A stretch of 39,731 bases of DNA. Origin: Candidatus Omnitrophota bacterium (GTDB taxonomy: Bacteria; Omnitrophota; Gorgyraeia; Zapsychrales; Zapsychraceae). Where the stretch lies: contig JAGQKV010000011.1 in the NCBI GenBank assembly GCA_020429915.1, forward strand, positions 100,804 to 140,534. Reading direction: 5' to 3'. The position numbers and the translations under genes were made by a program. Below the pieces are notes generated by a model. The model made no database searches. It was not told the DNA's origin and was given only the letters and a program-made list of their open reading frames with translations. The first letter of the stretch is position 1. Every line of letters starts with the position of its first letter. Shown here piece after piece: positions 1-39,731 of this stretch.

Positions 1-668
1 GTAAAACCCACTCCGTAAATACTGATCGGCACCAGCATCGACAAAAAACGGTTCGGCTCGCGCAACCCTTTCCACCATAATCGCCCTTCAAACACAAGCC
101 ACGCCGCCAGTGTGGCGAAATACACCGCCAGCCCGGTCTTGAAAAGCACCGTCGACGGATACAAAAACAACTCTCCGCCGTCGTCGGAGTACATGGTAAT
201 CCAGTCGATCCCGCGAAAATGAAACAGGATGAACGGCATGACCAAAAGTGTGTACAGAAATCGGTTGGAGACGCGGCAAAAGCGGCCGTTCAGTTTTTGA
301 TACCAGCGACTGACGCCGTAGTATTGCCGGATTTGATGAAAGATGGCATTGTAGGCGATGAAGGACCACAGGTAAGGCAACCGCAGCTTGATCCATAAAA
401 AGATTCCGATGATCGTCCCGACCGGCGCCAGCCAATAGATGTAATGTGCCTCACGTTCTTCCTTGCGGAACACGGTCCGCCACCAAGTCGTATAAGTATG
501 CCCCGCGTCGACAAACCAGATCGCGAACAGCGCAAAGAGCGTCATCCACAACGAGTCCTGCGGAAGATTCCAGGCCAACACCACGCCGAGCCATCCGGGC
601 AGGATGATCAGCAACATATCCAGCGGCGGACTTTCCAAAATCCAATATTTGCGATCCAAAACCGACAT
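1..668 (-). CDS. Polytopic membrane protein, unknown family, C-terminus cut off by window edge
   Basis: An open frame runs from an ATG at 668 off the left edge, giving 222 visible residues. It starts MSVLDRKYWILESPP and contains several aromatic-rich hydrophobic segments, at roughly residues 17-33, 38-55, 78-95, 140-150 and 180-195. Polar signatures sit between them: DAGHTYTTWWRT near residue 54 and HQIRQYYGVSRWYQ near residue 111. These recall a family of uncharacterised bacterial inner-membrane proteins with conserved His and Arg in the loops, but I cannot assign a function. The start is a tandem ATGATG; a TAAGGGAT Shine-Dalgarno favours the second ATG at 668. A terminator hairpin separates it from the next gene upstream on the same strand, so it is probably its own unit. 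Overlapping frames on both strands give low-complexity Arg/Ser-rich translations and were discarded. Confidence 0.75.
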   Translation of the reverse strand, partial: MSVLDRKYWILESPPLDMLLIILPGWLGVVLAWNLPQDSLWMTLFALFAIWFVDAGHTYTTWWRTVFRKEEREAHYIYWLAPVGTIIGIFLWIKLRLPYLWSFIAYNAIFHQIRQYYGVSRWYQKLNGRFCRVSNRFLYTLLVMPFILFHFRGIDWITMYSDDGGELFLYPSTVLFKTGLAVYFATLAAWLVFEGRLWWKGLREPNRFLSMLVPISIYGVGF

Positions 669-721
669 CATAATCCCTTAATAGGCTTTTTTTGATTATA
701 ACACTCACCCTCGGGGCGGCA

Positions 722-765
722 CAAAAAGAAAAGGGGGATGTTCAGCTCAACTGAACACCCCCCCT
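722..765 (-). terminator. Rho-independent terminator
   Basis: The inverted repeat GTTCAG/CTGAAC is extended by a GGGGG/CCCCC helix with one bulged base, with a five-base loop at 746-750. On the minus strand it is followed by a run of T (CCCCCTTTTCTTTTTG). It therefore terminates transcription of the small gene at 798-1070. Confidence 0.75.
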
Positions 766-797
766 AAACGCAGTGATGCGACATAATGTCCCCCGAT

Positions 798-1070
798 TCA
801 CTGTTCCCGCAGCATGCCTCTTTGTTTGGCGGTCGCTTCGTAGACGAGCCCCTGTTGCAACCGGCGCACGTAACGGGCAATGACCATCTGGACCTCCTCG
901 GTCGTGGCCCCGTAACGTTTAGCCGTCTGCACCAATTCCGGGCACTGTTCGTACTTCTGCTTGTACAGCGCCTCTTTCAGGTATAAGAGGGCAGTGACTT
1001 TCAGCAGTTTCGCTCTGGGAATGGTTTTTAATTGACTGGTTTTACTCATTTTCCGGATTCTGTTTTTCAT
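798..1070 (-). CDS. Small basic hypothetical protein (90 aa)
   Basis: The protein starts MKNRIRKMSKTSQ, is rich in Lys and Arg, and is probably all-helical, with segments such as AKLLKVTALLYLKEAL and TTEEVQMVIARYVRRLQQ. There is no signal peptide and no family I recognise. The start at 1070 is chosen because AAAGGAGG lies seven bases upstream. An in-frame ATG at 1118 would add 16 residues but has only a weak ribosome site and lies four bases after the stop of the 31-residue ORF. A clean terminator follows. It lies downstream of the DMT transporter and the tiny ORF on the same strand, so it may be co-transcribed with them. The helical, basic composition would suit RNA or DNA binding, but nothing shows this directly. 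Confidence 0.6.
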   Translation of the reverse strand: MKNRIRKMSKTSQLKTIPRAKLLKVTALLYLKEALYKQKYEQCPELVQTAKRYGATTEEVQMVIARYVRRLQQGLVYEATAKQRGMLREQ

Positions 1071-1122
1071 AGGATCCTCCTTTAAACCGGCGTCATCCGC
1101 CGTTGATTTCGGATTCATGACT

Positions 1123-1218
1123 TCATCCTGCTTCTTGTTCCATGACGTTGTCCCAGATCCTTTCGCTGGAGACTAGTGACAGGAACGCGACGATTTCGAG
1201 AAAGAACATCGCCATCAT
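1123..1218 (-). CDS. 31-residue hydrophobic small protein or leader peptide
   Basis: The ORF reads MMAMFFLEIVAFLSLVSS followed by a short charged tail ending in EQEAG. It is preceded by AAGGAGGTGA, which is nearly fully complementary to the 16S 3' end, five bases before the ATG. The first 18 residues could form one transmembrane helix. The stop lies just before the following small gene, so translation may be coupled. A perfect ribosome site on so short a frame is the main reason to believe it; no homology is known. Confidence 0.5.
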   Translation of the reverse strand: MMAMFFLEIVAFLSLVSSERIWDNVMEQEAG

Positions 1219-1256
1219 CCTCACCTCCTTTCGTAAGTTGTGCGCGAGGCGCCGCA

Positions 1257-2135
1257 TCAGGATGCCCCCGCATTGGTTAAATACAGACCGCTCGTCACCA
1301 GACCGCCGCCGAGGATCAGCGAACCGCTGACTTGTTCCCCCAAGAACAAAACGGCCAATATGACTGAGAAGACCGGCATCAAATTCATATACTGACTGGC
1401 ACGTGCGGCCCCTACGGATTTAATCGCGTCGTAGTAAAACATCAGCGCGATGACCGACGGGCCGACCGCTAAATAAACTAAATTCAGGACAAACGCACCC
1501 GAACCGAGGTGCAGCGGATGGCTTTGCAACTCGACCCAGGCGGGTGCGGCCACCAATGCAGTGCCCAGGGCCGAAATACAGGCCATCAGATGCAACGGCT
1601 GCAGTCGATTCAGCATCGCCTTGGAAATGAATGAAAAACCCGCCGCGCACAGAACGCATCCGATCATCATCAATTCCCCCTTGCCGATCCCGGCATGTAT
1701 CAGGCCGGCCGGATTGCCTTTGGTGATAACCACCCACGCGCCGCACAAGGAGGCAATGACCCCGGCCAAGTTGACGGGCCCCAGCCGTTCCCGAAAGAAC
1801 AGCATCGAAGCCGCCGCCACCACGACCGGGACGGTGCTGACAATGACCGACCCCCTGCCGGCATCGACAAACAACATCCCCTTAAGGAAGAGGTAGTTAT
1901 AACAAAACACCCCGATGAACGCGGCGCCGATGACCATCCCGACCATCGCGCGGTCCCACACCGCCCGCATGTTGCTCCGCGCGACCACGGCAAAGATCAG
2001 GACCGACGCGATCAAAAAGCGCAAAAAGCAGATCGTGAACGGACCGGCGTCCGCGGCGATGGCCTTGGCGGAGATAAATCCCCCCGCCCACAACAGTGCC
2101 ATAATCGTCAGTTTGATGTGTATCATCCGTGTCAT
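1257..2135 (-). CDS. EamA/DMT-superfamily transporter (292 aa)
   Basis: This is an inner-membrane metabolite exporter of the drug/metabolite transporter superfamily. The 292-residue length and about ten evenly spaced hydrophobic helices fit the two-EamA-repeat layout. The N-terminal repeat carries the typical WAGGFISAKAIAADAGPFTICFLR-type pattern (about residues 16-40), and the second repeat has AVGPSVIALMFYYDAIKSVG near 225-245 and LGEQVSGSLILGGGLV near the end. The substrate cannot be read from sequence; members move amino acids, nucleosides or other small metabolites. The start at 2135 has GGAGGGGG seven bases upstream. A long 5' leader with a strong promoter, a complex fold and a terminator hairpin lies upstream, so expression is probably controlled by transcription attenuation. 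Confidence 0.88.
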   Translation of the reverse strand: MTRMIHIKLTIMALLWAGGFISAKAIAADAGPFTICFLRFLIASVLIFAVVARSNMRAVWDRAMVGMVIGAAFIGVFCYNYLFLKGMLFVDAGRGSVIVSTVPVVVAAASMLFFRERLGPVNLAGVIASLCGAWVVITKGNPAGLIHAGIGKGELMMIGCVLCAAGFSFISKAMLNRLQPLHLMACISALGTALVAAPAWVELQSHPLHLGSGAFVLNLVYLAVGPSVIALMFYYDAIKSVGAARASQYMNLMPVFSVILAVLFLGEQVSGSLILGGGLVTSGLYLTNAGAS

Positions 2136-2195
2136 GCTCGAACCCCCTCCTTCCGCTCTAACACCCGCCCTACCGGTTCGATTCGCAGGCCATAA

Positions 2196-2232
2196 AAAAA
2201 GCCACCTGACTCTCGATGAGTAAGGTGGCTTT
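2196..2232 (-). terminator. Intrinsic terminator inside the DMT-transporter leader
   Basis: The 10-bp stem AAAGCCACCT/AGGTGGCTTT is continued by ACTC/GAGT with a five-base loop. On the minus strand it is followed by TTTTTTTA. It lies between the leader promoter and the transporter start at 2135, where it would stop transcription before the gene unless overridden. The GGGTGG segment in the leader (2284-2289) could pair with its CCACC arm as an antiterminator; that is an inference. Confidence 0.8.
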
Positions 2233-2264
2233 AGAAATTGTTGATTTTAGCTTGGCTATTTAAT

Positions 2265-2350
2265 CAATGACTAAAACACACCTCCACCCGCCGACTTTCT
2301 CCAGACCGGAAAAAGCATGTGACATAGGGTTTGGTGTTGTTTAATCATTG
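2265..2350 (-). ncRNA. Structured leader RNA, riboswitch-like, upstream of the DMT transporter
   Basis: On the minus strand a long broken helix can be drawn. CAATGATTAAAC (2350-2339) pairs with GTTTTAGTCATTG (2277-2265) with one bulge. Then ACACC (2337-2333) pairs with GGTGT (2282-2278), and ACCC (2330-2327) pairs with GGGT (2289-2286). An apical hairpin CTTTTTCC/GGAGAAAG with loop GGTCT occupies 2315-2295. A second hairpin (2267-2241) with TTGAT/ATCAA and TAGC/GCTA overlaps the base of the first helix, and the terminator follows. The architecture resembles a metabolite-sensing leader, but I do not recognise a known class. The same RNA also holds a 29-codon frame (2360-2271) with an ATG about two bases from the predicted transcription start, so a leader peptide is an alternative. 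Confidence 0.45.
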
Positions 2351-2366
2351 CGTTTTTCATAGCGTG

Positions 2367-2398
2367 CCAAGTCTATCACACTTGGGTTACCTTGTCAA
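2367..2398 (-). promoter_or_regulatory. Promoter with operator-like palindrome for the DMT-transporter leader
   Basis: TTGACA (2398-2393) and TAGACT (2375-2370) are separated by 17 bases. The palindrome CCAAGT-N7-ACTTGG (2367-2385) overlaps the -10 element and part of the spacer, as a repressor site would. The predicted transcription start is near 2363. Confidence 0.6.
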
Positions 2399-2427
2399 CG
2401 GGCCGGAGTGACATTTCCGTAAATTTC

Positions 2428-2793
2428 TTACTGCCCGTACAATTCCTGCTGCAGTTCGGCGATTTCGGTCTTCATATCCTCCAACCGTTTGCTCAATTCG
2501 GTCTCAAACTTCTGGAGGGCTCGGCGCAGTTCTTTGTTTTCCTCACGCAGCTTGGCGATTTCATCCTGCATCCGCCGGATTTTCTTGGTATTGGCGGCCG
2601 AGAGGTCTTCCATTACGATATGGCCCCCGGTACGCCGGATGTCCATATCCTCATCCGCAACGATGGTATAGCCGCTGCTGACCTGGACCTCCTTGAAACC
2701 CGGCTCAGCAGCCAAACCACGTGCCGCCGCCAATGTGAGGACCGCCAACCCGGCCGCGGACAACCCGGACCAATATCCGATGCATCGTCCCAT
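2428..2793 (-). CDS. Secreted coiled-coil protein (121 aa)
   Basis: The N-terminus (MGRCIGYWSGLSAAGLAVLTL and a following Ala-rich stretch ending AAARGLAAE) is a signal peptide with probable cleavage after about residue 29. A short beta-rich stretch (GYTIVADEDMDIRRTGGH) follows. From about residue 68 to the end there is a continuous heptad-type coiled coil (KIRRMQDEIAKLREENKELRR onward), likely dimeric and periplasmic. There is no enzymatic motif. It is the last gene of the yidD-cysS-ribD cluster, 18 bases after the deaminase stop, with GGGAGG six bases before its ATG. Its link to the upstream enzymes is positional only. Confidence 0.7.
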   Translation of the reverse strand: MGRCIGYWSGLSAAGLAVLTLAAARGLAAEPGFKEVQVSSGYTIVADEDMDIRRTGGHIVMEDLSAANTKKIRRMQDEIAKLREENKELRRALQKFETELSKRLEDMKTEIAELQQELYGQ

Positions 2794-2811
2794 GATTATC
2801 CTCCCGGCGGC

Positions 2812-3258
2812 CTAACCGCCTTGTTTCATCCGCTCGTTAAAATTGGGATTCAAGGCGGCACACTGCTCTTCCAGGACGCCCGCCCGGACACTGATACCCG
2901 CTTCCCTCAAGATATCCAGCCCCTTCCCGCGATGATCCGGATTCGGATCGATCGTCCCGACCACGACATGCTTGATTCCCGCTTGGACAATACGATCGGT
3001 ACACTTACTTGTCTTGCCGACCGTGCTGCAGGGTTCCATGGTGACGTAGAGAACCGCGTCGTCCTGCGGCGGGCGGCCCAGGGCGTCGATCACGATGACC
3101 TCGGCATGCGGCCCGCCGTAACGCGCGTGATAGGCATGGGCCACCATTTGTCCGCCCTCAACAATGACTGCTCCGACGACCGGATTGGGTTCGACCTTTC
3201 CGCGTCCCTTTTCCGCTTCTTTGATAGCAATCGCCATCCAATCTTCGTCATCATTCAT
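2812..3258 (-). CDS. ribD: Stand-alone RibD-type deaminase (148 aa)
   Basis: This is a cytidine-deaminase-fold enzyme of the riboflavin pathway type, which deaminates diaminohydroxyphosphoribosylaminopyrimidine. The zinc site is visible as HAE (51-53) and two cysteines (C77 in MEPC, C86). PNPVVGAVIV (residues 25-34) and the tail motif GVLEEQC also match RibD. The usual bifunctional RibD has about 360 residues with a C-terminal reductase; here only the deaminase is present, so the reductase must be encoded elsewhere. The segment between the cysteines reads PCSTVGKTSKC where RibD usually has PCSHHGRTPPC, so a related nucleotide deaminase with another substrate is possible. It starts two bases after the cysS stop and is almost certainly co-translated with it. 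Confidence 0.82.
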   Translation of the reverse strand: MNDDEDWMAIAIKEAEKGRGKVEPNPVVGAVIVEGGQMVAHAYHARYGGPHAEVIVIDALGRPPQDDAVLYVTMEPCSTVGKTSKCTDRIVQAGIKHVVVGTIDPNPDHRGKGLDILREAGISVRAGVLEEQCAALNPNFNERMKQGG

Positions 3259-3260
3259 CG

Positions 3261-4721
3261 CTATTCTCCGATCTTGATTTGCCAGTGCGTGCCATCAGGA
3301 GCGTCCTTGAGCTCGACACCCATTCCGGCCAGCTCGTCGCGAAGGGCATCCGATCTTTGAAAATCCTTGTCGCGGCGGGCGGCGGTGCGGGCATCGACCA
3401 GCTGCTGAATCTTGTGCGCGTCAAGCCCCTTTTCCTGCACCAGGATCCGGTTCAGCCGGTCGAGAAATTCGACCGCGGGTTCCCGAAGCATGCTGAGGAT
3501 ACGTCCATAGTCGTCTATGACCTGCTTGAACGCGCGCGCATTAGCCTGTTGCACGGCGGTAATTTTTTTGTTGAAAGCGATGTCGTTAAACGCCCTGATC
3601 ACGTCGAAGATCGCGGCAAAGACCTGCGGTGTGTTGAAATCGTCGTCAAGCGCGCGCTCAATCTCCTCCCGCTTTTCGCGGCACTTGGCTTGAAACCCGG
3701 CAGCCGGCTCCGCCGGGCCTTTGTCCTTCATCAGGATCGTGTCGGCGAGTTTGACCGCTTCGTAAATCCGGGACAGGCCCTGCATCTTTTGGCGAACGAT
3801 ATCCTCGCCCATGTTCAATGGCGAACGGTAATGCGCGTCGAGGATAACGAATTTGAGGATCTCGGGATGATAGCGTTCCATGAAATCCCGCGCCTTGACC
3901 ACGTTGCCCAGCGACTTGGACATCTTTTGGTCGCCGAATTGGATGAAATTATTGTGCATCCAGTACTTCGCGAAGGGTTTGCCGGTCTTGCCTTCGGTCT
4001 GGGCGATCTCGTTTTCGTGATGCGGAAAGATAAGGTCGATGCCGCCGCCGTGGATATCGATCTGATCACCGAGGAAGCTGTGATTCATGGCTGAACACTC
4101 GATGTGCCAGCCCGGCCGGCCGCGTCCCCACGGAGATTCCCAATACGGCTCCCCTTCCTTGGCCGGTTTCCAAAGAATAAAATCAAGCGGATCCCTTTTG
4201 CGGACGTCGGGATCGACACGATGTCCGGCTTCCAGGTCTTCGATATTCTTGCCGCTCAGCTTGCCGTAACGCTCAAAAGACGCGATGGAATAAAAAACGG
4301 AACCGTCAATCTCATAGGCATGCCCGTTGTCGATCAGATCTTCGATAAAACGGATCATATCGTCCATATGGTCGGAACACTTCGGATTGTGCGTATGCGG
4401 CGGCAGGCCCAGGGCCGCGTAATCCTTTTCAAATTCGTCAATGAAGTGGCTGGAGACATCCAACGCGGATTTACCTTCCGACTGGGCTTTATTGATAATC
4501 TTGTCGTCGATATCCGTATAGTTGTAAACAAAATCGACGCGGTATCCGCGATGTTCCAGCCAATTGCGGACCAGATTAAAGAAAATGGCACCGCGGAAAT
4601 TCCCCACATGCAGCAGGTCGTAAACGGTGGGACCGCACACGTACATGCGCACGCGCCCCTCCTCGACCGGGACAAATTCTTCCTTTTGCCGGGTCAGCGT
4701 GTTATAAATTCTTATGGACAT
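3261..4721 (-). CDS. cysS: Cysteinyl-tRNA synthetase
   Basis: This class I aminoacyl-tRNA synthetase charges tRNA-Cys. The 486-residue length is typical. Visible landmarks are MYVCGPTVYD with zinc ligand C29, the HIGH-equivalent HVGN (38-41), WHIECS with zinc ligand C209, FPHHENEIAQ near 232-241 with the remaining zinc ligands, and KMSKS at 266-270. The C-terminal DALR and anticodon-binding helices follow and end in a short basic tail. I start it at 4721 (MSIRIYNTL), preceded by AGGAAGGA; an upstream extension would lie inside yidD. It overlaps the end of yidD by 20 bases and is followed within two bases by the deaminase gene. A single copy of this essential gene marks the segment as core chromosome. 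Confidence 0.96.
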   Translation of the reverse strand: MSIRIYNTLTRQKEEFVPVEEGRVRMYVCGPTVYDLLHVGNFRGAIFFNLVRNWLEHRGYRVDFVYNYTDIDDKIINKAQSEGKSALDVSSHFIDEFEKDYAALGLPPHTHNPKCSDHMDDMIRFIEDLIDNGHAYEIDGSVFYSIASFERYGKLSGKNIEDLEAGHRVDPDVRKRDPLDFILWKPAKEGEPYWESPWGRGRPGWHIECSAMNHSFLGDQIDIHGGGIDLIFPHHENEIAQTEGKTGKPFAKYWMHNNFIQFGDQKMSKSLGNVVKARDFMERYHPEILKFVILDAHYRSPLNMGEDIVRQKMQGLSRIYEAVKLADTILMKDKGPAEPAAGFQAKCREKREEIERALDDDFNTPQVFAAIFDVIRAFNDIAFNKKITAVQQANARAFKQVIDDYGRILSMLREPAVEFLDRLNRILVQEKGLDAHKIQQLVDARTAARRDKDFQRSDALRDELAGMGVELKDAPDGTHWQIKIGE

Positions 4722-4965
4722 GGGCTGGTCCTTCCTGCGGTACCGGATCATAGCCGTGCCGCCCCCAGGGATGGCACGAGCTCAACCGGCGCAGGGTCAA
4801 CAGGACCCCCCGGAAGGGCCCGTGAATCCGCAACGCCTCGATCGCGTACTGGGAACAAGACGGAATATGCCGGCAGGCCGGCGGTAAAATGCGCGAGAGG
4901 GTGAGCTGGTACCCTTTGATAAGCAGAATCAGAAACTGGGACAATAGGTTAAGGAAAGTTTTCAT
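4702..4965 (-). CDS. yidD: Membrane protein insertion efficiency factor YidD
   Basis: This small (87 aa) membrane-associated helper acts near the YidC insertase. The family signature is complete: LIKGYQLTLSRILPPACR, then IPSCSQYAIEAL, then RRLSSCHPWGRHGYDPVP. The N-terminal amphipathic helix MKTFLNLLSQFLILLI is present. In many bacteria yidD sits in the rpmH-rnpA-yidC cluster; here it heads an operon with cysS, which it overlaps by 20 bases. The start is ATG 4965. A TTG 12 bases upstream is in frame but is overlapped by the predicted -10 box, so it cannot be in the transcript. The predicted leader is only about five bases, with no Shine-Dalgarno. Confidence 0.93.
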   Translation of the reverse strand: MKTFLNLLSQFLILLIKGYQLTLSRILPPACRHIPSCSQYAIEALRIHGPFRGVLLTLRRLSSCHPWGRHGYDPVPQEGPAHVHKNL

Positions 4966-4976
4966 GCGTCGAGCCA

Positions 4977-5005
4977 ATCTTAAATCAAGCCAAAATCCTT
5001 GTCAA
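4977..5005 (-). promoter_or_regulatory. Promoter of the yidD-cysS-ribD operon
   Basis: TTGACA (5005-5000), a 17-base spacer and TAAGAT (4982-4977). The -10 box ends 11 bases before the yidD ATG, so the mRNA would be nearly leaderless. Confidence 0.6.
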
Positions 5006-5118
5006 GGTAATTCCCGCGCCTCCCGCCCCCCGGAGGAAATTCCCGCGGACCAAATAAATTCCGGCCCGCGTCTGTTGGAGGATTGCATCGCCGCACAATC
5101 CGTCAGGGGGATTCACAC

Positions 5119-6189
5119 ATGACCAGAAAAACACTCACTCTCGCAGCCGCGCTGGCTGCGGCCGTACTCACCGCAGCGGAGCCGGCACCCGCCGATCAGG
5201 CCAATCCTGTGGAACTGGGTCAGGTGCGCTGGCATCGCAGCCTGCCTGAGGCCGTGCCGCTGGCCCGGGAACAGGGCAAGCCGATCTTCCTGCTTTTTCA
5301 GGAAGTCCCGGGTTGCCTGACCTGCCAGAATTACGGCCACCAGGTCCTCAGCCATCCCCTCATCGTTGAGGCCATCGAGGCCCACTTTATTCCGGTGGTG
5401 ATCTTCAATAACCGAGGCGGCCAGGACGCGGCCACCCTCAAACAGTACAGTGAACCGGCGTGGAATAATCCCGTCGTGCGGATCGTGTCCGCCGACCAGA
5501 CGGACCTCGTCCCCCGCCTCAGCGGTAATTATAGCCGCGGTGGTCTGGTGGCCCGTATGGTGGAGGCCCTGAACAAACACGGTTCCGCGGCACCGGAATA
5601 TCTCAGGCTACTGGATAAAGAGTTATCCGCCCGCGGCCATAACACCGAAAAAAGCGTCTTTGCTATGTTCTGTTTCTGGTCCGGGGAAGGCATGTTCGGG
5701 AAACTTGACGGGGTCATCGCCACCCGGCCCGGTTACCTCAAAGGTCATGAAGTGGTCGAAGTGGAATACGATCCCGACAAACTCTCCTATGAGAATCTGG
5801 TCGACCAAGCCCGCCGCCATGATATGGCCGGCCGTGTTTATGCCCGCAACCGGGACCAGCTGCGAGTGGCCGAAGCCAGCGTGGGATCCGCCGCCCAGCT
5901 GGTGCGCGATCCGATCCGCCCCGATCGGGAGCCCAAATACTATCTCGCGCAAACGCCGCTCAAATATGTCCCGATGACCGAACTCCAGGCGGCCCGGGTC
6001 AATGCCGCCGTCGGGTCCCGCAGTGATTTCAACCGTTATCTATCTCCCCGGCAAATCAGCCTGCTGCAACTTATCCGCCAAAACCCCCGGGCCGGCTGGC
6101 AGGATATGATCGGCCAATCGGACCTCATCGACTCCTGGCAAAAAGTCACCGACAAAGCGGCCGCCCTGAGAGGGAATAATCCCGCCTAG
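5119..6189 (+). CDS. Secreted thioredoxin-fold protein fused to an MsrA-like domain (356 aa)
   Basis: An Ala-rich signal peptide occupies residues 1-25. Residues about 40-160 are thioredoxin-like, with KPIFLLFQEVPGCLTCQ carrying a CxxC pair (C66, C69), followed by PLIVEAIEAHFIPVVIFNN and EPAWNNPVVR, a pattern I associate with thioredoxin-like (seleno)proteins that have a VPG-Cys/Sec site. Residues about 180-245 resemble peptide methionine sulfoxide reductase A: FCFWSGEGMFGKLDGVI matches the GCFWG active-site helix with C185, and VVEVEYDPDKLSYENLV matches the following MsrA strand and helix. The pairing suggests a periplasmic repair enzyme carrying its own electron donor. The MsrA Gly-Cys-Phe-Trp-Gly has become Phe-Cys-Phe-Trp-Ser, so activity is uncertain. 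The start ATG 5119 follows CAGGGGG; an upstream frame would put charged residues before the signal peptide. Confidence 0.75.
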   Translation: MTRKTLTLAAALAAAVLTAAEPAPADQANPVELGQVRWHRSLPEAVPLAREQGKPIFLLFQEVPGCLTCQNYGHQVLSHPLIVEAIEAHFIPVVIFNNRGGQDAATLKQYSEPAWNNPVVRIVSADQTDLVPRLSGNYSRGGLVARMVEALNKHGSAAPEYLRLLDKELSARGHNTEKSVFAMFCFWSGEGMFGKLDGVIATRPGYLKGHEVVEVEYDPDKLSYENLVDQARRHDMAGRVYARNRDQLRVAEASVGSAAQLVRDPIRPDREPKYYLAQTPLKYVPMTELQAARVNAAVGSRSDFNRYLSPRQISLLQLIRQNPRAGWQDMIGQSDLIDSWQKVTDKAAALRGNNPA

Positions 6190-6294
6190 GAGCAAAACAC
6201 AAATTCTGCGGCCTCTGACCACTGACATGCAAAGGATAGGTTTGCGGCCGGGAGAAACGGCCTGGTCTCCGCCGGTGCCGTATAATTCTGATGT

Positions 6295-6978
6295 TCAGTG
6301 ATGATGGTCCATCTCCATCACATCCTTGTGATGACAATGGGCGTGCGTGCAGGTCAGCGGGAAGATGATGTCGCTCAGACAACACGGCAGCATGACCGCC
6401 ACGACAGTGACGACAAAGACACCCCCGAGCGCGTGCGTCCAGTGCTCCAGTCCGAAGGCGAGCAAATACAGTATCGAAGCCACCGCGCTGACAAAAACGT
6501 GCATGGAGTGGGAATATTCCGTCGCCTTCTCGAAACTGCGCGGCGCGGCCAGTCCCGCCGCGGTCCCCACCACCGCGAACGGCAGCACGAGCCCGGGATG
6601 CTCCAGGATGTCGACATGAAAATGCATATCCCCGCCGATCAGCAGCCCGCCCAGGAAGGGAAAAATGGAATCGCTCAACGAACACAAGGCCAGGGAGCCG
6701 AGAAAACCGACCGCCACCGCCTTGGGAATTTGACCGTCATGTTTCATAAACATCGCCGTGGACGCAACCGCACTGAGCAAAATGTGGCTGGGATGGAAGA
6801 CATGATACAACTCCATGGAAGCCTCCGTTAGATCCTGTTCGTGACCGGAAATGTCCGCGATAAACGTCAGGACGCCCATCATCAACAATCCGAGCATAAC
6901 CCCGAACACGGAGAACGGGATGTGATGGATCAGTTCTGTCAGGATATACTTCGATTTCGATTGGACTTTCGCCTCCAT
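6295..6978 (-). CDS. Cys/His-rich polytopic membrane protein, putative metal transporter (227 aa)
   Basis: About six hydrophobic segments are visible (roughly 22-45, 62-80, 86-110, 128-145, 160-180 and 185-205). Intramembrane or loop histidines occur in YHVFHPSHIL, GGDMHFHVDILEHPG and YSHSMHVF. The C-terminus is a metal-binding-like tail, CTHAHCHHKDVMEMDHHH. Together with a Fur-family regulator gene ten bases upstream on the same strand, this suggests transport or sensing of a transition metal such as zinc, nickel or iron, but I cannot place the family. The ATG at 6978 is preceded by AGGAGGGG. It most likely shares the fur promoter and is repressed with it. Confidence 0.72.
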   Translation of the reverse strand: MEAKVQSKSKYILTELIHHIPFSVFGVMLGLLMMGVLTFIADISGHEQDLTEASMELYHVFHPSHILLSAVASTAMFMKHDGQIPKAVAVGFLGSLALCSLSDSIFPFLGGLLIGGDMHFHVDILEHPGLVLPFAVVGTAAGLAAPRSFEKATEYSHSMHVFVSAVASILYLLAFGLEHWTHALGGVFVVTVVAVMLPCCLSDIIFPLTCTHAHCHHKDVMEMDHHH

Positions 6979-6987
6979 ATTCCCCTC

Positions 6988-7395
6988 CTATTGACAATCG
7001 GCGCAGATGCCCTCGAGCTGGACAAAATGACGCAAGACTTTAAAACCGTCGACCCGGCGGACCGACTCCAGGGCACAGCCCTCGAACTCACCGACTTTGC
7101 CGCATGACGTGCACACGATGTGATGATGGTGGTGATCGTGCCGGGCATGACACAGCGCGTAATAGCGCTTGTTATCGAACTGGTGAACCTGCGTCAGGAT
7201 GTGACAGCCCGCCAGCGTATCCAGATTACGATAGACGCTGGGCAATCCCAACCGACCGAACTTGCGGCGCAGTGGGACCCACACTTCTTCCGGCGTCAGG
7301 ATCCTGTTTTCCTTCACAAAAAGGCCGATGATCGCCATTCGTTTGGGAGTGGCCTTGAGCCCCCGTCTTCTCAGTTGGTCTGCGTAGTCATTCAC
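6988..7395 (-). CDS. Fur-family metal-dependent transcription regulator (135 aa)
   Basis: The order is a winged helix followed by a metal-binding dimerisation domain. LPSVYRNLDTLAGCHIL (51-67) is the recognition-helix region of the Fur/Zur/PerR family. HDHHHHHIVCTSCGKVGEFEG carries the His cluster and the first structural CxxC (C95, C98); the terminal CADC (C131, C134) is the second pair, so the four-Cys zinc site is complete. Metal specificity cannot be read with certainty. The GTG start at 7395 gives the canonical length; an ATG four bases downstream is out of frame. There is no clear Shine-Dalgarno. A perfect inverted repeat between promoter and start suggests autorepression, and the next gene is a candidate metal transporter. 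Confidence 0.9.
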   Translation of the reverse strand: MNDYADQLRRRGLKATPKRMAIIGLFVKENRILTPEEVWVPLRRKFGRLGLPSVYRNLDTLAGCHILTQVHQFDNKRYYALCHARHDHHHHHIVCTSCGKVGEFEGCALESVRRVDGFKVLRHFVQLEGICADCQ

Positions 7396-7398
7396 AGT

Positions 7399-7447
7399 AA
7401 ATAGAAACTATTTTCATCTATTATACACACGAAGCCAGCGGGGTCAA
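7399..7447 (-). promoter_or_regulatory. Fur-family gene promoter with inverted-repeat operator
   Basis: TTGACC (7447-7442), a 16-base spacer and a perfect TATAAT (7425-7420). Downstream, AAATAG-N3-CTATTT (7399-7413) is a perfect 6-3-6 palindrome between the predicted transcription start and the GTG, where a bound regulator would block transcription. Confidence 0.7.
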
Positions 7448-7481
7448 TCGACTTTTTTGAACGGGAAAAATAGGGAGGAGA

Positions 7482-9146
7482 TTAGGAACTACCGCATTTG
7501 CCCTGTGGGGCCGAAGCGATGCCTTGAGATATGAAGTTGTAGCACCCGTCACTCATGTCGGAGTAAGGGGAACATTTGCCTTGCGCCTCATCGCCTTCAT
7601 TCTTGCCGCGGGTGATGCACATCGCCTGACATTGCTCGGAATCGATGCAGTCATTATTGGAGTCGGTGGTTGTCAGCCGGCAATGACCATTGATCATTTC
7701 ACCGCTGAGGCTGTCGCAAAAATCCTTATGGCGGACCAGGTCCGCATGTTTGTATATGCCGGCCAACTCCGCCTTGGCCAATCCGCCGACCGAATCGTAA
7801 TGCTCATAATAAAGCTTTCCATCTCCCTTGGCCCACTTGATCTCATATTCGAGGCCGCCGCCTTCATAATATAGCCGCTGAAAGACGGCGCCGCTTTCCT
7901 TAGTCTCCAGTTCGAGTTTGATATTCCCGTTATCATAGAACTCCTGGATATCGGCCTCGAGAAAATACTCCGAAAGAAGCAGCTCCACATTCTCCTCCTC
8001 CGCTTCCTCCACATTCCGGACAATTTCCTGGTTTTGGATCAACTCCTCGATCGTCTTAAGAACACCGTTCTCATACACAAAACGCTGCAAGCGCAACAGA
8101 TTCCCTCGGCGGAAAAACTTGCGGGACAGCATAACCCCGTTCTCATAGTAATATTCTTGCACCCCGCTCTGGATACCGTCTTCATAACGCTCTTTAGCCC
8201 GCAGCACCCCGTTACGGTAGAAAAATTTCTGAATCCCGTGCAACTTGTCGTCTTTATAAAATAACTGGCTGGCGACGATCCCCGATTCATAATACACAAT
8301 TTGCACGCCGTCTCGCAGCCCTTCGTAGTAGTGGGTGATGCTCTTCGTGGCGCCGGAATCAAAAAAACGCTTGAGCATCCCGTGAAACAGTCCGTTACGG
8401 AATTGGGCAATTGATTTCAGCTCTCCGGTCTCGTAGAATTCCTTCTGCACGGACAACGCTTCGGAGATCGCCCGGATATCATCGGTCTGCCCGCTGCTGG
8501 GGGCGTTAGTCAACGGTTTGCCGTTTTTGTAGTAACTGACCTTGAGCAGCTTCCCTTCCGGGGAGAAGGTCTTAAATTCCCCGTGGAGCTTTCCGTTCTG
8601 ATACTTCGCCAAGGTGGAAATTTGCCCGTTCAGCCAGAAGTCCTTTCGGTTGCCGCTGAGCCGCCCGTTTTTATAATTACTCTCACGTTGCAGCAGGCCG
8701 GTTTTGCGATAAACCAGAGCCGGTCCGTCACGACGATTGTTTTTGTAGGTCGTGACTTTATTGAGTTCTCCGGATTCGTAGTACGTCTTTTCCTCGCCCT
8801 GGAGCCGCCCTCGGTACATATCAAACTCGCGTTTGATATTCCCGTTGGGAGAATACTCGATCTGCAGCCCATGCTGTTCATTGTCCGCATAAAGGTAGTG
8901 GCGCCTAAGCTGACCGTTTTCCGTGTACTCCTTGTAATCCCCTTGTTTTCTACCGTCCACGGTGGTCCATTCGGCCTTCAGTTTGCCGTTGGGATGAAAC
9001 GACTGCTCCTCCATCTCCTTGCTGTTGGCGGCGGCAACAGCGGGATTGAGCACAGCGCCTTTGGGCTGAGGCAGCATGAGCGCACAGAGCGTTATCAGGA
9101 GAATGCGGGCGGGATGGTTAATGCTGTGGGGAATGCAACGGTGCAT
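7482..9146 (-). CDS. Secreted MORN-variant repeat protein (554 aa)
   Basis: A signal sequence ends near residue 40. Residues about 50-440 are a long array of 22-24-residue repeats of the MORN_2/YwqK type, with the pattern Y-x-E/N-G-x-L/I-x-x-x-x-x-Y/F-K-N/D-G-x-x-x-G. Examples are YTENGQLRRHYLYADNEQHG and FYETGELKSIAQFRNGLFHG, and I count roughly sixteen units. A Glu-rich helical insert (ELIQNQEIVRNVEEAEEENV) interrupts the array. The last 80 residues are Cys-rich (CDSLSGEMINGHC, CIDSEQCQAMC), probably disulfide-bonded outside the cytoplasm. Function is unknown; such arrays usually act as extended binding surfaces. It is monocistronic, with its own promoter at 9213-9242. Confidence 0.8.
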   Translation of the reverse strand: MHRCIPHSINHPARILLITLCALMLPQPKGAVLNPAVAAANSKEMEEQSFHPNGKLKAEWTTVDGRKQGDYKEYTENGQLRRHYLYADNEQHGLQIEYSPNGNIKREFDMYRGRLQGEEKTYYESGELNKVTTYKNNRRDGPALVYRKTGLLQRESNYKNGRLSGNRKDFWLNGQISTLAKYQNGKLHGEFKTFSPEGKLLKVSYYKNGKPLTNAPSSGQTDDIRAISEALSVQKEFYETGELKSIAQFRNGLFHGMLKRFFDSGATKSITHYYEGLRDGVQIVYYESGIVASQLFYKDDKLHGIQKFFYRNGVLRAKERYEDGIQSGVQEYYYENGVMLSRKFFRRGNLLRLQRFVYENGVLKTIEELIQNQEIVRNVEEAEEENVELLLSEYFLEADIQEFYDNGNIKLELETKESGAVFQRLYYEGGGLEYEIKWAKGDGKLYYEHYDSVGGLAKAELAGIYKHADLVRHKDFCDSLSGEMINGHCRLTTTDSNNDCIDSEQCQAMCITRGKNEGDEAQGKCSPYSDMSDGCYNFISQGIASAPQGKCGSS

Positions 9147-9212
9147 AAAGGTAAAACCGCCTGTTTGGGCGTTATGGCCAGAGATTCGGCGACATTCAAC
9201 AACTTTTTCTTC

Positions 9213-9242
9213 GAGTATACGTGGCCGTCAGAACACTTGCCA
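9213..9242 (-). promoter_or_regulatory. Promoter of the MORN-repeat gene
   Basis: TTGGCA (9242-9237), an 18-base spacer and TATACT (9218-9213), giving a leader of about 60 bases. The divergent intergenic region also has an imperfect direct repeat, TAAGCAAATTTTAA near 9257 and TAAGCAAAATTTTAG near 9297, of unknown role. Confidence 0.5.
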
Positions 9243-9388
9243 ACGGAACCGAACGTCTAAGCAAATTTTAACCAAATCGAGTAAAATTACAAGGGGTAAG
9301 CAAAATTTTAGTTTCCGGACGTACATGACACCGGGCCGGATGGCCACAGACTCTCCGCTTTCCTGTGAGGGAGCTAAAAATATTCGTG

Positions 9389-9417
9389 TTGACACGGATC
9401 CGGTCCTTGCCTAAACT
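9389..9417 (+). promoter_or_regulatory. Promoter of the YqhA-like gene, predicted leaderless
   Basis: TTGACA (9389-9394), a 17-base spacer and TAAACT (9412-9417). The ATG lies only eight bases after the -10 box, so transcription would start at or within two bases of the start codon. Confidence 0.65.
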
Positions 9418-9425
9418 GTCACTGT

Positions 9426-9941
9426 ATGCCGGCTAAAAAACCCTCCCGAATCGAGTATCTCTTTGAATCCCTCCTCTGGAAATCCCGGCTGATCACGTTG
9501 TTGGCCGTGATTTTCTCGCTCGTGGCCTCGCTATCACTGTTTATCGCCGGAAGTTATCAGTTAATGAATGCGGCTATTTCCTTTGCCAGAGGCATGGCCG
9601 GCCGGACCAATTACAATGACCTGGTGGTCAACGTCATCGGTGGGATCGATTTGTACCTCATCGGCATCGTTCTGTTGATCTTCAGTTTCGGCGTCTACGA
9701 ACTGTTTGTTTCCAAAATCGATCCGGCCCGCCAAGACCGGGAAATCAACATCCTTGAAATTAAGAATCTGGACGGTTTAAAGACCAAATTGTTGAAAGTT
9801 ATCATTATGGTTATGATCGTCCACTTCTTCAAACTCATCATGACCATTCATCCTCACAAACCACTCGAGATTCTATACTTAGCCGGAGGCGTCCTAATGA
9901 TCTCGGTGTGTACCTATTTCCTGCGCCGGGTGGAAGATTAA
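9426..9941 (+). CDS. UPF0114/YqhA-family inner-membrane protein (171 aa)
   Basis: The protein starts RIEYLFESLLWKSRLITLLAV and has three or four membrane helices, at about 20-45, 68-92, 122-140 and 148-164. LVVNVIGGIDLYLIGIVLLIFSFGVYELFVSKID matches the core of the UPF0114/YqhA family (residues about 62-95), and the 171-residue length is normal. Function in the family is not established. No Shine-Dalgarno precedes the ATG, which fits the leaderless promoter at 9389-9417. It is followed by the histone-fold gene on the same strand, but that gene has its own promoter. Confidence 0.85.
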   Translation: MPAKKPSRIEYLFESLLWKSRLITLLAVIFSLVASLSLFIAGSYQLMNAAISFARGMAGRTNYNDLVVNVIGGIDLYLIGIVLLIFSFGVYELFVSKIDPARQDREINILEIKNLDGLKTKLLKVIIMVMIVHFFKLIMTIHPHKPLEILYLAGGVLMISVCTYFLRRVED

Positions 9942-10002
9942 GAAAATACGCTAATCAGCCCTTAAACTGCACCAGAGCCGTTCTAACAATTGATTTAAAT
10001 GC

Positions 10003-10031
10003 TTGACGAACCCCTAAAATTCCCTTACATT
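10003..10031 (+). promoter_or_regulatory. Promoter of the histone-fold gene
   Basis: TTGACG (10003-10008), a 17-base spacer and TACATT (10026-10031), with a leader of about 37 bases and the ribosome site AAAGGAAAG before the ATG at 10075. Confidence 0.6.
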
Positions 10032-10074
10032 CTGTTAAGTGCTAGTATTAACTCTCTAACAAAGGAAAGACACT

Positions 10075-10284
10075 ATGGCCAAAGGTAAAGACAAAGACAT
10101 GTTACTGGTTGGATCAAAGACAAAGGAAGCGCTCAAGGGCAGCGGCAAGACCACATACAATGTGTCAGCCGACGCTTTGGACGCACTCAATGAATATGTC
10201 TACTGGCTGGTGGACCAAGCCCAAAAGAAATGCGCGGCCAACGGAAGAAAGACGATTCGCGCATACGATATCCTGGCCTCCTAA
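10075..10284 (+). CDS. Bacterial histone-fold DNA-binding protein (69 aa)
   Basis: The 69-residue protein carries a single histone fold of the compact archaeal/bacterial type. DMLLVGSKTKEALKG is the first helix region, YNVSADALDALNEYVYWLVD is helix 1/2 with the Ala/Leu core, QAQKKCAANGRKTIRAYDIL has the helix 2-3 transition, and the Lys-Thr-Ile-Arg plus Asp near the end are the conserved loop and Arg-Asp clamp seen in histones. The N-terminal MAKGKDKD is basic. It would bind and compact DNA as a dimer. It is monocistronic, with a good promoter, a Shine-Dalgarno and a strong terminator, the arrangement expected of an abundant protein. DUF1931-type relatives usually carry two folds; here there is one. 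Confidence 0.85.
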   Translation: MAKGKDKDMLLVGSKTKEALKGSGKTTYNVSADALDALNEYVYWLVDQAQKKCAANGRKTIRAYDILAS

Positions 10285-10303
10285 TCGACGTCAAAAAGAT
10301 ATT

Positions 10304-10337
10304 AAAAAAGCCCAACCGGGTTTCCGGTTGGGCTTTT
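10304..10337 (+). terminator. Strong bidirectional terminator after the histone gene
   Basis: AAAAAAGCCCAACCGG and CCGGTTGGGCTTTTTT form a perfect stem around a short GTTT loop, with a T-run on either strand. It also serves the convergent AdoMetDC-like gene at 10407-10823. Confidence 0.92.
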
Positions 10338-10406
10338 TTGTTAATTTAACGGGTCGGGTCCATTCTGTTCCGGTATCCGGAAAGACAATGTACTGATTAC
10401 GCCGGA

Positions 10407-10823
10407 CTAAAGTCTGGCTTGGGAATGACTGATACAGCGGTCTCCGCCGAAGAACTCCCGGGCAAAGTCCGCCACCGTTTCCAAATCGTAAGATTTGCAG
10501 CTGAAGACATCCAGGTAAACCGTATTCGTCAAATTGGCAAAGTGCGCCGAAATTAAGGATGTTTCGATCAGCTGGACCATGGAAAATCCGGCTACCCGCT
10601 CCTCTTCCCCAAAATGAACGACCTGCGTCTCTCCAAACCGACGCATGCCGATCCGCTCACACAGCTCTCTGACGAAATCGCGAATCTTTTCCGCATCGCG
10701 AATGGTGTTCGGATCACAATTGTAAATGTCGATGCTACTGGAGATGCCCCACGGCGGCGATGCGGGATCTTTCGGGACGGGTGATTTCAGAGCCGATGCG
10801 GCTCTATCCGGGGGAAGGTTCAA
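10407..10823 (-). CDS. Divergent S-adenosylmethionine decarboxylase (SpeD)-like protein (138 aa)
   Basis: The protein follows the prokaryotic AdoMet decarboxylase fold: IYNCDPNTIRDAEKIRDFV (about 34-52), a beta stretch ERVAGFSMVQLIETSLISAHF (about 75-95), and VYLDVFSCKSYDLETVADF (about 101-119), where FSC carries the family cysteine. In canonical SpeD the chain is cut at Glu-Ser to make a pyruvoyl group and the motif reads ESHxxIHT. Here it reads ETSLISAHF, which aligns only if one residue is inserted, leaving the Ser and the downstream His but losing the His next to the Ser. It may be a paralogue with another decarboxylase substrate or an unprocessed protein. The TTG start at 10823 has AAAGGAG seven bases upstream. 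There are no polyamine genes nearby. Confidence 0.72.
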   Translation of the reverse strand: MNLPPDRAASALKSPVPKDPASPPWGISSSIDIYNCDPNTIRDAEKIRDFVRELCERIGMRRFGETQVVHFGEEERVAGFSMVQLIETSLISAHFANLTNTVYLDVFSCKSYDLETVADFAREFFGGDRCISHSQARL

Positions 10824-10947
10824 TGGCGGACTCCTTTTGTGCAGAATGGCGGACGGTCAGCACGTCCGCGGCCAAGACCCGGACCTCCCTCTGAGGATTT
10901 GGGTTTATTCTTAAATATCATATTCTGAATTGCTTGTAAATGAGAAA

Positions 10948-12429
10948 TTAGTTTTCCCGGGCCCGGACGCGCAACAGATCATTCGGGACAACCACCTGCT
11001 TCATAAAACCGAGATGCCAGTCTTCGATCATCCGGCTGCCGACCCACTCGAGACGGTAATGTTTGATCAGTTCGCGGCGCAAAATATCATCGCGGTCCAT
11101 CAGGCCGTACTTGGTGATGTACACCGGATGCCCGCCTGCCAGCAGGCTGTCAATGCGTTGCCGGAAACGCGCCACCCCTTCGGCGTTCGAGCGGTCGACC
11201 CCCACGAAACGGCGTTGGGCGTATGCGTTGATCCAGGCAATATGGTCCCGCTCGTAGACATAAGCCTGCGGTTCGGTCACGATTCCGACCCAGCGAAAGA
11301 AATCCACCAACAAGGCCTGCCGATGCCGGTGATGATAGATCTTGTAGTACGGCAACGCATGAGTGATAACGGTGATCATCAGCAGTGCCGCCCCGGCCGC
11401 TCCCCACCACCTGTTGCGCCGCCACAACGCGCCCACCGCAACGGCCTCCAGGATCAACAGTGCCGCCACGGTGACGATCAAGAACCGGAACACAAAGAAC
11501 GCAAGCTGACCGAAGACCAACATCGGCGTTACGGCCCACACCGCCAGCACGCTTAATTCCCGATAACGCCCCTGTCGGAAAAGAATCATAACTCCGGCAA
11601 GCATCGCCGCCCACTCCGGCCAGGAAAAGGTTTCCATTAAACGGCGCAGCATCACGCCGTATCCCGAAAGCGGCAACGGGTCCCAGTAGGCCAGGAGATT
11701 ACCGTAAACAAATGCGCCGACGCCCTCTCCCCCGGCCCGGCCTACGGCAAACTTGGGGATATATGCCGACACCACGATCAGCGCGGCGATCGCCCACGGG
11801 ATGAGCCAGTCCAGCGGACCGCGGACACTCTTTCCGCGCGGCGGCCGGCAGGTCATCAGCAACAGGGTCGGCGCCATGACGACCAAATCCTGAACGCGGG
11901 CCGCCCCCATCAATCCCAGACCGATTCCGGTCCATACCAAATCACGCCGCCGTCCGTCCCGCCGATACCCGGCGGCCGCCCACAGCGCTATCGTCAAAAA
12001 GAAAAAGGCCGGCGCGTGACTGTTTCCGAATGTCGACAAACCGACAAGAAACGGGTTGACCGTGACCAGCAGGACGGATACCGCCGCCGTAACCTCGTCA
12101 GAAAAACGGCGCATAAAGAAAAAAAACGGGATCACACTGAGAGCCCCGAAGACCGCGGCCATCAGATTAACGGCAAACACGGCCCGATCCAAATCTCCCG
12201 CCGCACCGGTCAGGCCGACAAACGCGGCCCCGGCCAATGCCGTCAACGGCAGACCGGAACTCTGCAGGTATTGCATGTGCCCGGTCTTCACAATATTTTG
12301 CGACTGGATCGCCAGCCACAGACAGTCCGAGTGGTACGGTCCCTTGCTGAGCAGCTCCAGCCGTAGCGTCATCGACAGCGCGGCGGTCACGATGAGGATC
12401 ACCAGGACACGCCGCGGCGCCGCCGTCAT
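10948..12429 (-). CDS. GT-C-fold polytopic membrane glycosyltransferase-like protein (493 aa)
   Basis: About ten to eleven hydrophobic helices span residues 8-350, followed by a roughly 120-residue extracytoplasmic C-terminal domain. Early in the chain GPYHSDCLWLAIQSQNIVKTG places an acidic residue in the first extracytoplasmic loop, where GT-C enzymes (PMT/ArnT/GT39 and relatives) have their catalytic Asp. GLSTFGNSHAPAFFFLTIALW fits the later helices of such enzymes. These transfer sugars from polyprenyl carriers; the acceptor cannot be read. The gene begins at an ATG overlapping the stop of the mechanosensitive channel gene (TGATG), so translation is coupled. I consider GT-C likely but not proven because the catalytic motif is weak. 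Confidence 0.6.
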   Translation of the reverse strand: MTAAPRRVLVILIVTAALSMTLRLELLSKGPYHSDCLWLAIQSQNIVKTGHMQYLQSSGLPLTALAGAAFVGLTGAAGDLDRAVFAVNLMAAVFGALSVIPFFFFMRRFSDEVTAAVSVLLVTVNPFLVGLSTFGNSHAPAFFFLTIALWAAAGYRRDGRRRDLVWTGIGLGLMGAARVQDLVVMAPTLLLMTCRPPRGKSVRGPLDWLIPWAIAALIVVSAYIPKFAVGRAGGEGVGAFVYGNLLAYWDPLPLSGYGVMLRRLMETFSWPEWAAMLAGVMILFRQGRYRELSVLAVWAVTPMLVFGQLAFFVFRFLIVTVAALLILEAVAVGALWRRNRWWGAAGAALLMITVITHALPYYKIYHHRHRQALLVDFFRWVGIVTEPQAYVYERDHIAWINAYAQRRFVGVDRSNAEGVARFRQRIDSLLAGGHPVYITKYGLMDRDDILRRELIKHYRLEWVGSRMIEDWHLGFMKQVVVPNDLLRVRAREN

Positions 12430-13670
12430 CACGCGGCGGCCTTCAGAAACTGGAAGTCGGAGCCGGTGGGATTTTGAAAGACGCGTAATCCGAATTCAGG
12501 AACTACGGCGAAGATATGATCGAAAATATCGGCCTGGATCGCCTCGTAATTCGCCCAGACCTTGTCGTTACTAAAGACATAGACCTCTATCGGCAGCCCA
12601 CACTCGGTCGGTCGCAGCTGCCGCACAAGAAAGGTCATCTCTTTATTGATCAGGGGATGCCTCCGCAAATAAGCGATCAGATACGCACGGAAGGTCCCGA
12701 TGTTGGTGATCTTGCGGCCGTTGATCAACAGGCTGGTATCGACGGCGTGTTCCTGATTGTACTTGTCGATCTCCTGCAGCTTATCCTGCAGATAATCTTT
12801 AAGCAACTCCACTTTCCGGAGCTTGCTGAGCAGTTCGTCATCGACAAAACGGATGCTGTTGATATCGATGTTCACCGCGCGCTTGATGCGCCTCCCGCCC
12901 GATTCCTGCATCCCCTTCCAGTTCTTAAAAGAATCGGAGATCAGGGCATAGGTGGGAATGGTGGTGATCGTCTTGTCCCAGTTCTGCACCATCACGGTTG
13001 TCAGCGTAATGTCGATCACATCGCCGTCGGCCCCGTAGTTCGGCATCTCGATCCAGTCGCCGCGGGCGATCATGTTGTTCGAAGACAGCTGGATCCCGGC
13101 CACCAGCCCGAGGATCATGTCCTTAAACACCAACAACAACACCGCCGTAAGCCCGCCGAGCAGGCTCATGAATCCCCACGGTGATTTGTTCAACAGTGTG
13201 GCAATGACGAACAAACCGGTGACAAAGAATACCAAGATCTTGAAGGCCTGGATATATCCCTTAATAGGCCGCTTGCGGGACACTTCATACCGCTGGTAAA
13301 TGACCACCAAGGCATCGAGCAGGGAGTTGAGTACCAGGCAGGCAACAATGATCATATAGGTGTTGGCCAGGCGATGTATTCCCGCATTGACCGAGTCCGT
13401 GGCGGAAAACCACACCGGGGCCAGGTAATAGATCACGATCGCCGGAGCGAAATGCGACAGCGTGTTAAAGACATTCTTCTGCAGCAGGATGTCGTCCCAG
13501 GTGTTCTTGGTCTTCGCCACGATCTTTCTCAGAATGGTGATGATGTAGCGTTTCGCGAGGTAATTGACCAGGGCGCAGAGCGCCAGCAGAATAAAAAACT
13601 TTACGATAATCATCAGTTCGTAGGAGTAATTCTCCGGAACCCCGATACTGATCAGCCAGTTTTCGACCAT
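12429..13670 (-). CDS. YbdG/MscM-type mechanosensitive channel (413 aa)
   Basis: This is an MscS-superfamily osmotic-shock channel of the inner membrane. The 413-residue length and the layout match YbdG: about five membrane helices, the pore-lining TM3-like stretch LGGLTAVLLLVFKDMILGLVAGIQLSSNNM (about 172-201), then the beta domain with ARGDWIEMPNYGADGDVIDITLTTVMVQNWDKTITTIPTYAL, which is very characteristic of this subfamily. The C-terminus ends in an Ala-rich tail after VPEFGLRVFQNPTG. The ATG at 13670 follows CAGGGG. Downstream it overlaps the GT-C-like gene by one base. A second, shorter MscS-type channel is encoded at 25053-26141. Confidence 0.92.
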   Translation of the reverse strand: MVENWLISIGVPENYSYELMIIVKFFILLALCALVNYLAKRYIITILRKIVAKTKNTWDDILLQKNVFNTLSHFAPAIVIYYLAPVWFSATDSVNAGIHRLANTYMIIVACLVLNSLLDALVVIYQRYEVSRKRPIKGYIQAFKILVFFVTGLFVIATLLNKSPWGFMSLLGGLTAVLLLVFKDMILGLVAGIQLSSNNMIARGDWIEMPNYGADGDVIDITLTTVMVQNWDKTITTIPTYALISDSFKNWKGMQESGGRRIKRAVNIDINSIRFVDDELLSKLRKVELLKDYLQDKLQEIDKYNQEHAVDTSLLINGRKITNIGTFRAYLIAYLRRHPLINKEMTFLVRQLRPTECGLPIEVYVFSNDKVWANYEAIQADIFDHIFAVVPEFGLRVFQNPTGSDFQFLKAAA

Positions 13671-13733
13671 AATTTCCCCTGTTTTGTGAGATGGATTGAG
13701 CGGTTGGCTTTTTTGCCCATACTAGCACAAATT

Positions 13734-13751
13734 AAAAAGGGAGCCAATCCC
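13734..13751 (-). terminator. Weak terminator after the first giant gene
   Basis: On the minus strand GGGA-TTGGC-TCCC is followed by TTTTTAATTT. The stem is only four or five base pairs, so it would be an inefficient terminator between the giant gene and the channel gene. Confidence 0.35.
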
Positions 13752-13761
13752 GGATGCGGAC

Positions 13762-16700
13762 TTATTTGCGCAGGCTGAGCTGACCGGCCGCGGCGGGATC
13801 GCTCCCGCCGAGCAGCAACGGCAGATTGGTGATGGGAATAACGTCAATAATGACCGGGGTATATCCGGTCGCGGCCGGTTCCGGCACATCGGCCGTGCCG
13901 GCCGGCTGGTACAGGAACCGGTCGCCGGCGACATTCAGACGAAGATTAGCAGCGTTCAGATCGATCCCCCCCTTGGTGAACTCATCCGCCGCGACGTCGC
14001 CTTCCAGGGCCCGGCGACGCAGTTGATTCCGGACATAGACAAATCCGGCCCCGGCCGCCAACGCACCGATCAGGACCGCCGAAGTCGAAGCCAGCACGGC
14101 ATTATCGGCCCCGACTCCGCCGCGCAGCAACTGAAGGTGCTCCTCCAATACTTCCGGTGCAATATTGCTGAAGACCTGGGCGCCGCGTTGTTGCAGCAGA
14201 CCGTACAGGGCATTGTGGCCCATACCGCGCAGGACGATCACGCTCACGTTATTGTCCGCCCCGATCTCAGCGGTGATATCGTCTGCCAGTTTGTCGTCGC
14301 GGGCCAGCCGGTCTGTGGCCGTGGTTTGTCCACGCAAGGCATTGAGGACGACCTCCACCGGCGGGGCCTCGTAACGCAAACTGATGTCGAAGCCGTCGAT
14401 AAAGGCGCGGCGGGCCCAGTAACGCATAAACGGATCGGTGACCGCTCCCCCCCGGCGGTGGATATCAGCAAAGTCCACATCGGCCAGCCCGGCGGCCTTG
14501 CGGGCGACATCAGCCGCGTAGCGTTCCCGGAAAGCGGCCTCTTGTTCGGGATTACCGAGGATCGCATCCGCATCGAGCAGCGGGTACTGATTCGCAAAAT
14601 CCTCCCGGCCGGTAATAAAGGCGTCTTCATAATACACAACCACCCGGCGCCCGTACTGCCGGGCACGCGCGAACACTTCGTCCAGACGCGATTCCGATGA
14701 GGCAAAATGATCGTCCGAGCGCAGACCGTCGTATTCGGTGAAATGGGTCCCGAAGAAGAGATTGATATCCGCCTGCGAAGCGTCAATCGTTTCACTGAAC
14801 GGCGTCTCTTCGAATTGGCGCCCGAGCAGCATGACCGTATCCGCAAATGTGCGGGCGGGCAGCGAGGCGACCGCGAGAGGAGTTAAAGCCAGATACCGTA
14901 AGAACGCCCGCCGATCCATGCCTAACCGGTTTCGCCCCAGCACGGCGCTGTCGGATGCGGCGCCCGGAATGGATAATGTCCGGTCCGTCTCCGGCGCCTC
15001 GATGCCGATATTTTCATAACCGGGTTCAACACCGAGCGAAAAGTAGGCGGCAAGGTCATCGGATACCGCTGCCCCGATCGCCAGGACCATCAAGGCTCCG
15101 CCCGCGATGAGCAATCCGACTCCGCGCCGGAATTCCTGCTGCCGGACGACCAGCGCATTTCCCGTTCGCCGGGTCTCTACAAAAAACTCACCCTGGCTCA
15201 GCCGCTCCCGCACCGCGCCGTCATCCTGCAGCGACGCTGCGATCGCGCGCAACTGCGGCGCATCAAGCCGCAGGAGTTCGTTCAGCAAGACGTTGACGTT
15301 GTCCAGGGCCTCCACACCGCGGCCGATGCGAAAACCGTCCAGACCGACCCTTCCCGCCAGCATGGTAAAGATATTTTCATAGGCGGCTTGGTATATGTAG
15401 TCGAGGTCGGAGGCCTGTCCGCGCGCGCGATAGTACAAGTAGTTTGCCAGCACATCAAAGAACGCCAGAAACGGCGTATCCGTTTGCGCCATGGAAGCCA
15501 AATAGGCTGAGACTTCCTGGGCGATATTCCTGCGGACTCCGATCAGACCCTGCGCGAATCCCTCCGCCTCATCCCGGTTGTGCTGACGTTCGTGGACGGC
15601 CAGCGAGCGGTATACCTTATCGAGTATCTCTTCGATCTGCCCGGCATCGGGATTGGGCGGCAGGTCTTTTAAGAGAATCGCACGCAACTGCTCATTGATC
15701 GGGTGTTCTTCCTGAAAAGGCTGAGTCTCAAATGAGGCGCCGCGCAGGAACGGCAGAATAGTCTGGAACACGGAGTCCCGTTCGCGTGATGTAAAGATAT
15801 ATCCTTCCGCGTGACCGACCGGAGCGTACCCGGAATACCCGGTGGTATCGTCCAGAGCGTCGATCTGCTCGCCCAGGATGTAGATCACACCGGGATTCCC
15901 CGCTTCATCCAACGGTCCTTCGGTATCCACTTCGGAACGGAGAATATTGTAGGAACGGACCGCGATCACTTCCTTCTCTATTCCTTCGAGCGAACTGTAA
16001 CGGACGTCGGCCGACAGTTCCACAAAGATATTCTCACGGCGCAGGTATTCGTTCTGCGCCAGGGCCCGACGCAAGTTTTCCAACCGGGCGGTCTCGCCGA
16101 AGACATGGCGGGTGCCGCTCAACACCTCACCCAACTGGGACGCCAACGTCGGTTCCAATCGTCCGAGAGCCGCTGTGAGTGTGTCATACATGGCAGGGGT
16201 GGTGACTCCGTGGGCATGCGCGATCAAAAATTGCGGCAGCATTTCCGAAAGGTATATCAACGTTCTTTGCCGCAGGTCCGGCGCCGTGGCCATCGCCGTA
16301 TCGGCTTCGTTGATAGCGGCGGCGTATTCCTCGACGGTCGGACGGAAGGCCACCACATCTATCCTGTATTTGTCGATGCCGTCCCCGTACACAATAGCCT
16401 GTTGACCGGCGTCCACGCCCACGGCAAAGCCGGGTATGCTCACGGGGATTTCGGGAAGCTCTCCCCTGCGGCGCTGTAATCGCAGCAGTTCACCCCGGCG
16501 CACTTCGCGGACCGGTCGATCATCCAGTCCGCTGTCGATATCCGCAGACTCACCCAGTATCGCCGCGTCGACGGTGCGGCCCGCACCTCGGACCCGCACC
16601 CGCACGACCGATTCGCGCCCGGTCAAAAGACGTTCGTTGACGGTCAGATCTTCACGCCGCCCCACACTCGCCGTGCCGCGGATACCGCCGGAGAAATACT

Positions 16701-17769
16701 TGCGCGGGACCATTTCCCGCGTCTGCTCGTCGAATTCTTCCTTGATGTAGTTGTAAACACCTTGCTCAAAGGCCTCCACATACATCCGATAAATCTTTTC
16801 CTTAATCGCATTGTCCTCGAGGTCGATTCCGTCGATGGCATTGCGGTTCGCGTATCCCCGCGCAAAGACACTCTCGCGAAGATTCTGCTTGAACCAGGTG
16901 GCCAGGATCATGGCGCTGAAAATCTGGCGTAAATTGGCAAAGTTCTTTCCCGTGTTGACTTCACGCTCGATTTCCGGAATGAGGACTTCGCGGATCACCT
17001 CCTTGGCTTCGCGGCTGATTTCTTCACCCTGTTGCTCTTCCTTGTCGCCGATGCCATGACGTGTGTGACCCTGGTTGCTCTCCAGGGCCAGATAATCTTC
17101 CTCGAGCATGACCTTGAGGTAATTGTCCACGACAAACACCGTATTGTCGCGGACAAATACGTTGGCCTGTTCGGGGACGATCCATACCTTATGAAACGTG
17201 TTGACCGGAATATCGGTGGTCCCGTAACGTGCCTGGGCCTTGGCGTAAATGCGCTGCCAGAATTCGTTCCCCAACTCTTCCTCGGGATACATCAGCGTCG
17301 CGGTCAGCTGTTTGAGGATATAGTCCTGGGCCAGCAAATCCCGCCCCAGGGCGGTGCGGCCCAGGCCGTCGGCTATGATTCGGTTTTCCTCGTACGGAGA
17401 GAGATTGACCCACATCTGATCTTCCGGGACCGTGACCGATGCCATGAAATACCGGATCATCCGATCGGCCTCGGCGCGCAATTCGTCGCCGCTAAGGGCG
17501 TCCTCTCCGGGATCCACGATGAAATCAAATTGAAACGGATCAACCGGATTGAGGGCAATCCCCTTAAGCATCGCCGGCGTGTAGGCGCCGCTCGTGGCCA
17601 CCATGGTTCCCGGCTGCGGCAGGCCTGCAAACTCTCCGGCGTATCCCGGGCAGGTCAATTGGCCGACGAATACGGTGACGACGGTCAATATTGCGGATGC
17701 CTTATGCACAGACCTTCTCAGCATTCCAGCTAGCTCCCGTTGAAAATGTATGGAATCAAATTTAATCAT
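13762..17769 (-). CDS. Giant secreted multidomain protein A (1335 aa)
   Basis: A signal sequence lies in residues about 20-45. Residues about 50-370 are the shared N-terminal domain (MWVNLSPYEENRII, LMYPEEELGNEFW, HKVWIVPEQAN, VPRKYFSGG). Residues 726-730 read HERQH with E752 downstream in QEVSAYL, a zincin-like HExxH arrangement. A membrane-type stretch lies near 890-915. At 951 an internal Met begins DRRAFLRYL plus a hydrophobic run ending TFA, like a Tat signal. The domain after it (LFFGTHFTEYDG, VSVIVLRGMGHNALYGLL) faintly recalls TraB/Tiki-type proteins. Another membrane-type stretch (VLIGALAAGAGFVYV) and the GGIDL...TNLPLLLGG block end the chain. The start ATG overlaps the stop of giant gene B by four bases. 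Function is unknown; I infer an envelope or outward role. Confidence 0.85.
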   Translation of the reverse strand: MIKFDSIHFQRELAGMLRRSVHKASAILTVVTVFVGQLTCPGYAGEFAGLPQPGTMVATSGAYTPAMLKGIALNPVDPFQFDFIVDPGEDALSGDELRAEADRMIRYFMASVTVPEDQMWVNLSPYEENRIIADGLGRTALGRDLLAQDYILKQLTATLMYPEEELGNEFWQRIYAKAQARYGTTDIPVNTFHKVWIVPEQANVFVRDNTVFVVDNYLKVMLEEDYLALESNQGHTRHGIGDKEEQQGEEISREAKEVIREVLIPEIEREVNTGKNFANLRQIFSAMILATWFKQNLRESVFARGYANRNAIDGIDLEDNAIKEKIYRMYVEAFEQGVYNYIKEEFDEQTREMVPRKYFSGGIRGTASVGRREDLTVNERLLTGRESVVRVRVRGAGRTVDAAILGESADIDSGLDDRPVREVRRGELLRLQRRRGELPEIPVSIPGFAVGVDAGQQAIVYGDGIDKYRIDVVAFRPTVEEYAAAINEADTAMATAPDLRQRTLIYLSEMLPQFLIAHAHGVTTPAMYDTLTAALGRLEPTLASQLGEVLSGTRHVFGETARLENLRRALAQNEYLRRENIFVELSADVRYSSLEGIEKEVIAVRSYNILRSEVDTEGPLDEAGNPGVIYILGEQIDALDDTTGYSGYAPVGHAEGYIFTSRERDSVFQTILPFLRGASFETQPFQEEHPINEQLRAILLKDLPPNPDAGQIEEILDKVYRSLAVHERQHNRDEAEGFAQGLIGVRRNIAQEVSAYLASMAQTDTPFLAFFDVLANYLYYRARGQASDLDYIYQAAYENIFTMLAGRVGLDGFRIGRGVEALDNVNVLLNELLRLDAPQLRAIAASLQDDGAVRERLSQGEFFVETRRTGNALVVRQQEFRRGVGLLIAGGALMVLAIGAAVSDDLAAYFSLGVEPGYENIGIEAPETDRTLSIPGAASDSAVLGRNRLGMDRRAFLRYLALTPLAVASLPARTFADTVMLLGRQFEETPFSETIDASQADINLFFGTHFTEYDGLRSDDHFASSESRLDEVFARARQYGRRVVVYYEDAFITGREDFANQYPLLDADAILGNPEQEAAFRERYAADVARKAAGLADVDFADIHRRGGAVTDPFMRYWARRAFIDGFDISLRYEAPPVEVVLNALRGQTTATDRLARDDKLADDITAEIGADNNVSVIVLRGMGHNALYGLLQQRGAQVFSNIAPEVLEEHLQLLRGGVGADNAVLASTSAVLIGALAAGAGFVYVRNQLRRRALEGDVAADEFTKGGIDLNAANLRLNVAGDRFLYQPAGTADVPEPAATGYTPVIIDVIPITNLPLLLGGSDPAAAGQLSLRK

Positions 17770-20700
17770 CGGTCCTCCGTCGCCCGGCTGAGGTGAACCG
17801 GCGCATCCTCATGCCTCCCCAGTAACGGCGCCAAAGTCGGCAGCGGCGTGATGCCGTGGATCTCCGGCATCAGGCCTTTGATGTTCATCGGCGGCGTCAC
17901 GGCGGTCCCTGCGGGCAGGTCCAAATTCACACCGGTTCCGCTGCGCTGCCATTGCAACCAGCGGGGATCCATGTCGATCCCCCCGGGATTCTCCGCCGGG
18001 ATATCGGCCGCCCCGACGATACCGTTGAGACGCCACCGCCGACGCAATTCCTCCGCAGCCGCGATCAGCGGATCTTCTTCGCCGTTGCGTTCGCGTCCGA
18101 TCATCTTCAGTTGATCGATATAGGCCTCCAGGAACTCCTTGCCCAGTTCTTTCTGTTCTTCGCGGCTCAGCCGGCTGGCGATAACCAGTCCGTCCTTGAT
18201 CTGCGGATCATTCACCATCGGTTCGATCTTCTGCGTAAGATCCGGCCGCAGTCGGCGCAACAATTCTTTGCTCATCACCCGCAGCCGCGTCTGCTGCATG
18301 AAATAGTTCCACAAGGTCTTTGAATTCCAGCCGCTAAGGCTGACGACACCGCGGACGACCGGATACGCGGACACGGTGAACAACCTTCCGGACTCGCTCT
18401 CGTCCATAAAGACCATTCCGGAAAACGGATATGTCCGGTGATCGAACAGATCGAGTTGTTCCTGTTCATTCAGACCGGCCACCACCGCGTTGAAGATCGG
18501 GACCACCGATTCGAGCCCCAATTCGTCCCGCAAATGAAACAGCAAGGCGATCGCGCGTTTGCGCACATTAAAGGAAGGATCGGCGAATTGTTCCCACAGT
18601 ATGAAGGTCTGCGGCGGAAACAGTCCCGCATGGACATCCTGCCACGGGACCTGACGAATATGCACCATACCTTCCTCCTGCATACGCAACAGCTCCCGTG
18701 TCAGCATCCGCTGGTAAAGCGGCTCACCGCCGGGACCCGACCGCTGTTCAAGACTGCGGCCGTCGCGCATCTGCCTGTCAATATTCTCTGCCAAGGACCG
18801 GCCCATCCCGAGGATCTCTTCCTTGGACAGCGCCTTAACCATGCCGCGCACATCAACCAAGGTCAGCCCGCCGCCGGCGGAGATGACCGCGTGGATCTTA
18901 TCCACGTCCTCGGCGCCGAAGTCCACCAGATCGTCCGGCTCCGGCAACGCAAATCCGGATTGTCCCGGGCGATTTTGCAAGTACACGTCATAAGCGTAGC
19001 CCGGCAGCAAATCCTGCGCGAGTTGAATTTTTGTCCGTTTATGCGCCGTCGGCCCTTTATGCAGCACCCACTCCTCGGTGCCGGTGAGCCGGAACAGGGC
19101 CACGGGCCCGTTGTGACGGTCAAGGACGCCGTCCCGAATCTGTGCGAGCATATCCGCGGTCGGCATCCGGATCCGCCGCATTGTCCCATCAGGTACCGAC
19201 GAATCATTGAAGTAATCGATAATCTTAGACAGCGTGTTCATCGGTTTTATACGCCGCCGGATCAACGTGATACTTCGCTCACGTTTGTTGACCAGGGCTG
19301 CGTTGATGCGTGTGAGTTGGTCCTGGCTTAGCGGATTCGGCCGCGGCGACGGCAGCGTGCGGTCCCGCCCCAAATGCAGATCAAGGACCTGATTGACGGC
19401 AGCCACTCCGTTTTGCAACGCCAGGCGTGTGTCATCCGGGTCGTTCAGATCCAGCACCGCGTTGATCTCCAGCGCCAGCGCATGCGCCGACTCGCCGTCC
19501 ATACCGCTTTCCAGGAGCACCACTTCGGTCAGTTCATGCAGCAAGTCGCCCAATACTTCCGTATCCATGGCAAAGAGACGGGAACGCGGAAAAAGTATCT
19601 TCAAGACTCCGTTGTGCCGGACAATCAGTCCGCCGAGGCGATCCCCTTCATCGGAAAGACGCCATTCACCTATGTTCACCGGGAGGATCCGATCCTGAAG
19701 AGCAAGCACCGCCAAATGATCGATCCCGCCGCGGACCAGCAATTGGAAAAACTTATCCAGCCGCGCCGTGTCCTCAGGCGTCCGCTTCAATTCCAGTTCG
19801 GTAAATACCCTTCCCCAACCGTACCGTTCGGCAACACGGCCCAGGCGCGCCTTCATGGCCGTGTACAAGACGCCGTGCCCGTCGTGCATCGCCCCGGCGA
19901 CGCCGTCGTCGGGATTAAAAGAGGGATATACGTCCACACCGACACGCAAATACCCTTGCCGATTGACGGCCGGAAGATCCTGACTGAGCGGCCGGGCATG
20001 GACGGTCAAGGGCCTATCCTGCATATCCATCCCGCCCGAGAAATACTTCCGCGGAATCGGCGAATGGGTGACCAGGTCAATATCTTCTTTGACGTAATTG
20101 TAAACGCCGCGCTGAAACGCCAGGACATAACGGTCATAGATAGCGGCATTCTCGCCGGCATTTGCGCCGGCGATACCCGCCGTCTTATTCTGATTGACGT
20201 ACGCCGCATGCAGCGGCGCCCCGGCCAGTTGAGTCTTGTACCACGTCGCCAGGATCATCGCGTGATAAATCTGACGCAGTGGCGCAAAGTGTTTGCCGTG
20301 ATTAACCTCACGCTCCAATTCGGGAATAATAACGTCGCGGATAACATCCGCGGTCATGGCTGGAAACCCGTCGCTGGTGGCCGTACCATTCGCCTGGCGA
20401 TCACGATAAGCACGCTCGGCCAGATAGTCCCCTTCCAACATGACCTTCAAACGGCTTTCCAGAATCAAGACCGTCCGGCCTTCCTCGTGAATGACAGCCG
20501 TCTGCGGCACCACCCAAACCTTGTTGAACGTGTCCATCGGGATCTCGGTGGTTCCGAAGTCGTCCCGTGCCTTGCGGTAAACTCGGTCCCAAAACTCTTT
20601 GCCGAGCTCTTCCTCCGGATACATGAGCGAGGCCGCCACCTGCTTCAGCAGATAGTCCTGCGCCAGCAAGTCCCTCCCCATCAACGTAAGGCCCAGAGAT

Positions 20701-21053
20701 TCGGGCATGACCCGGTCGGCTTCGTACGGCGAAAGATTCACCCATTGGTCTTGTTCAGGAATTGTGAGGGCGGAGAGAAAATAGTGGATTTGACGCAGGG
20801 CCTGGCCGTTCACCGTCTCGGGCGAATAGTCAGCGTGACCGGGATCCATTATGAATTCGATACGAAACGGCTGGGCGGGATCGACGATCATCCCCTTCAG
20901 ATAGGCGGGAACAAAATCCCGGCTGGGACCCACAAGCCGGCCCGGTTCGGGAAGAAAAGGCTGATCTGCAGCCGCATAACCGGCCCCGGTCAGCAGCAGG
21001 GCAACGGCACACAGCATCACCCCGTTGCAAATATGTCGAATAGTATTAATCAT
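17766..21053 (-). CDS. Giant secreted multidomain protein B, tandem paralogue of A (1095 aa)
   Basis: The signal peptide is MINTIRHICNGVMLCAVALL and following, cleaved near residue 30 (GYAAADQP). Residues about 35-340 match the N-terminal domain of giant protein A closely: WVNLSPYEADRVMPESLG, LMYPEEELGKEFWDRVY, TFNKVWVVPQ, PRKYFSGGMD. A middle region has HELTE (506-510), a degenerate counterpart of the HERQH in A, within LLHELTEVVLLESG. The remainder is mostly helical and unassigned. The C-terminus has GGIDMDPRW and then HGITPLPTLAPLLG, a divergent copy of the shared C-terminal block. The start at 21053 is used because the predicted -10 box overlaps an upstream in-frame ATG at 21101. The gene runs into giant A through an ATGA overlap. 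Confidence 0.85.
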   Translation of the reverse strand: MINTIRHICNGVMLCAVALLLTGAGYAAADQPFLPEPGRLVGPSRDFVPAYLKGMIVDPAQPFRIEFIMDPGHADYSPETVNGQALRQIHYFLSALTIPEQDQWVNLSPYEADRVMPESLGLTLMGRDLLAQDYLLKQVAASLMYPEEELGKEFWDRVYRKARDDFGTTEIPMDTFNKVWVVPQTAVIHEEGRTVLILESRLKVMLEGDYLAERAYRDRQANGTATSDGFPAMTADVIRDVIIPELEREVNHGKHFAPLRQIYHAMILATWYKTQLAGAPLHAAYVNQNKTAGIAGANAGENAAIYDRYVLAFQRGVYNYVKEDIDLVTHSPIPRKYFSGGMDMQDRPLTVHARPLSQDLPAVNRQGYLRVGVDVYPSFNPDDGVAGAMHDGHGVLYTAMKARLGRVAERYGWGRVFTELELKRTPEDTARLDKFFQLLVRGGIDHLAVLALQDRILPVNIGEWRLSDEGDRLGGLIVRHNGVLKILFPRSRLFAMDTEVLGDLLHELTEVVLLESGMDGESAHALALEINAVLDLNDPDDTRLALQNGVAAVNQVLDLHLGRDRTLPSPRPNPLSQDQLTRINAALVNKRERSITLIRRRIKPMNTLSKIIDYFNDSSVPDGTMRRIRMPTADMLAQIRDGVLDRHNGPVALFRLTGTEEWVLHKGPTAHKRTKIQLAQDLLPGYAYDVYLQNRPGQSGFALPEPDDLVDFGAEDVDKIHAVISAGGGLTLVDVRGMVKALSKEEILGMGRSLAENIDRQMRDGRSLEQRSGPGGEPLYQRMLTRELLRMQEEGMVHIRQVPWQDVHAGLFPPQTFILWEQFADPSFNVRKRAIALLFHLRDELGLESVVPIFNAVVAGLNEQEQLDLFDHRTYPFSGMVFMDESESGRLFTVSAYPVVRGVVSLSGWNSKTLWNYFMQQTRLRVMSKELLRRLRPDLTQKIEPMVNDPQIKDGLVIASRLSREEQKELGKEFLEAYIDQLKMIGRERNGEEDPLIAAAEELRRRWRLNGIVGAADIPAENPGGIDMDPRWLQWQRSGTGVNLDLPAGTAVTPPMNIKGLMPEIHGITPLPTLAPLLGRHEDAPVHLSRATEDR

Positions 21054-21091
21054 GTGAATTAATATAAGTATTATTGCGATGGGGTGTAAGT

Positions 21092-21120
21092 AGTATACCA
21101 TTCCTGCGCGGCCGTGGCAA
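21092..21120 (-). promoter_or_regulatory. Promoter of the giant-gene pair
   Basis: TTGCCA (21120-21115), a 17-base spacer and TATACT (21097-21092). Predicted transcription start is near 21085, about 32 bases before the ATG at 21053. I see no Shine-Dalgarno in this AT-rich leader. Confidence 0.55.
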
Positions 21121-21170
21121 AAAAAGTGCGCTGCTCGGAATATCGTCGTAATGCGTTTTGTATTATTGAT

Positions 21171-21581
21171 TTACGCTTCTGAAAAGGGGCGGTTGAGTTC
21201 GCGGAGGGCGTCCGCTTCGCAAGTAAACACCCGGAAGGTGTCATCCTGCTTGAACATGTCCAGCAGGACCCTGAGCTTGGCGGAAGGATTCACGAATCCA
21301 ACCTTGAATCCGCGGGCCTCATACTCCTTCAACCGCACGAGGTGAAAGGCGACGGTGGCGGAGTCTACATCTTCCACCAGCGCATAGTCGATCAGAACAT
21401 TTTTGTCGATCGTGGATCCGGCCCGGCGATTGAGCTGAATCCTCTCTTCGATCTGCGGAATCATCTCCCGATCGATCACACCTTTGAGGCGAATAACATC
21501 CACGAATTCCATTTCGTCGATGCGTTCCAGGTAAGCGGGTTGTGATTTTGACATACGTTGGTCAAACGGGAGGTCAGACAT
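21171..21581 (-). CDS. STAS-domain protein, anti-sigma-factor antagonist type (136 aa)
   Basis: The chain follows a STAS fold: FVDVIRLKGVIDREMIPQIEERI (about 25-47), then DKNVLIDYALVEDVDSATVAFHLVRLKEYEARG (about 59-91), with the conserved Asp-Ser-Ala-Thr turn where the phosphorylatable Ser of SpoIIAA-like proteins sits, then KVGFVNPSAKLRVLLDMFKQD and FRVFTCEADAL. It probably switches a partner kinase or sigma regulator by phosphorylation, but no RsbW-type kinase is nearby. The start at 21581 overlaps the end of the FAD oxidoreductase gene by eight bases; an ATG at 21554 is an alternative. The two genes are translationally linked, though a functional link is not evident. Confidence 0.75.
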   Translation of the reverse strand: MSDLPFDQRMSKSQPAYLERIDEMEFVDVIRLKGVIDREMIPQIEERIQLNRRAGSTIDKNVLIDYALVEDVDSATVAFHLVRLKEYEARGFKVGFVNPSAKLRVLLDMFKQDDTFRVFTCEADALRELNRPFSEA

Positions 21582-22611
21582 ATTGCCGGTCAGCAGCTGG
21601 CTGCTGTTCACCGGTCAGGTTCGCGGCAAAATGCTTGGCCAACCACGGGGCGACGAGGAATCCCTTGGAACCGAGGCCGTTGAAAATGGCCATCTGCGGA
21701 AAACGGGGATGCAATTCGACGATCGGGTTCTGGTGGTTGAGGAAGGGCCGGACGGCAGCCTGATGATGAAGGACTTCAGCGTCGGTGTGAATGATATTTT
21801 TCAAACCGTCCATAATCGTATCGTGCCCGGCCGCGGTGGGCAGTCCGTCCAGCTCATCGGTGGCCGCGCTTCCGCCAGCCGCCCACAAATCTCCCGTGGA
21901 AGGCGCCAGCCACGTACCGCGCAGCAGCACCCGCCGGGAAATGTCCCGCCGACCCATACGGACACGCAACACCTCGCCTTTAATGCTTTTGAAATTGAGA
22001 TGCTGGAACCAGGGGTTGAATTGCGCCTTGTATCCCTCGCAAAAAATAACCTTGTCGAACTCCTCCCCCTGATAGATGGCGCCGTCGGCACTGAAACCGA
22101 TTTCGTCGTAATAGAAACGTTCATTGACCAGGCACCCCTTACGGATAAAGTATTGCTTCAGCACTTCCATTAACCGGGAGGTGTGGCACACCCCGCCGTG
22201 GCGGATTTCGACCGCCCCCTGATCATCACAGAGAAGCGACTGGAAGTGACCGGGGCTGTATTGCTTAAAAATATAGTCGGAAATCTCCCCCGTCTCGATC
22301 TTGCGCTGCAGCTTGTCGCCCTCGGACTTGCTGCGCAAAAGACGCACGACGGGCATCGGCTCGAAAAAAGTTTCACTGAAGAGTTTGGCCGCGTCGGCGT
22401 AAAACTCGGTGGCCGCGGCAAAATACTGATCGTAACCAGGTGTAAGGGCGAATCGTTTTCCGGAGAGGGGATTAAGAATGCCGGTGCTGACGACCGAAGA
22501 GGATTCGTGGTGATGGTGATCGACAATGACCACGCGGGCGCCTGCCTTCAGCAGATGATAGGCTAGTGAACTTCCTGCAATTCCTTGACCGATTATCAGG
22601 TAGTTTTTCAT
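21574..22611 (-). CDS. FAD-dependent oxidoreductase of the DAO family (345 aa)
   Basis: The N-terminal Rossmann motif YLIIGQGIAGSSLAYHLLKAGARVVIVD (4-31) binds FAD through GxGxxG and an acidic residue at the end of strand 2. VSTGILNPLSGKRF (41-54) and the C-terminal FNGLGSKGFLVAPWLAKHFA (about 312-331) match the D-amino-acid oxidase/glycine oxidase/MnmC-C group. The 345-residue length fits a stand-alone enzyme such as glycine oxidase (ThiO-like) or the MnmC oxidase half. The substrate is not decided by sequence, and there are no thi or mnm genes beside it. It is followed by an overlapping STAS gene. Confidence 0.85.
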   Translation of the reverse strand: MKNYLIIGQGIAGSSLAYHLLKAGARVVIVDHHHHESSSVVSTGILNPLSGKRFALTPGYDQYFAAATEFYADAAKLFSETFFEPMPVVRLLRSKSEGDKLQRKIETGEISDYIFKQYSPGHFQSLLCDDQGAVEIRHGGVCHTSRLMEVLKQYFIRKGCLVNERFYYDEIGFSADGAIYQGEEFDKVIFCEGYKAQFNPWFQHLNFKSIKGEVLRVRMGRRDISRRVLLRGTWLAPSTGDLWAAGGSAATDELDGLPTAAGHDTIMDGLKNIIHTDAEVLHHQAAVRPFLNHQNPIVELHPRFPQMAIFNGLGSKGFLVAPWLAKHFAANLTGEQQPAADRQYV

Positions 22612-22666
22612 GAGCAGTCGCCAACGGTACGGCCAAAATTCTATAGGTTTAACACATCACGCACAC

Positions 22667-22696
22667 ATCATATACTCGAAATTTAATTATAATCAA
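22667..22696 (-). promoter_or_regulatory. Promoter of the FAD oxidoreductase/STAS pair
   Basis: TTGATT (22696-22691), an 18-base spacer and TATGAT (22672-22667), within an AT-rich gap. This leaves a leader of about 50 bases. Confidence 0.45.
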
Positions 22697-22773
22697 TTCG
22701 GCGGGAAAATACAAAGACAAATATGGAGGGGACGTATCTTTAGCGCTGAAAAGGCTTTGCGTGCCAGGCGGAC

Positions 22774-23010
22774 TCAATTGTCGGAGACGCGTTTCCCCTC
22801 CTCATACTGACGGACGATTTTGAGCGCCTCCGTGCGGTCGTCATCTCGCACCATCAGCCGGGCACCGCCCTGACCGAATACGTGGTGAGGCGCAATCGCA
22901 GCCAGGGTATCATTGAATACTACCGCCTTGATGCCGTATGATTCCAGGAGCGACTGCATAAAATGCACTTCATTGATGCGGTGCGACGTATAGACCGCGA
23001 CCAATTCCAT
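22774..23010 (-). CDS. DUF2007 putative signal-transducing protein (78 aa)
   Basis: The sequence MELVAVYTSHRINEVHFMQS, then LLESYGIKAVVFND, then GARLMVRDDDRTEALKIVRQYE matches the small DUF2007 domain (a ferredoxin-like alpha-beta fold of about 70 residues). Members are small soluble proteins of undefined role, often called putative signal-transducing proteins. It begins three bases after the rhlE stop, so it belongs to the FMN-reductase/rhlE operon. I see no terminator after it. Confidence 0.8.
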   Translation of the reverse strand: MELVAVYTSHRINEVHFMQSLLESYGIKAVVFNDTLAAIAPHHVFGQGGARLMVRDDDRTEALKIVRQYEEGKRVSDN

Positions 23011-23013
23011 CGT

Positions 23014-24300
23014 CTACTCCTCTTTCTTGCGGCGACGAGGCCGGCGGCGCGCTCTGCCTCCGGAGCCGCCGGAAGAAGAATTGCGGGAAGACGGACCGCT
23101 CACGGGGCCTTCCGAAGTGGATTTGCGGTCTCTGCTACGCCCTCCGGATCGTGAAGAATGCCCGCCGCCGAAAGCGGCCGCGGCAAACGCCGGATCTTCA
23201 GTGAGAGGCAGGGTCTTGTTGATGGTTTTTTCGATGAGGGCGATATCTTCTTTTTGGGTGGGCTTGGCCAGGGTTATCGCGTGCCCTTCCACGCCGGCCC
23301 GGCCGGTGCGGCCGATACGGTGCACGAAGTTCTCGGGTTCGTCAGGCAGGTCATAGTTGATAACCAGTTCGATACCGCTGACATCGAGCCCGCGCGCTGC
23401 GATGTCGGTCGCCACCAGGACCTTGTAACGGCCCGACTTGAAGCCTTCGATGGCGCGGTGCCGCTGCTCCATGGTCCGGTCGGAGTGAATCTCCTCCACT
23501 TTCGCGCCCATGCGTTTAATGCTTTGCGTGACGCGGCCGGCCTTCAGCTTGGTCCGCGTAAAGACCAACACACTGCGCCGGTACTTCTTGAGCAGAGAAC
23601 GCACCACGTCGTCTTTCTTGTTTTCGGCAACGATGTACAACTCGTGCGATACTTCCTCCGCCGTGGTTCCCGACGGGGCGATTTCTACGGACACCGGATC
23701 GGTCATATGCTGATTGACCAATTTCCGAATATCGGGCGGCATCGTCGCCGAAAAAAGCAATGTCTGTTTGGCATTGGTGAGGCAGCGCAGGATGCTGTTG
23801 ACCTGCGGCTCGAAGCCCATATCGAACATCCGGTCGGCTTCGTCAAGCACCAGGACCTTGATGTCACCGAGGTCCAAATTTCCCTCATAGATGTGATCGT
23901 TCATCCGTCCGGGAGTGGCAATAAGAACGCTCGGGTCCTGGTGCAAATCGATCATCTGGTCCGCCATTTTAATCCCGCCGATTAACACGGCCGCGCACAT
24001 GTTTTGCGCCTTGAGCAGGGGCCTGAGAACCGTGTCGACCTGAAAGGCCAGCTCCCGCGTGGGCACCAGAATCAGCGCGCGACCGCCGTGGGCCAGCAGG
24101 CGCTGGACCAAGGGGATCCCAAACGCGAGGGTCTTACCGGATCCGGTCTGGGCGATTCCCAGGACATCCTTTCCCTCCAGCGCTGCCGGGATGGCTTGAT
24201 GCTGGATCGGTGTCGGAGTGACCAGTTTGAGCCGGTCCAGAACCTTGACGACTTCCGGGTGAATGCCCAAGTCGTGAAATGCGGGGATTTGTTCAGTCAT
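23014..24300 (-). CDS. rhlE: DEAD-box RNA helicase, RhlE type (428 aa)
   Basis: This ATP-dependent RNA helicase remodels RNA or ribosome assembly intermediates in the cytoplasm. All motifs are present in order: the Q motif TPTPIQHQAIPA, Walker A AQTGSGKT (about 50-57), PTRELAFQ, VLDEADRMFDMGF, SATMP, the helicase C-terminal domain with VATDIAARGLD, and HRIGRTGRAG. The last 50 residues are a low-complexity Gly/Ser/Arg/Lys tail ending RARRRPRRRKKEE, typical for RNA tethering. It sits 18 bases after the FMN reductase gene and three before DUF2007. Confidence 0.94.
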   Translation of the reverse strand: MTEQIPAFHDLGIHPEVVKVLDRLKLVTPTPIQHQAIPAALEGKDVLGIAQTGSGKTLAFGIPLVQRLLAHGGRALILVPTRELAFQVDTVLRPLLKAQNMCAAVLIGGIKMADQMIDLHQDPSVLIATPGRMNDHIYEGNLDLGDIKVLVLDEADRMFDMGFEPQVNSILRCLTNAKQTLLFSATMPPDIRKLVNQHMTDPVSVEIAPSGTTAEEVSHELYIVAENKKDDVVRSLLKKYRRSVLVFTRTKLKAGRVTQSIKRMGAKVEEIHSDRTMEQRHRAIEGFKSGRYKVLVATDIAARGLDVSGIELVINYDLPDEPENFVHRIGRTGRAGVEGHAITLAKPTQKEDIALIEKTINKTLPLTEDPAFAAAAFGGGHSSRSGGRSRDRKSTSEGPVSGPSSRNSSSGGSGGRARRRPRRRKKEE

Positions 24301-24318
24301 GAAATTCCTGTCTTCCTT

Positions 24319-24900
24319 TTATAGCATGCGTTGCGTGATCCGGGTAAGCTCCTCTCCCAGGAACTCCACTGCTTGCCGCAATTTTTCATTTTTGATCTGT
24401 CCATTGTCATCGAACGCCTCGTGCGCGGCCGGAACCGCCCGCTGACCGGGCAGGACAATGACACCGATATTCTGCAAGATAGCCCGCAAGTGAACCAGAC
24501 CGCGCAGCCCGCCGAGAGCCCCGGGAGAGGCGCTCAATAGCAGGGCGAGCTTCCCCTTAAACGCGCTGAGCGGAGGTTCGTCCGCGGACTCCACCCGCGA
24601 GATCCAGTCCAACGTATTTTTCATCAGGGGGGTGACGGAACTGTTATATTCAGGAGAGGCGATCAACAGCGCGTGATGCTCACGGAACAAGACCTTAAGG
24701 GCCTTGGCCGGCTCGGGCAAACCGTGCTGCTTCTCGAAATCCTGATCGAACAACGGCAACGGATAGTCTTTGAGATCGATGACCGTAACTTCCGCGCCGG
24801 CGCGACCGGCGCTGTCCGCCGCCACCCGGACGAGTTTCTTGTTAAACGAACCTTCACGGGCACTGCCCGCAAAAGCCAAAATGCGCGGGGGTTCCACCAT
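24319..24900 (-). CDS. NAD(P)H-dependent FMN reductase/flavodoxin-like oxidoreductase (193 aa)
   Basis: The flavodoxin-like fold shows ILAFAGSAREGSFNKKLV (about 6-23, FMN phosphate loop), IASPEYNSSVTPLMKNTLDW (about 82-101, the FMN_red signature) and ASPGALGGLRGL (about 122-133). The 193-residue length is typical of YieF/ArsH-like quinone or azo reductases using FMN and NAD(P)H. The ATG at 24900 has AAGGAG nine bases upstream; longer starts lack a ribosome site. It is the first gene of the rhlE-DUF2007 operon. The substrate is unknown, with a role in quinone or redox-stress handling most likely. Confidence 0.88.
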   Translation of the reverse strand: MVEPPRILAFAGSAREGSFNKKLVRVAADSAGRAGAEVTVIDLKDYPLPLFDQDFEKQHGLPEPAKALKVLFREHHALLIASPEYNSSVTPLMKNTLDWISRVESADEPPLSAFKGKLALLLSASPGALGGLRGLVHLRAILQNIGVIVLPGQRAVPAAHEAFDDNGQIKNEKLRQAVEFLGEELTRITQRML

Positions 24901-25018
24901 CGATTTACGCTCCTTTATAACGCGTGAGGACGCCAAGCATGTATGGCATTATGACAGAGCCGCCTTAAATGTCAATTGCGGCCTTGTCCGGGAAGGCTCG
25001 TTGTTTTCGGTACGGCGT

Positions 25019-25046
25019 TTGAATTATCAGGGGAATGACCTATAAT
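25019..25046 (+). promoter_or_regulatory. Promoter of the second MscS gene, predicted leaderless
   Basis: TTGAAT (25019-25024), a 16-base spacer and a perfect TATAAT (25041-25046). The ATG at 25053 begins six bases after the -10 box, so the A of the ATG is the expected first transcribed base. Confidence 0.7.
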
Positions 25047-25052
25047 GATCCT

Positions 25053-26141
25053 ATGAATTCAGCAGAATCAATACCCCTTTCCACTCTTTGTCTGCAGTTC
25101 GCTTTACTGGCAGGCGCCGTTATGGCCGGCTGGATCGGATACCGGATTCTCTTCTCGGTCCTTGGGCAATGGCAAAAGCGCCACCCTTCCGTCCTGCTGG
25201 AATCCGTCATTACGCACCTGCGCAAACCGAGCCGTTATGCCATACCGAATCTGCTGCTGTTGATCGTGCTGGGCGCGGAGATCTTTTCAGAGGCGCCTTA
25301 CGCAGGCGCGGCCAAGGTCGCGCAAGTCATGTTTATCGTCATCCTGGCGTGGCTGCTTATCAAATGCGAGGATATCTTCGAGGACGTTATCCGCTCCACC
25401 TTTGACGTGTCCAAGGCCGATAATATCCGGGAACGCACGATCCACACCCAGATGAATTATATCCGCAAGATCATGATCCTGGTCGTGATCATCATCGCCA
25501 CCGGTCTGATCCTTATGAATTTCGAGAGCGTGCGCAGGATCGGCAGCACCCTGCTCACCTCGGCCGGTGTCGCCGGGATCATCATAGGGATGGCTGCGCA
25601 GAATACCATTAAGAATCTGCTGGCCGGACTGCAAATCGCTTTTACACAACCGATCCGCTACGACGACGTGGTGATTGTCGAGAATGAGTGGGGATGGATC
25701 GAGGAGATTACGCTGACCTACGTGGTGGTCCGTATATGGGATTTGCGCCGGTTGGTCCTGCCGCTGCACTATTTCATCGAGCAGCCCTTCCAGAACTGGA
25801 CCAAGACCAGCGCCGACATCCTGGGGACCGTCTATCTTCACACCGACTACACCCTGCCCGTGGAGGAAATCCGCCAGGAGCTGAAACGCTTTGTTCAGGA
25901 CCGCGAGGAGTGGGATCAAAAGGTCGTCGGCCTGCAGGTGACCAACGCGACCGACAAGGGGATGGAAATCCGGGCCCTGGTGAGCGCCCGCAATTCGGGT
26001 CAGGCGTGGAACCTGCGCTGCGCGGTGCGCGAACACCTGATTACTTTTATCCAGAAAAACTACCCGCAGTGCCTGATCAAGGTCCGCATCGAAAACTCTC
26101 CCGTGCAACCCGTGCAGGTGGATCCGGCAACAGGATCCTAG
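25053..26141 (+). CDS. MscS-family mechanosensitive ion channel (362 aa)
   Basis: About four to five membrane helices occupy residues 12-165. The pore helix is STLLTSAGVAGIIIGMAAQNTIKNLLAGLQIAFTQPIRYDDVVIV (about 165-210), with the Gly/Ala packing and the Gln-Asn bend of MscS, followed by the beta domain (WGWIEEITLTYVVVRIWDLRRLVLPLHYF) and a C-terminal alpha/beta domain. It opens under membrane tension to release solutes. The start at 25053 is preferred over an in-frame ATG at 25035, because the latter lies upstream of the -10 box and would not be in the mRNA. It differs from the YbdG-type channel at 12429-13670. Confidence 0.9.
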   Translation: MNSAESIPLSTLCLQFALLAGAVMAGWIGYRILFSVLGQWQKRHPSVLLESVITHLRKPSRYAIPNLLLLIVLGAEIFSEAPYAGAAKVAQVMFIVILAWLLIKCEDIFEDVIRSTFDVSKADNIRERTIHTQMNYIRKIMILVVIIIATGLILMNFESVRRIGSTLLTSAGVAGIIIGMAAQNTIKNLLAGLQIAFTQPIRYDDVVIVENEWGWIEEITLTYVVVRIWDLRRLVLPLHYFIEQPFQNWTKTSADILGTVYLHTDYTLPVEEIRQELKRFVQDREEWDQKVVGLQVTNATDKGMEIRALVSARNSGQAWNLRCAVREHLITFIQKNYPQCLIKVRIENSPVQPVQVDPATGS

Positions 26142-26152
26142 CGTTCCCTGCA

Positions 26153-26320
26153 TGAAACTCTCGCAGACGGACCCCGCAAAGCAGCGCGAACACTTCCAAC
26201 GCCATCAGCTGCTGGATATACGAAAGCCCCTTACTATACCGATTGGGTCGTCCGCCCCGGATGCCGGCACTATCGCCTGCGTCAGGGGCGACTGATCGGC
26301 GGCTACCTGATGACCTGAAG
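26153..26320 (+). pseudogene. Possible remnant of a small gene, frame-broken
   Basis: A frame opens with MKLSQTDPAKQREHFQRHQ and continues to a stop at 26293-26295. Protein-like sequence resumes in another frame as APYYTDWVVRPGCRHYRLRQ and ends in a stop after GGYLMT near 26320. A single frameshift near 26220-26230 would join them. The second piece looks like real coding sequence, but there is no start signal and I do not recognise a family. It could be a decayed gene or chance. Confidence 0.2.
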
Positions 26321-26351
26321 GTTACCGGTCAGATGTTCGACGGAGGATAGC

Positions 26352-27101
26352 CTACGACTGATGGGCAAACTGGGCGTTGTCTCTCTCCACCGCCTTGGCG
26401 TCGTTTCGCAGGTTCACCACAAATTCGTCGGCAAACTTGTCGGTGGTGATATCTTCCCTTCCCTCGGCGAATCCCTGATAAACACGCACGGCGACATTAC
26501 GCGGGGACTCTTTTTCCATATCAACCCCGTCGGCCATATCCGTATCGATCGGTCCCGGATAGATTCCAAAGACGGTGATCCCCCGACTGTGCAGTTCGGC
26601 GCGCAATCCCTGGGTCAGTGAATGCGCCGCCGCCTTGGAGGCCGAGTATGTGGCGGCCATCGGAAAGGTACTCAACCCGCCCACCGAGATGACATTGGCA
26701 ACGGCCGCTTGCGGTTTGCCGCTCAGCACGGGAAAAAACGCCCGGGCCAGGTGCAGCGGCCCGAAATAATTGACTTCCAGTTCCCGACGGGCCGCTTCCT
26801 CGCTGAATTGAAAAATAATCCCGGAATAACCGGCCACGCCTGCGTTGTTGATGAGAATCTGCGTGTCGGCCGCCTGCTTGACGGCACGCCGGATCTGCTC
26901 CCCGTCGGTCACATCCAATTCGACCGGGATGATACGCGCGGGGTCCCGACTGACCAATCCGGTGAGCTTGCTGGTGTCGCGAGCCGCCGCGTAGACCTTG
27001 GCGGCGCCTCCTTCGACCGCAACCTCGACCAATGCCCGGCCGATCCCGCGGTTGGCTCCGGTAATAAAAATGACACTGTCTTTGATGTTCACTTGGCTCA
27101 T
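26352..27101 (-). CDS. Short-chain dehydrogenase/reductase (249 aa)
   Basis: This classical SDR has the NAD(P)-binding motif TGANRGIG (14-21), NNAGVAG (85-91), the catalytic Ser139 in NVISVGG, and YSASK (152-156). The Arg in AARD after strand 2 suggests NADPH. Its closest-looking relatives are SDRs that keep an NHAG/NNAG motif and end around 240 residues; substrate unknown. The ATG at 27101 has AAGGAG upstream. A 16-base operator (27153-27168) nearly identical to that of the neighbouring tetR lies upstream, so this gene is probably the target of that repressor and induced by a reactive aldehyde, quinone or similar compound. Confidence 0.9.
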   Translation of the reverse strand: MSQVNIKDSVIFITGANRGIGRALVEVAVEGGAAKVYAAARDTSKLTGLVSRDPARIIPVELDVTDGEQIRRAVKQAADTQILINNAGVAGYSGIIFQFSEEAARRELEVNYFGPLHLARAFFPVLSGKPQAAVANVISVGGLSTFPMAATYSASKAAAHSLTQGLRAELHSRGITVFGIYPGPIDTDMADGVDMEKESPRNVAVRVYQGFAEGREDITTDKFADEFVVNLRNDAKAVERDNAQFAHQS

Positions 27102-27152
27102 GACTGCTCCTTTTTACGTTAAGGCACCGCATAGTACGGACGCCTTTATTAT

Positions 27153-27168
27153 TTGACTCATCGGTCAA
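27153..27168 (-). promoter_or_regulatory. TetR operator upstream of the SDR gene
   Basis: TTGACTCATCGGTCAA is an imperfect palindrome that matches the operator at the tetR promoter at 13 of 16 positions. It lies between the tetR stop and the SDR start. I could not define matching -35/-10 boxes around it. Confidence 0.65.
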
Positions 27169-27186
27169 CTTTAATGTCAAAAAAAA

Positions 27187-27798
27187 TTACCGGCGGACCG
27201 TTTCGCCGCTCAATCCCAGCAATTGGCGAAAGTCCTGCTTGAGCTGTTTGATACAGGTCAGGTCATTATAAATGCGCGCCCGTGTCAATGTCCCCAGGTA
27301 AAAGGTAAACAACTCGCGCGCTTTTGCCTCTGCCGAGCCGGCGCTCACAGCCCCGGCATTTTGCGCATCGCGGACCGCGCTGGCGAAATAGGTCCGGACC
27401 TTGTCCAGCAACTGCTGCGCCGTCTCCCGGATTTTATCGCTTTGGCCGCACTGTTCCGCTCCCACCGATGTGTACGGACAACCGCAGACGAAACCCATCT
27501 TAGCGGCCTTTTCCGCCTGCATTTGATAGCTGTGATCGCAATAGTCCATCAGCCGCTGAACGGGTTCTTTTTGGGGGGAAAATATCTGATCGAGAACGGG
27601 CTGGATGTGGCGCCAGTTTTCCTGCAGGGCCGCGACCGCGAGGTCTTCTTTGGAGGGAAAAAAGTGGTAGAAGCTGCCTTTGTTGACCTTGGCCTGCCTG
27701 CAAATTTCACCGACCCCTACCGCATCGTAGCTGCTGCGCCAAATCAACTCGAGGGCCGTGTTCATGATCCGGTATTTTGTCTCGCAGTCCTTCATCAT
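27187..27798 (-). CDS. TetR-family repressor, likely NemR/AcuR-like (203 aa)
   Basis: The N-terminal helix-turn-helix domain is clear: ALELIWRSSYDAVGVGEICRQAKVNKGSFYHFFPSKEDLAVAAL (about 13-56). The ligand domain contains several cysteines (MGFVCGCPYTSVGAEQCGQSD near 95-115), reminiscent of TetR proteins that sense electrophiles through cysteine. The start is one of two adjacent ATG codons at 27798 and 27795; GTG 27825 lies before the transcription start. Its operator overlaps the -35 box of its own promoter, so it should be autorepressed. The adjacent SDR gene has the same operator. Confidence 0.88.
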   Translation of the reverse strand: MMKDCETKYRIMNTALELIWRSSYDAVGVGEICRQAKVNKGSFYHFFPSKEDLAVAALQENWRHIQPVLDQIFSPQKEPVQRLMDYCDHSYQMQAEKAAKMGFVCGCPYTSVGAEQCGQSDKIRETAQQLLDKVRTYFASAVRDAQNAGAVSAGSAEAKARELFTFYLGTLTRARIYNDLTCIKQLKQDFRQLLGLSGETVRR

Positions 27799-27804
27799 GC
27801 TGCC

Positions 27805-27833
27805 AATGTAACATAATTTGACCACTCGGTCAA
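27805..27833 (-). promoter_or_regulatory. tetR promoter and operator, predicted leaderless
   Basis: TTGACC (27833-27828), a 17-base spacer and TACATT (27810-27805), then six bases to the ATG. The palindrome TTGACC-ACTC-GGTCAA (27818-27833) includes the -35 box. Confidence 0.7.
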
Positions 27834-27887
27834 GTTACATTCTGACAATCCTCCGGCAGGCCACCGCCCCGGGACACCGGACAGTGT

Positions 27888-28385
27888 CTACTTTTTGAAA
27901 AACGGCTCGGGGACATAGGTATTCTGCATCCCCGGGACCTCAACGACACCGTCATCCTCAACCGGGGACACTCCGCTGTCGGTTTTGCATTTTTCCTGAA
28001 TGACCAGCACCCCGCTTTCGGTGCTGTAACGGAAGGAGACGGCGCAGCCGTCCATGGTTCTGAAATCGGTGACCTGCAAGACGCCCAATCCATCGGCTTC
28101 AAGCAAACGTTTGTAGTTGTTAAAAGAAGGTTCGCCGGTTTCTTCGAATCCGGCCGCCTTTTCGAATTCCTGAATGGCCTTGCGGAATTCTTCATTGTCT
28201 TCCCCGTTAATCGCGCCCGGCTCGAACCCGCGGCCCTTCAGCAAAATCTTGATGTCCCGAATCAAAGGATTGCGGTACTCGAGATTGACCTCTTTCAAGT
28301 CTTCGTCAATCCACATTTCGTCCTCGGCGGCTGACGGGACAGCCAAGATGATCAGCAACATTATCATGACAAGAAGCGTCCGCAT
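27888..28385 (-). CDS. Secreted protein with a peptidoglycan-binding-like domain (165 aa)
   Basis: The signal peptide is MRTLLVMIMLLIILAVPSAAE, cleaved near residue 20. Residues about 35-95 resemble the PG_binding_1 fold: NPLIRDIKILLKGRGFEPG, then INGEDNEEFRKAIQEFEKAAGFEETGE, with the Gly-Phe turn and the second helix of that domain. The remaining 70 residues form a beta-rich tail with two cysteines (DGCAVSF, EKCKTD) that could bond. It would sit in the periplasm, possibly on the cell wall. The start has AAGGGA seven bases upstream. It has its own promoter and no operon partners. Confidence 0.68.
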   Translation of the reverse strand: MRTLLVMIMLLIILAVPSAAEDEMWIDEDLKEVNLEYRNPLIRDIKILLKGRGFEPGAINGEDNEEFRKAIQEFEKAAGFEETGEPSFNNYKRLLEADGLGVLQVTDFRTMDGCAVSFRYSTESGVLVIQEKCKTDSGVSPVEDDGVVEVPGMQNTYVPEPFFKK

Positions 28386-28444
28386 GGGTGCATCCCTTCC
28401 CACCGGTTTACAAACTGAAACGACCTTATTATGTGATCGATTGG

Positions 28445-28474
28445 ATTATAGCACGCGTCCCGCCTGGAAACCAA
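28445..28474 (-). promoter_or_regulatory. Promoter of the secreted PG-binding-like gene
   Basis: TTGGTT (28474-28469), an 18-base spacer and a perfect TATAAT (28450-28445), leaving a leader of about 55 bases. Confidence 0.6.
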
Positions 28475-28557
28475 GCCCCGCCTAAAATAGACCGAAACGG
28501 TCGCCGGCAAGGAAGGCGCGCCAGTCCCGCGGCCAAAGGCCCGGAACCCAAGAAAAA

Positions 28558-29532
28558 TCAAAAACTTAAAAAGAAATCTGCAATCGCCTGGGTGGCATTG
28601 AGATCCTTGGATACCCGTCCGATGCGTTTTACCGGCAAGTACTGCATTCCACCCGGCCAAGTGTGCCCGCCGCCGATCACCTTCAGCAGGATCACCGCGT
28701 TGCCGTTCCGGCAACCCGTGTAGGAAATGCGCTCGATCCGCGTCCCGTCATTCGGGCTCAGGTCCAGGAGTTCTTTGCGGTTGACACTGCCGCGGCAACC
28801 ATTCCAACGGGCAAAGCGGCCCATCGTCTCCTCGGTAGAGAGGATCTCTCCGCGGCTGCGGCCCTGCGGCGCGATGCGGACATGGCCGCCGTCGTAGGGA
28901 ACCAACGGATCCTCCGTCCCGTTGATCAACATCAATGAAACAGGCCGCTGCGGCTCATGATCCTCAAGCGCTCGGCTGATCTGCGCCGTAACAGGAGCGA
29001 TCGCCCGGATACGGTCCGACAAATCCAACGCCAAGCGAAACGACATAAATCCTCCGTTGGAGATACCTGTCGCAAAGATCCGGTCCCGGTCCACCGGATA
29101 CTCCTCGATCAACACATCGATCATCCGGTTGATAAACCCTACATCGTCCGCCCGGTATTTCGGTTTTCCGAAGGCCGTGCGGTGAATCTCGTCGCGTCCG
29201 TCGTTCCACCGGCGTTCGTATCCCTCGGGAAACACCACGATAAATCCGTCTTTGCGGGCCTGTTCGATCCAGTTATCCCCGCCGCGGGAGCGCGCCCAAC
29301 CGCGCCCGGAGCCTCCGCCGCCGTGCAAAACGATGATCAAGGGGACCTGTTTGAAACGCGATATCCGCTCCGGAACAAAAAGTTGATACTCCCGCGTAAT
29401 CCCGTCATGCACCAAAGTATGCGTGGAAAACACCGGCCGCCCCTGCGCGCGGACGCCGGCCGGCACCATGACAGCCAGTGTTACCAGAATGCCCGTCAAT
29501 ATATTTCCGATTCGCCGGCTTCTTTGCGCCAC
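28558..29532 (-). CDS. Secreted LpqC/PHB-depolymerase-like esterase (324 aa)
   Basis: The signal peptide spans residues 1-30 (ILTGILVTLAVMVPAGVRAQ). The alpha/beta-hydrolase core has the oxyanion motif LIIVLHGGGGSGRGW (65-79), the nucleophile elbow ATGISNGGF with S158, an acid in NGTEDPLVPYDGG near 210, and the catalytic His in GGGHTWPGG near 295. The family (COG3509, LpqC; feruloyl esterase/PHB depolymerase) cleaves ester bonds in polyhydroxyalkanoates or plant phenolic esters. The GTG start has GGGAGG seven bases upstream, inside the LOV gene, which it overlaps by 37 bases. Its position at the end of a sensory operon suggests its expression is tied to that system. Confidence 0.87.
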   Translation of the reverse strand: MAQRSRRIGNILTGILVTLAVMVPAGVRAQGRPVFSTHTLVHDGITREYQLFVPERISRFKQVPLIIVLHGGGGSGRGWARSRGGDNWIEQARKDGFIVVFPEGYERRWNDGRDEIHRTAFGKPKYRADDVGFINRMIDVLIEEYPVDRDRIFATGISNGGFMSFRLALDLSDRIRAIAPVTAQISRALEDHEPQRPVSLMLINGTEDPLVPYDGGHVRIAPQGRSRGEILSTEETMGRFARWNGCRGSVNRKELLDLSPNDGTRIERISYTGCRNGNAVILLKVIGGGHTWPGGMQYLPVKRIGRVSKDLNATQAIADFFLSF

Positions 29533-30008
29533 TTATTAACCTCCCTTTCGAGATTATGTATCGTCTTTTGATTCTCCAGCAGAATTTTATTCGCGTAAAC
29601 CAGGATTTGTTGTTCCTTGCGTAGCGACTCCTCGGCTACGCGGCTGTCCGTCACGTTAAACTGGATGCCGACAAAATGCGTGATTTTTCCCTCAGCGTTT
29701 CTGATCGGCGAGACGTTCAGTTCGTTCCAGAACATGCTGCCGTCTTTCCGATAATTGCGAATGGTGACGTGGCAATGCTGCCCGTGTTTAATGGCATTGC
29801 GGATCCGTGCCAAGGCCGGTTGTTGACGGTCATCACGCTGCATCATGCGGCAATTATTCCCGATAGCATCCTCGGCCGCGTATCCCGTCAAGCGGATAAA
29901 CCCCTCGTTGACATAAATGATCGGATTATCCCGCTGCTTCGGATCGGTGATAATGATCCCGGCGGCGGCGGCCTCGACGACTTGTCTGAATATGCCCGGA
30001 TCCAACAT
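29496..30008 (-). CDS. LOV-type PAS domain protein with coiled-coil tail (170 aa)
   Basis: A single PAS domain (about 5-120) carries the flavin-binding LOV signature. The photoactive cysteine is in GNNCRMMQ (50-57, C53; canonical GxNCRFLQ), and the flavin-contacting residues of the later strands are kept: NYRKDGSMFWNEL (85-97, N95) and FVGIQFNVTD with Q116. It would bind FMN and form a cysteinyl adduct under blue light, or act as a flavin redox sensor. Residues about 125-165 form a helical dimerisation tail. It has no output domain of its own. It follows the histidine kinase gene by six bases and overlaps the esterase gene, so it probably feeds into the kinase. Confidence 0.85.
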   Translation of the reverse strand: MLDPGIFRQVVEAAAAGIIITDPKQRDNPIIYVNEGFIRLTGYAAEDAIGNNCRMMQRDDRQQPALARIRNAIKHGQHCHVTIRNYRKDGSMFWNELNVSPIRNAEGKITHFVGIQFNVTDSRVAEESLRKEQQILVYANKILLENQKTIHNLEREVNKWRKEAGESEIY

Positions 30009-30014
30009 CTACGG

Positions 30015-32711
30015 TTACTCCTTCGGTGGGCGGATGGGCAGGATAATCCGGAACGTTGTCCCTTGACCGACTGTGGAACTCACCTGGATATCACCGCCGT
30101 GTTTCTTGACGATTTCATAGCTGATGCTCAATCCCAGACCGGTCCCCTGCCCAACCGGCTTGGTGGTATAAAAGGCATCGAAAATCTTTCCGAGATTCTC
30201 CTCCGGGATACCGGGACCGTCATCCGCGATCTCTGCCACCACATGTTCGTCCTGCCGGTAAGTGCGCACCGTGATCGTTCCGGCCCCCTCGATCGCCTGG
30301 ACCGCGTTAAGAATAAGATTCACAAAAACCTGTCCCAATCGCTGCGGATTACAGAGAATCGGGGGCACTTCCGCGTAATCTTTCTTCAATTCAATACGAT
30401 ACTTCAGTTCATTATGCACGATCCCCAAAACGCTGTCGATGACTTCGTCCAGGCGGACAACTTCGTCAAGATCCTGATCCCCCCGCGAAAAAGTCCGCAG
30501 GTCATTTACAATCTTCTTGATCCGGTCGATACCCACGCGTGATTCGCTGATGATTTCCCAGATCTCCGAGATAATGGTGTGCGGCTTAATCTGAGCTTCC
30601 AGGCGGTCCAGCTCAGCGGCTTCTTCCTTCAACACGGCCGTGTCGTTTCTTTGCGTCGCGTCCTTAATCCTTTTGTAATGTTCAATGATTTTGGCGATGT
30701 ATTGCAAATAGACTTCCAGGGTTTGGATATTGCTCCCGATAAATCCCACCGGATTGTTAATTTCATGCGCCACTCCGGCTGCCAGCTGACCGATCGACGC
30801 CATTTTCTCGGATTGCAGTAACTGCTCATGCGTCAGGCGCAACTCCTCCTGAGTGGCCTTCATTTTCGTGATGTCGTGGCCGATCCCCTCGATCGCGATC
30901 AATTTCCCTTTTTCATCAATGACCGGCCGGCTTTGACAGTCCAAGAAATGCGTCACCCCCAGCGCGTCATAATACTTCAACGTACACTCGACCGTGACCT
31001 GCTCGCGCAGCAGACGCCTCTCGTTTTCGTCGGCCTCACGCAGTGATTCGGGATCTATATTGAGTACTTCCCGCCAGGATTTGCCTATCAATTCTTCCGG
31101 CGCCACCCCGAAAATCGCCCGGGCGGAGGGACTGACGTACGTAAACTTGCCGTCGGGCCCGTAGGCAAAGATGATGTATTCATCCTTAAACCCTTCGATG
31201 AGCCGACGGTATTTGCTTTCGCTTTCGGACAACTCTTCCGTACGGTCGGCAACCCGCTGTTCCAGTTCGCGGTTGATTTGGTCGATTTCCCGCATGGCCT
31301 TGTACAAACGCTCGGTTCGCGCGTTGAACTCGCTGGCCAAGACACCGAGTTCATCCGTGCGGGTAACGTCCAACTTCATGTCGGATAACGCATCCTCTTG
31401 GGACGATTGTTTGATCTCACTCGACATGCGTTTGATCGGATCGATAAAGAGCCGCTTGAGGATCATAAACATGATCAATAGCGCGATGACCTCGAGCACC
31501 ACCATGTATCCGGCCACTTTCCGGGTCGCTCGGTTGGCCACTTCGTAAAAACGGGACATAGGCGTGACCACCGCGATCTTCCAGTAAGTGCCCGGGACAT
31601 GAAAGAGCGAAACCATGGCGGATGTGTTGAGGATGGGATCGTTCTCCAAAGGAATCCGACTGATCTCGACCGACTGATCTTCCTGAATGCCAGAACGCAA
31701 TGGATCGGTCAACATCGCGGTGATCAACTGTGCTTCCGCGGAGTCGATCTGATAACTTCCATCGGCAATGGCCTTGACAAGTTCCGGCCGGTAATCACGG
31801 CGCGTCGCGGCCAACTGGTTGATCATGGCGTTGAAGTTATTCAATTCAGCCGCCACCGGCCGGTAAGCCGGAAGATTCTTGGCCAGCGCGTAAATATCAA
31901 GGAACTCCTCGGTAATATTTCCCTTGGCGTCCCGTGTATACGTCTTGGCCAAGTCCTCCCGCGGAAAAGACAGCAATTTGTTATTTCGGTCTACGGCGAA
32001 AATGTAACCACCGACGACAGCGGCGGCGTGTTCGAAGAATTTGGCCAGACCTTCCAGCTTAATATCGACCGTGGCCACGCCGATATACTCTCCGTCGCGG
32101 CGCATCGGAGCCGTCGCCGTGACCATCGGCTGATACGAATACGGATCCATGTACGATTTGGACCAGAATATCCGACCGGCGGGATAGTACCGGGCCGGGA
32201 CATACCACTCTTCATTGTGATACCCCGGCCCCGCCGGATCATTGTAGTCATCGTAGTATTTGAGTTTACCGGTTTCGTCCCGCCCCCAAAAGAAACTCCG
32301 ACGTTCCGCATTGGCCGAAAAGGTGTACGGTTCCGGCCAAATACCTCCCCCCGCGATGAACGCCTCTTCGCCTTCATAATTCAGGATGTACTCCACAACC
32401 CGCCGATAGGTCTCAGTGTCCGGCTCCATTACCTCTCCCAGATTCGCCATGGTGGTCACCAGCGACTCGGCCATACTCAGCCGGTCGTTCAGCTCCGACA
32501 CCACCCGTCCTCCTAATTGCTCGGACAGCTCAAGGCCCTGATCCACCAGCAACGACCGCTCCACGGTAACAATCACAATGACCGTCATACCGACAATAAA
32601 AATCAGCAGAGCGATCTGCACCCGTACAAATCGGAAATGCAGACTCTCATACCATTTGAGTGATTTGGGAGGTGGTTCGGAAGTGGGAGCGTGATCGGCT
32701 TGCAAAGCCAT
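30015..32711 (-). CDS. Membrane sensor histidine kinase: dCache-HAMP-PAS-HisKA-HATPase (898 aa)
   Basis: A first membrane helix lies near residues 30-50 (VQIALLIFIVGMTVIVIVTV). A large extracytoplasmic Cache domain covers about 60-390, with the typical WSKSYMDPYSYQPMVTATAPM and YIGVATVDIKLEGL. The second helix (VAGYMVVLEVIALLIMFMIL) is followed by HAMP, then a coiled coil, then PAS (about 495-610, YVSPSARAIFGVAPEELIGKSW). The HisKA H-box GQLAAGVAHEINNPVGFI has H649, and the HATPase domain shows NAVQAI, DDGPGIPEE and GTGLGLSISYEIVKKHGG. It autophosphorylates in response to a periplasmic ligand and possibly to its PAS input. The response regulator gene lies just upstream. Confidence 0.93.
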   Translation of the reverse strand: MALQADHAPTSEPPPKSLKWYESLHFRFVRVQIALLIFIVGMTVIVIVTVERSLLVDQGLELSEQLGGRVVSELNDRLSMAESLVTTMANLGEVMEPDTETYRRVVEYILNYEGEEAFIAGGGIWPEPYTFSANAERRSFFWGRDETGKLKYYDDYNDPAGPGYHNEEWYVPARYYPAGRIFWSKSYMDPYSYQPMVTATAPMRRDGEYIGVATVDIKLEGLAKFFEHAAAVVGGYIFAVDRNNKLLSFPREDLAKTYTRDAKGNITEEFLDIYALAKNLPAYRPVAAELNNFNAMINQLAATRRDYRPELVKAIADGSYQIDSAEAQLITAMLTDPLRSGIQEDQSVEISRIPLENDPILNTSAMVSLFHVPGTYWKIAVVTPMSRFYEVANRATRKVAGYMVVLEVIALLIMFMILKRLFIDPIKRMSSEIKQSSQEDALSDMKLDVTRTDELGVLASEFNARTERLYKAMREIDQINRELEQRVADRTEELSESESKYRRLIEGFKDEYIIFAYGPDGKFTYVSPSARAIFGVAPEELIGKSWREVLNIDPESLREADENERRLLREQVTVECTLKYYDALGVTHFLDCQSRPVIDEKGKLIAIEGIGHDITKMKATQEELRLTHEQLLQSEKMASIGQLAAGVAHEINNPVGFIGSNIQTLEVYLQYIAKIIEHYKRIKDATQRNDTAVLKEEAAELDRLEAQIKPHTIISEIWEIISESRVGIDRIKKIVNDLRTFSRGDQDLDEVVRLDEVIDSVLGIVHNELKYRIELKKDYAEVPPILCNPQRLGQVFVNLILNAVQAIEGAGTITVRTYRQDEHVVAEIADDGPGIPEENLGKIFDAFYTTKPVGQGTGLGLSISYEIVKKHGGDIQVSSTVGQGTTFRIILPIRPPKE

Positions 32712-32768
32712 GCGCGTCTGGATCGCCTGAGTTCAATCGCCCGCCGGACAACGGCGGGGTACGGAGAA

Positions 32769-33218
32769 TTATTTTGCCGTTGAACCGCTCGGCTTGAGCA
32801 GTTCGTCAATCTTGCGTTTTAGTTGTTGGTTGTCGAAAGGCTTGGCCAGTATCCCGTCCGCCTGCAACCGGGCGATATTCTCGGGATGCTCATAATCAAT
32901 AACGCCGGAAACGATCAACACCTTAACGCCTTTAGCCAGATTGTCGTTCTTAATGGCTTTGCAGAGCTGAAAGCCGTTGACACGCGGCATCCGCAGGTCG
33001 AGGATAACTAGATCCGGTTGTTGCTGGATAAATTTCTCTCCGGCCTGGATTCCGTCATAGGCGTAATCGATGTCGAACCGGCCGTCTAATCGCAGAAAAC
33101 GGATCATGGCCTTCACCATGGACTCATCATCATCCACGATGAGTATTTTCTTTTTGGGTGGTGCTACGGATGTATCCATCTTGATCATTCCCGTACCCCG
33201 TTTGGATGTGTTTGACAT
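32769..33218 (-). CDS. Single-domain response regulator (CheY-like, 149 aa)
   Basis: The receiver domain is complete: acidic pocket ILIVDDDES (D29-D31), phosphoacceptor D74 in VILDLRMP, the Ser in LIVSG, and K126 in LAKPFD. There is no DNA-binding or enzymatic output, so it works by protein contact. It leads the operon with the Cache/PAS kinase, the LOV protein and the esterase. An extended -10 (TGT-TAAAAT, 33231-33223) ends four bases before the ATG at 33218. If that is the promoter, translation must start at 33218 without a leader or at a later Met (33188 or 33179). Confidence 0.88.
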   Translation of the reverse strand: MSNTSKRGTGMIKMDTSVAPPKKKILIVDDDESMVKAMIRFLRLDGRFDIDYAYDGIQAGEKFIQQQPDLVILDLRMPRVNGFQLCKAIKNDNLAKGVKVLIVSGVIDYEHPENIARLQADGILAKPFDNQQLKRKIDELLKPSGSTAK

Positions 33219-33257
33219 TTATATTTTAACACTTATTTCACGTTTTGCGATTTATTC

Positions 33258-33539
33258 TTATTCATGGCCCGCGCACGGGCCTTGTGGCCGCCGTTCGGCC
33301 ACTCGCTCGCGCAGGGATTTTCGTTCATCCTCGGTCAGCGCGTGAAACGGTATCCCGCGCACCGCCCCTTCCAAGGCCCACAATAAGTTTAACGACGGCT
33401 TGATACCCAGATCACAAACCCGGCCGTAGGCCTCCACCGCGCCGATTTTCTGCAAGTCGTCTAAGGTCGTAATACCGGCCGCCGCCAGCCACTGGCCGGA
33501 GACCGGACCGATGTTTTTCATACCGCCGGGATCGCTCAT
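33258..33539 (-). CDS. TfoX C-terminal domain protein (93 aa)
   Basis: The sequence MKNIGPVSGQWLAAAGITTLDDLQKIGAVEAYGRVCDLGIKPSLNLLWALEGAVRGIPFHAL closely follows the TfoX C-terminal domain, a helix-hairpin-helix-like fold (about residues 7-70). Full TfoX/Sxy, the competence regulator, has an extra N-terminal domain that is absent here, as in many stand-alone members. The role of stand-alone members is unknown. It is transcribed alone, just upstream of the response-regulator operon and divergent from the acyltransferase gene. Confidence 0.85.
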   Translation of the reverse strand: MSDPGGMKNIGPVSGQWLAAAGITTLDDLQKIGAVEAYGRVCDLGIKPSLNLLWALEGAVRGIPFHALTEDERKSLRERVAERRPQGPCAGHE

Positions 33540-33639
33540 GATGACATCCTACCACAGCCGGACCGCGAGGCAAACATCCGCACGGGATAAAAGTCGTCCC
33601 GTCGTGAAAATCTTGACAGGTACCCACAAAAAAGTTACG

Positions 33640-34320
33640 ATGAATGGCATTTTACGATCCCGTAAACCCAATGCAGCCGTGATCAGACTTATCAGGAAAT
33701 CCCCCATCATCATTGCCAATCTTTGGCGGGGCCTTTGCCAGGCCGTTCGCGATGGAATCCACTACATTGTTGTCTATTTCCCGGGCCTGACCGGGAAAAA
33801 ACTCCGTTACCACTACTATCGTAAACGCTTGAAATATATGGGACAAAACGTCCGCATCGATCCCGGCGTCTATTTTCAACATCCGGAATTGATCTCGATC
33901 GGAGACAACTGCTGGATCGACTTCGGTGTCATGCTCCTGGCCAGCAAGCCCAATCCCCCGCAACCGAGCCGACTGCTGCGCGGTAAGAATCAGGAACTCG
34001 AAGGCGAAGTTATTCTGGGAAAGAATGTTCACCTGGCACCGTACTGCAACGTATCGGGAATGGGCGGACTGAAAATCGGCGACAACGTGAGCGTCGGCAG
34101 CATGAGCAGTATTTACACCTACACCCGTATCTCCAGCCGCCCCTCCGTCCACTACTGCAACGGTATGGTTATCGAAGATGACGTCGTCATCGGGACGAAG
34201 TGTACCTTAATCGGCGTCCCACACATCAAAGCGGGGTCCGTTGTACAACCCAACACCTATTTATCGGAAGTGTTCGGTAAAAAACCGACACAACCCCCCC
34301 TAAGAGGATTATCGCCATGA
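33640..34320 (+). CDS. Hexapeptide-repeat (LbH) acyltransferase (226 aa)
   Basis: The C-terminal 150 residues form a left-handed beta-helix with hexapeptide turns, e.g. GQNVRIDPGVYF, ISIGDNCWIDFGVML, VILGKNVHLAPYCNV, LKIGDNVSVGSMSSI and MVIEDDVVIGTKCTLI. This is the fold of O-acetyl/acyl transferases acting on sugars. The N-terminal 70 residues are basic and helical. The partner ACP gene overlaps its end, so the donor may be an acyl-ACP instead of acetyl-CoA. There is no clear ribosome site before the ATG at 33640; a TTGACA at 33613-33618 would put a -10 box over that ATG, so a GTG codon further on could be the real start. Confidence 0.78.
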   Translation: MNGILRSRKPNAAVIRLIRKSPIIIANLWRGLCQAVRDGIHYIVVYFPGLTGKKLRYHYYRKRLKYMGQNVRIDPGVYFQHPELISIGDNCWIDFGVMLLASKPNPPQPSRLLRGKNQELEGEVILGKNVHLAPYCNVSGMGGLKIGDNVSVGSMSSIYTYTRISSRPSVHYCNGMVIEDDVVIGTKCTLIGVPHIKAGSVVQPNTYLSEVFGKKPTQPPLRGLSP

Positions 34321-34565
34321 ACGAAGAAGTCTTTTCCATTATCAGCGCGGTGATGGAAGTCCCCCTGGATGATATTTCGGAAGACGCGACCAAGGAAACG
34401 ATCGCCAATTGGGATTCGATGCGTCAACTGAATCTCGTGTTTGCTCTGGAGGATCAATTCGGCGTCAAGTTTGCCGACGAGGATATCCTGCGGATGAACG
34501 GGGTGCGCGACATCCTGGACGCCCTGGGCCGCATAACATCCGGTGAGGTCGTTTCCGGCAGCTAG
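34317..34565 (+). CDS. Acyl carrier protein (82 aa)
   Basis: This small acidic four-helix protein has the phosphopantetheine site in NWDSMRQLNLVFALEDQFG; S34 is the attachment serine of the DSM variant of the usual DSL. The length matches dedicated ACPs. It starts inside the stop of the acyltransferase gene (ATGA overlap) with GAGGATT upstream. It probably loads a specific acyl group for that acyltransferase, in lipid, glycan or secondary-metabolite decoration; no fatty-acid or polyketide synthase gene is in the window. Its 3' end meets the converging GT-C/TPR gene with a four-base overlap. Confidence 0.9.
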   Translation: MNEEVFSIISAVMEVPLDDISEDATKETIANWDSMRQLNLVFALEDQFGVKFADEDILRMNGVRDILDALGRITSGEVVSGS

Positions 34566-36559
34566 TTCCCACCCAGCGCCGCCTGCCACATACGCACATA
34601 CCGGCCCGCGCCGGCATAGCCCAATTCATACGCCCGCTCCGCATCCGCGTGAGCCTGTTTGAACTTGCGCCGCCGGCCGTAATAGAGGGCCCGGTTTAAA
34701 TGCGTAATCGCCAATTGGCTGCGCGTCTGTGCCGTCTGTGGCCGGGACAAGTACAAATCTATGGCCCGGTTGTAGTCTCTTAATGCCGCGTCGGGCCGGC
34801 CCAACTGATATAGCAAGTTTCCCCGATTGTTATAGACTACGGCGTACGTCGGATCCAGCCGGATCGCGGTGCTGAAGTCCTCCACCGCCTTGTCATAACT
34901 CTTCATTTTCTTATAAACGATACCGCGGTTGTTGTAGGCTTCGGGATACTCCGGATTCAACCGGATCGCCTCCGCGTAGTCCTCCAGGGCCCGACGGTAA
35001 TCCCGCAGATGCCGCAGTGCGTTGCCCCGGTTGTTATAAACATCCGCCAGCTTGGGATTGTATCGCAAAGCCGCGCTGTAATCGGCCAGGGCCGCCGGAT
35101 AATCCTGCATCTGAGCGTACACCTTCCCGCGGTTGTGATAGGCCCGGGCCAGTGCGGGATCCAGCTGAAGCGCACGGTCGTAGGCCCCCACCGCCTCGGT
35201 GAACTCGCCCCGCTCCGTATAGGCCTGACCGAGCAGGAGCCACGCCCGCGGTTTGGCCGGCGATTTCCGGGTGACATCCGTCCACAAACTGACCGGATCC
35301 CTCCAAACCTGATTGCGTTGAACGCAAAGCACCCCGAAGGTCATGACGATAATCGCCATCGTCGCCACAAAACGACTGCGTCGCGGTAATGCCACGGCCA
35401 TCAGCGCAGCTAAGGCGAGACAAAATCCCACCGAAGCCACATAGAGCTTATGCTCGGCAATGACGTACCTCCGCGGTACCAGATGCGACGCCAGGGATAG
35501 AAAGAACCAAAATATTCCCAATGCCGCCGCCCGCTGAGTTCGCCAGAGTCTGATCCCGGCCGCCAGCAACGCGATCAAAACGATCCCCGAACCGATCACG
35601 GCCGGATCCGCCAGGGTCCGCGACAAGGGAAAATCATACTCCAGATTTTGGCTCACCGGAAAGAACAGCAGTTGCAAAAACTTGGCAAACACGCGGATCT
35701 GGGTCATGAGATAACCCGGCAGCGTTATGATATCGCCGTGATGCGATGAGGACGGCCGCGGATGAAACAGCACCTGCGGACGGAATGAGAAAATCCCCGG
35801 CACAATCAGCATCACCGGAACGATCGCCAGCAACCAGCGGGCCAGCTCCCCCCACTTCAAACGAACGCCGTCCTGAAAAACAGCGAACTCGTACAGGATT
35901 AAAATTAACGGCAGGGTCATCACAAATTCCTTACTGAACATCCCCATCACCGCGCAGACCGCCGCACCGACAAAGAACATTCCCGCCCGTCCGCCGCGTC
36001 CGGCGCGTTGCGACTCCCGTCCGGCAATGTATTCCATCACGCATAACAAATAGAACAGCGTCGCCAGCGATGCAAAGCGCTGAGTAATATACGTGACGGC
36101 CTGCGTCTGGACGGGATGCGCGACAAAGATCGCGGCCGCGATCCAGCCGATGATTTCAGGACCCAGACGTTGATTCGGACCTGAGCGCGACGTACGGCTC
36201 ACTGCGTGAGCGGCGATCCCCCAAACACACAAAGCATTGGCAATATGGATCAGGATATTAGTCAGCCGGAAACCCGCCGGATCGTAACCGCTGATAGCAT
36301 AATTCAGCGCAAAAGAATAAAAAGGAATGAAGCGGCTGGGTTGACTGAGATTTCCCCAGATCGCCCCGACGTCCGCCGGGTCGCGGATGCTGGGATTATT
36401 GAGAATGAAATCATAGTCATCAAATTGAAACGGGGCGTGCAGCACCGGCCCGTAAAGCAGCGCGGCCAAACAACACAGTAAAAGCGCTCCGACCGTGCGC
36501 CGGACAGCCGTACTCCTGACCGGCCGGGAACGCGAAGTTATGCGGAGGGAATCAGGCAT
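34562..36559 (-). CDS. GT-C membrane protein with C-terminal TPR array (665 aa)
   Basis: Residues about 25-420 hold nine or more membrane helices with an early FQFDDYDFILNNPSIRD (about 54-70), the acidic pair used for catalysis in the TMTC/PMT-like GT-C family. QTQAVTYITQRFASLATLFYLL and KLYVASVGFCLALAALMAVAL fit that family too. Residues about 440-640 are about six tetratricopeptide repeats with the signature LG.AY..RG....A...Y..AL.LDP. The combination resembles TMTC-type O-mannosyltransferases and bacterial TPR GT-C proteins. It would glycosylate a protein or lipid at the outer face of the inner membrane. It lies 93 bases downstream of the third large gene on the same strand. The first ATG is 36559. 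Confidence 0.82.
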   Translation of the reverse strand: MPDSLRITSRSRPVRSTAVRRTVGALLLCCLAALLYGPVLHAPFQFDDYDFILNNPSIRDPADVGAIWGNLSQPSRFIPFYSFALNYAISGYDPAGFRLTNILIHIANALCVWGIAAHAVSRTSRSGPNQRLGPEIIGWIAAAIFVAHPVQTQAVTYITQRFASLATLFYLLCVMEYIAGRESQRAGRGGRAGMFFVGAAVCAVMGMFSKEFVMTLPLILILYEFAVFQDGVRLKWGELARWLLAIVPVMLIVPGIFSFRPQVLFHPRPSSSHHGDIITLPGYLMTQIRVFAKFLQLLFFPVSQNLEYDFPLSRTLADPAVIGSGIVLIALLAAGIRLWRTQRAAALGIFWFFLSLASHLVPRRYVIAEHKLYVASVGFCLALAALMAVALPRRSRFVATMAIIVMTFGVLCVQRNQVWRDPVSLWTDVTRKSPAKPRAWLLLGQAYTERGEFTEAVGAYDRALQLDPALARAYHNRGKVYAQMQDYPAALADYSAALRYNPKLADVYNNRGNALRHLRDYRRALEDYAEAIRLNPEYPEAYNNRGIVYKKMKSYDKAVEDFSTAIRLDPTYAVVYNNRGNLLYQLGRPDAALRDYNRAIDLYLSRPQTAQTRSQLAITHLNRALYYGRRRKFKQAHADAERAYELGYAGAGRYVRMWQAALGGN

Positions 36560-36652
36560 ATCATCACCATAGCCGCTAAACACCGGGGTGTCACGCACTA
36601 TCTCACCGCTTTGGTAAGTTTTAAACAATCTTATCTTTGGACGACACCGGGA

Positions 36653-39600
36653 TTACCGGTTCAGGCGGGACATTTGCGCGAAAGGCATCTCCGACGGCAA
36701 ATCATTTCCATCCGCAGGCGGCACGGAAGGACCGGCCGCCACCGGTTGCGGAACGGGTTTCTGAGCGGCGCCGATCAAAAGGGGCAGATTGGTTACCGGT
36801 TGAATGTTGATGATAACCGGAATCAATCCGTCGAGACGGATATTTTGCAGCTGCCGGTCATCGACCGGGACCGCCATACCGGCCGAATCGCGGCGGACCT
36901 CAATGTTCAGACGTTCCGCGGTCAAATCGATCCCCCCGACTTCTTCGGGGCGGCTGAGCACGGCGGAATCGCGTTCGCCGGATTGATCCCTACCGGACGG
37001 CAAAGCCGTGTTAATCAATTCACGCCGCGCGAATTCGCGAATGGGTCCGCGGAATACCATAGAGCCGTCCGGATTTTGAGCGTAAAGCGGATAGTCCTCC
37101 TTGATTACGGCCTTGGCCAGATCAAACTCACCGGTTTCCTCGTTGTAACCGGTCAGGAAACGCGCCGTCAGGATGAACATGTTCACACGCACATCGCCTT
37201 TTTGATCGGCGTACTCCAAACTGAGCGGGCTCTTGAAGACGATTTCCGCTATCCCGCGCTCTGTTTTCTTGAAGAATGTCCCGCGCACCATATTGTTGGT
37301 CAGCCCCAATTCTTTTCCAAACAGCTCGGCATGCCCGACGCCCTTCGGCCCGGTTAACGGAAGAATGTCGAAAGAAGAGGAATCGAGACTTCTGGGAGCG
37401 GGCAGGACTCCGAATACCAGCGATCCCTTCTCCTCCGTTCGTCTGATCTGGCGATTCCAGCGCCGCGCCTGCGTGGATATATCCTCAGAGAACTGCCAGC
37501 GGTTGCCCGTCACCGCGTCGAGAAACTCGAGTACGCGCTGCCGGCTCAATACCGCCTTGTCGCTTTCGGCGCCAACGGCGACTTCAATCCCGCGCAAACC
37601 TTGACCGGCCAGCTCTCCCAGCGTGCCGTCAAACACGACCGTATCCGGGCCGCGCCTGACGGACAGCGCGACGACTTGATTAAGCAATCCTTGCTGCCCG
37701 TTGAACACTCCGGAGACGGCATCGTAGCCGGACAGATAGCGTGCCGCCAGGATCAGCTGATTCCATTCCAAGTCCGATACGGTTTCGTTACGGCCAAACT
37801 CAGCCGGCGACTCCAGGATCAATTGTGCCGGATTACGCCGGGTCGCGGCCGTATAGACACCACGGACCATCCGGTCGGTGACAGCCCCGTCGCTGCGGAA
37901 CATAGCGTCATAGGGATTCTCCCGGTTCACCTCTCCCAGACTGATAAGAGTATTGGCCATGTTATCCCAACGGGGCACGATCCCCAGACCGATAAAATCT
38001 CCGCTGCCCAGCCGACTGATTCGGCCGCGTAGCGTTGCGATCCCCTGACGGCCGCTCCCGTCGGTCTGGTAGAGACGGGACACATTCGATTGAAAATCCA
38101 GCTGCGCCTGCGCAGCGGCCGAAACGCTTTCGCGTTTACGTTGGAATCGCTCATACAGCAGTGGCATGCCGGTCGTCAAATCCAGCGAATAATGTCCGGT
38201 CCGCCGTTCGTCCTGCTCTCCTTTAAAGCTGTACCCCACATCGGCACCGATACTCCGGTAAAACGTGCTGGCCCGTTGCTCTAACGCGGCGTTGGCAAAG
38301 TCCAGCTTCCAAAAGGCATGTTTGATACGACCTTGGGAATTCCGGATTGCCTGGTAGTAAGCTTGGTACAAAAGCCATGCCGCGGCCTCGGTTCCCCGCA
38401 GATGTGGCGCTACGACAAAATCATCTCCCCGCACGGAATCTTCTCCGACGGCATATAGCAGCCGGTAACCGACCGGTTTTCCGGTACTGTCGATAATCGC
38501 AAAGCTGATATCATCATCCATGCGACGCTCACTCAGCGGTCGTGAATTAAAACGCAAAATGCCTCCCGCCAGCCTTTGATACTCGGGATTCGATATTAGT
38601 TCTTGTCGTGACAACGGGGCCAACCGGTAGCTTTCTCCGGCAATCTCCAAAACATTCGGCACTTTCGCGAGCAGCGCCTTGTCTCCGTTCGCAAGGAACA
38701 GCCGCTCCGGCAGGATCAAACTGAACTCGGCACCTTCACCGCGGTTGCGATTGGCGGCCCGGATCTCCATTTCGCGTTCGGCGGCGGATTGATATAAAGT
38801 CAGCAGGCTTGTCCCCTGACCGCCGAGATAACGCAGGCGGTCGACAGCCTTGCCTGTCTCTTCAGGTGTGAAGGCACGGCTTCCGATGTCCGCGATCAAG
38901 GCCTCGTTAATCCCCTGTCCGTTATCCGTTACCTTAATGACGATCGCGTCGCCCGAACGGCTGACCTCGACGGCGATACGTCCGCGTTGGTAGTCCGGCC
39001 CGAACTTGGCCTGAATGCCGTCGAGCGCATTGGTGACGAGTTCCCTTACATAGGGTCGCGTGAAATCGAAATCCAGCCCGTCCTGGATCGGCTCAAGAAA
39101 CCGCACCACTTCCCGGGTTACCGTCTGGGCCAGCCGGTAGTACAACGCCCACTGCACCTCTTCGGGAGTGACCTGGTCGGCGGGACGGGCCGTCCCCAAA
39201 TACGTCCGGTAATAAACCTGAACGGTCTCAACCAATGACCGCCACTCGGGCGCCTGGATCCTGTTCAGCTGAACGGTCGTCTTGCCGGTATTGACGATCA
39301 TCTGATCCAGCACCGCCAGTTTGTGCATCTGCCGGATGGCGTCGGCCTCATCCGGTTGGGCCCCGATTTCATTGAGCAGTTTCGTCAACACCTGGCGGGA
39401 AACCAATGTCTTGCCGGTTTCCAACTGCGACAAATAAGCTTCGGTGATTTCCAGTCGTTCGGTCAGCTTATTCCAGGCCAAATGTTCCAGTTCCCGCTGA
39501 CGTTGCAGCCGCTGCCGGGCCTCTTCGTGAAACCTGTTGGGAACTTGGAACGCATCCAAGAGAGCCTCGTACGCCGTGTCGTCGAGAATTTCACTACCGA

Positions 39601-39731
39601 TATAAAGCGATTCGATCGTGGCCAGCGTCAGGCCGGTCGCCGCCGCAATCTCAGCGCGCGTATCGGTCTTTATCTGGGCCCTCTCCAAGGCAAACACGTA
39701 GGCGTTCGCGTTGCGCCGCAGATCACGCAGC
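36653..39731 (-). CDS. Large XRE/GHKL-ATPase/GNAT-like protein with the shared C-terminal block, 5' end outside window
   Basis: The frame is open to the right edge (it still reads LRDLRRNANAYVFALERAQ), so the N-terminus is missing. The visible part starts with two helix-turn-helix-like regions (TRAEIAAATGLTLATIESLY and EITEAYLSQLETGKTLVSRQVL), the second a clear XRE type. A GHKL/Hsp90-like ATPase follows (RELVTNALDGIQ, KVTDNGQGI, LGGQGTSLLTL). Next is a GNAT-like acyltransferase stretch (FVVAPHLRGTEAAAWLLYQAYYQAI, FYRSIGAD). About 330 unassigned residues follow. The last 100 residues contain GGIDLTAERL and VIINIQPVTNLPLLIG, the same block as in the giant secreted proteins. No signal peptide is visible. 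It looks cytoplasmic and regulatory. Confidence 0.75.
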   Translation of the reverse strand, partial: LRDLRRNANAYVFALERAQIKTDTRAEIAAATGLTLATIESLYIGSEILDDTAYEALLDAFQVPNRFHEEARQRLQRQRELEHLAWNKLTERLEITEAYLSQLETGKTLVSRQVLTKLLNEIGAQPDEADAIRQMHKLAVLDQMIVNTGKTTVQLNRIQAPEWRSLVETVQVYYRTYLGTARPADQVTPEEVQWALYYRLAQTVTREVVRFLEPIQDGLDFDFTRPYVRELVTNALDGIQAKFGPDYQRGRIAVEVSRSGDAIVIKVTDNGQGINEALIADIGSRAFTPEETGKAVDRLRYLGGQGTSLLTLYQSAAEREMEIRAANRNRGEGAEFSLILPERLFLANGDKALLAKVPNVLEIAGESYRLAPLSRQELISNPEYQRLAGGILRFNSRPLSERRMDDDISFAIIDSTGKPVGYRLLYAVGEDSVRGDDFVVAPHLRGTEAAAWLLYQAYYQAIRNSQGRIKHAFWKLDFANAALEQRASTFYRSIGADVGYSFKGEQDERRTGHYSLDLTTGMPLLYERFQRKRESVSAAAQAQLDFQSNVSRLYQTDGSGRQGIATLRGRISRLGSGDFIGLGIVPRWDNMANTLISLGEVNRENPYDAMFRSDGAVTDRMVRGVYTAATRRNPAQLILESPAEFGRNETVSDLEWNQLILAARYLSGYDAVSGVFNGQQGLLNQVVALSVRRGPDTVVFDGTLGELAGQGLRGIEVAVGAESDKAVLSRQRVLEFLDAVTGNRWQFSEDISTQARRWNRQIRRTEEKGSLVFGVLPAPRSLDSSSFDILPLTGPKGVGHAELFGKELGLTNNMVRGTFFKKTERGIAEIVFKSPLSLEYADQKGDVRVNMFILTARFLTGYNEETGEFDLAKAVIKEDYPLYAQNPDGSMVFRGPIREFARRELINTALPSGRDQSGERDSAVLSRPEEVGGIDLTAERLNIEVRRDSAGMAVPVDDRQLQNIRLDGLIPVIINIQPVTNLPLLIGAAQKPVPQPVAAGPSVPPADGNDLPSEMPFAQMSRLNR

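Follow-up and report, generated by a model that had tools for sequence, protein, structure and literature searches.

A two-ended bracket of signal-bearing N-terminal domain and GGID tail around variable cargo in long proteins of one Omnitrophota order

Omnitrophota are uncultured bacteria. In a stretch of 39,731 nucleotides from one of them (assembly GCA_020429915.1, contig JAGQKV010000011.1, positions 100,804 to 140,534; hereafter the window), three long proteins end in a block that opens with GGID and closes with a hydrophobic motif. The question raised by this locus is what the common end is for, since the initial annotation saw it on otherwise different proteins, one of them apparently cytoplasmic, and on that ground held a simple surface-sorting signal to be an insufficient explanation.

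The tail and the N-terminal domain

Coordinates re-read in the window place the three GGID...PLLLG-type blocks at the C-termini 13762-13974, 17766-17990 and 36653-36940, as annotated, and the reported DNA-level identity is also correct: GGGGGGATCGA occurs there exactly three times, against 0.13 expected from shuffles. This identity needs no special cause because codon choice suffices; the tail codons read exactly GGGGGGATCGA in 19 of 35 family members, and the remainder are mostly synonymous (e.g. GGGGGTATCGAT). A mobile or regulatory DNA element was rejected on the same ground.

The proteins themselves are less different than had been supposed. Two of the three share, inside the window, an N-terminal domain (NTD) of about 330 residues that is 47% identical between them, and the third has it too. 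The frame of P0003 is cut by the window edge at 39731; read further along the contig, the complete gene, L064, encodes a protein of 2009 aa that has both a signal sequence and the NTD. Its cytoplasmic appearance was an artefact of truncation, and the argument that a cytoplasmic member excludes a simple role in surface sorting or export falls with it. Features of the three proteins are collected in Table 1.

Table 1. Features of the three tail-bearing proteins, in window positions.
Protein	Feature	Positions	Strand	Basis or remark
P0001	Frame, 1335 aa	13762-17769	(-)	
P0001	Export-type signal sequence	17638..17769	(-)	Hydrophobic core and net-positive n-region
P0001	NTD, ends KYFSGG	16684..17634	(-)	Alignment A2, AlphaFold2 model
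P0001	Linker motif DSAVL(G)	14938..14952	(-)	
P0001	Internal twin-arginine-like signal (RRAFLRYLALTPLAVASLPARTFA)	14839..14916	(-)	Begins 12 residues past D of DSAVL
P0001	Linker motif DNAVL(A)	14092..14106	(-)	
P0001	GGID tail	13765..13971	(-)	Profile, alignment
P0002	Frame, 1111 aa	17766-21101	(-)	4-base overlap with start of P0001
P0002	NTD	20013..20996	(-)	Alignment A2
P0002	GGID tail	17769..17984	(-)	Profile, alignment
P0003	Cargo, helix-turn-helix (PF13560)	39338..39514	(-)	Pfam
P0003	Cargo, histidine-kinase-type ATPase (PF02518)	38702..39052	(-)	Pfam
P0003	Linker motif DKALL(A)	38669..38683	(-)	Just past ATPase module
P0003	Cargo, possible GNAT acetyltransferase (PF13508)	38246..38503	(-)	E 0.0016, below curated cut-off
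P0003	Linker motif DKAVL(S)	37547..37561	(-)	
P0003	Linker motif DSAVL(S)	36956..36970	(-)	11 residues ahead of GGI
P0003	GGID tail	36656..36937	(-)	Profile; gene extends beyond window end

A profile built from the three window tails gave 34 matches in the same genome at E <= 0.015, all C-terminal in long open frames, and a better profile added a 35th (E 1.4e-10). All 35 frames carry an export-type N-terminal signal followed by the NTD, and with 35 NTDs in the genome the two ends stand 1:1. Among relatives in other genomes the tail is present in 74 of 81 closed NTD frames, and for five of the seven without it a tail-only frame lies directly downstream, in a shifted frame or after a stop. The signal's hydrophobic core was found in 35/35 proteins of this genome and 74/75 relatives, against 40 of 700 random windows from the same proteins that pass the hydrophobicity threshold; the n-region is net positive in 35/35, and a strict A-x-A/G motif follows the core in only 14 of these 35. 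NTD and tail are hardly ever found apart, and the cargo between them varies, often consisting of central-carbon enzymes.

The NTD was aligned over 34 of the 35 copies of this genome (A2; the late addition, C2, is absent) and, with two window rows, over 59 of the 96 NTD stretches of relatives (A4). The tail alignment (A3) holds 33 of 34 tails, excluding L043 with its long extension; by reading, the hydrophobic stretch has many P and N residues and gives way to a polar end, with no membrane helix. In the model of a whole short relative (mean pLDDT 55.5), a tail hairpin at residues 621-640 reaches a pLDDT of about 80 within disorder; docking of this tail on the NTD is not visible in that low-confidence model. 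One protein, L143, also has an internal tail remnant. The segment that follows the NTD scores closer to the tail profile than other GG sites do (mean -23.5 vs -29.4, P 1e-8, for the 92 of 115 proteins whose border could be placed by pattern, against 561 GG sites), with poor absolute scores, which is a hint only that this segment might be a remnant of the tail.

Pfam and NCBIfam have no family above cut-off on the NTD or tail of the window proteins, and no sorting model is among the matches listed for the three. PDB sequences matched neither the NTD profile nor the whole of P0001, and the AlphaFold2 model of its NTD (pLDDT 84.3, pTM 0.83) had no Foldseek match in the PDB at E <= 0.001. NTD and tail form a two-ended bracket that in these searches matches no described Pfam or NCBIfam family and no PDB sequence. 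No dedicated protease or secretion gene for the tail family was identified.

Across the phylum, profile search found the tail in 45 of 286 genomes: 35 of the 37 from the window's order, and 10 of 249 outside it, three of which have an E of only 0.005-0.009. The initial annotation had proposed a new, widespread C-terminal element, to be given up if it proved part of one family. The element is C-terminal, present in many copies per genome and spread through the order, but it does not sit on unrelated proteins; the one-family outcome is half true, because the tail comes with the same signal-bearing NTD, giving one family by the two ends and many proteins by the middle. A 24,583-aa tail frame in one genome (G196) was discarded because the sequence at that place is masked N, and unverified frames of 7,500-33,000 aa in other genomes were given no weight. 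The ATP/ADP translocase PF03219 occurs in 36 of the 286 genomes and in none of 37 sampled from the window's order, so there is no sign of energy parasitism.

The best explanation, to which we give a probability of roughly 0.5, is that NTD and tail make up a single carrier unit for exchangeable cargo, which would do its work outside the cytosol, with export predicted from the signals, the destination proposed from the cargo, and any processing speculative.

Cargo between the two ends

Pfam scans covered 34 of the 35 proteins of this genome (C2 left out) and 61 relatives; family tallies comprise the first 25 of 80 families (20 proteins of this genome) and the first 25 of 57 (relatives), and per-protein domain tables cover 10 of the 20 proteins of one scan set. 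A 4075-aa frame carries a branching enzyme, glycogen synthase twice and an amylomaltase, at E 2e-42 or better to solved enzymes and with the catalytic motifs looked for present. A 3031-aa frame joins malate synthase, class I aldolase and isocitrate lyase, the last keeping its KKCGH and the aldolase aligning at its Schiff-base lysine. Domains of PPDK, PEPCK, FBPase, PGM/UDPGP and PGAM type are further cargo of this genome, the PGM aligning at its serine and DxDxDR, and that of relatives also includes PGK, PGI, enolase, TIM, transketolase and debranching enzyme. Pooled over the genomes analysed, the cargo accounts for many of the steps that lead from glyoxylate-cycle intermediates to glycogen, though not for all. 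Other cargo is of different kinds: WD40, HEAT, ankyrin, HTH, histidine-kinase ATPase and methyltransferases. P0001 and P0002 have no Pfam match over cut-off, four of 12 proteins in one scan set have none at E 0.01, and at E 1e-8 nothing in the PDB matched two middles that rank among the longest (4249 and 4641 aa).

Isocitrate lyase and class I aldolase were each found in two of 36 genomes of the order, only in frames of 1180-4340 aa and never alone; one such isocitrate lyase frame (G132) has the tail and one aldolase frame (G121) the NTD. PGK is encoded by a stand-alone frame in 34 of the 36 genomes (31 full, 3 partial) and additionally in long frames in eight, one of which (557 aa) is ambiguous. 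Glycogen synthase has a stand-alone frame in 32 of 36, alongside the cargo copies.

If the chains were to stay in the periplasm or in a membrane-bound compartment, storing or using glycogen and central-carbon intermediates for the bacterium itself, the bracket would be the address of a counterpart to the glycosome or glyoxysome. Such an arrangement would suit the bundling of enzymes of connected pathways on single chains, the stand-alone glycogen synthase kept beside cargo copies, and the lack of an ATP/ADP translocase in the order. But PGK, PPDK and PEPCK require nucleotides, which periplasms normally lack, isocitrate lyase and aldolase are too patchy for a core compartment, and the cargo includes the other kinds listed above; we regard this alternative as unlikely.

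The 23 stand-alone PGKs group together in a tree against eight cargo PGKs (support 92/100). Branch lengths of the cargo copies far exceed those of the stand-alone ones, and one cargo copy reads GGGN for GGGD; because the branches are so long, any grouping of the cargo PGKs among themselves is unsafe, and a single cargo clade was not accepted. A regular-expression scan for catalytic motifs did not find the UDPGP glycine motif, the KxGG of L039 or the PEP-C motifs of L059, and in it the PEPCK cargo loop reads GGKTN. Some cargo looks degenerate from such sequences, but these negatives are weak because the same scan, which misses intact sites elsewhere, overlooked the aldolase lysine and PGM serine that alignments later revealed.

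Long cargo branches and missed motifs would be expected of surface or adhesive proteins assembled from captured, decaying enzyme domains, in which the middle, no longer catalytic, would serve as a variable body, structural or antigenic, carried by a conserved stalk. Repeated capture and fusion is suggested by the L143 remnant and by three twin-arginine-like signals inside chains, and a published view of Omnitrophota giant ORFs takes them for possible adhesins or surface coat (PMC10066038, which in its excerpted text calls huge multidomain proteins poorly understood). Against this, the four-enzyme glycogen chain has the motifs for which it was searched, those of isocitrate lyase, aldolase and PGM are retained, and random decay would not give connected pathway steps on one chain. 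We consider such a role improbable.

Linkers and possible processing

In this genome the pattern D.A[VL]L occurs 63 times, against 10.5 in shuffles, and is followed by A, S, G, T or V at 56 of 63 sites, compared with 27 of 90 after other A[VL]L. None of 32 looser linker sites lies inside a mapped domain, domains making up 28% of residues (P 4e-5); 16 of the 32 adjoin the NTD or tail, a position that nearly ensures that they fall outside domains, and for the 16 interior sites the chance is, by arithmetic, about 0.005. Linkers avoid the mapped enzyme domains, and the four-enzyme glycogen chain has no looser linker site between its enzymes. In relatives, D.A[VL]L is found only 16 times vs 7.3 in shuffles, D.AM 110 vs 14.5 and SSP[VIL] 48 vs 5.2; the linker therefore differs between lineages. 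Within 40 residues before the GGI of 71 readable tails of relatives, 29 have a D-x-A type, 8 the SSP motif and 34 neither. Of two control motifs, A.D[VL]L stays nearer to shuffles (13 vs 6.7 in this genome, 9 vs 8.7 in relatives) and L[VL]A.D exceeds them (26 vs 10.2 and 62 vs 9.6), probably through the DLLAQD of the NTD. Three twin-arginine-like signals were found inside chains of the family. Two linkers stand directly ahead of such signals, but these are cases and not a rule, because hydrophobic segments follow linkers with no clear excess (2 of 51 sites vs 40 of 2100 random positions).

Under the carrier reading, the N-terminal half of the unit would be the export-type signal with the NTD and the C-terminal half the GGID tail, enclosing one to four enzymes in a row with, in this genome, D-x-A-[VL]-L linkers plus a small residue. 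The signal would carry the whole chain out of the cytosol. Strands of the tail may turn back onto the NTD or dock there, both ends then marking an intact chain for outer transport or anchoring, and a protease may afterwards cut at the linkers and release the cargo. The enzymes would act beyond the cytosol of the bacterium, with a partner or prey cell, or a vacuole enclosing the bacterium, as the most likely site, because several depend on nucleotides or NDP-sugars and the organism retains distinct stand-alone copies of some.

A bolder version, which we hold to be doubtful, is that the order exports much of a pathway for storing carbon, from glyoxylate shunt and gluconeogenesis to the making and trimming of glycogen, into a partner or prey cell as multi-enzyme chains in this two-ended carrier, cut by a protease at D-x-A-[VL]-L linkers, so that partner carbon becomes glycogen for the bacterium. 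If true, exported polyproteins carrying metabolic pathways would be a category of their own. The bracket itself offers a way into a large class of long proteins of one order, with two constant ends that can be recognised in genomes; the linker motif helps to locate modules, and the kinds of cargo suggest that central carbon and glycogen metabolism takes place outside the cytosol.

Comparison with known systems

The C-terminal domain of type IX substrates has roughly 70-80 residues and is borne by Sec-exported cargo; the GGID tail is comparable, running 52-153 residues from match start to stop codon in 34/34 proteins and accompanying a predicted export-type signal in 35/35. Type IX domains have an immunoglobulin-like fold, and the tail was modelled as part of the low-confidence whole-protein model described above. 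A tail that by itself directed secretion or anchoring through an undescribed outer-membrane system, with an independent NTD, would fit this position and company, but it is quite improbable, given that NTD and tail co-occur almost 1:1 and that C-terminal secretion signals are normally found on unrelated proteins that have no N-terminal domain in common. The marker PF14349 (SprA_N) of the type IX translocon SprA/Sov was found in 0 of 36 genomes and is uninformative, its control being silent also. Unlike LPXTG and PEP-CTERM tails, with their membrane helix and basic end, the GGID tail is P/N-rich with a polar end.

Returning to the carrier unit, polymorphic toxins and modular effectors likewise combine a constant export part, here a predicted one, with exchangeable payload. 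Their toxin module lies at the extreme C-terminus, whereas here the payload is internal, between constant ends, and largely made of metabolic enzymes, with the constant tail C-terminal in 35/35.

Chlamydia trachomatis secretes GlgA, GlgB, GlgX, GlgP, MalQ and the phosphoglucomutase CT295, according to excerpts of PMC4829429, PMC9251005 and PMC3722199, and these glycogen enzymes have no signal peptide, their N-termini driving type III secretion (PMC4829429, in excerpt). The likeness is that bacterial glycogen synthase, branching enzyme and amylomaltase work outside the bacterium; the same three stand on one chain here, with a PGM-like domain on another. In contrast to the separate, type III-secreted chlamydial enzymes, ours are fused, bracketed by NTD and tail and equipped with an export-type signal in 35/35, their location being predicted. 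Should they be exported and active, they would make a second PVC case, beside Chlamydia, of extracellular glycogen metabolism, with a much wider pathway set.

Within the same phylum, gigantic proteins with lipocone, polysaccharide-biosynthesis, kinase-receiver, peptidase, methylase and LysM domains have been proposed as prey-directed effectors (PMC12419801, in excerpt). Glycan enzymes, histidine-kinase ATPase with receiver, peptidase, methylases and LysM are common to both sets. The present family differs in size, its verified members of 865-5139 aa all falling below the 20-kb giant-ORF class (Seymour 2023, in excerpt). The excerpted texts of PMC12419801 and PMC10066038 make no mention of a shared NTD, a GGID tail, linkers, or glycolytic, gluconeogenic or glyoxylate enzymes.

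A homologue of the NTD was found in Streptomyces (hhalign 99.8%, E 2e-30), in plasmid-borne hypothetical proteins of 773-816 aa (e.g. WP_121549542.1, WP_251091514.1). Like the family described here, these proteins pair the NTD with an export-type N-terminus (by eye) and GG[IV]D beside the domain; in 4/4 inspected, GG[IV]D stands directly before and after it, the first following a variable module. They differ in order (payload, GGID, NTD, GGVD, C-terminal membrane anchor) and in having one small payload. Such distant homology suggests that the carrier domain may be an older payload module. The variable N-terminal modules are by eye of two kinds, one deaminase-like (HSE..CTRC) and one nuclease-like, and two of three proteins scanned have an LAxTG-like motif, below the curated cut-off.

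The GGID tail and its N-terminal partner domain

The initial annotation had placed three GGID blocks correctly at protein C-termini in the window, where GGGGGGATCGA occurs three times against 0.13 expected. A profile built from the three window tails matched the window's own genome (3.35 Mb, 94% complete) at 34 places, with E-values from 8.5e-35 to 0.015. The C-terminal position of the block was borne out in all 34 cases: each match ends a long frame (865 to 5139 aa), with 52 to 153 residues from match start to stop. All 34 proteins also match residues 1-387 of P0001, a complete window protein used as query, over some 330 residues at the N-terminus, with E-values of about 1e-99 or better. By profile search, the genome encodes 35 copies of this N-terminal domain (NTD); the 35th protein also has a tail (E = 1.4e-10), so that NTD and tail stand at 35 to 35. 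The third window protein, previously taken as cytoplasmic, has past the window edge the same N-terminus as the other tail proteins.

A hydrophobic stretch with a net-positive flank lies upstream of the NTD in 35 of 35 own-genome proteins. As a control, windows were drawn at random from these proteins, and 40 of 700 passed the hydrophobicity threshold. The export-type signal is predicted from hydrophobicity threshold and flank charge; a strict A-x-A/G motif is found in 14 of the 35. Structure prediction for the NTD gave pLDDT 84 and pTM 0.83, and comparison with solved structures returned no usable match.

Distribution and the proposed carrier unit

Relatives of the NTD were sought in 84,980 species genomes. 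The pattern was matched at least 516 times; at least 462 of the matches code for a relative, and the 80 best were retained. Records for the best 80 are titled Omnitrophota, or Aceula (placement checked) or Zapsychrus, which we take to be a genus within Omnitrophota, except for six titled only "bacterium" or "Planctomycetales" (loci L066, L068, L091, L098, L100 and L132). At these best 80 of 462 loci there are 81 closed NTD frames, of which 74 carry the tail. For five of the seven tailless frames (L072, L079, L094, L107, L132) a tail-only frame adjoins downstream; of the remaining two, L121 stops close to a contig end and L087 is a 140-aa fragment. Thirteen tail-only frames occur at the relative loci: seven are open at the 5' end, five are the downstream partners just described, and the last (L086, 269 aa) fits neither class.

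A survey of 286 genomes of the phylum scored part of the first-look candidates in each (G114 had 77), and its counts represent presence, not copy number. The tail was found in 45 genomes: 35 belong to the window's order, which has 37 in the survey, and 10 to the other 249, with E-values of just 0.005-0.009 for three of these ten. The NTD was found in 90 genomes, made up of the 35 order genomes that have the tail and 55 of the 249 elsewhere, most of the 55 being weaker matches with no tail detected. Two genomes of the order, G107 (95% complete) and G207 (91% complete), have neither NTD nor tail, whereas the other 35 have both. A search of phages with the NTD returned no match, and a search of plasmids returned six Streptomyces records at 24-33% identity.

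Four of the six (L235-L238) match the NTD profile, with E-values from 3e-26 to 2e-47, and hhalign comparison of the NTD with one Streptomyces homologue gave a probability of 99.8 (E = 2e-30). These four proteins consist of an export-type N-terminus, a variable module, a GG[IV]DFT strand, the NTD core, GGVDFS or GGVDLSRLQLQ, and an anchor. The tail profile matches their GG[IV]D motifs weakly (E = 0.015 to about 3), and Pfam searches with three of the homologues found no match. In the Streptomyces homologues as in the Omnitrophota family, a GGID strand comes after the variable module, and in Streptomyces GGID-type strands flank the NTD core on either side. The simplest reading is that tail and NTD form a single carrier unit, with the cargo inserted into it. 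We infer that the tail docks on the NTD. A model of a short relative (690 residues) has a mean pLDDT of only 55.5; its tail hairpin (621-640) scores about 80, with most of the surroundings below 50. The variable N-terminal modules of L235-L238 are of two kinds, by eye deaminase-like (HSE..CTRC) and nuclease-like.

Linkers and cargo

The motif D.A[VL]L occurs at 63 sites in the 35 own-genome proteins, against 10.5 in shuffles, and is followed by A, S, G, T or V at 56 of 63, against 27 of 90 for A[VL]L sites lacking the D. Within 40 residues before GGI, D.A[VLMQAI] is present in 32 of the 35; in relatives, this interval holds the D.A type in 29 of 71, SSP in 8 and neither in 34. In ten proteins with mapped domains, none of 32 sites of a looser motif falls inside a domain, domains making up 28% of residues (P = 4e-5); half of these sites adjoin NTD or tail, hence lie outside domains almost by position, and for the 16 interior sites the chance of none in domains is, by arithmetic, about 0.005. 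The pattern is consistent with a linker specific to the lineage, which may be a site of cleavage.

Cargo between NTD and tail varies protein by protein. By Pfam, own-genome cargo includes histidine-kinase ATPases with HTH, a possible GNAT, methyltransferases, a metallophosphatase, UDP-glucose pyrophosphorylase with phosphoglucomutase, PEPCK, a PEP-binding domain, a starch-synthase-like domain, malate synthase with class I aldolase and isocitrate lyase, PPDK, WD40 propellers, FBPase, a PGAM-type phosphatase, PALP, NUDIX and MaoC, a response regulator, HEAT, as well as ABC1 kinase and M48 peptidase. Relatives carry, among others, PGK, PGI, enolase, TIM, FBPase, transketolase, debranching enzyme, phosphorylase, radical SAM with a B12 domain, ankyrin and LysM. 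Pfam recognized no cargo in several members, including both complete window proteins, P0001 and P0002.

A 4075-aa frame (C25) encodes in series a branching enzyme (E = 3e-190), two glycogen synthases (about 2e-42 and 3e-43) and an amylomaltase (1e-120). The catalytic motifs sought are found in each: DGIRVD, AEEST and HDE in the first, KVGG and the glutamate of PSxxEPSGLTQ in both synthases, and DHFR, AEDLG and THDN in the last. In a 3031-aa frame (C1), isocitrate lyase retains KKCGH and SPSFNW, and the Schiff-base lysine of the aldolase aligns; in the PDB, the lyase matches best to chains of 540-560 residues, not those of about 434. Part of the other cargo looks altered in sequence.

HExxH occurs in six family proteins (HERQH near residue 726 of P0001, and five more) against 1.1 in shuffles, marking possible metallopeptidase modules; one of the six, the C9 protein, also matches M48. 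Internal twin-arginine-like signals lie in three cargo regions, one with a lipobox-like LCSAC, as if entire exported proteins had been captured. Residues about 540-589 of the L143 protein contain an internal GGSDLNVKNMGLDI stretch (tail profile E = 0.055) that resembles a vestigial second tail and suggests fusion of two family genes.

Positions of a window gene and of internal signals
Feature	Position	Strand	E-value
554-aa protein, MORN_2 repeats	window 7482-9146	-	1e-43
Twin-arginine-like signal	within window 14839-14952		
Twin-arginine-like signal	own-genome protein at C30:141277		
Twin-arginine-like signal	own-genome protein at C7:39959		

Stand-alone enzymes and the probable site of cargo action

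Of 36 genomes from the order, 34 encode stand-alone PGK (31 full and 3 partial frames), and PGK occurs in long frames too in 8 of 36, one frame (557 aa) being ambiguous; all five long PGK frames read have NTD and tail. Glycogen synthase stands alone in 32 of 36, plus one partial, with long-frame matches in 13 of 36, those of the window's genome confirmed and the others matches only. Isocitrate lyase and class I aldolase each occur in 2 of 36 genomes, exclusively in long frames, and the aldolase family is found in none of 14 control prokaryotes. The cargo, therefore, is not simply the housekeeping enzyme set of the cell.

Most likely, the N-terminal signal would export the chain, NTD and tail would jointly serve as carrier and quality mark, linkers would optionally be cut, and the cargo would work outside the cytosol. 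By established enzymology, PGK, PPDK, PEPCK and glycogen synthase require nucleotides or NDP-sugars, which favors a partner's cytosol or a supplied vacuole over the bare periplasm. No ATP/ADP translocase was found in the sampled genomes of the window's order, which is evidence against classical energy parasitism. Chlamydia, another member of the PVC group, puts glycogen enzymes outside (PMC4829429), so extracytosolic cargo has precedent.

Omnitrophota are already known for giant multidomain proteins, which have been proposed as adhesins or prey effectors (PMC10066038, PMC12419801, PMC12057145, PMC11573180). Among Omnitrophota papers outside bioRxiv, judged by title, none was on the NTD/tail bracket. 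We rate the bracket as belonging with exported modular carriers, a known kind; exported chains carrying metabolic pathways, if true, would form a category apart.

PF00342 has no match in the window's own genome. A classical-type phosphoglucose isomerase lies within a 2027-aa frame of another genome (G115:C83; L175, L225), and the stand-alone isomerases of the order are short and divergent.
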